Of a stretch of 64,000 bases of DNA, positions 1 to 64,000 are shown in pieces. Made by a program: the position numbers and the translations under genes. The notes under the pieces are model-generated. The model was not told the origin of the DNA, made no database searches, and saw nothing but the letters and a program-made list of their open reading frames with translations. Source of the DNA: Isoetes taiwanensis (lineage: Eukaryota; Streptophyta; Lycopodiopsida; Isoetales; Isoetaceae); NCBI GenBank assembly GCA_021234155.1, contig JAJEKV010000001.1, forward strand, positions 18,993,382 to 19,057,381. The letters run 5' to 3'. Position 1 is the first letter of the stretch, and every line of letters starts with the position of its first letter.

Positions 1-2
1 GG

Positions 3-2458
3 CGCTTGGAACTCTAAACCTAGGCAAAAGGGGAGAAGTATCAGTTGCAGACATTATCCTAGCAAAAAGAGCCAAGTTGATTAGTGACACCAAACGTGAG
101 ACAATGGTGAAGGTTAGGGGGCTCTGATTGTTGTTGAGTGATTGTATGCAATTCTTCACAATAGAACAATTGGTGGAAGCAAGAGCCACTTTTCAAGAGT
201 ACATCTGCTGATGAGAGGAGGACCTACATGTACACAATCTTCGAGCATGCACTTCAAGATGAAAGAAACCCAAACAGAAAAAGATACCCTTTGCTAGGCA
301 AATGGATATGTGCAAAAGCATGGCAGAGTATCCATGCAATTCCAACTTCTTCATGGCATAATTGGCAAAAAACAACAAAAAGAGGGGAACGGATTGCTTT
401 ACATGGAAATAATGGTTTGTTGAGACCAACAGCCTAGGACCTTGGCTGCCAGGAGATATTTGAAAAATATATTGATTTCAATGCGCAGTCTATGCCACAC
501 AAAAAGCGTAAGGGATGAAAAGGGAAGAGCAGGTTGTTGAGAAAAGGTTGCCATCACATTGTACTCAAAAGAGTATTTTGGAAGAAGTGAATTCCCTACT
601 TCGAGAATTGGGAATTCTTCCAATATCCCAACCTAGCTTTAGTAGGTTATGGAAGAAGCATTTCAATCATGTCACCATAGCAACTTCAAACAACTTTGCA
701 AAGTGCAATTTATGTGCTAAGTTGAAGGAGACTCTTGATAAGATCAGGCAACCTAGTCAAAGGGCTAGGATAAGGGAGCATATGAAGGACCATATGACTC
801 CACCAACTATCATGTAGATCATGTTATTGGATGTGGAGGACTTTATCCGCATTGGAACCCAATAACTATTTATGTATTATACATGACAAGATGGACCAGC
901 AAAAGACTTGTCTTCCACAATTCAAGTACATACCAAAGTCATGTGGAAGATCATACCCTTTACGAGATCTCAATGATCAAGGGGCAATCTTGCATGGGCG
1001 TAATCAAACCTACTATGGCCATTTTAGTTTGGAGTTGTGGAGTGATGGTCCGATTTTCATATTGGGAGTATCATGAGGTGTTTGAGAAACTATGAAAATG
1101 GATACAATGGTCACCTCCGTGACCTTACAGCCTAGCCGGCACTACATATAGCATTGTTAGATGGAAACCCTAACAATATTGAAAAGTTCACAGAAGGCAC
1201 GTTTTAGGAAGCATGGGTCTAATGAACATGTTGGAGCTTCAACTTCACGCATAAAACCTCAAGATCTACCCAAAAGGTTTCTCTTGCAACTTGATAATTG
1301 TAATCGGCCAAAATAAGAACAGTGGATGTTTTCTTTCCTATCCTACTTAACACCTGTGGGGATATTTGAAAGAGTTAATTTAGGGTTTCTATGCCCCGCA
1401 TACCCATGAGGATGTGGATGCATTATTTGACAAATATAGTTGTATAATCAAGCAAAGAACAAGGACCAACTTTCCTAGGCTAATGGAAATCTTGCATGAA
1501 TGCACTACTCCAAACCCTATAGCTTCTCTCATAGAAGAAGTGCCCGATTGGAAGAGCTTTGTGGATGGTTATACATTGGATCTTGAAGGTCATTCCGTGC
1601 CTCTGCAGTTCACTTTTGGGTGAGAGATGGGATTCCACCTTCCAATGGAAGATGAGACCTTCGTGAGGATGAGTGGAGAGGAGGGGAGGAAATATGGCGA
1701 GAGATGAGAATGGCAAGCTTGATGATACCTCTAGGTCAACCAAAAGCTTTAAAACCCATCAAGAAGTGAAGCAATTGGGATTGACTAAGGAAGGAATCCA
1801 AGACTATATAAAGCATTGGCAAACCAATCCAGATGACACCAACCATGCCTTGGTGGCTTACGGAAGAAGGTGATTAACCTGTTGGGGGAGATAGACACAT
1901 CCTCAGATGAATTGAAAGAAGGGTGGTTGCCTAAAACTAGGTGGAAGACCTTAGCAGGTGCTGAGGATTTTGATGACACTGTAAGTAGCATTCGCAAGCA
2001 ATATGCTCCTCCTCCTTCTGACAAACACTATGTTGGTCCTAAGAACAAGAGGCCAAAGTTTCTAGGCATGGATGCTTATGAACCTTCCACTCGACTTGGA
2101 ATGCCACCAATTTGTGGTAGTAAAGCCATCGATTTAGATACATATCCAAATGTGGTTGGGGTTCACTATCTCTTATATTTGCAAAGAAGAAGGTAATATT
2201 AACTTCAACCATGTGCGGGTGGAATCGTGGTGTCCAAAGGCATCAGTTGACCAACGATCGGATAAAGAAAGGTACTCGATTGTTGGACAAAGAAATGGAG
2301 GAGAACCGAAAGTGATCCCCGATCTTTGGCTAGACTATGAAAGTGTTTTGTACTCATGGACTCCAAACACTATTCCAGCTAGAAATGCGAGAATTACAAT
2401 ACCTCAGGATGTCAGGAAGAAGGCTATGATATCATTGGGGGTGCTTGAAGAAAGTTGA
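3..2458 (+). pseudogene. DUF7869-type transposase-like gene, decayed (copy A)
   Basis: A single plus-strand gene can be followed through several frames. Recognisable blocks in order are: an N-terminal remnant at 3-125; a block with the pattern CAKAW...HGN at 228-437; PSFSRLWKKHF...KCNLC at 515-817; CIIHDKMDQQKT near 880-920; LQLDNCN near 1290; EDVDALFDKYS near 1410-1440; EVPDWKSFVDGY at 1530-1580; and a C-terminal block to 2458. The same blocks occur in the same order at 41.1-44.4 kb. The LDN...GQNKN and HDDIDALFG type motifs of this family resemble the metal-binding acidic residues of an RNase H-fold nuclease, so I infer a transposase-like role; this is not proven. Internal stops (for example near 1090 and 1316) and frame changes make it a pseudogene. 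The true 5' end lies outside the window. Confidence 0.7.
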
Positions 2459-2609
2459 ATAACTATGTAAATTTTTGTTATCACGTTTTTATGATATGGT
2501 GCTATATTGTGAAATATTGACTATTTTGTAAATAACATGATATTACGTTTTCATAATTTTGAGGTGAAATGTGTGAATTTGAATATGCTACTAAAAACAT
2601 GCAATATGA

Positions 2610-3132
2610 AATTTGTCCCAAAATTAAGACATAAACCCAATTTAATTGAATGATGGTTTAGCTTTAGTTTCCTCAACTGCTTCTCTAAAACATCAATCTG
2701 GGATGATGTTTTAACTTCATAATTTGTGACCATGTAGGTCCACATTTCACTAGGGCTTAGCCCTCTAAGCTTGAGCTTAATAGCTGTTCCAACCTTACAG
2801 CAAATGATAGCTTGAGCCTCTTTAATCTTAATTACCTCATTAGTTGACACACTTGAGGTGACTGTTGGGCCTGCACTTTCTGCAGCAGCTATACTAGCTT
2901 CATCACTTCCACCAGCTGTGGAATCACCTGTGCTTGAGCTTGAACTGGCTCCCCTAGTTGATCCTGCACCAGCATTAGCACTAGACCTCCTGCTTGCTTT
3001 AGGATCAACTAAATACCACAGGTTTTCAAACTCCAGGACTTCCTGGATACTTTGTTTCCAGACTTGGAAACCACTTTCCCCCTTGAACACCTCAATGGCA
3101 TTGAGCAGATTTGCTCCAAATCTGCTAGACAT
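2610..3132 (-). pseudogene. gag: Copia-type gag, 3'-truncated fragment
   Basis: Minus-strand ORF starting at 3132 just after a Met-tRNA primer-binding site. It has the Copia gag (UBN2/retrotran_gag) layout: a start segment with FKGESGFQVWKQSI, a Ser/Ala/Gly-rich low-complexity stretch at about residues 48-90, then IKEAQAIICCKVGTAIKLKL and a W-x-x-x-VTNYEVKTSSQI segment. Recognisable gag sequence stops near 2610. No zinc knuckle, protease, integrase or RT follows; the sequence to the left is the end of the DUF7869 pseudogene. The fragment is therefore the 5' end of a Copia element truncated after about half of gag. The gag protein would package element RNA in the cytoplasm; this copy cannot move by itself. 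Confidence 0.75.
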
Positions 3133-3155
3133 GATGAATTTTTATACGATCTGTA

Positions 3156-3167
3156 GCTCTGATACCA
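3156..3167 (-). other. Primer-binding site, initiator Met tRNA
   Basis: On the minus strand the sequence reads TGGTATCAGAGC, the classic plant retrotransposon PBS complementary to the 3' end of initiator Met tRNA. It lies between the LTR (right side) and the gag start (left side), as expected for a minus-strand element. Confidence 0.85.
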
Positions 3168-3168
3168 A

Positions 3169-3538
3169 TGAAGAATTCAAACAACACTCAACAAGTTAAA
3201 TTAATAAACTTGTTAGTATATTCAAGCAAGCAATAGACAAGATAAATTACAAGTTATCTTCGAACTATTGCATTTGCATCCTCATCATACAAATAAGATA
3301 TGAAATTGATTTATAACACTTCGATAGCCCAAGCCCGGATCATATCATGTCCTCTGGCTACTGCTGTATTCCCCCTTCACAATGATAATACAATCTGTTT
3401 ATAACCTTCAGTCCGGCCGCTATGCCGGACCGAACGAGCAGCTTGCTATCACCTTTCTTAATTCGGAACTTTGAATCATACTTCCCCCTTTAGGATATGC
3501 AAGGTGTCGTTCTTATAATGACCTGCTATGTATATTCA
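3169..3538 (-). repeat. LTR of the Copia fragment (about 370 bp)
   Basis: On the plus strand the segment begins TGAA one base after the PBS and ends TTCA, giving a TG...CA LTR with short inverted ends (TGAA/TTCA). The left edge is fixed by the PBS. The right edge is tentative because no second LTR is present for comparison. A short hairpin (AATGGTT-N4-AACCATT) sits immediately beyond it. Confidence 0.6.
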
Positions 3539-3938
3539 ATGGTTTATTAACCATTGCCGTATTTGCAAATCCCAATCGTGCTTCAAGTGCTTCTAGTGCT
3601 TCAAGCACTACCTAAGTGCAATTACAACATGACATATATTCAACAGAAGTTGAAAGGGGTCAAAGCCAACTTTTATTATAACTATGCTCTGACTATATTC
3701 CAAAGCATATATGGGTGGCACACCATACTAGTCATTCACAGGAGTTCAATCAAGGTTGGGCATAAGCAAAGCAACTATTCTTAAGCTAAGATAAAGAACC
3801 TCGTAAAAATCAAAGAGCACGTTTTTTATGTTGTACTTTTTTTCATAATTATTAATGTGTGAGTATGCGCTCAAAACTTTACGACAACGTGCTAATAGAG
3901 AACACTCAAACATTCCAATGCATATCACATTGTCTACG
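3539..3938. other. Intergenic segment, no gene recognised
   Basis: Short local repeats of the type GTGCTTCAAGTGCTTC near 3579-3607; no convincing coding sequence. Confidence 0.5.
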
Positions 3939-4442
3939 TGTTGAACCTGGTTCCCCATCCAGGCCAACACTCATAAGATCACATCTCAAGAAAAGATCAA
4001 AAGATCAATGGAATATCGATTGGATAAGACAACAAAATTTGCACAATGAGAAATGTTTTTGCAATAAAAACATGATCAAGATACAACAGAAAAAACCTCT
4101 TGCAAGGGCCTTCAATCAAATGAAGAGGAGGCTGCCACCCTCCTCTTAGAGCACTGCCACTACTCCATTTAGGAACGTGAAGGAAGAGGAGGAGAATAAA
4201 TCTCCTCAAAACGTTTATAGTTTTTACAATTAAATCTGAGCTCTCCAATATCCACCTCTTTATCAAAACCGTTGGAAGCACCTCTTCATCTTCTCCCTTG
4301 AATTCTTCACCTCTTTATCTCCACCATACAATACCCCATTATAATATTTTAACATTGCCCCAATTTTAATTTTCCAACCATTGCCACAAATAATATCTTC
4401 TCAATCGCCACATACACATGTTGGACCACTTGTGGTTCAACA
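3939..4442 (-). repeat. LTR (downstream copy in element orientation)
   Basis: 504 bp, TG...CA, with terminal inverted TGTTGAACC/GGTTCAACA. Matches 5429-5933 along its full length. Next to it inside the element, the minus strand reads TTTTTTGGGGCATAA, the best polypurine-tract candidate, though imperfect. Confidence 0.9.
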
Positions 4443-4512
4443 TTATGCCCCAAAAAAGAATGGGCCGGTCCCCTCGGCCCTCATACCAGCACAAAAAAAG
4501 AAAAAAATAGAT

Positions 4513-4599
4513 GTGAGTTTTTAAAGTGCCTCCTAGGCACTGGAAGGTTTAACGTGTATTCCAACACAATGTGAGTTTTTAAGGTGCCTCCTAGGCACC
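4513..4599. repeat. Internal direct repeat in the LTR element
   Basis: GTGAGTTTTTAA(A/G)GTGCCTCC and the following TAGGCAC occur at 4513-4542 and again at 4571-4599, 58 bp apart. Confidence 0.8.
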
Positions 4600-5405
4600 G
4601 GAGTTTTTGTTTAGGTGTAACTCCAACACCTTCGTGCCATAAAGGCCTTGGAAACCACAGCCTCAATCCAATAGAGAAGATCCATGTCGAATAGCAGTGG
4701 GTTGCCCCAAAAATATTTGTTTTGGCATAATTTGTAAGGCAATGGTCGAAGTGTTGGGCTTTGAATAATAGCACTAAATTTGTAACCAACAAAAAGCAAT
4801 GGTCTGGTGTTTTAGGGTTAGGGCATACGAACAGAATGCATCGGGAAGGCGGTGGATCGGGAGAGCAAAAAAATAGAATGAGATGGGCGGGTACAAAAGA
4901 AGTAGACGGTCGGGCCAAAAACATTGTAGGCAGCGGTTATTTTGCCAAAGATTCTCACTGCAGAGTAAAACAATGTGACGGATTTCTGCGCGCATTGACC
5001 CGACAAAGTTCCCCTTTGATATCTTGTTTCAATGCATAGAGCTTAGTTCTAAGAAGTTGCAGAATAGATGTTGCAGGTCCAGAGAAAGAGAAGGGACAAA
5101 ACGCATAGAATGGTGGCAAAAGGACTAGCTACAGAGTTGCCTTTTCTGATAAAGATCTTCAGCAGTTAGCAGTCGCTGTGTCCTTGTTTCAGAGAAGAGA
5201 AATATTGCTTTTGATGTTAAACCCGAGTCTTTGGATCAGTGAGCAAGCAAAACTATGATGATGCAGAATGAATGGCGACGAAATTGGCAAGGTTACAAAA
5301 ATATTCTGATGTCCAGTACAAACTGTTGACCCCTGCATCCATAAGCCTCGAAATTAATTGCAACCAGAGCTCTTTTTGGGGAATAAAACTCTGCTCATAA
5401 GAACA

Positions 5406-5425
5406 GAGTCCCACCAGGAGTGCCA
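5406..5425 (-). other. Candidate primer-binding site of the 3.9-5.9 kb element
   Basis: The plus strand reads GAGTCCCACCAGGAGTGCCA three bases before the right LTR. This fits a tRNA 3' end exactly: end of T-loop, 5-nt T-stem strand, 7-nt acceptor strand, discriminator, CCA. Its complement on the minus strand, starting TGG, would be the PBS. I cannot assign the tRNA. Confidence 0.6.
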
Positions 5426-5428
5426 TAA

Positions 5429-5933
5429 TGTTGAACCTGGTTCCCCATCCAAGCCAACACTCATAAGATCACATCTCAAGAAAAGATCAAAAGGTCGATG
5501 GAATATCGATTGGATAAGACAACAAAATTTGCACAATGAGAAATGTTTTTTCAATAAAAACATGATCAAGATACAACAGAAAAAACCCTTTGCAAGGGAC
5601 CTTCAATCAAATGAAGAGGAGGCTGCCACCCTCCTCTTAGAGCACTGCCACTACTCCATTTCTGAACGTGAAGGAAGAGGAGGAGAATAAATCTCCTGAA
5701 AATGTTTATAGTTTTCACAATAAAATCTAAGCTCTCCAATATCCACCTCTTTATCAAGACCGTTGGAAGCACCTCTTCATCTTCTCCCTTCAATTCTTCA
5801 CCTCTTTATCTCCACCATACAATACCCCATTATGATATTTTAATATTGCCCCAAATTACATTTTTTAACCATTGCCCCAAATAATATCTTCTCAATCGCC
5901 ATATACACATGTTGGACCACTTGTGGTTCAACA
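5429..5933 (-). repeat. LTR (upstream copy in element orientation)
   Basis: 505 bp, TG...CA, paired with 3939-4442. Followed by the target duplication CTACG. Confidence 0.9.
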
Positions 5934-5946
5934 CTACGTTGTGCAG

Positions 5947-6065
5947 ATGATAAATCTGTTAAAGAGAAAATACCTAGTAAATTTGTTTCAAGCAATGGGG
6001 AATCAGAGGATGCTGATGATTTTGGTAAACCAAACCTGAAGGTTATATTATCATCCAAATTTTAA
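5947..6065 (+). CDS. Possible terminal exon of an interrupted host gene
   Basis: Just right of the LTR element, an acceptor-like TTGTGCAG is followed by an open frame ending in TAA at 6063-6065. The frame encodes a charged tail (DDKSVKEKIPSKF, SNGESEDADDFGKP). If real, the 3.9-5.9 kb retrotransposon sits in the intron just upstream. No upstream exon was recognised, so this rests on the splice-site pattern and codon-like composition only. Confidence 0.3.
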
Positions 6066-8160
6066 GCACTTCATTCTTAATGTGTGGGTATAAAGCACAA
6101 TAAATAGTAGAGCTTTGTATTCGCTTCATTCCACCTTATGACCCATCTTAATGTTCAATGAATGTGACAACGAATAAACTTGTGGGATAAGCAGGTGGGA
6201 TTAGTACACGGGTGGAATTAGTACAATCTGTTGAAGACCACCCTGTTGCATAGAAGCCATAGGTTTGTCATGTTGAGGAGTCCGAAGTATATATGTAATT
6301 CGATCAATATGAATGTTTATCATGATGCTAATTGCAGCTTGTCTTTGGTTCTTTTTGTGTGCAGGTAGCAACAGGCCTCACAAAATATTTGCACCTTCAG
6401 ATCTGTGAAGAGGAAAGTTTGTGTTATTGTGAACTTGAAACCTGCAAAATTAGCTGGTCCGAAAAGCGCAGCCATGACATAAATAAAGCAGCAATTACGA
6501 AAGCATCCCGGGGGATTCACCTATATACAATATGGATATGCCATCTGCGTTACTAGGGTAGCAAGAAAACCCATGGTATACGGTCCAAAAGAACTAGAAA
6601 AGTACCCATATCGAAAATGTACAAGCTTAAAATATTGCAAAATGTGATAAAAACCACCCCTTTCCATATATTTTCGTACGAAAGCTCTCCAAAAATAACC
6701 CATTTCTTATAACTCAGATGGTTCATACGGGATTTCAGGGTGAACCCCCCTTGGAAAGCATAGTAGAACTACATGGAATTTGGACCAAATCAATGCCATA
6801 AATGGCAGGGTTGTCCGTTATTAAAGAAAAGATAAATCGGGTTCAAATAGCAGCTATTTATGGATGCACATCAGCCCACATTGAACAATATGGTATGATA
6901 TCATCATCATTAGCAAGGTAAGTAGATAGTGCTATCTTCAATCTTCTCAACTAATGTCTATGCTAAAATAAGAAATCTATACCTGAAAATGCCACGAGCA
7001 ATTAGATAAAAAATGCCATGTCAACTAAACAACACGTGATGTTCACCAAATTATACATCTAAACTATGATATTATGACAAATGGTAATAAGCTACATGTT
7101 TCGCAAAAAACAAAGCAAGGACCAACCCAGCATTTACCTGTTTAATAAGCAATGGCATCCATAGGCACTCTTAACATCTGCAAGGAACCAAGAAATGAAA
7201 CACGTATAAATAATGGCTCCAAGAAAATATTGTCGCATTTGATGCTTAGAATATGTATAGCTGAGTTTACAAAAGATAAATTGAAGGCATACCACTACTT
7301 GGACATCTATAGGCTGGACCAACAAAATAAACATCATCATTTTGTAGATATCAATTCTATCCACAACATACAGAGAAGACAAAAAACAGAATACATGATC
7401 TGAAGGCTATAGATGCATTGGCCTTATGGTGAAAAAGGAAAGAAAGAAATCAGATCATGCAATCTGATATGCCTATATAAAAAAGTACAGAACATTCATC
7501 AAAATGAACATCTGAAGCATACAAAATAAGATGGTTGTTTGTAAGTTAGAAAGAATGAGCCTTTGGATTCTGTAAAAATAGATGCACAAACATTTCAATA
7601 TGCTTACTTGCTGTATAAAACCATAGTGAACATGCAGTTTGATTCCCCATCTGCGAGAATAGAAAGAAATGCTCCAGCATATACAGGCCTCTGAAATCAC
7701 TGCTTGTTGCATCGCTTGAAGTGGTCATGTCTGTCAAGGCAAAGAAACAACAGATTCAACAGGATCATTGGGCTGCACGTTTGGTAGTGCAAAAACTTGT
7801 CTGTTAGGTCCGCAATGAGCCACCTCTGTAATCAAGCACAGAAAGAATTCTCCAACTGAGAAAGGCACCAAATTCCTGATCAGTCTCATGATAAAGAAAG
7901 TGTAGCTCTTCGTTTGGCGCATAAAGCCTTGCCCATTAGCGAAGGCCAAAATGGCTATGGCGCTATGGCCATGATTTTGGCAGTAGATTTGCTATAGAGG
8001 CTAGGGATGCCTTTGATCAATCAGCTCCAATGTTGCAAATTGAGTCATGGCTGCAACGCCGTTAGTTGCTGCTAGACAAAGGTTTCTGAGCTTTTTATTG
8101 CATTAGCATCATTGAAGTCTACCTCCTGTTGCTAAATATAATCCTGCACTAACAAAACAA
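6066..8160. other. Non-coding stretch
   Basis: No gene recognised. A strong acceptor-like tract ending TTTTTGTGTGCAG at about 6352-6364 is followed by an open frame to 6556 with no known motif. The rest is AT-rich single-copy-looking sequence with short ORFs that resemble nothing. Confidence 0.4.
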
Positions 8161-8215
8161 TAATCTTTATGATGGTTAATGTCATGGATCTGCGTAGCGG
8201 ATCGAGATTCTTGCG

Positions 8216-8263
8216 CAAGACAAGCATGCATGCATTGCATGCGTCGCATGCATGCATCGCATG
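8216..8263. repeat. GCATGC-rich simple/palindromic repeat
   Basis: Overlapping GCATGCATGCATTGCATGCG-type units form a dense cluster of the self-complementary hexamer GCATGC. Confidence 0.8.
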
Positions 8264-8413
8264 CATTTTTAGGCCGTTCATCAGGTTGGAGGATCACTAT
8301 TTATTGCAGAGTTCTTCATCGACTTTTCATCGGCGCTTTCTCATCTCTCAGCAGTATCCATGGCTCCCACCTCCCCTAAAATTGTTATTTATATGTTTAT
8401 ATTTGTTATAATT

Positions 8414-8511
8414 GTTGCGTGGCACGCGTGACCAGCCCTTCGCTTTTTCGAGGTGTAAATATTGTTTTTTGCCGCGTGGCACGCATGACCAGCCCCTTGT
8501 TTTTCGAGGTT
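8414..8511. repeat. Short tandem duplication
   Basis: A roughly 42-bp unit containing CGTGGCACGC(G/A)TGACCAGCCC and a later TTTTTCGAGGT occurs twice, at 8414-8455 and 8470-8511. Confidence 0.75.
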
Positions 8512-8656
8512 TTTTCTCTATTGATTTTTCTGTTGGTGATGTGCAGGTCCAGGGGTGATGCACGACTTCGGTATTATCTGTGGAGCGTGGATTTCTTTTT
8601 GTGGGAACGTTTAGCAGCCCTGCGTTGTCCAAGCCCCTTGCCGAGATTTTATCGCT

Positions 8657-8955
8657 AGGGTTTTTCCTCGAAAACCCGAAAGGGCGGGGTTTTTTAATCC
8701 TGGCGATAAGCTCTTGGCAGGTACACTAGCCAACATCTGTAGCACACAATTTTATTTGGGGTCCAGGTGTTATAACTGGATATTCCCTATGTTTTTCATT
8801 TTTTGGGTAGCCTGTGATGTGCAGCTACCCACTCTATATCATTGTAGAAAAAAAAACTGCTGAGATGAATGAAAAGCCTAGCTAGCAAGGGTAATGGCGA
8901 CAACTTCTCATCGGGATAAAAAGCCCCGCCCTTTCGGATTTTCGAGGAAAACCCT
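8657..8955. repeat. Inverted repeat, arms about 43 bp
   Basis: The left arm at 8657-8700 and right arm at 8914-8955 are near-perfect reverse complements sharing CCTCGAAAA, CGAAAGGGCGGGG and CCCTT-type blocks. The arms are about 215 bp apart. This is foldback or MITE-like; no target duplication was identified. Confidence 0.75.
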
Positions 8956-9179
8956 AATGAGAAATGGTCGCCAACAACCTTGAATGTGTTGCCTGGAGAG
9001 CCGAAGGAGATAGGTTGATGGCGAACCCAAAAATAGCAGGACCCCGGAAGACGGCGTACCTGCAAGCAACACAAAGAACCTAAGAAACACCCGTGAATGG
9101 TTAGAGAAATCAAACATGCATGGCAGTGAGGCAAGCCGCACAACAACAAGCCCCCGACGATATGAGCGATGAAAACATA

Positions 9180-9440
9180 TGAAAAAGAACATAGCAAAAA
9201 AGGAGATAGCATCACCCATAGGGTAGAGAAAAGCGTCACCCAACGGGTGGAGAACAATCATGTGAAAAGAAATATGCGTCACCCTCGAGGTGGAAATAAA
9301 CAGAATCACCCGTAGGTGGAGATAGCATCACCCGTAGGGTGGAGAAAAGCGTCACCCAATGAGTGGAGAACAATCATGTGAAAAGAAATATGTGTCACCC
9401 TCAAGGTGGAAATAAACAGCATCACCCGCAAGTGGCGAAT
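9180..9440. repeat. Array of short imperfect hairpins (CACCC...GGGTG)
   Basis: Two copies of an approximately 125-bp unit each contain several mini-palindromes such as CACCCATAGGGTAG, CACCCAACGGGTGG and CACCCTCGAGGTGG, separated by AATAAACAG and GAGAACAATCATGTG. Further copies lie at 10405-10515. Confidence 0.75.
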
Positions 9441-9528
9441 AATGCGGCATGATGTCGAAAAAAGAAAGACAGTATTACACCCAAGGTGAATAACAACAAA
9501 GAGTGCATGAACAAACATATGTGAAAAA

Positions 9529-9927
9529 ATGACGCTCGCCCCTAACAAGCAGGGCGGGAAGGGAGGGAAGCAACGAGAATGGAAGAAGTGCTGCTGTGAG
9601 AAGACACCGATTGCTGCAGATACTTTGTTCCTGATGACTAGGAGGCTCAAATGGAAAAGGAACAAAGTCGAGCACGAAAAGGAATGGATCAAGTTCTTCG
9701 GCCCAGCTGATACATCTGCACATCTCGATGCCATATGCATCTGTGGTTGCTGCTGTGACCAAAATTACAACATTCGAAGAGATTTGATATGCGAGGCCAA
9801 AGATGCCAAAGGAAGGTTTAACATGGCCAAGGCGGGCAACTGTAAATGCACCTACTGCACATTCCATCTGATCATGAAGGGGAAAGCAAGGAAAAGGACA
9901 AACCAGCACCTCCAAGGAATTCATTAG
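9529..9927 (+). pseudogene. Cys-rich ORF, mostly a retroposed mRNA 3' end
   Basis: The ORF reads to a stop at 9925-9927. Only the part from 9612 on belongs to the inserted retrocopy. It holds a Cys-rich block (ICICGCCCDQNYNIRRDLIC, then GNCKCTYCTFH) and a basic C-terminus. It is followed by an AT-rich 3' UTR, an AATAAA-type signal and a poly-A run at about 10078-10088. I do not recognise the family. The upstream codons (9529-9611) are target DNA read through by chance, so the ORF is a 5'-truncated retrogene fragment rather than an intact gene. Confidence 0.55.
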
Positions 9928-10102
9928 CTTCTATCTGTTACTGTTCAAAAGAGACTATGCTTTTCAGATACCTCTTTTTCTAAAAGTATCTTAAACTGAT
10001 ATAGGGTTACACTTCCCTTGAAAAAAGTTTCTTTTTGTATATTTAACCTATACTTAATATAAATAGTCGCCTTCAATAAAAAAAAAAAGAGAAGACACCG
10101 AT
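9598..10102 (+). mobile_element. Poly-A retrocopy with 14-bp target duplications
   Basis: GAGAAGACACCGAT occurs at 9598-9611 and again at 10089-10102. Between them lies a 477-bp insert that ends in a poly-A run directly before the second copy. This is the signature of target-primed reverse transcription by LINE machinery: either a processed pseudogene or a 5'-truncated LINE/SINE-type element. The internal ORF plus AT-rich 3' UTR favours a processed cellular or element mRNA. Confidence 0.85.
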
Positions 10103-10404
10103 AACTGGTCCCGAATGGAGAAGAGCCTTATATAATGGCTCGTCCCTGCCCAGAATGACGATCCGATGGCTCAGATCGATGCGATTCTGGAAAGGGACTC
10201 GCAAGAGACACAAAACCAGCCGACTACCAGAGAACTTCCTAAACTATAAGCCCAGCCGCCGCGAAACCTCCATGTGTTGAGTCGGGTCACGAAACACGTA
10301 GCGAGAGTGAGAAGAAGAGGAGCGCTGGCATGCTGCACAACAACAAGCCCTCAAATCGATGTGTGCGATTAGTAATGAGGAAAAAATCAACAATACATGA
10401 AAAA

Positions 10405-11230
10405 GAGAAGATAGCATCACCCGGAGGGTGGAGAAAAAGCGTCACCCATTGGGTGGAAGAAAAAACATGATAAATAGAAATTTGCGTCACCATGAGGGTG
10501 GAAATAAACAGCACCACCCACAAAAAATGATCCCATAGAAACCCATGTCACAAAATTACAATGGAGTGCCAAACGCAATGTTTGGCACATCCAGACACAG
10601 CGAAATAGCAAATATGATGTATATAGATAACATAATGCACAATGATAGCACAATGCACTGTGAAAACAGAGCTCAACAACTAGCTAGAAATGAATTCCTC
10701 GGCAAATGATGCATAATGATAGCACAATGCACAATGAGAGCACAATGTACAGTGAAAAAAGATCTCAACAACCAGCTAGAAATGAATTCCCCAAGACAAC
10801 TAGAATTAGGCAGGACTAGCACCCTGCACAAAATTAGAATGCGCCCAAGATAATACCTCATGCACAATAACTCAATATATGCCACATCTAGAGAAAGATA
10901 AGCATCAAAAATAAAAAATGATCCAATAGAAACCCATGTCACAAAATTGCAATGGAGTGCCAAACACAATATGTGGCACATCCAGACACAGCTAAAGAGC
11001 AAATATGCAAATGATGTACAAGGATAATGCTGGAAAAATGTAAACTGTACAGAAGAACTGCAAGAACATGACGCCAAACTGCAACTTGCCAAATAGGATA
11101 TGTGTGCGATGAATAAGGGAGGAGATTGAGGTAGAAGGGGCAGATATGTCAGCACAAAGTAAGAGGAAAGTCCAGAAGGAAGGTTTAGTTGAGATGAGCA
11201 CAAAATTCAAATGCGCCCAAGATAATATAC
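10405..11230. repeat. Hairpin array and segmental duplication
   Basis: After hairpin units at 10405-10515, a block starting AAAAAATGATCC(C/A)ATAGAAACCC at about 10523 recurs at about 10913. Both contain ACCCATGTCACAAAATT, TGGAGTGCCAAAC and GGCACATCCAGACACAG. Units with CTAGAAATGAATTCC also recur at about 10684 and 10780. The duplication spacing is about 390 bp. Confidence 0.7.
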
Positions 11231-13357
11231 TATGTGCACGAACAACATCATGTATACCCTCGTAGTGCCGCGGGCTGAAAACAGCATGGATCAAACAACA
11301 AAGAGGTTCAAGGCGAGAGAATGATAAGATGGCTACGATCACATGAGGAGGAAAAAAGGAAGGCCTAATTCCTATAAGAGGATAAAACTCCATGGGTCAC
11401 CCAATGCAGGAAAAAAGATCACATGAAAAGAGTCTTGTTCGAGATAACTAAAGAATCGTGAACAAACTGAAAAGACAAGGAACTCAACAGTTTCTATGAG
11501 TGATTAACGCCAATGCAATGAATCTGTTATGAAGCAACGAGAGGGGTATGAAAAAACAAAGAAGGTCGAAGTCTGAGTCTGAAGTCGAAGGTGAGATTAA
11601 GGCCAAGGTAAAAGCGGTAATGGGGTCAAGTGCCGACGTCAAGGGGCAGTGCAAGGAGGTTAGCCATGCGGCAGAATGAGAAAAAGGAAAAACACACAAT
11701 GATGACATAGTGTTAGTAAGCTAGCCAGACCTATTGTCCGCAAGGAATGAGTTAAAGTTAGAGGGTGTCGACATATTAGCGCAAAGTCAATAAAAAGGTC
11801 AAGAAAAAAATGAGATGGACATCAATGGAAATCCCACGCAAAGAGGTTCGTAAGGTCTGTGAAATGGTTTGGAACAAAAATAGGAGAGCGAAGGTGAATA
11901 TTAAGGTAGCTAAGGTCCGGTTCATGCTAGCATAGTAGAAATGGGTGGTGATGAAACAAATCGAAGACATAAAAGACCAATCAAGCTTGGACAGCAAAGC
12001 TAAAGGGATATGGTAAGGAACGGGAATGGTTCATCGAAGGGGAGGTCGATCAAAAGGAGAACACATATAATATTTGAATTAAAGTATAGCAAACAATTGT
12101 TAAATACGCCACCAACTGAATCCAAAATTGAACAATGAAAAACCAGTGACATATTCTTAGTAAAGCAAGTCCATCAATGCTTGAAAAGAAACTGTCACAA
12201 GCAAGCCAATGGTATGGTATCCTGCTGGCAAAGCCCAAACGAGAATGTTTTCAATATAAATCTACGTAACAAAAAGCCCATGTAGTGTCGAACTATATAT
12301 ACTTCATATTCAAATAAAACTAAATATAAAATGCAAAATTATCAATTGCGGCATTAAAATGCAAAACTCCAGATCCATGATATCATATGATCAACATAAA
12401 CAATGGGATGGAGCTTAACGAAAATAACCATGGTGAAAAACAATAATAGCCTCAACATGTGGTGTTGTGCATGTTAGAACATGTTGCTAACTAGGTACAA
12501 CATTGGAACATCGGTCTAAAAAAGGAAAAGACATGAACCAATTTACAAGTCTAGGAATGCAAAATAGGCCATAACCCTCTAGGTGAAGTGACTTAAATAG
12601 CAAGAGCACCAATGCAAAAATAGGCCATATCCCTCGATGGTGAAGTAACTTAATTCTACGGGAATGATAACTTCGCAACATAGCATTGAAAAAAAAAAGA
12701 TACGTCTAGCAACAGAATTGACAAGCACAGGTTGGAAGTAGAAAAAACGCATCAAATTTGCAGCAGAAATAAGAAACCACATGACCATTGTGGAAAATTA
12801 GAGCACAATTCCTAGATAACAATTCAATTTCTCTAGATTGATACTATCATAGAACAAAGCTACAACCTTGTGAGATCTAGGCAATTGTTCTATAAAGCAA
12901 TCTCAAAGCATTGCAACTAACCATTAACCATGTTATGAAATATAATTCACTTAAGAAAACTTTACTGTAGCAAGTAATGGTTAGTCAATAATGAATTCCA
13001 TACAGATTAACACTTCGTGTCCAACAATGCTCTTCCTTGATGCCGGATTCCTGTATCCGATCAATCAATTTAGTTCTATCTGCTTGTATTTATTCTTATC
13101 AGCTTCGACGGTTTAGGAGACGGTTCTGCAGATCGGTCCGGGGTTTCTAATTTCAAGTTTTGTTTGCCTCCAAAACTTCTTCGATCATATCCATATTATA
13201 ATATGATAACCCAATGGTTCAATGTCTTAATGAATATGATGTCCCAAGGTTTACCTTTCAATCATACGACCCTTAGGTTAAATGTAAACACCTTAGTTGA
13301 ACCTTAGGTTATAAGTCTCTTCAGATCAAGGTAGCCTTGCACTCATAGTGCACCAAT
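11231..13357. other. Non-coding stretch with degraded duplications
   Basis: A short frame at 11549-11680 encodes a Glu/Lys-rich peptide (EVEGEIKAKVKAV). Related sequence with GGAGTGCAAGGAGATTAGCC recurs near 13990-14030, and AGATTGAGGTAGA recurs at about 11126 and 13727. A local duplication with AAATAGGCCATA lies at 12558-12655. No intact gene seen. Confidence 0.4.
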
Positions 13358-13849
13358 GTGCATGCAGAGCATTTGAGGTTTTTCCCAGCTCCAGCTGTGG
13401 CATTCTGCCTAAGCATATTATGCAATAACATATTTTTAACAACCATTGCAATGAAAAGTGTAAGACGAGAGTGCGTAGATAATACAATGAACTATACCCT
13501 AATCTCCAAAGATCCATTGGAGTATCTGCTGACAAAATGCAGAAGACAAAGAATGGTCAGGCGATACAAAATATACATGGAGAAAATAGAGAGGCCGGTG
13601 AAAATTAAAATACTACAAGAACTTCAAGATAACAAACTCAAGGCATTGATTGATTGGGTGGAGAACGAAGGAGTTGAAATAAACAAACGAAGTGAGAGAG
13701 GTAACACTTACCAGAATGGGAATGAGATTGAGGTAGAGGTGGTAGCCATGGGAGCGCAAAGTGAAGGGAATGTCAAGGAGATAAGTGAGATTGAAGGCAA
13801 ATCAGATTCCCTAACAAGGAGGTGCACAAGGGGCGAGGAATGCGCGTGA
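13358..13849 (+). CDS. Hypothetical protein, charged
   Basis: The ORF has no recognised domain. From about residue 33 (an internal Met) the protein is Lys/Arg/Glu-rich and probably helical, with ECVDNTMNYTL early and a repetitive acidic tail (EIEVEVVAMGAQSEGN, EISEIEGKSD). The tail resembles remnants at 11.1 kb and 11.55 kb, so it may be part of an old duplicated repeat-protein gene. The first 30 residues are hydrophobic and probably upstream DNA. It could equally be a chance ORF. Confidence 0.25.
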   Translation: MHAEHLRFFPAPAVAFCLSILCNNIFLTTIAMKSVRRECVDNTMNYTLISKDPLEYLLTKCRRQRMVRRYKIYMEKIERPVKIKILQELQDNKLKALIDWVENEGVEINKRSERGNTYQNGNEIEVEVVAMGAQSEGNVKEISEIEGKSDSLTRRCTRGEECA

Positions 13850-13889
13850 ACCAGAATGGGGGAGCGGAGGTAGAGAATAAGAGTAGGCA

Positions 13890-15468
13890 AGATGGGGTCA
13901 AGTCAGCAGAATAGAAGCGTGCAGGAATGTAGTTAATTAAGGACGGCTTGGAAAAATGGAAAGCCAATGGAAAAGAGGAGATGGAGGTCAAGAGTGCCAA
14001 GGTCGGGATGGAGTGCAAGGAGATTAGCCATATTGTATAAAAGAACAAACGAAAACACAATGACTAGATAAAGTAACATATTATCTAGATGTTGTTGTTT
14101 ATGCGAGTCGCAGAGCAAAAATGACATGTTTGCTAATCAAAGGTAACAAATGTATAGTCTTTCACACCTATGACTTTGAGCGTAGAAAATGGACAGAGGG
14201 ATTAAAGAAGATGATAGCAGGAAGGATAGGCCTGCAACATCCCCTCCAAGATGAAGACCAAATTTTCTGCAATAGACCTGCAAGTCCCCTTCTACTAAAG
14301 ACTATCTGGCAAAATCACAAATCCGCACCTTGCAACTAAGCCCTGGGTATAATTATTAAGCATCTGAAAAGCTTGAACAGACATAGCAAAATGCTCCGAT
14401 TAGCCATGGTATCTTCTGCGCCCAATCATCTGAATGAAATAGAAAAAGGAGAGACGTTAACGAAAAAATGACCAAAATGTTTCTTGCCATAAAAAATAGG
14501 GAAACGTACCATTCACGTTGAAATGCACTACTCAGATTGTTGAAACTCAAATTTAGAAGAAAAAGCATGGAACTTGAAGCTATACTTTGTGGAATTTTCA
14601 CCTTCTAACATCTTCCTGTTCAAATCCATAGCTTATAACTCCATCGTTGTCAATGGTCATAACTGCAGATCCTCCATTCCATACCCATAAACTGAAAATG
14701 GCTACGACGACACCCCAAAATGAAGCTCACAAAGAAGAAAAATGACGAATCCCTCAGTGGTACGAATTTCTCACAAAACAAATCAGGGCCGCATTCATGA
14801 GTATAGCGTAGCCGGATTGGGTGTACAAACTTCTAGTTTCTACAATCAACTGGCTTATACAGCAAAAGCTAACGAACACAGCAAGAAGATGCAAGAGCTT
14901 GGCGATGCTTGAAGAACACATAAAAAAAAAGGTTTGCCCCTTATTCTAAACCTAAGACTGACGTAATATACAACCAACTCTTGAAATCGCTGTCATAATC
15001 AAAGCGATATCCACTGCCTCCTAGAAATATGAAGAGAATCCGTCGTTTCAAAAAATATGAAGAGAATAAGCGCTCCTGACCTGCTCCATCGATTGAAAAG
15101 CCAAGACCTGAAGGAAGTAGGAAAAAAAATGCTTCAAGGGCTAAATCTTTTGCAGTGAAAGAGCTAAAGATTGGCGAACCAAACCTGGTCGAAGATGAAT
15201 GAGCATTCCAGATGGAACACTCACAGTGGCAGATCCATCATCGCCATTAAACTTTTGTTGCCGAAGTCAAGAGCAGAGGAAATTTAAGATTTGAGCTTTG
15301 AAAATGTACCGCAAAGGTCGGAATCGAGCAGGCGGACGAAAATTTGAAAATTGGCATCCCGCAAATGGGAAGGGAACGCCGCATACATCTGCACAGCGGC
15401 ATTCCAGCACAAAAACCAAGGCCATCCCATTTTAATAAAGAAGATTTTAGCATAAAGTAGTCAAAGAT
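13890..15468. other. Non-coding stretch
   Basis: Contains the diverged repeat of the 11.55-11.69 kb block (GATGGGGTCAAGT, then AAGGAGATTAGCCAT) at about 13890-14040. Otherwise no gene or clear repeat. Confidence 0.4.
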
Positions 15469-17508
15469 CTACATCATAGTTCTCATCATTTTTTTTGCTA
15501 GTCTCAGCACTTCTTTCTTTGTCGTTTGTTCCTTTGCTGGAGACTTATCTTTTGCCTCTGCTTTGTCCTCTGAAATGTTAGCTAAAGTTACTTCTTTAAG
15601 CTCTGCAAAGGTGGCCTCCTCGTCTAGTGAGCTCGAGAAAGGAGGCTGTATGGGTCCTGCAATTTCTGTAAGACCGCTGGAAACTCTAGAACGTTTGAAA
15701 ATTTTTGGCAGGCGGCAGTGTTGAAGTGCTCCATGGTTCTCTTCCCGTCAAAACTCCAGTAAGCAACATGAAGGTACTCCACCTTGCTGAGTAACCTTGG
15801 TCCTCCACCATGATAATTGATGTTCATTTTGTACCTAGTGAAATATTAGAAGTGATAGAAAAAACAAGAAAACAGTTCGAAAACTAGAAACAAAGTAATC
15901 CTATTCTGGAATACGAGACGTAATTGAAGAGATTGGTAACTATATTCCAGAATAAGACTTACCAGACCAGGTTTTCATATCCTGCCTGAATTGGAGAACC
16001 GAAGTGGTTTTTAAAAGCTGATTCTGCCAAGCCTGTCTGCATGCTGGAATGGAACACAACTAGATGCCAATGCTTAGATGTTGTGATCTGCTTGATGCCA
16101 TCAATGAACACATTGAACTCAGAAAATTTGAAGGGCTGGTCATCGTATCGGCTATCTTTAATCTTAAACCCATATGGAAGATCTGCAAGAACCAAAGTGA
16201 GTGACTGCCTTTTGTTGGCCTCGTCATATTTCAGACAACATTCAATGTCGCACGCCTCCTTAAGCTCCAAGGAGTACACTGGCTTCTTCAGGTCCTCACT
16301 ATATTTTTCCTTGAAAATAACGTATTCCCTGTGCATAAACCTGATCTTGTCGACAAAGCTCATCTTTAATTTGTACTTGTTGTCAGCATCGTGGGTGTTG
16401 ACAACGATTTTTGCTTCTTCATCGGTAAGACCACAGTAAACAGCACACAGGACAGAGAGGTACCTTGGGTTCTTCTTCTCTTTGTAGAGTTGCCTTCTTG
16501 CCTTGAAGCTGTGATTACCTCCCAAGACATAGTGTGTGTAGGTGTTTGCATTTTCCCTGTCATAGTCTTGGGGGGTTGTGCACTACTCCCTGTCAACAAG
16601 GACAACAATTGGGGCCACATGAGCATTTGGATTGCTCCTTATTCTGTCCTTCAGGTTCCTCAAGTGATCGGCGTAGATTTTTCGAACCTGAAGTGGCCGT
16701 TGACCAGCTTCATTCTTAGGGGGTAGCCTTATGCATGTGACAGGAAGATAGATCACCTCTTGTACAAATTTTTCTCTATTTATTACCTCCATTCTTTCAG
16801 AGGTCTTATCAAGTTTCTTTTCCTTTATTGCAATCCCCGGTGCCTTACCTTTTCCTTTTCTTTTCTTTGTGCTTTCCTCGGGGATCTCTACTATTTCAAG
16901 CTGATGTACTTTCCTCTTCTTTTGTTCCTTAGCAGCTATGGTGTCTCTTGACCTGCTACGTTTCTTGGGCTGCTCCTCTATTTCTTCCTCGGAGCTTCCG
17001 TCCTTTTCCTGCCCAGAAGTACTAGCAGAAGGAGATTCTTCAGCTGCTTCCTCATGCTCGGACTCATTAACAGGAAAATCCTCGCTCTGACTGGAACAAA
17101 CCTGCCTAATAATGAAAGCTAGGCTTTGTTTGTTCCAGTAATGGGAAATGTACTTGTACAATGCCTGTGGTTGCACACTGACGATTCTGATGCTTGCAAT
17201 GTCGACAACAATGTAGCCCTGGGAGGTCTTGAAAGATAGCCTCCCCACCTGACCTCCTTGCCCAGCAACCTCAGAAACATCTTTTATTGTCCCAAGGTTG
17301 ACAAACTCGGAGTCGGCGTAGCGTTTATTCTCAGGGCTTTTGCAAAGGTGAAGAAAAGTCAGTGTGCTGTACTTGCCGCCTGCACCTCTGGTTACGAACC
17401 ATTGTGTTTGAAAATTTTTGTAAACTGCAGGCTCATCTGTATCCCTAGTCTGCTTCATTGGATGTGGCCGTTGGACAATCTTAAGCACTTTCTTTGGTGC
17501 CTTCTTGC
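15469..17508 (-). pseudogene. ParB-like / DNA methyltransferase-like protein, copy 1
   Basis: Visible exons are 17508-15963 and 15834-15469. They are joined across a 128-bp intron with donor GTAAGT and acceptor ACTAG; the phase matches. Order of domains: an N-terminal domain (WFVTRGAGGKYSTLTFLHLC... QGYIVVDIASIRIV); an acidic then basic linker (ESEHEEAAEESPS, KKRSRSRD, KKRKGKGK) likely to hold nuclear signals; a ParB/sulfiredoxin-like domain with LPVTCIRLPP, IVVLVDRE and YVLGGNHSFKARRQL; then LVLADLPYGF, a motif IV-like (D/N)PPY variant; then FPAVLQKLQDPYS. In this frame the protein ends at 15624 before any FxGxG motif. A second frame to 15469 is Lys/Glu-rich and codon-like. One in-frame TAG (16583-16585) interrupts the ParB domain. 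The 5' exon lies beyond 17509 and was not found. Role inferred: binding and possibly methylating DNA. Confidence 0.6.
15902..15953. repeat. Two TATTC-YR-GAATA palindromes in the intron of copy 1
   Basis: TATTCTGGAATA (15902-15913) and TATTCCAGAATA (about 15942-15953) lie inside the 128-bp intron of the ParB/methyltransferase-like gene. A third copy, TATTCCAGAATA, lies at about 17564-17575, just upstream of the first visible exon. They are one-mismatch versions of the TATTCCGGAATA palindrome in the array at 17.7-18.7 kb. Confidence 0.85.
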
Positions 17509-17737
17509 CTGCCAGAGTAATATTTAAAACAACACTGTCACGAGTAGAAAAGGAACAAAAACTGTATTCCAGAATAAGAATTGCTAATTTGTGTGTTAAA
17601 TGCAAGCAAAAAGAAGAAAAAACAGCCAGAAAAAAGTTGCACAAGCATGCTTTTTCGTGTTCTAATTTAGCTAAAAAGTGATTTGTGTAGGCTAAAAACA
17701 ACAAAAAAAGACACTATTTTCCAAAAATCCGAGATAC

Positions 17738-18690
17738 ATATTCCGGAATACACTTTACCTTTCGTTGGACGGGCAAAGTGTATTCCAAAATACACTTTGG
17801 CCTTCTTGTGTGAGCAAAGTGTATTCCGGACGAAGGGCAAAGTGTATTCCGGAATACACTTTGCCTTTCATTTACACACTTTGCCCTTCAGACGAAAGGC
17901 AAAGTGTATTCCGGAATACACATTGCCTTTCGCCTGAAGGGCAAAGTGTATTCCGGAATACACTTTGCCCATACACTTTGCCCTTCAGGCGAAAGGAAAA
18001 GTGTATTCCGGAATACACTTTGCCTTTCGCCTGAAGGGCAAAGCATTAGAGATTGAGATCTCATTTCATCCCCATAAGAATCCTCCAATGGAATGGCTAC
18101 CCACTATTAACTGCAATTAATGCAGCACCAACAACTTCATTGCTGTTGTTTTTCCCCCATAACTTTTGATCCACTTGTCAAAATGTTGCGGCGTTTGTTG
18201 CATTAGATGCGGAATGAAAAGATCTTTCCAATGATATATGGTTATGATGTATTTCAATATGGTCATATGCGTTAATCTTAAAAAAATATGATTTTTTGCT
18301 TATTTCTTATATATTATATATCGTAAAAGATGTATGAATGGGTTATCACTAGATAGATCTTGTGAAGACGAACCCATTGCTACAAAAAGTTTTTGAATCG
18401 GAGTTCTGGATCAAAAGTTATAATGAAAAAAATGATACTACAGAAGTTAGTTGCAGCTGCATTAATTACAGGCTGCCACATAATACTGGAATGAGATATA
18501 CTAGAGCTCTTCTCTTATTGGACAGTTTAAAAAGCTGACATGGCATTTTAAGCATCCCTTAATGGGACAAAATGTGATCTCATTTTTCCTCTAATGTGTA
18601 TTCCGGAATACACTTTGCTCACACAAGAAGGCCAAAGTGTATTCTGGAATACACTTTGCCCTTTCAACCAAAGTGTATTTTGGAATACAC
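17738..18690. repeat. Foldback block with TTCCGGAA palindrome arrays at both ends
   Basis: The left part (17738-18048) has at least five copies of the perfect palindrome GTGTATTCCGGAATACAC, often extended by AAA/TTT and GC/GC to 26-28 bp. They are joined by GGGCAAA and TTCGCCTGAAGGGC spacers that are themselves inverted. The right part (18597-18690) has three more, two degenerate. Between them, inverted arms share ATTAGAG...GAGATC, AATTAATGCAGC and ACTTTTGATCCA at about 18050-18200 and 18395-18590. The whole block is roughly symmetrical and could fold into a cruciform. It lies between copy 1 (minus) and the acidic-protein gene (plus), where a shared promoter region would be expected. Confidence 0.85.
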
Positions 18691-19175
18691 TTTTGCCCCA
18701 CAAAAGTAAACTAAAACAGAGACAAAAGACATACTATGTACTTTACATGCTTACCTGTTCATAAAAGAAGGAGGTCAGCACTTACGTGGTTTTTTCCAAG
18801 AGGGTTTGGGGTGTTTTTTTTTACGATCCCAATTATCGACATAGTGTGACGTAGCATCTTGGTATTAAATTGTAGGGTTAATTCGAATCATATCAGTATT
18901 GATGTTTAGGTTAAACACAAATCATATAGGTTTTGGAAAAAGGTTAAAAAAGGAATATTTTGGATATTTATAGTATTATTGCATGGCTCAAATTTTGAGA
19001 CATGCACATAATGGCATGTAATGATGGTTGATAGGACTAGAATTCGAATCATTCCCGATTTCTACGTCTAATCTGGCCTATATCTCTTCAGGCCTAGTTT
19101 GGCGCCCATTCTCCGCCCATTCTCCGCCCAATCTTCGCAAGAATCCTTCGCCCAATTTTGCTAGAATCCTTCGCC
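18691..19175. promoter_or_regulatory. Upstream region of the acidic-protein gene
   Basis: No ORF of note. Contains a direct repeat of CCCATTCTCCGCCCA at about 19105-19130 and two copies of GAATCCTTCGCC directly before the start codon, probably 5' UTR. No TATA box can be fixed with confidence. Confidence 0.3.
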
Positions 19176-19566
19176 ATGAAGCGATCAACAAGGGAAGAGC
19201 TGGAAGTGTCCTCCAAGAGGCGCCTACTACGGTTGGAAGAGGTGTTCCCTCCACTTCCTACGTTTCTTGCTTTAAATTCTTCCGATTCCTCAGAGAATGA
19301 GGAATCAGAGGAACTTTCAGAGCAAAAGTTTATCACAGGTGTTCTTGAAGGCTGGGAAGGAGATTCTTCAGAAAATGAGTGGTCGACCGAAGAGGAAGAA
19401 GACGACGATGATGAAGAAGATGAAGAAGTTGAAGACAAATCCGCTGAATTCGAGGAGTTCATGGCGTTGCTAAATGGTAAATGCATGTTTACTTTGTTTT
19501 TTTAAGCATTTAACTAACAGTTATTTCTTCTTTTTTTCTGTTGCAGATGGGGAAGTAGAAGAATGA
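19176..19566 (+). CDS. Small acidic Ser/Glu-rich protein, two exons (copy 1)
   Basis: Exons 19176-19476 and 19547-19566 are joined by a 70-bp intron (GTAAAT...TTTTTTTCTGTTGCAG), giving about 106 residues. The start ATG gives a basic N-terminus (MKRSTREELEVSSKRR). It continues with a Ser/Glu-rich centre (SSDSSENEESEELSE), a Glu/Asp run (EEEEDDDDEEDEEVED) and the tail ALLNDGEVEE. A related gene with the same exon layout lies at 33.3-33.7 kb inside the 10-kb insertion. It is divergent from the ParB/methyltransferase-like gene copy 1 with the palindrome block between them. Such acidic proteins can be DNA mimics, histone-binding or activation-type factors; nothing here decides. Confidence 0.6.
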
Positions 19567-19790
19567 AATTTGTTAGGGCAGAGCACCTTTTTTTTTTTTG
19601 TCCTTTTTCTTAGCACTTGCCTCCAGGTTCTATCTTTTTCGAGGAACTGTACTCCGGACTTTTTTCTAACCCTATGACTGCAAGCCTCCGGGCTTTTTTC
19701 TTGTGAAGACTTGAAGCCTCCGGGCTCATTTAAATTTCCAAAAGGATGTTCTCATGTAAAGCCCTACAGGCATGAAAAATTTTGAATGTA
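19567..19790 (+). terminator. 3' region with repeated small hairpins and T-runs
   Basis: After the stop come AAGCCTCCGGGCTTTTTT (19680-19700), a second GAAGCCTCCGGGCTC (19712-19727), ACTCCGGACTTTTTT (19649-19664) and GCCCTACAGGC (19761-19771). Several have a GC stem, a 4-nt loop and a T-run. They resemble bacterial terminators in shape, but in a plant they are more likely 3' UTR repeats. The copy-2 gene has an equivalent series built on GGCCTTAGTGCC. Confidence 0.5.
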
Positions 19791-20140
19791 AAAAGTTTTC
19801 CTTCAAATTCCATTTGAATACCTAACTTGTTTTCTTGCTGTACCTGTTTTGGCGCTTATAGGATTTGTGTATATGATAAAGGCAGCTAGTGTAGGCAATT
19901 GTATGAATCGATTTGAATTGGATGAATGTAGGCAATTGTATGAATTGTATGAATGGATGTGAATTGTATGGAAATAGGCAATTTTATGATTGGTTGTTTG
20001 TAGTCCCAGAAGGACATGGACAGGTATGTATTAAGGATGGCTTGAAACAACCTGAATGTTTTAAATACATAAAATGCTGCACAGAAAATGACACAAGTCT
20101 TTGTAATTTTTAAATTAATTCACATGGTCATTAATTTTCT
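19791..20140. other. Non-coding stretch with TGTATGAATTG repeats
   Basis: Short tandem copies of GGCAATTGTATGAAT and variants at 19895-19985; no gene. Confidence 0.5.
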
Positions 20141-20259
20141 TTAAAAAGAAGTCATAATCTGATATTTTAAACTCAGCCAACTTACATCACAACTATTCTG
20201 ATACTGTAACCCAACGTAAAGAAAGTATAGCAATGCATAAACTTCACTAGTAATGACAA

Positions 20260-20891
20260 CTACTTTGGGAGTATACACAACAACACAGCTTCCGTTAGCA
20301 TTGGCTGGATCATTGCAGGGTCGGATACTGGATCGATTCCAAGCACTTGATTGTATACGTACAACAAGTGCTTGCAAGGCATGAATCCTCTTATCCTTTC
20401 CATGTGGATGAAATTCGGACAACTGCATTCTGGCTCTTCCTTAATGGATACAATGTATGTGCTATCTTCACGTTTGACTACATAGTGCACATGTTTATTT
20501 TTCAAGTAAGTCCTCTCTTGCACAGAATCCACCTTCATTCTCTTTGATTGCTCAAATCTGACCTTCGCCTCTACATTCATTTCCTTCCTGTAATTAACAA
20601 CCTTCCCTTTCCTTGTCATTTTTGTTCTGCTTTTTATAGAGCTAGCAGATCCTGCCATGGTGGATCTACGTGCTTGCATACTCGAGGCTGCATTGGCTGC
20701 AGTCAAGCTAGATTGTGATCTACCACCCAACAAGAAGCTCGCTGCTCCGAGTTTCTCAATCTCTTCATTGGTTAAATCAGTATCTTTATCAACAGGCCAC
20801 AATGGTGGTCTTTGTGGGGGACACACCAAAGACTTATCCGGAAACCATGTGCATTCAACAGTACTAGGACAAAACCACATCATTTGTGACT
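20260..20891 (-). CDS. SWIM zinc-finger protein (exon)
   Basis: The minus-strand frame from 20883 to 20260 encodes 207 residues with a clear SWIM finger near the C-terminus: CSCPNFIHMERIRGFMPCKH (CxC...CxH), followed by LLYVYNQVLG. Upstream parts are a segment with DKDTDLTNEEIEKLGAASF, a Ser/Ala-rich linker and a basic stretch (KSRTKMTRKGKVVNYRK). SWIM fingers occur in MULE transposases and in FHY3/FAR1-like proteins; no transposase core is visible here. The exon follows an acceptor-like CATTCCTAG at about 20892. The frame at 23009-23536 (minus) could be an upstream exon, with the pyrimidine tract in the intron. The exon's own 3' end (tail TEAVLLCILPK) may run into an intron. Confidence 0.6.
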
Positions 20892-20892
20892 A

Positions 20893-20925
20893 GGAATGGT
20901 GCCCAGCATTGCTGGGCATAAGCTG
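20893..20925. repeat. GCCCAGC-ATT-GCTGGGC hairpin repeat
   Basis: ATGGTGCCCAGCATTGCTGG followed by GCATA is nearly identical to 46926-46952 (ATGGTGCCCAGCGTTGCTGG); a degenerate version (ATGGTGCCCAGGGGCA) lies at about 47256. The stem is a perfect 7-bp inverted repeat. Confidence 0.75.
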
Positions 20926-20982
20926 AGAATCTATAAATAATATATTGTAGAACCCGAAAGAGCTCCATTATTAAAGCATTCA

Positions 20983-22700
20983 ATGTTTCTCGTTCCTTAT
21001 GCCATTTGCTCTATCTCGCTTTTATCATTTTTCTTTTCCCTACACACTTCTATTTTTTTTACCTTTTTTCTCGTTTTCCTTACATGCTTTCTTTTCTTCT
21101 TTTCCCCCTTTTTTTTCTCCACCCCTTTCCCCCCTCCGCTTTCCTTCCCTATTCCCTTTCCCATCTACCTTTTCCTATGGACTTTTTTCTTTCCATTTTC
21201 CTCTTTTCTCGACCCCTTCCTCCTTCCCCTTTCTTTGTGCCTTTTTTCCTTTCCTTGCCTTTTCCTCTTCCTTTCCTTTTCCATTTCCCTTTTTCCATGC
21301 CCTTTTCTCCACATTTTTTGTCTTCCTTTTTTTTCTATGCCCATTTTCCTCTTTTCTCCACCCTTTTCCTCTTCCTCCCTTTCTTTTTCCTTTTCTTTTT
21401 TTATGCATTTTTCCGCTTCCTTTTTTCCCTTTTCTTCACCCTTTTCCTCTTTCCCTTTATCTTGTCCCCTTTTCCCCTTCCCTCCCTTTTTCTCATGCCC
21501 TTATTCCCGATTCACTTTCCCCCTTTCTTTTTCTATTTTCTTTCCTTTCACTTTCCCCTTTTCCATGTCTTTTTTCCCTTTTCTTTTCCCTCTTTTTTTC
21601 CCCTTTTCTTTTCCTTTCCCATGCCTTTTTTTGCTTCCGTTTTCGCACGCTCTTTTTTGCCTCACTTTTTCCCTTTCTTCACCCTTTCTCTCTTCCCCTT
21701 TTTTCCATGCCCTTCCCCCTTCCCTTTTCCCATTTACCTCTTCCCTTTTTCTTCGTGCACTTTTTTCAAGTTTCATTTCCCTCTTTTTTTTTTTCTTTCG
21801 CATTCTTTTTTTCCATGTCTTTTTGCCTTTCCTTATCCTCTTCCCCTTTATCTCGTGCCTTTCCCCCTTCCCTTTTCCCGTTTCCCTCTTCCCTTTCTTT
21901 TTCTTTTTTCTTTTCGTTTCCCTTTTCCTTTTTCCATGCCCTTTTTCCCTTCCTTTCTCTTCATCCTTTTTTTGTTCCCCTTTTTCCTTCCCTTTTCCTC
22001 ATTTTCCCAACCACTCTTCCCCTTTTTCCGGTGCCCTTATCCCATGCCATTTTCTCTTCCCTTTTCTTCTTTCCTCATCCTTTCTCTTTTCTCCTTTTTC
22101 CCTTCCATTTTTTCATACCCTTTTTCCCTCCCTTTTCCCCTTTATTCACCCTTTTCCTCTTCCCCTTTTTCCCAGGCCTTTCACCATTTTCCTTTTCCCT
22201 TTCCCTTTCCCTTTCCCTTTCCCTTTCCCTTTCCCTTTCCCTTTTCCCGATGACCCTTTTTCCATTCTATTTTCCTCCTCTCCCAACACTTTCTCTCTTC
22301 CCTTTTTTTCCCTTCCATTTTCCCCCCACCCTCGCCTTTTTCATTTTCCCTTTCCCTTTCCTTTTTTCTATGCCCTTTTTCCCTTCCCTTTTTCTCCACT
22401 TTTTTTTCCTTTCCTTTTCCCCTTCCCTTTTTCTTCGGCCCTTTTGCCTTCACTCTCTCCTTTTCTTTCGGCACTTTTGCCTTCTCCTTTTTCATTTTCA
22501 CCTTCCCTTTCCCTTTTTCACTTCCCTACTTTTTTTTTCTTTTTCCCACTTTCCCCTTTCCTTTTTCTATTTTCATCTATCTATCTATCTATCTTTTATT
22601 TCTATTTTTCCTTTTTCCTTTCTCCCTTTCCTTTTGTCCTTTCCCCCTCCCTTTTCCATTTTTCCTCTCTTTTTCCTTTTTCCTTTCCCCTTTTACCCCT
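20983..22700. repeat. 1.7-kb pyrimidine tract (C/T on plus strand)
   Basis: Almost pure C/T over about 1.7 kb. It includes about nine tandem CCCTTT hexamers at about 22189-22245 and a CTAT microsatellite at about 22574-22592. Because stop codons need purines, all three plus-strand frames stay open for 415-616 codons; the Phe/Ser/Pro/Leu-only translations are not proteins. It can form triplex/H-DNA. It probably lies in an intron of the SWIM gene, read as polypurine on the sense (minus) strand. Confidence 0.9.
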
Positions 22701-23008
22701 TCACTGTCAGTTTGGTGAATCTTATTGAAGCAACAATCAAGATGAAATTTTGGTTGAAGTCATGCACATGTCATCTTCACCGTCGGTCGATCAAATTCTC
22801 AACCATTCGATCTAGGTCTCCATGGAAGACACACGCTATATTTTTATAATATAAGATACTCGTTGTCCCCGAAATTCTCTTAACCCATAAAGCCAAGGAG
22901 CAGTTGTTGGTTGTATACCCGCATTAATTGGATTATTACATTTTTTCCATTTTCTGACTTCCTCCCTTGACACCGGACCTTACTGCCTGCTTCTGTTCTT
23001 CGAATAGC

Positions 23009-23536
23009 TCAAAGAGACCTGTGCACAGACTTCTCTTCCAAAGAATCATTAAAAAGAGTCCTCACTACAGGATCATCCTTACGTACTCTACTAAAATTAG
23101 TTGCATGTTTGTCTGGACGATGAGTTTCCGATTCTGCTGTGAGATCAACTGTGTCTATGGAATGTTGCTTCTTGTATACAGTCTTCAAGTTACCTCCTGC
23201 ACCCCTGTCATGCTCTTCAAAGCCTACCATTTCAGCTTCCAAGTTTATAACGTTGGTTACCTCCTTAGCCTTAGCACCACTGCTTTGACGATTTTGCAGT
23301 CTATTAAAAAGATCTGACACACCTGGACCAGTCCCTAAGTAGTTGCAGTCTAGAAATGATTTGTATTTGGTACTTTGAAGAACAGCTTCTGTGAGATCGA
23401 AGAGGGAGGCATCATACAAGAAAAAATTATTCTTGTTTCCTGATGCTGCTAACCAACTCCCGTGCTTTGCCTCTGATAAATTTGTTTGTGAAATATGTAT
23501 TGCTGTCTGCCAATTCTGTTTGTTGACCATGTACAC
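23009..23536 (-). CDS. Hypothetical protein, possible upstream exon of the SWIM gene
   Basis: The minus-strand frame of 175 residues starts MYMVNKQNWQTAIHISQTNL. It contains SWLAASGNKNNFFLYDASLF, a segment LNYLGTGPG-like (NYLGTGPGVSDLFNRLQN) and an acidic/basic C-terminal part (HRPDKHATNFSRVRKDDP). It reads like real protein with balanced composition. Near its end CACAG/GTCTCT could be a splice donor leading over the polypurine tract to the SWIM exon at 20891. Directly upstream (minus) is a 100-bp repeat that also occurs at 46.3 kb. No family recognised. Confidence 0.45.
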   Translation of the reverse strand: MYMVNKQNWQTAIHISQTNLSEAKHGSWLAASGNKNNFFLYDASLFDLTEAVLQSTKYKSFLDCNYLGTGPGVSDLFNRLQNRQSSGAKAKEVTNVINLEAEMVGFEEHDRGAGGNLKTVYKKQHSIDTVDLTAESETHRPDKHATNFSRVRKDDPVVRTLFNDSLEEKSVHRSL

Positions 23537-23540
23537 ACCT

Positions 23541-23645
23541 CCTTTTCAACCTATAACACAAACCATTACGTTACACGCATTAAAATTAAATTCCCCCTTA
23601 CACCCCCTTTTGTTTGGGTGCATATTCACACGGGGGGTGACTCCG
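23541..23645. repeat. Dispersed repeat, inverted copy at 46.3 kb
   Basis: Reverse complement of 46291-46390 with few differences. Shared blocks include CCTATAACACAAACCATTAC, GCATATTCACACGGGGG and TTTTGTTTGGGTGC. The sequence AAAGCACAATTTCATTA about 210 bp further right also has an inverted match at about 46264. Confidence 0.8.
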
Positions 23646-24291
23646 GGCAACGAGAGCTGTTGGATAGGCATATTCACCCCTTATTCCTTAATCTACACCG
23701 TACACAAAGTTCCTCGTTTGTGGGGTATGGATATATAGAATTCGTTATACTGTATAACAAGATTTGTAAAATACTATAAGATTTCAGGCAATATACTATA
23801 TGGTGTTAATTTTGTACATGTAAAACATAATTATAAGGGCTCTCGCTGCCCTACAAAGCACAATTTCATTAAAATGAGAAATTTCGTGATTCCAATTAGG
23901 AACGAAAATCTTTTTAGTCCATTTTATGCCAATTTTTTGAGCAATTATGGCACCATTTAGAAAAAATATGCCTCTAAAACGTCATTTATTGGCGCCATTA
24001 AAAATACTAGCAGTGCATATAAAGAAGCTAAAGAAACGCAACATCACAAAATTAGTTAAAAATTCCAAATTCATAGATTTGCATATCAAAAATTTTTGCC
24101 ACAAAATGTGCAAGGACTCGAAGAGAGAGTCGTTTACAAAAAGGATTATTGTACAATTTAAATTACAATCACAAAGAAATTGTGGGCTCAAGATCGGGTT
24201 CACGTCCGCATAAGGATCGGGTTCTACATCGGGATCGGGTTCCGTGTATTGCGAGGGCCATGGCTAGAAGAAGCAACCATAGGATCTCCTC
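23646..24291. other. Non-coding stretch
   Basis: No gene. ATCGGGTTC recurs several times at 24190-24245 (imperfect short tandem). Confidence 0.45.
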
Positions 24292-26817
24292 AAAGCTCTC
24301 GAACATTTGTGGCGGTGAAATTGGGATCACTAAGAATGTCCGGATCGAATGGTGTGTTCTTGATCACATCATAGTCCACATCGGGTGGAGCTTGAGGGCA
24401 TCTCGGATTAAGTGGATCTCTGACTTCTTCAACAACAAAGCACCTTTTGTCTCAGAGGAACTAGCTGCGATGATAGGATTCGTTAGGGCGGTCAAGCCTA
24501 TCAAGAATTCCCCTTAGGCACTCCTGCTTAACCGGGTCACTTTCAAACACAATGCAAAATCTCTTATTCATCAATGAAGCCCGGCCAAAAGAACCACAGG
24601 AGAAGTAATCGAACACTCCCTGTTCTGGGCGGTCAGGTAGGAACATGTGGCAGGCCCCGGTGGTTTCTCATGATTATGTCCCCCGCAAGCCTTGCCGGTA
24701 TTACTGAATCGCTTTGTTGCGAGCTTTCCCGCCATAGCCTCGGTCTCCACCTCTTCGCTTCTTCATCGTTAGGGCACGAGGAACCGGTGGCGCTTCTTGA
24801 GGATGATCGTTGAAGGGGAATTTGAGGTCAATTTCATCGACAGGATGACCTGCAGTGGCCTGAATTTTTGTGGCGTACACTAGTGCATGGACCTCCTGAA
24901 CTCCTGGGGGAGCCGGATTTTTGTATTCGTCCTCATAGGTGCCAATAAAAACTACGGATCTGGAATCCGGATCATCCAACAGATGAAATCAAAAGTTATG
25001 CTCGGCCTTGCAAAGACCACTATCGAAAAGAATCGGTGTGGTGTTCTTCTGGTGTATTGAAGAAATTAGATAGTGTGGTTTTGTCCCACATTGGAAATAT
25101 GCCTCTAGTGTCGGGGCAATCAAGGATCTTTGTATGCGAGTGCAAACAACTTGCCCCTGGCGTTCTGTTAGTTCAACCGCGAAGCGAAGTCTTGTATCCT
25201 CTCTCTCGCAAGACAACATTGCGTATGAATCTTGCCAAAGGCTGGTGGCACGTTACGAAAACTCCTTCCTGCCCCTCCGGTTTCAACCCACTTACTATGC
25301 AAGGTGGCCATGGAAATGAGGTCGGTATCCTCGGCTCCGACAGATCTTAAGAACACCGAGATCGATTGAAGGATTTGAACTTCCTCGGAAAATTATCCTT
25401 CACGTATTCAAAAATCTCCTTCTTCAAGAAAGATATGGATCTTAGTGTCTTTGCCCTTGTCTTGAAGAATTGCTTACCCAGATAATCTTTGGTGACCTTT
25501 GACGAAGGTCTTCTCATCCAAGACTTCACGGAATGTAACCGGCCGGTCTTAAGTAGTCCATACCCCTCATGCACCTCAGGTAGGTCTGACTGAAGTAGTC
25601 ATGTTCTTTTGCCCAGTTACAGGTAATAGTTTGTCCCTTGTTGTCTTTTAGCTTGCTAGATTTCCACAAGTTCCATAGGGACATGAATAATCGAAAAATA
25701 TCCTCCGCATGAAGACCCATCGGGTTGAAATCTTTTGGATGCTTACCACGCATGGTAACTTCAGCCAAAGCCGATAACGGCTGGAAACAACAAGAAGTTA
25801 GCCTTCGGACATTCAATGAGAAAAGGCGCCCATGGGCATTATTGAAGAAAATGAAAGCCAATGGCGCTTATTTATCGAGCAAATGGCGCCACGGCGCCAT
25901 TTCCTCACGAAATGGCGCCGCGGCGCCATTTGCTAATCTTGCCAACAATTACAATATGTACCTTGTATGGTTACGGCGGATCGCCCGCGTCCCAATGGAT
26001 CAAGCTTCCCGCAAGATAGAGCATATTCTTTGCAGTGGGTTATGTTATCAATGAAGGGCTCTTTGAAAATAGTCTTCGCAGATGATATCATTGACTTCAC
26101 AACCGAAGCTGCGCAGCATTCCTCGTTCGATTGATCGTGCCAGATAACACTCGGCAATTCCGTTGAAGATAAATCTTTGACATTTGCTCTTGGGACTTTG
26201 TTGTGCCGAGTCTTCTACATACAAGCTGAGCAGCCATAACTGAATGATTGCCATTCACTATATAATAGTGCATCCCCATGAGGTCATCCTCGGTTTTCCA
26301 AGCGACCAGTTTGTTTGTGAGGGGATTGAATGGAATCACATCAGCGGGAGTGAACACTGGATGTGGGTCTCTCTGAAAGGACTCCACTAACGTTTTGACG
26401 TGCTCCATATTCCTTAGTCTAGATGTCAGATTTGCTGGCCCTTGATATAGTTTGAACACGTCTATTTTTTTTGTAAATGTGACACCCAGAGGAAACAGAT
26501 GCCGGTGATCGTAAATTTTATTCAGTGTATTCTCTGCCGTCTTTTCCTCTTCTGACCTTTCCACCTTAAGATTTGCAGGCACCTCTAGCAAGTGCTGAGC
26601 TATTCTTAATGTGAGCTTCTTTGGCTCTGGCTTCTTAATGGGGACCCTTTTGGCAGGTGTGACCGTAGGATCCGGGCTATTCCTTGGGCTCGGAGGTTCA
26701 CCACCACTTCTAGGACTTCCAGCAGGACTTGGAGTCCGAGTCGCTCTCCTTTGTTTTTTAGGTGTCCTCTCCTTCTCAGAGGTCTCCAGCCTGTGCTTCT
26801 TCTTCTTTTTCCCATCC
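24292..26817 (-). pseudogene. ParB-like / methyltransferase-like protein, copy 2, C-terminal part
   Basis: Minus-strand gene whose N-terminal half lies at 36897-37815, beyond the 10-kb insertion. From 26817 leftward: basic linker (GKKKKKHRLETSEK), Ser/Pro-rich stretch, then the ParB-like domain with HYYIVNGNHSVMAAQLV (26.24-26.27 kb). Next come a one-base frameshift, the donor CAAG/GTACAT at 25961, a 181-bp intron with two GGCGCC palindromes, and an exon from 25780 (MRGKHPKDFNPMGLHAEDIF). Frames then change repeatedly. DPDSRSVVFIGTYEDEYK lies at 24.9-25.0 kb. At about 24.5-24.6 kb GVFDYFSCGSFGRASLMNKR and FCIVFESDPVKQECLRGIL match the SAM-binding motif I region (DxFxGxG...E.D) of beta-class DNA methyltransferases, with substitutions. 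The last open frame ends at 24292 (DILSDPNFTATNVREL). Several frameshifts plus the insertion make it non-functional. Confidence 0.6.
25881..25931. repeat. Two paired-GGCGCC palindromes in an intron of copy 2
   Basis: The half-site AAATGGCGCC is followed by two central bases and its reverse complement, at 25881-25902 (centre AC) and 25910-25931 (centre GC). Both are inside the 181-bp intron 25781-25961. The same palindrome class is abundant at 37.9-41.1 kb, just upstream of this gene. Confidence 0.9.
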
Positions 26818-26842
26818 GGGTGAAAGCATGTTGTAGTGGAAC
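26818..26842 (+). repeat. Left terminal inverted repeat of the 10-kb element
   Basis: 25-bp perfect match to the reverse complement of 36872-36896. Confidence 0.85.
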
Positions 26843-27429
26843 AAAAACGTGCATTTTAGCACCACATTTTTGGGTGCTAAGTGTGGTGGGAACTACCGAA
26901 TTTGTAGTGGGAGAGGGAGTTATTTTTTCAAAAATACACATGATTACTTATTCAAAATTTTGTCCTTTCGGTCTTATTCGGGCTTATTCAAAGAACGCAT
27001 TACGTGCATCATTTTCCCTCAAAAACTCGATCACGCTCCCTTAATCCCAAGCAAGACCATTTTCGATTTTGAATTTTCATTTTCCCTCAAAAACTCGATC
27101 ACGCCCCTTAATCCGGCAAGACCATTTTTGATTTTCGGCAAGAAGATCGATCACTTAAATGGCTCGATCATACCGGACTTGAATGCCACGGGATACACCT
27201 ACAAGGAAATTTACAGGCAAGAAAAGCATTAAACGCCACACAAGAAGAAATCGAGTCTGTTTTGGGACCGAAAGTATTAGGAAAATCCACTTACGGTGGG
27301 TTGCATTCTAGATTCTGGGGATGCCCATGATTTCTCTGTTGTTTAGAATATTGTTTTGTTTCATCATGCAGGTTGAAGAATATGAGCAAGGAGAGGTATA
27401 ATGAATATATGTGCCTTTACAAAAAAAAT

Positions 27430-27719
27430 CACAGTGCGTGAAGTGTGCCCCGGGAGGCATGGCCTCACAGACTATGGCATATGCATTACCTTCACACAAA
27501 AAGGAAAAGAAATAAATTGGTTGAGTTTCCGCAATGATTAAAGAGAAAAGGGTCTGAAGCCTCTCCGTCCCAACGTAAGAGGAAGCATGCAATCATTTCA
27601 AATAGTGAGGAAGCAGAGCAACCTGCCACAGATGATGCTTCCTCTCTTGAAATGACTAGGCCACAATTCAAGCCTCCTCAAGCTGTAAGAAGAATCTCGG
27701 GGAAAATCACTGAAAAAAT
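27430..27719 (+). pseudogene. Decayed gene fragment inside the 10-kb element
   Basis: Codon-like stretches in two frames: TVREVCPGRHGLTDYGICIT followed by FTQKGKEINWLSFRND (about 27432-27541), then KGSEASPSQRKRKHAIIS and EEAEQPATDDASSLEM up to about 27719, where AAAATAG/GTACTT looks like a splice donor. The family is not recognised. A stop and a frame change separate the blocks. Confidence 0.35.
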
Positions 27720-28019
27720 AGGTACTTTTCAACCCTCTTCTTCTGGAACCACCATATGATGCAATTTAATATTGGAACTGTTATTTTCCAGCAAGGTCTA
27801 GCAAGCTTGAACAATCAGGTACACCACTTACTTCTTCATTTGGGTGTGTTGTAAGTTATGTGTAGGAAATTTGTGCTGCTAGTTTCGAGTTGTGGTGGAT
27901 AATTTCAGTTCACAGTAGTATGTAGCTCCAAATGTGTTACAGGACAGTCATATGGTGCCAGTTATATGTTAATAATGTAGTTTGTAGCATATGTAGTGTC
28001 ACATATAGTACCAAACGTG

Positions 28020-28490
28020 GTACCTTATCTGAATAGTGAATTGGCTTCCATATGTTTCTATACTTAGTGTCATATGTGATGTTAGATATGGTGATACTTG
28101 TGAATGGTGGATTGTCTGCCATATGTGGTGCCAACTGCTGCGCTAAATATTGCACCACGCTATCTGCCACATATGGGGTGGTGGATGCCTGCCGGATGTG
28201 GTGCCTTCGCGGCATTGTGGTGCCACATGTGGTGTCTAATGTGGCACCACTATGGATCCACATTTTGCACCACATGTGGTGTCTTTGACGCCATTTATGG
28301 TGCGAAGTAATGGATTGCCATATGTGGTGCCTTGGGTGCATTGTGGTGCCATATGTGGTGTGGCATGTGGCACCAGTTTGGTGCCACATGCCACACCACA
28401 TGTGGTGAATATGACGCCATTTGTGGTGCAAAGTTTGTCATGATGGAATTTGTGGTGTGTAAAGTGGTGCATGTTGTGTCATGTGGTACT
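28020..28490. repeat. GTGGTGCC / ATATGTGGTGCC degenerate array
   Basis: About 20 imperfect copies of a core such as CATATGTGGTGCCA at variable spacing, including the inverted pair GTGTGGCATGTGGCACCA and TGGTGCCACATGCCACAC. The many overlapping ORFs on both strands are by-products. Confidence 0.8.
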
Positions 28491-28689
28491 AACCTTGGAT
28501 TACTTTCCGTGATGAATTCAACAGACACGGGAGAATGGATCAACTCTACAAGATCGGTGATTCAAGTAAGGCAAGGTTGCAAACTTGTGATCAAAGCCCC
28601 CGCAGTGCTACAAATGAAGGTTCAAAGAACTTGAGTTCCGCATCGAGAATATGAATAAAGATTTAAAAAATGGGAAGGAATGATTAAGG

Positions 28690-29004
28690 ATAAACCAAGT
28701 CGCGTGGTGACGCGGTATTAGGGCTATATGCCAAGATACGAGGTCGAAATGGGAAGGAACTATTACCGTAACTTGAGCGCACAAAAATCGAGGAGCTTAA
28801 TGGCCGTCGCCCGTGGAAGCGCATACAACAAAGATTGAAAGTGCCGGAACCAAGGTTAGAGAGGTTTCGCCTTGCAAGGACCGCCTTCCTTTATTTGTCT
28901 TGGATCCACTACTTCCGCACCTTGATAAGGTCGAAGATTATGGTAGTGGTCTGTCCATTCCGTGGCAAGATCCTCCCGGATGGGGAAACCACTACCAACT
29001 TTGA
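28690..29004 (+). pseudogene. Possible gene fragment
   Basis: Two frames look coding: YMPRYEVEMGRNYYRNLSAQ at about 28723-28785, and VREVSPCKDRLPLFVLDPLL then PHLDKVEDYGSGLSIPWQDP at about 28855-28980. It may be part of the methyltransferase-like fragment at 29.6-30.0 kb on the same strand. No motif is decisive. Confidence 0.3.
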
Positions 29005-29640
29005 TTGCTGAATGCGCCACCAATACCATCTTCCATGTCCTTTCCGCCTCTTGAGGTACTTCATAACAAAATTCCTGAAGTGCTTAGTATAATTGTATTC
29101 TCATTGACAAATTTTATGCTCACTTTGCGTGATTTGTAATCATCGTTGCATTGAGAATTCTTTGCCATGAATTTTCTACAAAGATGGGTACAAGCCTTGA
29201 GTAGGGAGGATCAAAAGCAACTTCAAGCTACCGAGGCACTTACGGTGTGAGCACTTATAGGTAGCTCAAAAAAGAGAGTAAGCCCGCTTAGTCTCCTTCG
29301 CTTTTCTCGCTTATCGATCTAATTTGCCCCCTAGGATGACATCGCCACTCGGTGGCTAATTAGATACCCTCAAGCAGAAACTCGGAAAGGGAGTAAGCCC
29401 GACATAAAACAAGATCCCGCTGGCTTAGTCTCTTTGCTTCTCCTCGTTTTTAGGTATCTAAAGTGCCCCGGGATGAGATCGCCGCTCATTTTAGGGGACA
29501 CTTTAGATATATAAAAACAGAACATCGTGAAAGAGAGTAAAAAGTCCGGAACTTAGTTAAAAACCAAAGCATAGTTACAATCAATTGTGATTCAATTCCG
29601 TGTTTGCAAGAGCATGGTGCCGTTTACTAATTCAGTCTAA
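29005..29640. repeat. Non-coding, with direct repeat containing internal hairpins
   Basis: Units with GAGTAAGCCCG, TTAGTCTC(C/T)TTGCTT-like and GATGA(C/G)ATCGCC(A/G)CTC occur at 29277-29365 and 29391-29495. Each unit carries a long inverted pair (TAGGTATCTAAAGTG with CACTTTAGATAT; ATCTAATT with AATTAGAT). Confidence 0.6.
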
Positions 29641-29981
29641 CTGCTCATACCGGTGGCAATGACTATGTGAGTCCATCTAGCACACCAAAAAGGGAATTAT
29701 TTTCTACCCTCAAAGGTAACCAAGTCTTGTTTGATGCAATTGGGATATGTAGCTTACTTCTTCATCCCTACTTTGTAGATATAGATGTACAATGTGGTCG
29801 GTTAGGGGACAAGACACTCGCACCCTTCGAAAGCATTAGACACGATAGAAACTCGGCAAATCGGAAGATGCATCAGTTACGTGAAGCTCCGGACAAATCG
29901 GTAGATGTCAACAAATCGCAGGGTGCATCAAGTCAAGGTGCTCTAACCGACAAGAATCCGCCAGATCAACAGATGCATTAA
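29640..29981 (+). pseudogene. Methyltransferase-like fragment inside the 10-kb element
   Basis: The plus-strand frame contains HTGGNDYVSPSSTPKRELFS, GNQVLFDAIGICSLLLHPYF, then VDIDVQCGRLGDKTL, ending MHQLREAPDKSVDVNKSQG. The spacing V-D-x4-C-G-x2-G-x3-L parallels the motif I block of copy 2 (VFDYFSCGSFGRASL), and the preceding GNQ...L helix is typical of the region before motif I in beta-class enzymes. I infer a third, diverged methyltransferase-like C-terminus carried by the element. The acidic residue expected after motif I is not clear, so catalysis is doubtful. Confidence 0.35.
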
Positions 29982-30300
29982 GTCATGCTCCACACCACCA
30001 CGCCAAATCGCCAGATGCATCGGTTATGATCCGAACAAATCAAGCTGAATGTAAGTCACAAGGTAACTTCCAACCTTTTTGTGCCTGTCTTCTTTTTAAT
30101 TTGACCCATATAGTTACCGACCGTTAAATTTTTGCACTGGAAGTGTCTCGGAGAAAAAGCAAGAGCGTAATTCCAAGCAAAAGACACCTCCAAGACATTC
30201 CGGCGTAAGTTTCCATCCCCGCATCTAATAGATGCCGGGCGTAAGTTTCCAGCCCCGCACCAAGAAATGCCGGGGCGAAGTTTCCAGCCCCGCACCAACT
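29828..30300. repeat. Short repeats: AAATCGCCAGATGCATC series and 36-bp tandem
   Basis: AAATCGG(A/T)AGATG, AAATCGCAGGGTGCATC and AAATCGCCAGATGCATC recur at 29858-30022. From 30201 to 30299 a 36-bp unit with GTAAGTTTCCA(T/G)CCCCGCA is repeated three times. Confidence 0.7.
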
Positions 30301-30699
30301 CGGCCCATGCGTAAGACTACAAGGTTAAGCCCAATCCTCGCTTGTTTTTACTACAATAGAGTTCGGGTAGAAGCTATGAAAAGAGTGAGTCCATACCCAC
30401 CGCTAAAGAAGATGATGTTAAGTTGATCACACTTAACGTAACCAAGTGGGTAGTAACTAGACCAGTCGGGCCGAGTTCATAGATTGGTGCAAATGTAATT
30501 TTCATATAGCACTTTGGTCCAACTGCGTGGCTCAAAACTTGAGAGTCATAGTTAAGGGAGCATTGATGAAACACAAGGACAAATTCAAGTTCATATGGAG
30601 TCGGGATCATTGTATCAACACAAATTTATTTAACAAGAAAAGCCAATTTTTTTTGAAGCACTGAAAAAGGTCTACTTAATTTAATTTCCGTGTTTCACA

Positions 30700-31868
30700 A
30701 AAGAGAACGTGCTTTTCATTGATGACAGCAGATACAAAGGGTACCTCAATGCGCTAAAACACCATGATCATGTCCAAACAGCTTGTAGCCCCGACAGAGT
30801 AGATGGCAATTTCCTCATGAATGATCTAAAGGTTTGGCTTCAGTGGGTTGTCAAGGCGTGGAATGTGCAAAGTTATGTCGAAAAGCAACAAAATGTGAAT
30901 ATGTTTGACACCGAGAGTCAAATTTGTATTAATATGATGAAAAACATAGAACTAAAGCCTAGAAATAGTATTATTGTGTATATGATGTAACCTCTCTTGA
31001 CTTTTTAATATAAACAAAGTTTTACTTCAATTGTTCATTTCTTGGCTATTTCAATGTTCCTCAAGGTTTTCAATGATCTTCCATTTGTCGAATGTAAACT
31101 TACACCACCAAAGACGCAGGACTCAGCAGTTGTTAAGAGCCACATCCCACCGCAACACTTGCCACTTGAAGTGTTTAAAGGACAGCAGGAGCCTCTTGTG
31201 CTTGATCAAGAGGCAATCGAGAATATTGGAGAAAAGTAGGGATTGGTTCGGCCGGGATGCGGGATAGTCCATTTCTTCATGAGGTTAGTAATTTAATATA
31301 AACAACTCAGATTTGAAGTCTTCGTTGTTTCTTAAATCATCTTGTTTTACCGCACCTTTGACTTTGGCGTGTGTATGCACCAATTACGCAGATCAAGCAT
31401 GACATGGAACAGAGGTTCCATTTCATGGATCCGCCATTTACACATTCATTGTCGAACGAGCTTGCTTCAAAGGACAAACTGTTGCACCCTCAACTTGCAA
31501 TTTTCGAATGTACCATTCGCCAAAGATGTTATCAGCAAAGACCGACGATGTATGTCATTGTAGGTCTTGGAGGTCACCGCTTAAATGTCACCGTGTGTGT
31601 ACCATTTTGACAAACTTAGAAATGTACAAGGGCTCCGAGCCCCGTCATGAGTTTTGTTGAGGATGCAAACACAAAATTCCCTAAGCACCATAAAGTCTGC
31701 GCCACAAGAAAATTACAAGTTCCCCCCACTCACCGATTGCCGGTCGTGGTGGTCCCCGCTATATGTGTCTTCAGAAAGAAAGTTGTGGCTGCAAGAATGC
31801 GAGACTTGGACATACTATCCCAATGCAAGGTGAGTTCAGAATTTGAAGGTATTACTCATCCAATGTGA
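30700..31868 (+). pseudogene. Unrecognised multi-exon gene remnant in the 10-kb element
   Basis: Four plus-strand frames look coding and lie close together: 30709-30990 (LNALKHHDHVQTACSPDRVD, VWLQWVVKAWNVQSYVEKQQ); 31042-31239 (FNDLPFVECKLTPPKTQDSA); 31371-31610 (IKHDMEQRFHFMDPPFTHSL, after an acceptor-like ACGCAG); and 31647-31868 (LQVPPTHRLPVVVVPAICVF). They may be exons of one element gene. No domain recognised; composition is normal protein-like and the strand is shared with the methyltransferase-like fragment. Confidence 0.35.
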
Positions 31869-32180
31869 GGCCTGATATGTTTGTTGAGTGGTGTACCAAT
31901 TTCTAGTTTGCGAGCTGTTGGACACGTTGTAATGATGATTGATGTTGTGAAGCATAGTTGTCGTGTAGTAATGAAGTCGAGGTTGATGGATCAATAGATC
32001 TTTACTTGTAATCACATGTTTGTATTATTGTAACCAAAGAGGTTATTCTTGTAACCTATTCTTTCATTGACACTCTAATGTACATTGTTGTATACTATTG
32101 TATACAATAGACTTTTCTGGCTGACCAGAGCAACACTGTGGTGGAGTTCAAATCTCCAGAAGAAATTGATGTATTCAAAG
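31869..32180. other. Spacer, nothing recognised
   Basis: AT-rich sequence between the gene remnant and the satellite. Confidence 0.4.
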
Positions 32181-32880
32181 ATTCATGACAATGTGGTGTT
32201 ACATGTCGTGATAGATGTGGTGATGCAAATGGTGCATGTGGTGAATCATGTGGTGCATTTGGTGAACCATGTGGTGAATCATGTGGTGAATCGTGAGGTG
32301 GCATGTTGGAGCTTACGCGGGCATGTTTGACTTTCATTGACCAACATGTTTGGTGATGCAAATGGTGCATGTGGTGAATCATGAGGTGTATTTGGTGAAT
32401 CATGTGGTGAATCATGTGGTGCATCGTAGGTGGCATGTTGGAGCTTACGCGGGCATGTTTGAGCCACCTTGGCATGTTGGAGCCTAGGTGGCATATTTGA
32501 GCCACCTTGGCATGCTTGAGCCTTTACATGACCTTTGTTACATGTTTGACTTTCATTGACCAACATGTTTGGTGATGCAAATGGTGCATGTGGTGAATCA
32601 TGAGGTGCATTTGGTGAATCATGTGGTGAATCATGTGGTGCATCGTAGGTGGCATGTTGGAGCTTACGTGGCATGTTTGAGCCACCTTGGCATGTTGGAG
32701 CCTAGGTGGCATATTTGAGCCACCTTGGCATGCTTGAGCCTTTACATGACCTTTGTTACATGTTTGACTTTCATTGACCAACATGTTTGGTGATGCAAAT
32801 GGTGCATGTGGTGAATCATGTGGTGCATTTGGTGAATCATGTGGTGAATCATGTGGTGCATCGTAGGTGGCACGTTGGAG
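32180..32880. repeat. 218-bp higher-order satellite of GTGGTGAATCAT-type units
   Basis: The marker TTGACTTTCATTGACC recurs at 32327, 32546 and 32764 (spacing 219 and 218 bp). Each unit has GTGGTGAATCATG and GGTGCATTTGGTG submotifs, then GGCATGTTGGAGC(C/T)TA(G/C) and TTGAGCCACCTTGGCATG. Low-complexity ORFs on the minus strand (His/Asp/Ser/Pro-rich) follow from this. Confidence 0.85.
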
Positions 32881-33262
32881 CTATTCATGAATGGCCAATT
32901 CAGGATAGATATATATATATTTTTTTTTTATGTTTTTTAGAAAATAAAATAATGGTCCTTTCGAGGTTATTATTAGTTGCCTACTAAATCTTTAGGAATA
33001 AAGATGCTAATGGTACTAAATCTTAAGGAATAAAGATGCTAATGGTACGAAATCCTAAAATCGTAGCCTACGAAATTAATTTCACGCCAGCCTTTATAGG
33101 CTATGGTCGTGAAGGAGAAGCATCGTCCAATTCCTTCCAACAGGAATGTCAAAGCGGCCGCCGCCGCTCTCCTCCCCTCCAGCCTCTCCCTCTCCCTCTC
33201 CCTCTCCCTCTCGCCTCCCTCCCCCCTAAGCCGGAAACCGCTTTCAATTCCTTTGGCAATGT

Positions 33263-33676
33263 GTGATGGCCGGTTATGAAATAGGATCTTGGCCAAATTA
33301 CCATTTCTTCGGAGTCCGAACACGAGAGCCCGGTGCAGAGAGCCAGAGCCCCGAGAGCTCTGAGAGTCTGATTTCGACCTCTTTCAAAGCTCAAGATCTT
33401 TCGGAGCTTTCAGAAGAGGTGGAATCCTCCTCTAATTTCGATTCCTCTGATGAAGCTTCTTCTGATGATCAATTTGATTCCCAAGATTCTGATAACGAAT
33501 CGAGCGAAGACCAGACCGAAGAAGAAGAAGAAGAGGTAGAAGACTTAAGAAGAACATGAAGTTTTTTGAACTCCAAAATGTTCTACGTGAGTAAGTAGCA
33601 TGCATGCATTAAATTTTTGCTTTCTTTTATGTATTCTAAACTAATTTTCTTCACTTTTTCTTACAGATGAAGCTTG
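33263..33676 (+). pseudogene. Small acidic Ser/Glu-rich protein (copy 2), one frameshift
   Basis: Homologous in layout to the gene at 19.2-19.6 kb. The first exon encodes ESLISTSFKAQDLSELSEEV, SNFDSSDEASSDDQFDSQDS and EEEEEEVEDL. One frame change near 33555 is followed by KNMKFFELQNVLR, a short intron (donor GTGAGT at 33597, acceptor TTTTTCTTACAG at 33666) and a tiny second exon ending DEA-stop. Copy 1 likewise ends with a hydrophobic LN before a tiny acidic second exon. Upstream a (CCCTCT)n run at 33183-33215 sits in a possible Pro/Ser-rich N-terminal frame. It is carried by the 10-kb insertion, so the family travels with mobile DNA. Confidence 0.5.
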
Positions 33677-33699
33677 AAGTCCCGGCTGTGCCACCTTTT

Positions 33700-34140
33700 T
33701 TTTTCTTTTGATCAAGTTAGTCTACAGGCCTTTTGTGCCTTTGTATTTTTTTTGAAAAACAGATGGTATATAGGCCTTAGTGCCTTCATTTGATCTCACC
33801 CCCTTGTGAACTCACCCCTTGTGATACAGGCCTTAGTGCCTCTTTGTAATATATGATGGCCTTAGTGCCTTTTTGAATATATGATGGCCTTGTGCCTTTT
33901 TGAACCTTGTGTAAATTTATAATTCTGAAGTATTCTCGTATCTTTCGTTTTTAACATATGATGGCCTTGTGCCGACTGTAATCCAGGCCTTGTGCCTTTT
34001 GTTTAATCGAGAAAATAGTTTATAATGGCTTTGTGTCTTGTGTAAATTTGTGCCTTGTGTAAATTTCTAATTCTGTTTTACCACAGGCCTGTTTCTAAAA
34101 ACAGATACCACAGGCCTTAGTGCCTTTCTTTGATCTCAAT
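33700..34140 (+). repeat. 3' region with at least eight AGGCC-TTAGT-GCCT hairpin-like repeats
   Basis: GGCCTTAGTGCC or GGCCTT(T)GTGCC recur at about 33727, 33771, 33828, 33860, 33886, 33965, 33987 and 34110, mostly followed by T-rich sequence (TTTTTGAA, TTTGTT). Equivalent in position to the CCTCCGGG repeats downstream of copy 1. Confidence 0.7.
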
Positions 34141-34477
34141 TCAGGGACCTAATTTGGGATCCATATATTGCTGTCACCAAAATCAGTCAAGATACTATCA
34201 GGAATCTGAGAGCCATTCCATTTTCTGACCGGGTCAAAAAATGGTCAATGCCCCTGGCTGATTATGGTGAAATCTGTGGTGAAAGCCGTGGTGAAAACTG
34301 TGGTGAAGCTGTGGTGATGCAAACGTTGTTTTTATATTTCAAAGGGAGAAAAATACATATGGAAATCTACCATACCGTAGAGAATAGTTCATACTTCTTA
34401 TGAAATGAAGTATGCAGAAAAACCCTGAGCTTCTAGTATTATCAAAATGCATTAGAGATGACATACAGTTACTGGGC

Positions 34478-36795
34478 CTCAATCAGATCCTGCATTGTGA
34501 GATCTGTAACTCTACTATTTCCAAGTACGTTCAAGACTTCATCAAGTGTTTCTGCTGAATAGTTGGTGTAATCCAGCAACACTAAAACATGTGCTTTCGT
34601 TTTACGCCCCACTTATGATACTGATTCATAAAGTATTGTCTTCGGGTTGTTGTGTCTCCATGCATCCGCCCGTCGAGCACTTTTTAATGGCTGAAGCATG
34701 GATCATTTCCTGCTTTAGTTGGATGAACATATCCTCCTCCTCAAGCTCGGGAGAGCCGAGAACTCATCCTCGTAATCATACACCACCCCGAACCCCTGGC
34801 GGCCGCACCAGCTGTTAAGTCTCCCCGACCATGAGTGTAAACAACATCATCCGTGGTAAAACAACATCTACTACAAAGAAAGGCAACCGCCTATCACCGC
34901 TTTGGCTTCTAATTCTTTAAGCCCATCAGGAATTAACCTATGTTTTAAGCCTAGAATACCTCGAATTCATGGGTCCCTCGCTCCTCTAATATCCGCCTCA
35001 TTTCTCGGTTTATTTGCTCCAAGATAGGTCCTACCAGATCATCGTGCATTTGAACCGGGTGAAATTGTTTGTGCTCGTGTTCTCCTTCGTTTTCTTCCGC
35101 CATAGCCGGATTGTGATAAGCCAATGTCGCATGCAAAACTAGATTTATGGTTTTCCCCAATGCTTCCTCGTGACCCGACTTTTGAATGATTGACCTTGCA
35201 TTTGATGTGACAGATTTCCAATGATTCTCTGTCCCATTCTCATCCATCCTTAATGTAATTTTTTCGTGTGTCACTTTCACCACCCATCCAATTAAACAAA
35301 GTTGAGATTTCTATTAAACATAGCATATATTACAGACATTCATCTTACACCTCGTTATTCACCACACTAGGCACCACATAGAATATATTACAAAGATTTA
35401 TTTTACACCATATTTTTAACCACACTAGGCACCACACGGCACCACACTAGGCACCACACCATGTTATTCACCACACTAGGGACCACATAGCATATATTAC
35501 AAAGATTTATTTTACACCATGTTATTCACCACACTAGGCACCACAAAGCGTTATATTTAGAGCATTTATTTTACACCATATTTTTCACCACACTAGGCAC
35601 CACATAGCATATATTACAAAGATGTATTTTACACCATGTTATTCACCACACTAGGCACCACAAAGCATATATTGACAAAGATTTATTTCACACCACGTGC
35701 CTCACCACACTAGGCAAAGACATATCATATATCACAAAGATTAATAGGCACCACACACCACAAGCAATCACTAACCACAAAGAACCACATATCACAAGCA
35801 ATCACTAACCACATACCACATTAACAATAAAAATGTGGTGAAGATGAAGAAATGAAATAACCTGTGATTCTTCCAGATAGTGAGTGGCATGATCCTCTCT
35901 TACATTTCGTTCCAATCTTCTGAACTTAACATCCTTTGCATTTGGAGAGACCCTACTTTTTCGGTCCAAAATTGCTGCACAAGTTCTATGACCTGCTCTT
36001 CTAACTCTTTTGTACAAAACCCATTTCCCCCCTTTGCAATCTATCTCTTCCCTCTTCAATTTTGCTTTGGTAAGATTCCTAGGATGAACACCCAAAGATA
36101 GTTTACCAAAACCCCGAAAGCAATCGACGGGATTAGCACTTTCGGTATTAATGCTTCCTCTTACGGCCATAGCAAGGCAACTACTCTTGGTCGCTAAACT
36201 GTCATTGCTGTTAGACTTCTTCACAAGTTGAATGGAAGCCCTGAGGTTGCTGACCACAATGCTCTTGGCTTGCAAATCTTTCAGCTCTTCGCCAAGTACG
36301 CTGTCCATTGTGTCATCCTGCAGATAATCTAGTAAAACCTCTTTCTTATCGCTGTTAGACAAGCCTTTAGTGGTGCTATGAAATGAAGATAACAATTTTA
36401 ATACCATCCGGCCTTTTGGTAGAGGCCGTTCGTGGATCCTCCCTCTGCTGTTGCAATTTTTGCTAATTCTTCTTTAGCTTCCCTTTTGTCTTTTCCTTTG
36501 GCGCCTTTTATGATCCCGTTCTTGTCTCGAGTTCTCTTTCTCTTATCTCGTGGGCGATTTGCTTCCAAATTAAATGATTGAAGGTATGAACCGAATTGAT
36601 CCACAACCGGATTAAAGCGCCATAGCCGTGGTGCTTCGTGAAAGGCGCGGTGGGTCGTGGGTTTAGAAATCGGTTCGGTGGAGATTGGAATGGGACGGGT
36701 GGCGAGGAAATTGGAAATGGGACGGGTGGCGAGGGAATCGGGTTGTTGCAGTTCAGGAAATGATTGAATCCGAGCAGTACATCACTAGGCGCCAA
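34478..36795 (-). pseudogene. Candidate transposase gene of the 10-kb element
   Basis: Minus-strand frames near the right TIR look like one gene. A 5' part at 36604-36398 is basic (PRDKRKRTRDKNGIIKG) and runs with a frame change into 36407-35865 (VLLDYLQDDTMDSVLGEELK, WVLYKRVRRAGHRTC, VSPNAKDVKFRRLERNVRED, HATHYLEESQ). After the 60-bp repeat array comes 35283-34951 (ENHWKSVTSNARSIIQKSGH, MHDDLVGPILEQINREMRRI). A final frame ends at 34478 (VLVLLDYTNYSAETLDEVLN, TDLTMQDLIEAQ). The VSPN...HATHYLEESQ segment recalls DNA-binding/entry regions of large DDE transposases, which is from memory and weak. Stops and frameshifts suggest it is inactive. Confidence 0.35.
35345..35720. repeat. 60-bp tandem repeat (CACCACACTAGGCACCAC)
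   Basis: About six copies of a 60-bp unit with TTATTCACCACACTAGGCAC, CATA(G)CATATATTACAAAGA and TTTATTTTACACCAT. Placed inside the transposase candidate, probably in an intron. The CACCAC core is the complement of the GTGGTG motif repeated elsewhere in the element. Confidence 0.85.
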
Positions 36796-36871
36796 ACAAA
36801 CATTTAAAATCGCACCACAAATTTGATATCTCCCACCACATTTTTAGGAGGACAGGGGGGGCACCCAAGGT

Positions 36872-36896
36872 GTTCCACTACAACATGCTTTCACCC
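36872..36896 (-). repeat. Right terminal inverted repeat of the 10-kb element
   Basis: Reverse complement of 26818-26842. Followed directly by ATCC. Confidence 0.85.
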
Positions 36897-37815
36897 ATCC
36901 ATTTCCTCTGTCTCCACTTCCTGCCTCGCCTTTCCTTCCTTCTGCCCCTTGCCTTCCCTATCCTTTTCTTTCCTTTCCCTTTTCTTTTCCTTCTTTTCCT
37001 TCTTTTCTTTCTCTTCCTTCCTTCTCTTCCTGCTCTTCCTCTTCCTTCTCTTCCTCCTCTTCCTTCTCTTCCTTTTCCTTCGCTTGCTTCTTTTCCTTCT
37101 TTTCCTTATCTGGATTTTTGCGATCCTTTCTCTTAACTTTCCTCTTGCCCGCCGCCTTTCCTTCCTCAGTTTCCTGGATAACATCCTCAGTAGAAGATGA
37201 GGAGTCTTTGTCGGCTGCAGGTGTCTCCTTAGGTTGTCTTGTCTTCTTCTTGCTAACTGTTCTTAGCCAGGCGGTGTCCACAATGGCGGGTAGTTTCTGC
37301 TGGGCTAATGCCTTGACAACGAATGAAGGCGAGTTTTTCGACTCGTTCATCCGATTGCGAAGAATCATAAAGCCCCTCAAGATTTCTTGTGGGCCTTTGA
37401 TGTCAGCTTCTTCAAAAGTATGCAATGACGGCAATCAACCTTCGCTTCTTCGCCGAACCAGCTACATTTGCAATGCTAGCAGACATTACAGTGGGATCAT
37501 AAAACTTCCAGTCCACATAGTAGACAATTATTCTCTGCTTCAAAGTATCCTCACAGACCACCCGGATCCAATCGTCGCGACCGCTCTTGACAACCAGCTT
37601 CATGTTGACCAAGATACCTGGCTGGTAAATTCCGGCTGTTTCTGTGTCTGTCTCCCTTATAAGGAGGCAGAGCTCTCTTCTGCGGTCTCCTTTCGAGCCT
37701 GTAGCAGTAGAGGGGCTCACCCGCATTACTTCCATGCACGGTACATATGTCCGCCGGCATGATAGTCCGGGTCGGATTGAAATTGTGTTTTCGCACGTAA
37801 CATAGCTGCAACAAA
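36897..37815 (-). pseudogene. ParB-like / methyltransferase-like protein, copy 2, N-terminal part
   Basis: Minus strand. An acceptor-like TTTGTTGCAG precedes about 37803. The first frame gives LVNMKLVVKSGRDDWIRVVC and IIVYYVDWKFYDPTVM. A one-base shift near 37425 leads to ADIKGPQEILRGFMILRNRM, FVVKALAQQKLPAIVDTAWL, then an acidic and very Lys-rich linker (pyrimidine-rich on plus, 36940-37140). The layout (N-terminal domain, acidic then basic linker) mirrors copy 1. At 36897 the frame EVETEEMD meets the right end of the 10-kb insertion and continues at 26817. The purine-rich linker also carries a frame change. Confidence 0.55.
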
Positions 37816-37845
37816 GGGGCATCAGTAACAAAGAGGCATCAGTAA

Positions 37846-38460
37846 ATGGTTTTAACAAGCAGGCAGACAATCAGTTGTGGTAGGCAAATGGCGCCGTGGC
37901 GCCATTTGCATCTGAGTCCAGTGCATAAGCACATGGAGGCGGTTCGTATGCATGTCTTCTTCGTTTGGTCGCTTGAGAGGCCTCACCCGGTTAAAACCCT
38001 CCCTTCGCAATATTCGAGGAAGATTGTTCGAAGGGGAGTGGCTCGGACTGGGTGGAGGCACCTGCGACTCGTAGGAGAGAGCACTACAGAACGCAACACA
38101 ACGAGTCAATGCTGATACATATGTGACTGTCTCTGTCGTCTGCTTAGTCGTCTGCTTTTAACAAGCAGGCAGACCAGATGACCAGGCAAATGGCGCCATA
38201 GCGCCATATGCATCCGAGTTCAGTGCATAAGCAAATGGAAGCAGTTCGAATGCATTTCCCTGCGTTTGGTCGCAGAGGCCTCCACCCAGTCCGAGCCCCT
38301 CCCCTTCCAAATATTCGCGAAAGATGGTTGGAAGGAGAGTGGCTCTGACTGGGTCGAGGCACCTGCGATTTGCAGGAGAATACATATGCGAATGACTCCA
38401 TTAGTGTTAATGGACTGGACGCAGATAAAAATGGCGCCATGGCGCCATTTGCCAACAAGT
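37846..38460. repeat. 309-bp tandem duplication upstream of copy 2
   Basis: Two units start TTTTAACAAGCAGGCAGAC (37849 and 38156). Both carry a GGCGCC palindrome, GCATAAGCA(C/A)ATGGA, GAGGCCTC, TATTCG(A/C)G(G/A)AAGAT and TGGCTC-GACTGGGT blocks. Confidence 0.8.
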
Positions 38461-38764
38461 CCCAAATGTATGCTAATAGACATCAAATAGCGCCATGGCG
38501 CCATTTGCCAACAACAAGGCCCTATGGTAAGCTAATAGACATCAAATGGCGCCATGGCGCCATTTGCCAACAACCCTATGGTAAGCTAATAGACATCAAA
38601 TGGCGCCATGGCGCCATTTGCCAACAACAAGGCCCTATGGTAAGCTACCAGGCATCCTAAAGTAAGCTAACTCCTAAAGTGCACTCAGGCATCCATGGCG
38701 CCATTTGTCAACTATAAGACCCTAAACTGGCTACCAGGCATCTAAATGGCACGGTGGCGCCATT
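37886..38764. repeat. Array of paired-GGCGCC palindromes 5' of copy 2
   Basis: AAATGGCGCC plus two bases plus GGCGCCATTT, or one-mismatch forms, at 37886, 38188, 38429, 38485, 38544, 38598 and 38743, with a half copy at 38693. Three copies (38429, 38544, 38598) are perfect 22-bp palindromes with CCATGG at the centre. From 38470 the copies are 54-59 bp apart in a tandem unit containing GGTAAGCTAATAGACATC. Confidence 0.9.
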
Positions 38765-39480
38765 TAGCCAAAACAAAACAATGCAAGTAGATGACATACA
38801 TGTCCCTTGAGGTGCGCTAGCCGCTGTCTCCACATTCTGAGGAGCTCCAGAATTGTCGATTTCCATTTCGAGCGCCTTGAATTTGGTCCGAAAACTGGTG
38901 TTAAGTACGTCAAAATCCGTACGTTTAAAAAACGTTTTTTAAGATTTTTTGAAGATTTTTAAAATTTTTGGAAAAAATCTTTAAAAACATATTTCATATA
39001 AAATACGTTAAAAATCTTTAAAATCTTTAAAATCCTTAAAAATCCTTAAAAATCCTTAGACTGTGGTTTTTTTTTTATCTAAATATATGATATTCTTGAA
39101 CATATTCATCTTTGTATATGAAATTCTTAAATTTTTTAACCTCTACAATAATATTTTTCTCAACTTTCTTAAGAGGTGCATGGCAAAACTGCTATGATAT
39201 CTTTGTACTTGAACTTAATAGTTTGTAACAGCAGTATAAGCTTCCGATTTACTTGTTGGCATGCTATGTCATGTAACTTGTAGAAAAAATGTGCATTTTA
39301 ATAGTAGCAAACATGTCCAATAAAGCAGCCCAAAGAATGTGGAATTTGTTTATTTTTTAATTTTGACCATACCAAATCATAAAAATCCTTTAAAAAACGT
39401 GAGGATTTTTATAGAGGTACTTTAAAAATAAAAAACAGGTTTTTTAATAACATTGGTGTGGCTTGATGTGTTGAGGCGCT
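38765..39480. other. AT-rich spacer
   Basis: AAAATCCTTAAAAATC-type short repeats at 38935-39060; no gene. Confidence 0.5.
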
Positions 39481-39860
39481 GAACTGTGGGGAAATGGCGC
39501 CAGAAAACACGGAAAAAAAGGACGAAAAAGGGTTGCTTTAGGCGCTGGGCACTAGGCGCTGGCGGCTAGGCGCTGGGCGCTGGCGGCTGAGGTCGAGGCG
39601 CTAGGAGCTGGAATCGAAAACGAAAAAACCGAATGAGAAGCTTCAGAAAAACAATTAGGCATAAGAAACTTTGGGCACCGCCGTTCATTGTAATTACCAG
39701 CGCCAACTACGCCCGCGGGCGGGCCAGCGCCCATGCCCGCCCATGCCCGTGGCGGTCCAGCGCCTATATGCCCGGGCCCCCATGCCCGCCCATGCCCCAT
39801 GGCGGTCCAGCGCCCATGCCAGCCCGTGCGTGGCGGTCAGCGTATATGCCGCCACAATTT
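39481..39860. repeat. GC-rich repeat cluster (GGCGCTGG, GCCCATGCCC)
   Basis: TAGGCGCTGG(G)C units at 39539-39605 and GGCGGTCCAGCGCC plus CCCATGCCCGCC units at 39715-39845. Much more GC-rich than the flanks. One half palindrome, AAATGGCGCC, lies at 39493. Confidence 0.7.
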
Positions 39861-40033
39861 GAAATTTGAAATTCGAATATTTCCTGCCTTGCGCCTTTAA
39901 ATTTGAACATAAAATTCAAAATTCCCGCCGCCCGAAATTAGCGTAAAGTCAAAATTCCCGCCCGTAAATTGAAATTTGACTGCCACCTGTCCAAATTTGA
40001 ATAAATTAAAACTTTTAAAATTGTACTTTGCAT

Positions 40034-40396
40034 TTAAAGCTCCCTCTTTGTAAGCTGCTCACACTTAATGCGACCATGCCCGGCCTTGAGCGTTTTCGTT
40101 ACCGCGGTTTGGTAGCTTTTCGAATCCGCTGTTAGGTCTTTTGCCTTCGCATAAAAGGCGCTTCTTTTCTTAAGCGCGGCGAAACTTTTTGCAAAGCATG
40201 CGTCTTTGTCGGCGCTTTTCTTCTTGGCTCGCGAAATCAGGTGATTCTTGGGCTTTCTTCTTGGCGAATTCTTCTTGGCGCTTTCTTCTTGGCGAATCCT
40301 TCTTTCTCGCTTTCTTGGCGAATCCTTGGCTTTCTTCTTGGCGCTTTCTGCTGGGATCAGCTTGATTTTCCTGTTCCATCTATCGCTCCGGGACAT
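40034..40396 (-). CDS. Hypothetical Lys/Arg-rich protein
   Basis: ORF of 120 residues. The first half is repetitive and basic (ESAKKKAKDSPRKRE, encoded by CGCCAAGAA-type repeats). The second half is more complex: DACFAKSFAALKKRSAFYAK, KAGHGRIKCEQL. It could be a nuclear basic linker exon of another ParB/methyltransferase-like relative (copies 1 and 2 have such linkers), or a repeat by-product. Nothing specific is recognised. Confidence 0.25.
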   Translation of the reverse strand: MSRSDRWNRKIKLIPAESAKKKAKDSPRKRERRIRQEESAKKNSPRRKPKNHLISRAKKKSADKDACFAKSFAALKKRSAFYAKAKDLTADSKSYQTAVTKTLKAGHGRIKCEQLTKREL

Positions 40397-40683
40397 ACCA
40401 CTATGGATCTATCTAATATCAAGTAAGTCCACTTTTTTCCGGTATGAATTTCGTTTCTATTCTTCGCCATGTGTATAGCGTGTTCAAATGCTAATATGAA
40501 TGCTGCTAGGAAACTAAGAACCTTGGTTTCAATTGCAAAGTTGGCATGGGGTGCCCATGTTATGCATGCCTGCTCTTATTGACACATATACAGCAATGGG
40601 AGCAAGAATGCATAACATAGGCACCTCGTGTAGATTTTGTGATGGAGCTAAGCCAAATCGCCCCATGTGACCAACTTGGATCA

Positions 40684-41068
40684 AATGGCGCCAGGGCGGC
40701 ATTCTATTCCAAATACACCCTTATGGTGTGTTGGTCTTAATGGCTCCATAGCGCCATACGGTTGAACATGGTGCACGGCTGAAATGTAAATTTGGAGCCA
40801 AATGGAGCAATGGCGCCATTTGGTCGAAACGGTGCACTTGGATCAAATGGCGCCATGGCGCCATTTGATCCAATTCATATAACGGCAGTGCACTTTGGAT
40901 CAAAATGAAAGCCATGGCGCCATTTGATCCAAATTCACACGTGTGAATTTGGATCAAATGGCGACATGGCGCCATTTGATCCAAGTGCACCGCTTTCAAC
41001 AAATGGCCATTGGCTCCAAATTTAGACCAAAATTTATTCTTTTGTACTAAATGGCGCCATTTTCGCTT
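40684..41068. repeat. Second array of GGCGCC palindromes with longer nested palindromes
   Basis: A perfect 36-bp palindrome spans 40838-40873: TTGGATC + AAATGGCGCC + A and its reverse complement. At about 40926-40961 another 36-bp palindrome is centred on CACACGTGTG and flanked by TTTGATCCAAATT. Half or degenerate copies at 40684, 40740, 40799, 40910, 40965 and 41049. Confidence 0.9.
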
Positions 41069-41129
41069 TATTTATTGCTTACTTTTTCGTCTATTTCATA
41101 TGTTCTAAAAAGTGTCGACTTGCTTGATT

Positions 41130-44100
41130 GAAACAGGTTCAATTTTCCCCTGTACAACCTATTCGTCGGAAGGACAATTGTTGCCCGGGGACATATTTTG
41201 AATAGAACCACTCTTCATGGGAAGGAAATAGATCCTTCAAATGTAGCTATTGAGGTCACGGAGTCCGCGGATCCCATCGACCGAAGCTTTGGGTCCCCGC
41301 TGAGGGGCGTATAACATTGGTGAAGCAAAGAGGGCACATTCATTCAAGTGGCCTAAGAGGGATGTAAAACAAAATGAGTTCCCCTCAAGTGAAGATACGC
41401 CTTGAGATCCCTCAATTTGCCCTCTTCGTAAGAGGATTCATCTAGTAGTCCACCATCCGCCAAGAGCCTCACGGACATCGGGTTTCCTTCGCTCACTATG
41501 GTGAACCAAGCAACACAAAGAACAAATGAAGAAGACGAGATAGTAGAGGAAATTGGAGGTCATGAGAATCTAGCTGCCCGCCTTGGTCTCGGGTTGTTTA
41601 AGCCTCAAGATGAGACAGATCTACTACTCCTTAACTGATCTACTAGGTTTGCCATGCTACATTCTTCATTCCCGTGATTGGATCTAAATATTCGAGGCTT
41701 AATATAGTCTTTAGTGATCCTCGGGATGCTATAGACGATGAGTTCTTGGGTGTATCAAAGGTCGGGCTTTCAGTGGGTAACATAATAGATCCAACGGGAA
41801 ACCAAAATATCAGGTCATGTCATGCTTGTGCTCGAGGCCTATAGCTAACAGCCTAGTAAAACGGGAGACCCATGATGTTTTGCTTCATGATGGTAGGACA
41901 GCTTTCACAACATTTACAAGCTCGAGCTGCTCTCTCGAACAGATGACTTAGAAGTTGAGTGCTTGGAAACCGATGTTGAGAAGCAATTCAAGAGGAAAAG
42001 GAAATATACATATGTGAAGAGGGTCGAGGGAACCAAAGGGGGATAGGAAGGAGGAGAGGATGTGCGCTTCCAAGTCAATCAAGAGTGCTCTAAAATCAAC
42101 ATGCTGCAAGGACGAATGTGTCAAAAAACTAAGCCGAGAGCAAGTATGTGCCTTAAAAAAGAATTTTATTCTCAATCAAGCAAAGGCCGTGGATTACGCT
42201 TTGTTTTTGATGTGTTGAGTGTAACTTATACTGTGAGGCGGTCGGAGGCGAAAGTAGTGGTCTCACGGAGTGGAGGTCACACACCGCATGGCGCTGGGCG
42301 TTTTTAGGAGTTGCTCACCACGTTTTATAGTTGGAGGAAGAGGTTCGAAGTTAGGTGGAAAACGGCGAGCATGGTAATACGTGCTCTAAGAAGCCTAGAT
42401 CTGTGACACTAGCTACAGAAAGTGTGCTTGATACCTTCATTAGTGAGATTCCACATCGAAGCAAAAAAGGGAAGGATGCTATAAGGGAGAATGTTCGCAA
42501 ACTTCCTTCCATTCTTAATAAGAAGAGCATACATAAGGAAATGGGTGCCGTGGTGGAAGAATTGACAGGAAAGAGTGTAACCTTGCCCTCTTTTTACAAT
42601 ATTTGGAAGAAGGAGTTTCGGGACGTCAAAGATAGCAAAAATACAGCATTCTCCAAGTGTAAATATGTGTAGTCATCAAGCGTAAATTGGAAAGAACAAA
42701 AGATACAAGGGAGAGGCGTAACCTTTCAATTCAACGGCGGGCACATATGTTGGAACAACGTTCCTGTAGGAGTCAATATTGGCATTGGCGTGCATTATCA
42801 CATCGTTCGCCAGAAAGTCACCTTTGCATAATACATGATAAGATGGATCAAGTCAAAACACTCACACCAAGAAGTCATCATCTCGCAAAGTCTGTTTGGA
42901 GAGGAGATCGCTTGAAGAGCAGCTTGACAGGAGCATTGACACATGGTCATGGTGGACGGGCTTATGGCCATTTCTCTCTTGATCTTTAGAAGGATGACTC
43001 AAACTTTCATGTTGGATCACTTTCTAGGATCCTACACTATCTTGAGTTGCCGGAAGAAGACAAGTGTGGTGATCTCGTGTGGGAAGCAGTAACTACGGTG
43101 ATTGCAAATTGATGCAAGCCCTAAAAGATACTCGACCACTTCAGCATAAGCTAGCGCAGACACAAGAGAAGATGCCTTCATCTTCTGGTGCCAACTTAGA
43201 AGGCTTGATGCCTTCATCTTCTGGTGCCAACTTAGAAGGCTTCAATCCTCTTCCTCGAAATCTCTACTTACAGTTGGATAATGCATCGGGTCAAAATAAA
43301 AATAGATATGTGTTCTCCTACCTCTCTTATTTGACATGGCTTAAGGTATTCGATGAGATTCAGGTTGGCTTCATGATGGTTGGGCATACTCATGACGATA
43401 TTGATGCATTGTTCGGGAACTTTTCGACGTTAATGAGTTCATCAGATGCTCTAACTTTGCCTGAGTTGCTTTACTTGTTTAGCAAGTGCAATGCAAAGTC
43501 TCCTGTTCCATATTTTGTGGATGAAGTTCCAGATTGGAAAGGCTTTGTCAAGGGATATATCCCTGATAAAGGCCAACGTCTAACAGGCCAGATGCGGCCA
43601 ACTCATAAAGAGTGGATTCCAGAAAAAGGAATAAGAATGTGGAAGGAGGATGAAAATGGTGAGCCAACGTTACCAACGGGGTGCCTAAAAATATCCCTCC
43701 AAGGAAGACATTGAAAGATCTCCCCGGCTTTGCGCGACAAAGATCGCAAGTACATAGCATTATGGAATTCCTTATGCAAAAATCAAGAAGATAGTGTGTT
43801 TGCACGACATTACAAAAGCAACTATGGATTACCGAACGAGATTCTTGTGTGTTTGGAAGATGTATCTCGGGACGACCTCAAAATGATAACTTTTTGGTTT
43901 GCGTACAAGGCAAGAACCTCTACAAGCCGCATTTACTCAGAGGTCGATGAAGCCGGTGCTTGTAAGACCTTTGCCTACGTATTGTGGGCCGCCAGATGGG
44001 CGCCCGGTGTTGCCTATGGATGAGTTCGATCCTCATGCACATGTTCTGAAAGGTATGTTTGTTTTAGTCCGACACGAGGCGATGAAACTCCAACGTGGTT

Positions 44101-44391
44101 GGGCTTTTCTGAGTAAGAAGATGCCATCCTAGATCCGAGTCTACCAATTATGGTCACATTTATGTATCATGGTGGATGCCTGTTGGTCATGACTATACAG
44201 GTTGCTTAACTAAACGTTGGCGACCCAATCCATCAGATCCATCAAGGTATGAGAAGTTAGATGCCATACATTATGCATGGGATGCAAATGGCAAAAGACC
44301 GAAGACTGTTCAGATTCCAAAATACATTGTTGACATGTGGGGGGACATAGCATTAGCTAAAAGCTCTCAATTTCAGTCATGTTCTCGATAA
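41130..44391 (+). pseudogene. DUF7869-type transposase-like gene, decayed (copy B)
   Basis: Same gene family as 3-2458. An N-terminal frame near 41150-41310 includes LFVGRTIVARGHILNRTTLH. Then come LTMVNQATQRTNEEDEIVEE (about 41500), CCKDECVKKLSREQVCALKK (about 42105), PSFYNIWKKEFRDV (42355-42672) and CIIHDKMDQVKTLTPRSH (42820-42880). The core frame 43079-43714 carries LYLQLDNASGQNKNRYVFSY and MMVGHTHDDIDALFGNF, then FVDEVPDWKGFVKGY. The C-terminal block at 44176-44391 carries IHYAWDANGKRPKTVQIPKY. The LDN and HDDID acidic residues are kept. A 36-bp in-frame tandem duplication (MPSSSGANLEG twice, 43172-43243) is an insertion relative to copy A. Stops and frameshifts between blocks make it a pseudogene, but it is better preserved than copy A. 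Confidence 0.75.
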
Positions 44392-44604
44392 TCATGTATG
44401 TAATTTCTTTTGCTATAATACTTAAGCATTTTGGACAATTAATACGTTGTCGATACATCAATTAGCTTCCATTATGCTTATACTAACATCCTTACATCTT
44501 TTATAATAGGTGTTTAATACACATCATTACATCTGATGCACACATTATTGATGGCATACATATAATTTATATGGACATATTATTGATGGCATTATAGAGT
44601 CGAT

Positions 44605-44860
44605 GATTCACTCATCATCAATCCCTGCTATTGTGATCACATTTAGCTCGTAGGCATGGCGCTCAGGAACCCAAAGAAGATGGATCACAACACGAGTAAG
44701 GCCGGGGCAATCACACTCACGACCTTCTGCTTTGGATTGTAAGTAAGGATCCAGCTTAACCCCTTTATGTATGCAGCGATTAATATCATTGTAGCTCATG
44801 GAGCAAAGAATGGTCTCAAACTAATCTTCATAAATATTATAAGCCATGGGAGATGAATGA
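44605..44860 (-). CDS. Short conserved-looking C-terminal fragment
   Basis: The minus-strand frame reads FETILCSMSYNDINRCIHKG, VKLDPYLQSKAEGRECDCPG, LTRVVIHLLWVPERHAYEL and ends DDE-stop at 44608. Composition is protein-like and the frame starts upstream of the only Met, so it is likely the last exon of a minus-strand gene. It is convergent with the DUF7869 copy B and may be a second gene of the same element. Family unknown. Confidence 0.35.
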
Positions 44861-44884
44861 CTTTACCGAATGGAGCTGCTTTTA

Positions 44885-45025
44885 TAGTCGTTGTAGAATT
44901 ATTGGTATAATACTTCAGCATTATTGGTATTATATGTGAGCATTTTTGGTATTATACGTCAGCATTATTGGTATTATACTTCAACATTATTGGTATTATA
45001 CTTCAACATTATTGGATTCGTAGCT
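44885..45025. repeat. 22-24-bp tandem repeat
   Basis: Six copies of CATTATTGGTATTATAC followed by (T/G)TCA(A/G) and variants. Confidence 0.85.
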
Positions 45026-45059
45026 ATAAATTCTTTTAACTTGTTTTCACTTCTCACTT

Positions 45060-45420
45060 TTCACCTTGCTACTTGATCTTGATCCTTGCTTCTTGCTCCT
45101 TCATCTTCCTTGTTCCTTGATCTTCTTGCTACTTGATCTTCCTTGTTCCTTGATCTTCTTGCTACTTGATCTTCCTTGTTCATTGCTTCTTGCTACTTGA
45201 TCTTGATCCTTGTTCCTTGCTACTTCATTCCCGTGCTCCTTGCTACTTGATCTTGTTCCTTGCTCTTGATCTTGCTACTTGATCTTGTTCCTTGCTACTT
45301 GATCTTGATCGGTGCTTCTTGCTCCTTGATCTTCCTTGTTCCTTGATCTTCTTGCTACTTGATCTTCCTTGTTCATTGCATCTTGCTACTTGATCTTGAT
45401 CCTTGTTCTTGGACCCAATC
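45060..45420. repeat. CTTGATCTT / TTGCTACTTGATC minisatellite
   Basis: Irregular tandem array of TTGCTACTTGATCTTGATCC, TTGTTCCTTGATCTTC and similar over 360 bp. Confidence 0.85.
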
Positions 45421-45490
45421 CTCCCTGGGCTACTCCAGAAGGCCTGCAAGCATGCCCCAGGCATTCTGTGCGGCCTGGAATGGATGAGCT

Positions 45491-45895
45491 ATGGGACCAT
45501 TTCTTGGAGTGGAGGTTGCCTACGGTCCCACCAAGCGACTTACAATGGAGTTGATCAACTTCATTCTAGAGCGATTTGATTGTGGTCATGAGCCACTGAT
45601 GGAAATTAATCCATCCGAATGTTATAGGAGACTTGCAATGAGGGGAATTCTTGAACCCCCCTCCTTATCTGGGACGAGATGCTACAAAGAATTGAGGCCC
45701 CTTCTTCGCGGCTTTGGATATTTAGCATACTCTCGGATGCATACATATCGAAGTTCATTCATGAAATTTGTAAGGGGACAGATGTATGGCCTTATTAGGG
45801 TGTACTACAACGAAAAGTACAACGGTTTTGTGGAGTTGGGTCCGCTCTTCTTCCGTGAGTATCATCCCCGTGGAATTACTTTTTCTAATGACTAG
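45491..45895 (+). CDS. Hypothetical protein, 134 aa
   Basis: An uninterrupted ORF with normal composition: VAYGPTKRLTMELINFILER, FDCGHEPLMEINPSECYRRL, LRPLLRGFGYLAYSRMHTYR, FVELGPLFFREYHPRGITFS. No family recognised, no signal peptide and no membrane segment. It directly follows the CTTGATC minisatellite, so the true start may be an upstream exon. It may be element-borne. Confidence 0.45.
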   Translation: MGPFLGVEVAYGPTKRLTMELINFILERFDCGHEPLMEINPSECYRRLAMRGILEPPSLSGTRCYKELRPLLRGFGYLAYSRMHTYRSSFMKFVRGQMYGLIRVYYNEKYNGFVELGPLFFREYHPRGITFSND

Positions 45896-46290
45896 GTACC
45901 CCATATGGTGGGAAGAATCAGTTTGGGAGGAGCGTGAGCTCTTGACTCCTAACCCAGAGATCGTGGGTTAGACCCTCGGAGCCAAGGGAAAGGGGAAGGG
46001 GAAGGGGTTAGGAACCTCGGGGAAGGTTACTAGGGACATACATAGTTCATACTTCGGTCTCTATTGTGTTTGGAAGTTGGTATATGATACCGTGTTATTA
46101 TGTTCTCTAAATATTCATGTATGTATGATAAAATGCATCACGCGTGTATACAACCCCGCAGATAAGGTCTATGATACGTGGTAATGCGTGACGCGTGTAT
46201 ACAACCCCTGCATAAGGTCTATACAACCCCCATAATAAAAAAATTCCAGTTTACTAAAAATTTTCCCATTATAATGAAATTGTGCTTTAC
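45896..46290. other. Non-coding, with a short direct repeat
   Basis: ACGCGTGTATACAACCCC and ATAAGGTCTAT(G/A) recur at 46140-46175 and 46191-46222. Confidence 0.5.
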
Positions 46291-46390
46291 ATCACCCCCG
46301 TGTGAATATGCACCCAAACAAAAGGGGGTTTAAGGGGGAATTTAATTTTAATACGTGTAACGTAATGGTTTGTGTTATAGGTTGAAAAAA
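46291..46390. repeat. Dispersed repeat, inverted copy of 23541-23645
   Basis: See 23541-23645. Followed at 46398-46412 by a GCCCCTTCGGGGC hairpin. Confidence 0.8.
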
Positions 46391-46925
46391 AAATTTTGCC
46401 CCTTCGGGGCCAAAAACAAACAACGTTATATAACATTTGGATGAGTTGATGTTGCGAATATAAGCAATTTAAGCTAAAAATCCATAAACTTCAATAGAAC
46501 TCAAAATATGAGTTCTATTATTAAGGGGGAAGTATAATTAGAATTGTTGGATTAATGATTTATGTTATCAAAAGATTTGAAGGCAAACAGAAAAATAAAG
46601 ACTTCAAGAGGAAAATAAAGACTTCAAGCATCTGTTTCAAGCATATGTTACAAGAATATTGAATAGTTCAATATCTAGATAATAACTCTTGCGCACAATA
46701 TAATCTTTCTTCATTATCTCGATATGTTTGTAATCGATTGAACATTTGTGAATCGTTCATTCAAGTACTAAAAAACACTTTAACAGATGATTTGGCAGAA
46801 TACTTGATATCTCTGGAATGTCGCTAGATGTATTCACTGCTAAAAACAAAGTGCGAAGAGCCTTGTATTCCAAGACCAGCTAAAACCAGCACTCATAGTT
46901 GTAGCATCAATATATGCAACTAGTA

Positions 46926-46952
46926 ATGGTGCCCAGCGTTGCTGGGCATAGG
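46926..46952. repeat. GCCCAGC-GTT-GCTGGGC hairpin repeat
   Basis: Second copy of the hairpin repeat at 20893-20925. Downstream GCCTGTAAATGTTTGG/ACTGTAAATATTTGGGG-type units recur at about 46970, 47305 and 47338. Confidence 0.75.
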
Positions 46953-49900
46953 TTGGAAGCCTGTAAATGTTTGGCCGCAATGCGAAAAGCATGTAAATTT
47001 CGACCATTGGTTCACTTTTCTTTTAGATTTTGTTATTTTAAGAAAATAAGGTATGATCGTATAGGGGATATCAATTGCATATTGAGGTATGGATAGGTTG
47101 TGTGTCAATATTGACTTTTGATTTTGTTGTAGGGGCATGTGTCAATGCCTATAGGGCATAGGCAGTTGTTTACGTTCAACACAGAAGGAATAATTGCATA
47201 TATCAACAGCTAAAACATGTCTTTTTGCATTTTATGTTATTATTCTTAGTAGTTATGGTGCCCAGGGGCAATATATGGAGACATATAAATTGCAAATATT
47301 GGAAACTGTAAATGTTGGTGTGCATCTTGTGGGGAACTGTAAATATTTGGGGTCTGTAAATATCAATGGGCATAATATTTTAGAGAGGTTGTTACGTGTA
47401 TATCTCTTGTTCATAAGAAATTCTAATTGTTTCTTTGTCGTTATTTGTATAGAATGTCTTTAAGATTTTAGCCATTGAATGCGTCTTTACTATTTATCTA
47501 TCCATGTTTTGTAAAATTGAGTGGCATATAATCCCCTTTTGCTTTCTTAGGAGATGGGATTGAAAGCCGAGTCTAGAGTCTGCCATTGTCTTATCATAAA
47601 AGAAAGAATTATCCATTTAAGCTATTGAATTTGCCTTTGCTTATGAACAATCGGATGACCTATGATGGTCTTTTTGTATTTGGATTTGCTTTCTTATTTT
47701 TTTTTTTGTACTATAGGTCTATGAGGATTCCTTGCTTTCTATACTTTAAGCTCTAACTTCATCTTTGCCCTCCCTGAGAACTTCTATACAAATGTGGATC
47801 ATGCCCAACATTGCTTCCCTTTGTGCACTTCAAGAACAGGTTGCATGGAAAAAGTCGCTCGTAACCAAAAACAACTAAGTGAATAGAAAAGCAACTTCGA
47901 TTAATGAAGTAGACTAATACGCAATAATAGATGGAAAAAGATAACATTTAGATGCTCGTGGCACCATCCCTTCAGCCCCAAAACAAAAAGCTCGAGAATT
48001 ACCTCTTTTGAACTTCTTGCTCCCCGCTCTCTGCCTGCTTATGTTGGGACAGAATTGGTCCTCAATGTACACATCTACTTAAATGGCATAACTGAATTTA
48101 TTCTCTAGCTGGAACTTAAAATTAACCTTTACCTTTCTTTTTCATTACCATAATTACAATGCCGGTTCTCCATAATTCTGCAATATCAATTTATGCATCC
48201 TTTTTAAGCGCCACTTCCATTGCAGCTTTAAGGATATTTCTTTAAAAGTATGCTACTTTGCTTTGAACTTCTTGCTCCATGCCCAAGAATTCTATGTCGC
48301 TTACATTGAGACAAAATTGGCCCTGGATCCACTTATTGAACTCTCGAACTCGATAAAAGAGGAAGGGCAGGTTAAAAAGCAAAAAAAGGTCCCCCGGGGA
48401 GAGGGGGGCCGGCCTATTCATCATTAGGTACACGATATTTGACAGATAAAGAAATATGGTCCAGCCGGATCAGATTCAGCTACACATTTGGCGGCCAGAT
48501 TGCCTGTTCCATATTACCATAGCATTACACATGCACCAAGAAAAGAAATCCATGATGCACCAAGAGGGCAAGAGGACCGTATTGTGTATAAAATCAATTA
48601 TTTTGTCCAATTGTTCGCTCTGCAGAGCACATCAAACATGCAATTATAATGCTCCACTATCGGTGCGGAGCATAAACTCTTCTAGCGAAACAAACAAATA
48701 GCAAGCCTCATCAACCAGTGCCAAAGACGATCGCATACGAGAGAAGGATGAAAGATGGAAAAAAAATAGATCATATGGTACCTCTGGCCGCATGAAGCAT
48801 AGAGAAAGTTCTTGTCATGTGCGGCGCTTAACTGCGACATACCCAAAGCATACCAAATACATGGCAAATCCGAAGCAAAACCGACCGATGTAGCAAATTC
48901 AAATTTTAAAGATTTCGACACAAAGACCATGTCCATCGACGGAAGGAAAGGTCACATGTTCCTACAATAAACTGGCTGGATAATGTTTTAAGAATGTGGG
49001 GGATAACAAACTTGCCACCAACAGAGACTATCGATGCATGATGTAGTACAGTTTATAATCTTTAATCAGACAACATTTTGTATACTGAGCTCTCCCGCTC
49101 CTCATGAGAGTTTGGCATTTGACTTCTAGGAGAAAATGGTATCCCTTCCATGCCTAGAGAAATGAAGCAAGTGGCAAGAAATATGGAGTGCCGTGCATAA
49201 TAATCACAATAATCGACCTTGATCATCCATGTTCTTCGCAAAACAATCTTTCAAAGAATCGTGTACCAGCTAAAGTCGCCTTGAAAACCCTGATTGAACC
49301 ATCGGAAGGAGCAACGGCGCACCAGCCAAAGCTGATTTGAAAACCCTCGCTTGAACCACCGAATGCAAGAATCGTAGCCAAAAATAGAGGTTACATCGGA
49401 GATTACCAAGTAAGAATCGATTAAGATAAGAAAAATGGGCCCTTTTGAGGCGAGAATTGGCTGCACAGGTAGAATTCTAGCCATGGCCCGATATCTCAAA
49501 AAACCTCCCTACCCTAAACCCTAAGTGTGCCATAATCTCGACCTTGGGATGCGATGGAGAAGATGTTAGCCGTCCAGATTAGGGTTAGGGTTTTATGCAC
49601 GACATACAGTAAAACTTTATAATAAAGGATGTAAACCAAGAAGCTGGACAAAAAATGATGACCGTATCCATCTTCTTTTTTGCACAAAAGCTACGATCAC
49701 CAAGTATTTTCATACTTGGTAATTGTGGCATTTAGGAATAGACATCTGTATCAGAGGGAAAGGTGCAGATGGTGTCTTCACAATATCACATCTTACTGTA
49801 GCCTTGTTTTCGTGTTTTCCTAAAAAATGCAACGCATTCAACTACAAGCTCTGACATGACCTTTATGGTTTAAAAAGTCTCTGAAAAAATATTACATCCC

Positions 49901-50590
49901 AGCTTAGGATCAACAATTTGGATCGATTTGCCTTATGGAGTTACATGCACTCACAAAGTTACATTTATTGAAAGACAATTAACATTCAGTAGACTTCAAA
50001 CCAATTTATAAAGAGCACATGTTATTTTTATAAACTACTGGAGGATCTTCAGAAGAGCTTTGGTCGTTTCTACTGCAATATTAACCCTTGTCCCTGCTAA
50101 GTCCTTAGATTGGAATTTGCAAGGTAAGGGAATCACAATAACTTCATTTGGCGAGCTGATGGCCATTTCTAACACTATCGTAGTAGGTTAAACAAAATAA
50201 TTCAAAATGAAAAAGAAGTATTCTTTGATACAAGCATTTGAAAGAGGAAGAAGATCTTACCTGATCTCCACAAAGCTGTTAATCTTCACCTATAAATAGC
50301 TGGTAGTTCCCCGTTGTAGCTGGAACTCCAGTGCATGACCAACGCCGGCTCTACGACCCATGTTCGTCACTGCTGCAGCTCTTCGAGATATTGAGAAAAA
50401 TAGAGTTAGGTCTGCAAACAGATCAGAAATACTAAGTACTCAGAAAAACAGTAGAAGATTTTTACCGGTCAATCCAAGTACTAAAACCGAGCTGCACTTC
50501 CTCTGAAATAAGGATAAATCACAGTGGGGTTTTAATTTTTTAAGCTTAAAGTCTGTCAGTAAGAGTTTCAGAATCGAAACTATTGAGCTG
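46953..50590. other. Long non-coding stretch with local duplications
   Basis: No convincing gene. Duplicated pieces: GAACTTCTTGCTCC...GACA(G/A)AATTGG at about 48012-48060 and 48256-48320; GATTGAACCATCGGA/GCTTGAACCACCGAA at about 49291 and 49349. A minus-strand frame at 48936-48795 (FVSKSLKFEFATSVGFASDL) ends near a donor-like AGAG/GTACCA and could be a lone exon. Confidence 0.35.
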
Positions 50591-50596
50591 CCAGCT

Positions 50597-50926
50597 GTGA
50601 CATCAATCAAGCTGCACCTGCGTTTTCAACAGAAGATCAGAGCTCTATCAACAGCAAATAACCTCTTCCGAAATCTAATTTCCGGGTTGCACAGCCTCTT
50701 CTGGAGTCCAATGTCCGGATTACACAGCCTCTTCTGGAATCCAATATCTGGATTGCAAAGCCTCTTCCGGAATCCAATATCCGGATTGCACAAACAGCTG
50801 CGGAACCTGCAGCGGGATCCTCTTCTGCCAGAACGAATTGATCAATATATGATTGCCCCTCGAATGGTAGAATTCAATCCTTCAAGGGCAGAGGATGAAG
50901 TCTCCATTGCCGATAGTTGGAGTTGA
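50597..50926 (+). CDS. Hypothetical protein with four 11-residue repeats
   Basis: ORF of 109 residues. A 33-bp unit is repeated four times in frame at about 50671-50802, giving (P/L)(I/M)SGL(H/Q)SLF(W/R)(N/S). The C-terminus is charged (RMVEFNPSRAEDEVSIADSW). The repeat unit carries TCCGGATT. It could be a genuine small repeat protein or a minisatellite that happens to be open; no family recognised. Confidence 0.35.
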   Translation: MTSIKLHLRFQQKIRALSTANNLFRNLISGLHSLFWSPMSGLHSLFWNPISGLQSLFRNPISGLHKQLRNLQRDPLLPERIDQYMIAPRMVEFNPSRAEDEVSIADSWS

Positions 50927-51189
50927 ATTATAGCTTGTCAACACTAAATTCATAATATCCTATTGGACCTTATCTAAAAGCACATCCTTTATATAGAACA
51001 TTCTTTATATAGAAAAGCTCGCCAAGCAACAAAAACGTCAGAATGGTGTAAAAAGAACTATAGAAGCCAATGGAGCACAACCATGACTGCAAAAGCTACT
51101 AGGATGAAACAAGATAGTGGAACACTATTATAGCAAAGACTAAGAGGTTCACGAGACAAACAAAATGACACCCACAATTTGGTTCCATT

Positions 51190-52041
51190 TAATTCCACAA
51201 TTTGTTGTTTCACTCTCCACAATTCTGTCACCTTATGGGTTACCTTATGCATTCGACGACCAGTTTTTTTTCACCTTCAATATTTTCATCTTTTGTCTTG
51301 CCTCGGCTGCCTTTGAGTTTTACCAATCTCATGCGGCAATTGTTTCGTCTTTGGCATGCCCAGGATATCCTTTGCTCCCCGAATGTCGATGACATCCTTT
51401 GGATGGTGCCATGCATTCCTAATATGTCATCTTTTCAGGATGTGCTCCTCTTTAGTCTTGCCTTCTATGTCTTGATGTGGATCCCACTCTAGCCGGCATT
51501 GTTGCATCGTCCTCCCATGTTCTCAATCGCCTTCTCTCTACATTATCTTTTTGTAAAGGTGCGACGCCACATTACACGGCCCTCCCACCCAGTTTCATGG
51601 CTCTGAATATCACTTATATCCCTCAATCTCATGCTGCTTCCACTCTTCTTGCCTATTCATCTGCTTGGCATCGGTTTTGGTCTTAATGTGTGTCACTAGA
51701 ATTCTATCAATGGGATGGATAGAATTGAGTCCTATTCGTCCCAGCTTCCTCCACCTCACTCTATGCTTGATGGTTTTCTGTCCTAAATTAGGTTTGGAGG
51801 CCCTTGTCCTTTGTACGGAAGATCACTAAGTTTCTTGGATCTACTTATGAACATTGACACCTTCTTGGGTATGTGATTTAGTGCCTTAGCCTTACTGTTT
51901 GGCCTTCCATTATCTGACCTCCGTTCATTACCGAGATCTGTAGGTCTCAGTATGGTCTGATCTTTGCAATTGCTCCCCGCCCAGTTGCCTCTGATCTCTG
52001 TGCGTTTTCTCCTTCGTCTACATCTCTTGTTGCATTTGCTC
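51190..52041 (+). pseudogene. Possible tyrosine-recombinase (DIRS/Crypton-like) element remnant
   Basis: Decayed plus-strand frames include MRQLFRLWHAQDILCSPNVD (about 51315-51400), HVLNRLLSTLSFCKGATPHY (51517-51580) and PQSHAASTLLAYSSAWHRFW (51620-51685). The last resembles the SxxTxxxYxxxWxxFxxWC start of the SAM-like domain in tyrosine recombinases of DIRS-type elements. The catalytic R...H-x-x-R...Y core is not visible, partly because a 3.3-kb element is inserted at 52046. Identification is from pattern only. Confidence 0.3.
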
Positions 52042-52408
52042 TCACAACAAGATTGCGTATTAAACGGGAGCAAATCATTGAAACGGGAGCAAAAGGAATA
52101 TTCCTCAAAGATTCCCTTTTTTTTCCAAAAAAAGAGCTAAAATGAGGCAAAAAATTTATTTTGGTCATAAATTTGCATTTTGACCCCTCCAAAATCGCTC
52201 ATTTTTTTGTGCAGATAGAAAATTGACTATGTCAAAGTGACACTTTTCCTAACAGTTAGAATTTACCTGAAGTGTGTTTTTGAGAAAACCACTAATTTAA
52301 GTGTACGTCCTACACAACATTTTGTTAGCTTAGATTGTATTCCAAAAAAGGTACTTTTAGGTTACAATGTGTCCTTTTTTAACAATATAATATCTCAAAG
52401 TACCAAAA

Positions 52409-52942
52409 TTGTATTCCGGAATACACTTTTGCTATTCGAGGATAACAGAACTGTATTCCGGAATACACTTTTGCTTTTCTTAAAAGTCAAAGTGTATTCC
52501 AGAATACACTTTTGGTTTTGCTCGAAATTCAAAGTGTATTCCGGAATACACTTTTGTTGTACAAGTTTCTGAGAATCAACATTGATCTTGCAATTTTCCA
52601 GGTTTTCCAGGTTTTCAGCATATTCAATGACCTTGCATTTTTTTTTCAATTAATATGAATGACCTTGCGATTTTATTTGTTTCTTTTATGTGGGGATACA
52701 GGAACGTCGTTCTAAATACTGAAGGAATTAGCGAAAGGGAAAAATAAACCAACAACAACTAGTTTTTTTTGGCATTGATGCGTGGACGATAAAATCATAT
52801 TCTATTCTATTTTTTTCATTTATTTTGTGTGGATACAGGGTCATGGGTTTAAGAACAAGTCAGGGATACTGGGTTTTGGTTCAAAACTATAAGTGGAAAA
52901 TGTATTCCGGAATACACTTTGTATTCCGGAATACGTTTTGAT
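52409..52942. repeat. TTCCGGAA palindrome array inside the 3.3-kb element
   Basis: GTATTCCGGAATAC cores at about 52411, 52452, 52493 (one mismatch), 52535, 52901 and 52923, flanked by AAAGT/ACTTTT as in the array at 17.7 kb. Related CTATTCCGGAATAG and one-mismatch forms occur at 54817-54900, each followed by C(G/A)TAAGAGTGCA or similar. Confidence 0.9.
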
Positions 52943-52949
52943 GTTTTTT

Positions 52950-55240
52950 TTTTAATGCCTTTGCTAAAGGAGATCACTCTTTCTAGATCTCGGGCTACCA
53001 TTTCTCACGAATCTTGGCCTTGGCATTGTTGCTGGCTACAGATTAAGCTATGGCGCAGCCTAAATAGTTTTCAAACTTCGTTTCCAGTTTAGGGTTTTGC
53101 CAGTGTAGTTCAGTTCATGGATCATGGCTACAGAATGAGAGAGATGGGTTGGGCGTGCCAGGACGATTTTGCAGAGCAAGACACAGATGCAGATGCATTG
53201 ACTGCACTGATCGAACTTTTTCGGCTGTTGTTGGGGTTTTGGTTGCATCGATTTAGAAGTTATGCAGATGGTCTCAAATGGGAGGGATGGTTCTTAGGTA
53301 CAATCCTTTGAAAGCACTAGATTAGCAGGCTTTTGGTATTCTGACATTGGTAGAAAAGTCTTGGCAGAAGAATTCTGTTTATATTTTGCTGTTGTGAATA
53401 GGTCATTTTCTTTAAAGAAAAGCTTTTGATTATCAGAGTCGAAAGCTTATGTGTGTGGTCCGGCTTTTATGATTACCCTCTGACTTTCATGGACTGATAC
53501 GATTCTGTGTGGAATTAAGTAAATGTGTCAGATAAGGGTCTAACAAGCTCTCACTTGGGCAGGTTAAAACGAGGTTTTCTATGTAGACGAAATGCACAAG
53601 TTGTTCTTTAAGAGCTGTAACAATAGATGGTTTATCACCTACATGTGAATACTTAAAGGCTAAAAAGCATGCATGAAAAATGCAGGAGCCTAGGCAGGCA
53701 TGAAAGGTGTTGTGCTGCAGGCGTGCAAGGTCCTTATTTTGCAGATAAAAGAGGTAAATATAAGTTTGTTTGAAGCTCAGCTGTGTGGATGTGAACTGAA
53801 AATAGGATGTCCATACACCAGCTTGTGCAAACTGGGCTGCTACAAAGGTGCATATAAATTCGTGGATTTGTGTTTCAGGTTCCATTCCAGAGCAAAGATG
53901 GAGAGATGGAGACTAAAAGACTAGGTGCCAAATGTTGCAGACCGTGTATTACAATGTGCTTTTACATTTCACCAGTTGCAGAATTGCAGAGTTAGAGTGA
54001 TAGTTATATGCTATGTTTTTTCATCACATTAAACCATATCAGCACATGAAGTGTTACATATGTTCTCTTGAATTTTACATATGTCCTCTTGAATTTTAAG
54101 CAAGTTGGCTGCATAGCTGCACACGCTTGGCAAAGACGTACATCAGATTAAACCATTTCGTTTTATGCATGCATTGCTTATGAGGTGATCTTTACATATT
54201 CTGAATTTTAAGCGTGGCCTTGTTTATGTCCTTAAAGAGTAATGACATAGAGCTGCATGCTGATTGAGAAAGCAACATTTAATGGATAATCTAATCTAGT
54301 ATCGGACTACAAGAAAACTGTTCATGTAGCATTTATGGGAAAACCACTATGGTGTAGGAAGATGGATTAAATTGGAATATTGCATTGCTTGGCGCACTTC
54401 GGTGCAAGAACTTAAGGCATTAAGGTATGTAGTTGATTTTGCATGTATGTTTTGAGGGGTGTGGACCATTGGGCAAGCAATATGAGATTCAAAAGGGAAA
54501 ATATCCAAGGATGCCAATGTTTGCAATTGACAGGGAAAAATTGGGATTGAGACTAAAAGATAATTACCAGACTGTAGATGATGGACGAATTGTACTAGGT
54601 GCTTGCATATGTTGATGTAGAAATTTTAAAACATATATAGAGCATGAACATGAGAAAGCAAGTACCATTTAATTCTTCTAGGCTTGATATGAATGGATAG
54701 TACAATGAAGGGATCAACTAAGGTTAACGTATGTTCTAACATGCTTTGTCTTGGTTAGTAAATGCAATATTTCTCCCTTATTTTGTAATTTTGGAAAAAA
54801 TGACTACCACACTAATGTATTCTGGAATAGCATAAGAGTGCAAGGTCCTATTCCGGAATAGCGTAAGAGTGCACATGCAACCGATAATCCTATTCTGGAA
54901 TAGCACAGGAATTCTGAAAACACTGATTAGGTTTTTTTTAGACAGATTTCGCATGCTTTGGTGCTTTTACTTCATTTCACACTAGAAAACCTTATTTTTA
55001 AAACTTTTTCGCACCTTGCACTTTTTGTTTGGTGCTCGTAATTTAACTTGCAATCTATTACAAAATCACCTTTTTTTTTGTCTTGTGTTCACAATTCACC
55101 AGTGGCACGAGAAATAAATGTTGTTAAAATAGCGTATATAAAATCGTAATCACCATGATGTTTTGAACGTAACCCCTAAAACTGCTATTTCAAGTGGTTG
55201 ACATGTTGACCTAGTGGTTTGTTTTTTTTTGGGGGGGCTA
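52950..55240. other. Interior of the 3.3-kb element, little recognised
   Basis: AT-rich; TTGAATTTTACATATGT repeats at 54060-54100; no identifiable protein. Confidence 0.4.
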
Positions 55241-55386
55241 AAATAGCACATATTAAATTGTAATCACCATGATATTTTGGCCGAAACCCAAAAAAGGGCC
55301 ATTTCAAATAATTAATATGATTTTAGAAGGGAATCTTCAAACGGGAGTGCTGCAACACTCCCGTTTAATATGCAACCTTGTTTCAC

Positions 55387-55640
55387 AGGGCCAGCTACGA
55401 AATGGCTCTAATCCTTCCACATGCTGCCTTGAATCGGCCACATGGCTCTTCATCTGCAAAAAAGTTCAGCAGGATCTTCGTTGACGGTTTGCCAGCGGAT
55501 ATTAGGACCAGGTTATCCCAACAGTTTCCTTCTAGAAATTTGTGTGGGTTATGGGACCCCAGTATCCTTAAAGTCTTATTGTTTAAATCTTCTTATTGTT
55601 TTTTTTTAAGGCGTAGTTGGTTTTTAGGCATTTTTTAATC
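55387..55640 (+). pseudogene. Continuation of interrupted target sequence
   Basis: Directly right of the TCAC duplication the frame RASYEMALILPHAALNRPHG then FSRIFVDGLPADIRTRLSQQ looks coding. It could be the continuation of the sequence cut at 52045 or a gag-like fragment (FVDGLPADI pattern). Function not assignable. Confidence 0.25.
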
Positions 55641-55757
55641 TAGCGTCTATTGTCATGTTTTCCTATGTTCATTCAGGCATAGCCTTAATTTTTTTTATAT
55701 GGTCAAGCCTTAGTTTTATATGTCCTTCCCTACTTTTCAGTTTGTTGCCTAAGGGGC

Positions 55758-57044
55758 TTGTTTTATAGATCTGGGCTTGTTTCCCATACAGCTAGAAGTA
55801 TGCAGGAACATTTGGATGCTCTCAGTCAATTATGTGACATAGCAGGAATGACAGTCAACCAGCAGAAAATCAAGCTGTTGCCAATCCTGTTTGCGCAGCA
55901 TGATATCCCAGACTTCTATTACAGAGGACAAAGGATGGAAGTTGTATGCTATGGGATGATTGTGTAGAAAGAAGGGTCAGTGCAGGATGGAAAGGCCTAT
56001 ATGCAATGCAGAATAGCTGTTACAGAATAGATCTCTGCGATTGGGCACGCAAAGCACACCTATTCCGAGCACTCGTGGAATTAGTATTGCTGTATGGGGT
56101 AGAGGTCTGGGGGCCAGCGGTTAGCAAGGGTACTTGGGATAAGCTAGAGAGGGTACAGAAGGCTTTCTTGACATATAGCCTAGGCATCAAGGACACGGTG
56201 CCTTATCCGATTTTGCTGTATGAGACTGGCTTTTGGCCCCTGCAGCATTCTGCTATGCGCAGGCATCTTGCGTATTTCCATAAGGTTGACAGAATGGATG
56301 CACAACGTCTTCCTCCCTGAGCTCTATAATTGGCACAAGGGCCACAATGTCTGAAGAGAGTGTGGCAGGAGCATTGTAGGGGATGGTTCGCAACATGGTC
56401 CATAGACTATCACCACATTATGGATATGTTTGGATATTGCGGAGCAGGAGCTGAAAGAGCTCTTTGCTGCCTCTCTATGGGATGCACCCACTCTTGCAAA
56501 GCCCAAAACAGAGCACTACCACACGCAGGTCAATCCGTCGCTTGAACACGACCCCCACCAGTATTTGAAGGCATACATCTCTACTAAGAAACGAAGAGCT
56601 ATAGCTGCAATAAGGACAGGGTCCTACCATCTCAGAATTGAGTCAGGCCGCTGGGGTACGGATGGAGGGCAGGGAATCCCCCGGCATGAGAGATTATGCC
56701 AGTGCTGTCACATGCAGATAGTAGAAGATGAACACCATGCTCTACAGGAATGCCCAGCATATGCACACATCCGAGCAGCTCATGCCGATCTCAGATGCTT
56801 TGAGATAGCAATTTATCAGCTGCTGGCTTCGCCAATGGTGGCACGTCTCGCGTCCTCGTCAGGGAGTCCATCACAACACAGAGAATTTGGGCGCCCAGAT
56901 AGGGCCTCTCAACGCCTACTACAAGGGTTTTTCCTCCCACATAGGGGGGTTTTCATCCCAGTAGTAGAGACACATTGTACAGGGTTTCTGTGGTTTTCTT
57001 TTGTGTTTGGAAACTTTCCACTATATTGTATCACCGTCTCATAG
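55758..57044 (+). pseudogene. LINE (non-LTR retrotransposon) ORF2, 3' part
   Basis: Three consecutive frames match the C-terminal half of a LINE reverse transcriptase. At 55780-55880 SMQEHLDALSQLCDIAGMTV and NQQKIKLLP are the post-YxDD thumb segment. At 55965-56320 the frame gives KAHLFRALVELVLLYGVEVW, LERVQKAFLTYSLGIKDTVP and ILLYETGFWPLQHSAMRRHL. At 56430-57044 RAIAAIRTGSYHLRIESGRW is followed by a CCHC finger, CQCCHMQIVEDEHHALQECP. Endonuclease and catalytic RT parts are missing, as expected for 5' truncation. Two frameshifts make it inactive. No poly-A or target duplication was located. Confidence 0.85.
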
Positions 57045-60000
57045 GCCAGTTGGCCTCCATGGACGTTAAAATATACTTTCTTCCTTTGTTCCTTCATTTA
57101 TAGATCTTGTCAAATTGTTAGGTCGTAGAGGTTAGGCTTTTTTTTCTCTTTTTTTTTAATGGTGGGGTGTCTTTTTCCTTTTGTGCATCTTGTTTTGAGC
57201 CCGACTTACTTGTCAAAGGAGTCATTTTTAAGTCTTTAAATGCGTTGCTAGTTTAGAGATTGTTTTCAAGAGATTTACAAATTGATCTTTCTTAGGTTCG
57301 TCGAACATATCTAGATCTGTCTTTGAGCTTTCCGGTTGGTCAATCCTTGTCCTTGCTCCGCCCTTTTCATTTTTAGGTTGATGAAGGATGAAGGGTGAAG
57401 TTGTAGATTGATTAGGATGCTTGTTTGGGTCATTCCTTAGGTTGACTGGTTTCATTTTGTGGTTTAGGTTTGTTGTCGGTTGGTGCATTTTCTTGTCCTT
57501 TTTGCTCTAAGCCATGCATAATATGTGATAGGCATTAGTATTCCTTTATAAACCATCATGTTCATCATCCACCCCTTGTTCGATTTTCAATTGCTTTCGT
57601 ATTGGGTATATTTTTGTTTTCTATATATTTTGAATTTCTGGGTCGACGTTTGTTTCTTCAAGTTGGTAAAGTTGTTGTCCATGTTTATTTTCTCGAGGTT
57701 GGTCGAGTGTTCCTTTTTCATTCTTGGTCTTTTTTTTTTGTCAAGTTGATTCATCCTATACTTCTATTGCTTGTATTCCTTTTTGGTAGTAATGGCATAA
57801 GTTCTTGGTCCGTGCTTGGGCTTGTTAGGTTGATTTTTCCATTGCTTGTATTCCATTTTGTAATCCTCATGCTTGCCATCTTTCCATGTGCTACATAACC
57901 CTCATTCTTGCCACTGATCTTATTTGTTGCAGTATTGCAGTGTTTCTCATTTTTGTTTCTCCAGGACTCGGGGATGGTGGTGCCCATACCCCGTTACCTG
58001 AGAGGTCCATTGAGATTTGCGGACTATGGTCCAGTTGGGTAGTAGCATCATGATTCATTCATTAGGATCGTGTCCGACTAGATGACCACATGGTTCACCA
58101 AGTGACTGACTTCTTTTTAGATTAATTTTTCTTTAGGCCAGGTCAATTTATGCGGTTTCTTAGCCATTTCCCACCAGGTTTTGTATCGATCAACACGAGT
58201 TGGTTGCCTCTTTTTGAACTAATTTCACTTAACCTAGATGGTGATTGCGTTAGCACAAGTTGTAGGGTGAGTAATGACGTTTCTAGTATTTTCTATGCAG
58301 ATGTAGCCATTGTCCACCATCCAACGATATTATTCTTGCATTTTCTTTGCTCATGAGCATTTCCTTATATGCATTGCTATGAGTTGGTTTCGTGCAATAA
58401 TGGTCGTGGTTAGTTTGTTTCGTGCAATGTTTAGCTATCATCGTTTAGGCATTCTGGTACCATAGTTTCATGGTTTGCACGGTGTTGCATTAGTTCAATA
58501 TTTTGTAGCGGTTGGTCCAGTTTTATGACTTGCTTACATAGTTAGAGGTGGTCCATTTTTTGGGGATAAACGGCTTAGGTTGTTCCACCGTCGTTCTATT
58601 GATACCATTTGTGATGTTTGTTGACATTCAATTTTGGCAAAGATTTTACACGTTGATGGTTGGCTAACTTATAGTCCATTTAAGCCTTTGGCAGACCCCA
58701 TTCCGCATTGCATTGGTCTTTATTGTGGGTGTTCCTGGTGGTTGTGCAACTACTTAACCATGTGTCCCCGTCATTTCTTTTGTCTCGTTTATTTCATTTT
58801 TTCCACTGCCATTATTTGCTCCCGTGGCTATGTGTCGTTCGTCACTTTCCTTAGTCCCAGTTGTTTTTCGTGTTTTTCAAAAGATTAGCTAATTCTCACA
58901 TATTTCTTTACTCCCAAGCCTGAGCATTTAGAATTGACACTAGCAAAGGTGACCTTGGCTTGGCTTTAATCCTTCCTATTACATAAGCAATGATAGCCAA
59001 TAGCAGAGCTTGGAACTGCCTAGAGCCTTCTATGCAAAAGAGAGAGGATTCCTCTAGTTGCTACATGGGAACATTTTTTTATCAGAAAAGAATGTCAAGA
59101 AGCAAACAGACAGATGTAGCAATCTGCATGAGTAGAGTGGTGTAATAAGCCTTAGCGAGGAAGTAAGTGAGCAGAGATGATTGGGCCAGAAAGCAGGAAT
59201 AGGGAATAAACAGAACAATATGGCCTAGTCGGAAATATACACAGAGGGGCTAGCAGACCCAAGAAAACAACATGATGAACAATACCAACTAAGAGAAATG
59301 ACTAACGAAATAGCATCAAAAGGACAGAAATGGGTACAACAATGTTTCAATAACAAAAGGCACCAAGGGACGAAGAAAATGATCGACCAGCCCTCTCTAA
59401 TATTATCTTTAAGAGGAGCAAAGCACATATCTGAAAGGACAGTTAAGGCTAGAGGACAACTTACTGCTCTATGATGCTGATGTTACTGCCTTAGAGAAGC
59501 AATGGATAACTCACAGCCTGCTAACGTTTGCTTTCAAACAAAAGTTATTTCTTAAAGGTACAATCAGAGCTTGAAGGACCAGGGATTGATTTTAATGAAA
59601 TGGAATGCGACATTGCAGCTGAGCAACTAAAGGGCTCAAATTCATAGCTAAAACTCTAGGAAAATATTATTCCCAAGGGCACATCAGAAGTTCAGTTTGC
59701 TTCAGGTCATGTATGCTTTCTTACATCCCCGATTTGAGTCTACTCCTTATGTATTGTAGACTAGCATGCATATAAAAACCGTGCTTGCTTATAAGACAGA
59801 TAATAGAAACAGAGTTATTAAAAAAACTTGAATGCCAATAGGAGTTTGGTTAAAGCCACATCCTTTCTAGTAGTAACAAATGTCATGCAAGTATACAGTA
59901 TCTATTTGATACTCTCCATTCAATCTCCCATAATATCACTTGCCAAAACATGAGTACTTGCAAAATAATGACCACCTACTTGTTGTGTGACCTATATGGA

Positions 60001-60970
60001 GAGAGAAAAAAACGACTATCAGAAAGGCATATTATGTTGTATGGTCCTGAGTCCACATGCCCTTCTAGTTGGTTACGAAGAGCATAGGTTGTTGCTTGGA
60101 AACATCATACAGCACTTGCAAATCTAATTCTGCACTCGGAAGGGATGCCATCATGCCATAGAACATTTTCTTGAACTCCCAGTATTTTATAAATTCTATG
60201 GTATTTCTTCTGCCCAAGCAAACTCGTGCAGCCATGGGATTAACGGGCAGCTATAAAGTGAATAGTAAATGGGTCCATTATTTGCCAACGCAATTGATCC
60301 TTCCTTCATTACTTCCTGCTATCGTGTCTTCTATTCAAGCAGAGCCACATCCACTGCATCTTGTTATGTCCCCATAAAAATTGGACGCTAAATTGTTATT
60401 GAAGGCATGAAGAAGGAAAGAAAATTAGTAATTAGTCTATGTGGTTAGTGAAAGCAAGTGCAAGCCTCAATATAACTGGATGCACAGGCTCTGCTTGGAG
60501 AGTTGAACATAAATGTAAGGTAGTGGTTTGATAAAATTATCCCACATGATTATCCCGCAATCAGGGGACATGAGATGGGATTATCCAGCCATGGTTACTA
60601 AGAAAGGGAACACAAAACTGTATATAAATCAGGCAAGCCCCTAGGGTAACGCATACTAACCGCCAAAAGCTGGGATTTGCATGAATGCGAGTTCCAGCAC
60701 CCGCTAAAGAGGCAGGGGAGGGCGAAAACTTAATTGGGGGCTAACTGAGTCCCCTCCAAAATAAGAAAATGCAGAATGATCTACCTGATAATATACACAG
60801 CTTTCTACGGATTTGCTTTCCGGAATGATTTGAACCTGATTTGCCCTAGGTCTCGACTGAGCCTACCTCCGACCTGATTTCCAACTGAACCTAGCTCCGA
60901 CCTGATTTGCAAGGTCTCGAAGCCTGCCCTAAGGCTAAAAATACTAACACATCAAAAATGATGCCCACAT
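57045..60970. other. Long non-coding stretch
   Basis: No gene recognised. GT/TT-rich on the plus strand at 57100-58900 with many short open frames. TTGCTTGTATTCC(T/A)TTTTG recurs at 57768 and 57843; CCGACCTGATTT recurs at 60869 and 60897. Confidence 0.4.
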
Positions 60971-61059
60971 CCTCCTTAAAATACCCCTTTTTGGAAATGG
61001 GGGATTGACGAGCAAAGGATAATTTTTTGAGAAGAAGAGGATTTTAGTTCTATGTTAGG

Positions 61060-61830
61060 GGTACTGAGGGAGTAATAGGGGGATTGCAATTTATAACATG
61101 GGGATTTTCTGTAAAAAATAAAGAATGGAGGATGAGGAGAAATGGGGTAGTCAGGGGTACTAGGGGTAATGATGGAGTAATAAGGGGATTGCAATTTAGA
61201 ACATGGGGATTCCTTCCAAAAAAAAAAAAAGAATGGGGATGAGGAGAAACAGGGGTAGTTAGGGTTAGTAGGGGTAATGAGGGAGTAATGGGGATTGCAA
61301 TTTTAGAACATGGGAATTTTTTGTAAGAGATGAAGAATGGGGGATGCGGAGAAATGGGGTAGTCAGGGTACTACGGGTAATGATGGAGTAATAAGGGGAT
61401 TGCAATTTAGAACATGGGGATTCCTTCAAAAAAAAAAGAATGGGGATGAGGAGAAACAGGGGTAGTTAGGGTTAGTAGGGGTAATGAGGGAGTAATGGGG
61501 ATTGCATTTTTAGAACATGGGGATTTTTTGTAAGAGATGAAGAATGGGGAATGCAGAGAAATGGGGTAGTCAGGCTACTGGGGGTAATGAAGGAGTAATA
61601 GGAGGATTGCAATTTAGAACATGGGGATTTCTACTAAAAAAATGAAGAATGGGGGATGACGAAATGGGGTAGCTTGAGTGGTTAGTAGGGGCAATGAGGG
61701 AGCAATGAAGGATTGCAATTTACAATGGAGAATTGCAATTTAGAATGGGGATAAGGTTAGTAAGGGTAATGAGCCTAATGGGGAATTGCAATTTAGAATT
61801 GGGGAGGAGAAATGGGGATTCACATGAAAA
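61060..61830. repeat. 105-bp tandem repeat with a 211-bp two-unit order
   Basis: The marker GCAATTTAGAACATGGGGAT or close variants recurs at 61086, 61191, 61297, 61402, 61504 and 61609 (spacing 102-106 bp). Alternate units differ: one class has TAGTCAGGG...GATGGAGTAATAAGG, the other GTTAGGGTTAGTAGGGG. Copies 61191 and 61402 are nearly identical 211 bp apart. Decayed units continue to about 61830. Confidence 0.9.
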
Positions 61831-61997
61831 GGGAATGAAGGAAAAGGAGGATGGGGATTATATTTAAGTTAATATTTCAGATTGATTCTTGCTTTAGAAA
61901 GTGGGTGTTGCTTTAGATTGCCAATTTGAGAACACCACTAATGTAACTAATAACATTTAAACCTTTGCGATGTCATTATTAATACTTATTATACCAG

Positions 61998-63052
61998 TCA
62001 AAAGATTACATGTTGGTCCGTAAGTGGTTGAATTAGCTCATACCCTAGAATCTTTGTATCATCATATGGCACAGGGATGAACTTTTGAACTAGAGAGTTA
62101 ATAAATCTGGTCTTTCCAAAGGCTATATCTAAGGAAAGGATCCATGCCTCTGTAAATGGATCTTTGTTACCTCGATAGAAGTAGTTTGCCTTGTAGTAAC
62201 TCTTTAGCTCTCCATCAGATTCATGAACAAAGATTGTTGATATATTACCCTTGGGCTCTACATGGTTTTCCTCACTTAACTCTTGCGATGACACATAGTC
62301 TCCTTCTTTATAGATAGTTCCACAAAAAAGAACCTTCTTAAACTTGTAACTTTGCCTCTTCATAAGTGTTTGATCGTGTAAACCATTCAGCTCCATCACA
62401 CCAGTCAAGTCTATAATCACCCCTTTTTGCTCACTCCTGGCTGATCCTATAACTATGACCTTCTTCACAATGGCCTCCTTGCATCCACAATGATTTGGAA
62501 GGTATTCTAACTTATCCATAATGCTTTTAGCTACTTCTACTGATGGCACTCGAATAATTCCTTTCCTATGGTCTTGAATGCCAACTGGTAGCCAAATGTA
62601 CTTATGTACCTCTTTCAAAGTGTACTCAGCAGGATTGCCTTATTCGGCTTCAAGGAAAGTTGTGGTGAAAAGGTAACGCGCATGATACCTCATATAGGTA
62701 AGTTCAACTTCCAAGTTGTTGGTCTTCACTTGCTTATGGATCTTCACATCTCGCTCTTGAGGGAAACAGGTCCATGCCTCAAAATATCATCAATGACCAC
62801 CAACTCCTGTAGAGTGAGAATAAAAATTTAAGAATGTTATGCTACTAAGAATAAAAATTTTGATGAACTCACCAAGATTATGTTGCTTTGGAGATGCATT
62901 ACATCCAAATTGTTGCTCGGATTTTACCCACCAAGATGCAAGCACCTTTCTCATCCTATTGAGATCATGCTCTGAGCATCCATGAACTCGACTCCATCCG
63001 AAGAAGAAATTGACAAACTTTACAAGTAAAATTCCAATTTGCTTCACTTCAA
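61998..63052 (-). CDS. Unrecognised multi-exon gene
   Basis: Minus strand. An internal exon at 63052-62873 has good splice sites (acceptor CTTTGCAG, donor GTGAGT) and encodes VKQIGILLVKFVNFFFGWSR then DLNRMRKVLASWWVKSEQQF. The next acceptor CTCTACAG is at 62807. A frame further on gives ERDVKIHKQVKTNNLEVELT. The last exon frame, 62618-61998 (206 residues), holds YIWLPVGIQDHRKGIIRVPS, EAIVKKVIVIGSARSEQKGV, VLFCGTIYKEGDYVSSQELS and WILSLDIAFGKTRFINSLVQ. The YKEGDYV segment faintly recalls a BAH domain start; this is weak. Exon phases between 62806 and 62620 do not resolve cleanly, so there may be a frameshift or an unseen junction. The 5' end is missing. Confidence 0.5.
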
Positions 63053-63333
63053 CTGCAAAGTATATATGAATAAAAATAAAAATAAAATAAAAAATCTAGA
63101 CATATAAATGAGATTGATTACCATTAAATCGAATAGGCCAGGCTAACTAGCTTTACTTGGTTGAGAAATGCATCTAAGCATTTGACACCCTCATGGGGTC
63201 ACCCGCACTTGATATTAAAAATCAAAATGGAAATATTATTGAGCATGGGATAACGTGAGAAAATATCGTGTACATGCATTACATTGCACTATAGTGTTGG
63301 CCTTTTTGAAAAATATTTGGCCTTACGATTATC
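63053..63333. other. Spacer, nothing recognised
   Basis: Probably intron or upstream DNA of the 62-63 kb gene. Confidence 0.3.
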
Positions 63334-63584
63334 TGATATTAAGGGTAGAGTTTGTTGTGGCACAGACCAAATACTGGGAAAGACTTAATGTTTTGGGCCA
63401 ATAATTTTTGCGACTATTGGTAATTCGTGAGCAAATGTGTATTGACATTTTTTTCTAGAAAAAGGCAAGTGGATTATTCTCATTAGGTATTTTTTTGCAT
63501 AGTAACCCTAAAAAGCCCGGCCTTGGCTACTCGATCTAATCTCTGCAGGGATATTCACCATATCAGATGGTATCACAGCTCTAG
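63334..63584 (+). repeat. Possible LTR end and degraded Met-tRNA PBS
   Basis: TGGTATCACAGCTC at 63568 differs by one base from the canonical TGGTATCAGAGC(T/C). The preceding sequence ends ATATCA at 63565 and a TGATAT start lies at 63334 (another at 63210), giving an LTR-like 232 or 356 bp. The second LTR would be outside the window. No gag is recognisable to 64000. Confidence 0.3.
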
Positions 63585-64000
63585 AAATCATGATTGGGAA
63601 CTGCAATATTATATATCATGATTGGTAAAAATGTAGAGTTGCATTTTCGGTGGCTCTGGCCTACGGTAAGCAGAATAGATCAAATCGAATATCTCAGCAC
63701 TTGGAGAAATGATTATCTTTGGATGATCTTGGCACGATCTGAGGAATGTATACAGAGGATAATAGGATGCCGAATGGGCAAGGTACCTCTATTTCTATTC
63801 TTAGGGCTTCACAAACTCTGCTCCAGGATATATAGTGGCAATTTTGAATCTCTTTTAGGGATAGCATTGTCGCACAACCAATGGCAGGATAGATAACAAT
63901 AAGCCGGTGTCCAATATCGGCAAGTAATCGTAAAAGGCTGCTGAGGGAGGCTAAGAACAGGTTGCATGCTTCACTCGGGCGCACGGCTCGGTGCCTTAGA

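Follow-up and report, generated by a model that had tools for sequence, protein, structure and literature searches.

DNA transposons of the source genome that carry a gene of the ParB-methyltransferase type also carry arrays of long palindromes, and the class of palindrome follows the clade of the protein in four clades. On the sequence evidence we consider it somewhat more probable than not that these transposons encode a ParB-like/methyltransferase-type protein that recognises the palindromic repeats of its own family. The palindrome looks like a label by which the element recognises itself.

Palindromes and transposons in the window

The original prediction had placed dense palindromes beside two ParB/methyltransferase-like genes (copies 1 and 2), and this was confirmed. 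The window (the whole 64-kb stretch of DNA that was analysed) contains 13 perfect palindromes of at least 18 bp versus 0.3 expected from base composition; six belong to the TTCCGGAA class, five to the GGCGCC class and two to others. Palindromes of the TTCCGGAA class lie at 17836-18613, adjoining copy 1, and those of the GGCGCC class at 25910-25931 and 38429-41062, inside copy 2 and on its upstream side. At 46 bp, the longest palindrome of all (40918-40963) has the centre CACGTG and sits amid the GGCGCC class. When palindromes of at least 14 bp were counted, 26 were found in the window (11 TTCCGGAA, 6 GGCGCC and 9 others), 24 of them within three transposon stretches (29.4 kb) and two, neither TTCCGGAA nor GGCGCC, in the other 34.6 kb. 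General noise was rejected as their source, both on these two of 26 outside the elements and on reversed-pattern controls, which gave 0 versus 2585 and 957. The features of the clade-1 family in the window are as follows.

15434..18700, minus strand: element 1, truncated, with the clade-1 ParB-methyltransferase gene and its upstream palindrome array (blastn against the fuller copy C)
15472..15845, minus strand: 3' methyltransferase remnants of copy 1 (frame reading, comparison with copy C)
15962..16582, minus strand: GGNHS motif and motif IV-like LADLPYGF of copy 1 (frame reading)
16586..17713, minus strand: N-terminal region and first part of the ParB-like region of copy 1 (alignment with 13 other copies)
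17836..18613: clade-1 palindrome array with the GTGTATTCCGGAATACAC core (palindrome scan)
52046..55382: non-autonomous clade-1-family element of 3.3 kb with inverted repeats and TTCCGGAA palindromes at 52410-54861

Copy 1 is broken: a stop codon at 16583-16585 interrupts its reading frame, and it is missing the DAFSGSGTT segment (methyltransferase motif I) that is present in copy C. A TIR search allowing up to 3 substitutions found none for the window copy of element 1, and no clear target duplication was found at the ends of copy C. The tie between palindromes and ParB genes needs one correction: TTCCGGAA palindromes also occur at 52410-54861, where no gene recognised as ParB is near, yet these lie inside a member of the copy-1 element family. 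This non-autonomous element has a 4-bp duplication, TCAC. The second family is represented by one large element.

23543..46388: element 2, with inverted repeats 23543-23640 / 46292-46388 (97% over 98 bp)
24464..25598, minus strand: C-terminal, methyltransferase-like part of copy 2, spread over frames
25878..25931: clade-2 palindromes 3' of the ParB part (palindrome scan)
26100..26855, minus strand: ParB-like part of copy 2, NGNHS (frame reading, profile search)
36961..37870, minus strand: N-terminal part of copy 2 (clade-2 profile matches, E 2e-70 and 3e-48)
37878..38780: clade-2 palindrome array upstream of the N-terminal part (palindrome scan)
40680..41070: clade-2 palindrome array nearer the transposase (palindrome scan)
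43073..43711, plus strand: DUF7869 transposase-like frame of element 2 (Pfam PF25273, E 1.5e-32)

Copy 2 is broken, being spread over several frames, and it carries FDYFSCGSFGRASL at the position of the clade-1 DAFSGSGTT. A nested 10-kb element (26818-36896, 4-bp duplication ATCC), in which a ParB-methyltransferase was sought and none found, splits copy 2 between its N-terminal and ParB parts; in loci L067 and L068 these parts form one continuous frame. No clear target-site duplication was found at the ends of element 2. Elements of the Sola superfamily have a Sola transposase and a 4-bp target duplication.

In clades 1 and 2 the elements pair a DUF7869 transposase gene with a ParB-methyltransferase-type gene on the opposite strand, as the DUF7869 frame of element 2 illustrates, and such coding together with an inverted-repeat DNA transposon was seen in copy C and in element 2. 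The accessory gene runs from an N-terminal region through the ParB-like part (GGNHS/NGNHS) to the methyltransferase part. In clades 1 and 2 arrays separate the transposase gene from the accessory gene and also occupy the intron that follows the ParB exon on its 3' side; palindromes are found in this intron position in clades 1-4. The site core flanks the ParB part on both sides in 27 of 30 clade-1 loci, and GGCGCC does so in 26 of 30 clade-2 loci.

This arrangement bears on who reads the sites. The transposase could be the reader, because it travels with the same element in clades 1 and 2, each of which has its own DUF7869 transposase; the palindromes would then be its binding sites and the ParB-methyltransferase a passenger that co-varies through linkage. 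Palindromes are indeed retained in members that have no recognised ParB gene (the 52-55 kb element and L071). However, the arrays lie inside the element, in the ParB gene's own intron as well as at the divergent promoter, rather than at the element ends, and a transposase would have no need of repeated placing in the accessory gene's intron; we regard this explanation as unlikely, though a serious one. The location in introns and in probably transcribed leaders could also suggest that the repeats act as RNA, either as intronic hairpins or as sources of small RNA. Nevertheless, gapless palindromes should be poor hairpin formers and the arrays are intergenic too, which leaves this idea with hardly any probability.

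Domain content of the proteins

Methyltransferase-like motifs had been noted in both genes; they were borne out for clade 1, whereas no catalytic motif was recognised in the family of copy 2. Clade-1 proteins have the motifs GGNHS, DLPYGF and DAFSGSGTT and match the amino-methyltransferase family N6_N4 (Pfam PF01555, E 1.2e-16); towards the ParB assignment, the clade-1 frames gave only DUF6551 at E 0.02-0.03, below the cut-off. In the readable copies of clade 2 a DPPY-type motif was looked for and not found, and Pfam scans of the clade-2 frames gave no methyltransferase match and nothing ParB-like; L067 matched HTH_Tnp_Mu_2 at E 0.1, below the cut-off. The clade-2 C-terminal part gave a weak collinear alignment to the methyltransferase (probability 4.0, E 0.011) without catalytic motifs. 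The ParB parts of clades 1 and 2 are related, aligning in hhalign over 112 columns (probability 80.6, E 1.3e-5). The ParB-like frames gave no PF02195 (ParBc) match at E ≤ 1, and searches for protein homologues returned nothing at E ≤ 0.01; the putative ParB assignment draws on the motif, published precedent and clade-to-clade similarity.

No nuclease or partition (ParA) family was found among the 27 frames scanned with Pfam. Because of this, and because the genes sit in DNA transposons, the proposal of a restriction-modification or segregation system was not supported. A selfish or addiction-like restriction-modification system, methylating its own palindrome and attacking unmodified sites, would agree with the N6_N4 methyltransferase of clade 1 and with cores that resemble restriction sites. 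However, we consider it very improbable, given that the scanned frames lack a nuclease family, that clade 2 keeps its palindromes with no recognisable catalytic motifs and that within the window both palindrome classes are confined to elements.

Palindrome class and protein clade

The copy 1 frame 15962-16582 had at least 151 genomic matches among those listed. The genome searches scored the best 150 of 4549 first-look candidates for this frame and the best 150 of 4982 for the ParB-like part of copy 2. Clades 3 (three loci) and 4 (two loci) were found by family and protein-level searches, not by palindrome.

The prediction that each protein has its own class of palindrome survived on the sampled copies, clades 3 and 4 included. 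The exact cognate site was present in 32/34 clade-1 loci, a sample that includes L072 and L073, both picked by palindrome, and in 31/34 clade-2 loci; it was also present in 2/2 loci of clade 3, where a third locus made this 3/3, and in 2/2 of clade 4. Full sites never occurred across clades (0 cases). The loci that lack the exact site are L017 and L075 in clade 1 and L058, L063 and L070 in clade 2. When the window copies and the palindrome-picked L072 and L073 were left out, the site was found in 29/31 clade-1 and 30/33 clade-2 loci. The Fisher P values (4e-17 and 5e-16) overstate the match between class and clade because the copies are related; those of one clade do not count as independent observations, and L076 and L077 are nearly identical. 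Palindromes were present in 29 of 30 clade-1 loci (all but L017) and in 28 of 30 clade-2 loci (all but L044 and L058), and clade-2 co-locations amounted to 5/8. Diverged members keep the site at 59-60% (L067, L068) and 52% (L069) protein identity, while no palindrome of the clade-2 class is present at L070 (64% identity).

The intron palindrome of clade 3, whose protein carries the motif IADIPYGF, is GTATGAATTCATAC (3/3 loci) and that of clade 4 is CGGTATAAATTTATACCG (2/2 loci). The related clades 1, 3 and 4 have in common the frame GTAT-N6-ATAC, which is absent from the distant clade 2, with the N6 centres TCCGGA, GAATTC and AAATTT, respectively.

Within the clade-1 site the TATT..AATA bases were altered in 1-5 of 292 sites, and in the same 292 sites the central CpG had changed 53 times from C to T and 62 times from G to A. 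Because of these changes, many clade-1 copies were probably cytosine-methylated. Symmetric double changes inside the site showed no excess over shuffles (10 vs 16 in clade 1, 16 vs 13 in clade 2). A site's own arms matched each other above shuffles (12.7 vs 11.1 of 22), and the arms of neighbouring sites matched equally well (14.1 vs 13.3). Compensatory co-variation of the arms was therefore rejected, since neighbouring arms match too and the core has no symmetric excess.

The absence of symmetric covariation and the tandem structure of the arrays, with fixed periods of 41-42, 59/29, about 115 and 28 bp, would suit neutral repeats that were amplified by chance in intron and promoter and then inherited, unread. 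This is improbable, however, in view of perfect palindromes in the same intron position across four clades, sites that persist at 52-60% protein identity and a GTAT-N6-ATAC frame common to three clades. Near-centre bases also vary less than outer ones, a pattern that the collection of sites with up to 4 mismatches favours.

A possible self-recognition system

If the protein is the reader of its family's palindromes, it would bind them as a dimer, and with arrays in the intron of its own gene as well as at the divergent promoter its action would be limited to its own family. The element would thereby stay expressed against host silencing, or its expression would be tuned; self-directed silencing control, one of the original suggestions, remains a good reading. 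Methylation of the site, at N6-adenine or N4-cytosine, may be a further activity of the protein in clades 1 and 3, while that of clade 2 probably only binds. That the protein both reads and marks its palindrome is doubtful as a generality, as clade 2 has neither a DPPY-type motif nor a Pfam methyltransferase match. Binding is the likelier common role than methylation, because clade 2 keeps its palindromes with no recognisable catalytic motif. Array and protein would diverge together, giving rise to new clades. A more far-reaching reading, possible rather than probable in our view, is a modular self-recognition code in a superfamily of eukaryotic transposons, in which a bacterial-derived ParB-methyltransferase would read a palindrome that combines a constant outer half-site (GTAT..ATAC) with a clade-specific central hexamer, each lineage regulating itself alone and the enzyme of one branch having become a pure reader of a wholly new site. 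Its odds are lowered by the weakness of the clade-2 methyltransferase alignment.

Bacterial ParB-parS systems combine the ParB motif with palindromic sites. The elements resemble them in the ParB-like motif and palindromic sites, but differ in having no ParBc match in Pfam, no ParA among the 27 frames and a transposon setting.

A single protein with both a ParB-like and an N4/N6 methyltransferase domain is described for the Ectocarpus transposon Sola1-1_Ec32, and comparable genes exist in algae; it is encoded in a DNA transposon on the strand opposite to the transposase, and the authors of that study suggest that it might bind the transposon it belongs to and modify it (PMC12477816). Clade 1 likewise unites a ParB-like motif and an amino-methyltransferase in one gene opposite the transposase. 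However, palindromes and clade-matched sites are reported here and not in the available part of that account, and here there are thousands of first-look candidates in at least four clades, one with no recognisable catalytic motifs.

The VANC proteins of Arabidopsis VANDAL elements, with DUF1985/DUF287 domains, are anti-silencing accessory proteins, and both motif and protein differ by family (PMC5735166). Their short motifs (YAGTATTAY, AGTTGTCC/AC) share one orientation within an array, and the arrays form tandem repeats that are located both in accessory-gene introns and upstream of the transposase gene (PMC5735166). The likeness is that arrays of a motif peculiar to the family occupy non-coding DNA of the element itself. 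Unlike VANC, our elements have long palindromes, a ParB-methyltransferase-type protein and a DUF7869 transposase, that of VANDAL being a MULE transposase; Pfam scans of the genes studied here gave no DUF1985/DUF287.

If the proposed function is true, VANC would be joined by another, independent example of transposons that escape or control silencing by reading their own sequence, here with ParB and methyltransferase components of bacterial origin. The four pairs of protein and matching site, of which three have a common frame, would form a natural specificity series for DNA reading and are possible tools for sequence-directed epigenome control. In addition, any 6mA or 4mC in the source genome, a eukaryotic one of 1.66 Gb, may stem from the ParB-methyltransferase.

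Palindromes and transposons in the window

Palindromes with TTCCGGAA (the clade-1 core) and with GGCGCC (clade 2) were present where the original prediction had placed them: the 64-kb window contains 13 perfect palindromes of at least 18 bp versus 0.3 expected, six with TTCCGGAA, five with GGCGCC and two others. When palindromes of at least 14 bp were counted, we found 26 versus 4.9 expected, nine of them of neither class. Three transposon stretches hold 24 of the 26, and the remaining 34.6 kb hold two, both of other kinds. The elements concerned are:

15434..18700, minus strand: copy-1 element, truncated; broken clade-1 ParB-methyltransferase gene with its upstream palindrome array
23543..46388: copy-2 element with a broken clade-2 gene; 22.8 kb, 98-bp inverted repeats (97%)
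26818-36896: separate 10-kb DNA transposon nested in the copy-2 gene; perfect 25-bp inverted repeat, 4-bp duplication ATCC
52046-55382: second member of the clade-1 element family; inverted repeats, 4-bp duplication TCAC, TTCCGGAA palindromes

Comparison of copy 1 with three further copies from the genome (a 16-18 kb stretch each) identifies its family as a transposon. Copy C, the best preserved, is 8.4 kb long and bounded by inverted repeats of AACAAGATTGCATATTAAACGGGAG type, with no matching target duplication at these ends. Its transposase frame matches DUF7869 (E 4.5e-32), and the ParB-methyltransferase gene lies on the opposite strand. In this gene a 483-aa frame, comprising an N-terminal region, a basic linker and a ParB-like part with GGNHS, is followed by frames with IADLPYGF and then DAFSGSGTT (exon borders putative); the latter matches N6_N4_Mtase (E 1.2e-16), and a stop separates the two pieces. 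The palindrome arrays occupy two places: the stretch between the transposase and ParB genes, and the intron that follows the ParB exon on its 3' side. Copy 1 is a truncated relative. In the 52046-55382 member no ParB or methyltransferase frame was recognised; its membership of the same family explains the TTCCGGAA palindromes far from any ParB gene.

The copy-2 element likewise has a DUF7869 frame (E 1.5e-32) opposite to its ParB gene, with GGCGCC palindromes between them, and the gene part split by the nested element is one frame in the divergent genomic members L067 and L068. The nested element holds CACCACATGTGGTG-type arrays at 28.1-28.5 kb and could represent a further element with a palindrome class of its own; its protein piece at 30685-30987 (+) has no Pfam match and 1402 first-look candidates in the genome. 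A further DUF7869 fragment lies at 1384-1620 (E 4e-13).

Palindrome class and protein clade

The 1.66-Gb eukaryotic assembly, in which the window occupies C907:18993382-19057381, yielded 4549 first-look candidates for the copy-1 piece and 4982 for the copy-2 piece; 150 of each were scored and the best 30 loci cut out. The 143 palindromes of at least 16 bp in the clade-1 loci were centred on TTCCGGAA (124), ATTCGAAT (12) or CAAATTTG (7), and in the clade-2 loci GGCGCC occurred in 72 of 76 and TTCCGGAA in none. At 14 bp or more, the own class was present in 29/30 clade-1 loci (missing in L017) and 28/30 clade-2 loci (missing in L044 and L058). The site core, with CpG decay allowed, flanked the ParB part on both sides in 27/30 clade-1 loci, as GGCGCC did in 26/30 clade-2 loci. 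The class was also kept in divergent clade-2 members (L067, 59%; L068, 60%; L069, 52%), with no palindrome of this class in L070 (64%). L069 carries a symmetric variant, AAATGGAGCCATGGCTCCATTT, beside its GGCGCC sites, possibly a site shift in progress. Two loci fetched for having the clade-1 palindrome, and thus selected on it, keep that class at 60-64% identity over the N-terminal and ParB parts (L072) and at 51% over the N-terminal part (L073).

Among the matches listed, an exact clade-1 18-mer lay within 1.5 kb of ParB/methyltransferase exons in 5/6 cases on contigs C1-C64 (C1, C23, C50, C61, C62; not C29), and an exact 22-mer within 1.5 kb of clade-2 ParB exons in 5/8 on C1-C223 (C28, C88, C120, C179, C223; not C35, C93, C135). 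Of three palindrome clusters sampled at the head of the listing (C2, C3, C4), two carried ParB and transposase fragments belonging to the family; L071, the third, matched the element over 171 bp of its 3' end only.

A methyltransferase-family search gave 1443 candidates (150 listed), from which three stretches were tested. L074 is clade 1 with the site present, and L075 is clade 1 with decayed sites only. L076, 52% identical to clade 1 in the ParB part and 42% in the methyltransferase exon (motif IADIPYGF), represents a new clade 3. TTCCGGAA is missing from it, and the intron on the 3' side of its ParB exon contains three copies of GTATGAATTCATAC; this site recurs three times in the near-identical L077 and once in the 81%-identical L080. 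Among 150 matches listed for the L076 ParB part, about 140 were 61-69% identical, and both of the two read carry a fourth palindrome, CGGTATAAATTTATACCG, in the same intron with mostly 28-bp spacing (clade 4).

Loci with exact sites, by clade (L071 and L080 left out)
Clade-1 site: clade 1, 32/34; clade 2, 0/34; clade 3, 0/2; clade 4, 0/2
Clade-2 double site: clade 1, 0/34; clade 2, 31/34; clade 3, 0/2; clade 4, 0/2
Clade-3 site: clade 1, 0/34; clade 2, 0/34; clade 3, 2/2; clade 4, 0/2
Clade-4 site: clade 1, 0/34; clade 2, 0/34; clade 3, 0/2; clade 4, 2/2

Thus, the proposed co-variation of palindrome class with protein clade held in the sampled genomic copies, with no exchange of exact sites. 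When the two window copies were left out together with L072 and L073, both picked by palindrome, own-site counts were 29/31 (clade 1) and 30/33 (clade 2). The half TGGCGCCA occurred once each in 4/34 clade-1 loci. Clades 1, 3 and 4 have GTAT-N6-ATAC in common, with centres TCCGGA, GAATTC and AAATTT, respectively. Clade 2 has a site unrelated to these, and a profile comparison was needed to align its ParB part with that of clade 1 (112 columns, probability 80.6, E 1.3e-5). Site likeness therefore tracks protein likeness.

Site decay, catalysis and a possible role

Among 292 clade-1 sites collected at up to 4 mismatches, each base of TATT and AATA had changed 1-5 times, and the central CpG had 53 C-to-T and 62 G-to-A changes; the CpGs of 164 clade-2 sites had 2-7 transitions per position. 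CpG observed/expected in the rest of the loci was alike (0.68 in clade 1 vs 0.62 in clade 2, 29 loci each). This pattern suggests that clade-1 sites were cytosine-methylated in the past.

The clade-2 C-terminal part has no Pfam match and aligns weakly, in order, to the methyltransferase of clade 1 (65 columns, probability 4.0, single-comparison E 0.011). If this relation is real, clade-1 DLPYG corresponds to LDTRG, or to APLPVS by another alignment, and FSGSG to FSCGS; the catalytic motif is absent under either alignment. If it is not, clade 2 would be without any methyltransferase. Since clade 2 retains its palindromes in either case, binding is the likelier common function.

In the VANC system of VANDAL transposons, family-specific tandem motifs are placed both upstream of the transposase gene and within accessory-gene introns (PMC5735166), and our arrays have this same setting; the protein is of the type encoded by the accessory gene of Ectocarpus Sola1-1 (PMC12477816), the only direct match to the combination among the open-licence literature listed. 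On these two likenesses we favour a self-recognising regulator, which could be anti-silencing and for which self-methylation would be optional. The main weakness of this reading lies in the transposase, which is likewise linked to these clades.

Spacing and other sequence features

Neighbouring clade-1 sites were 41 or 42 bp apart in 164 of at least 206 pairs (L001-L030, L072, L073); this is about four DNA turns, a spacing that could place them all on one face of the helix. A second palindrome, TGCACAAATTTGTGCA, occurs in 7/30 clade-1 loci (L015-L019, L026, L029), always at the same position, some 180-195 bp upstream of the match to GGNHS. Elsewhere in the window, a pyrimidine-rich, strongly skewed stretch at 20983-22849 (GC skew to -0.46, AT skew to -0.42) gives frames of up to 624 aa, which are probably spurious, and a tandem array with a period of about 105/213 bp and units 80-90% alike occupies 61056-61722.
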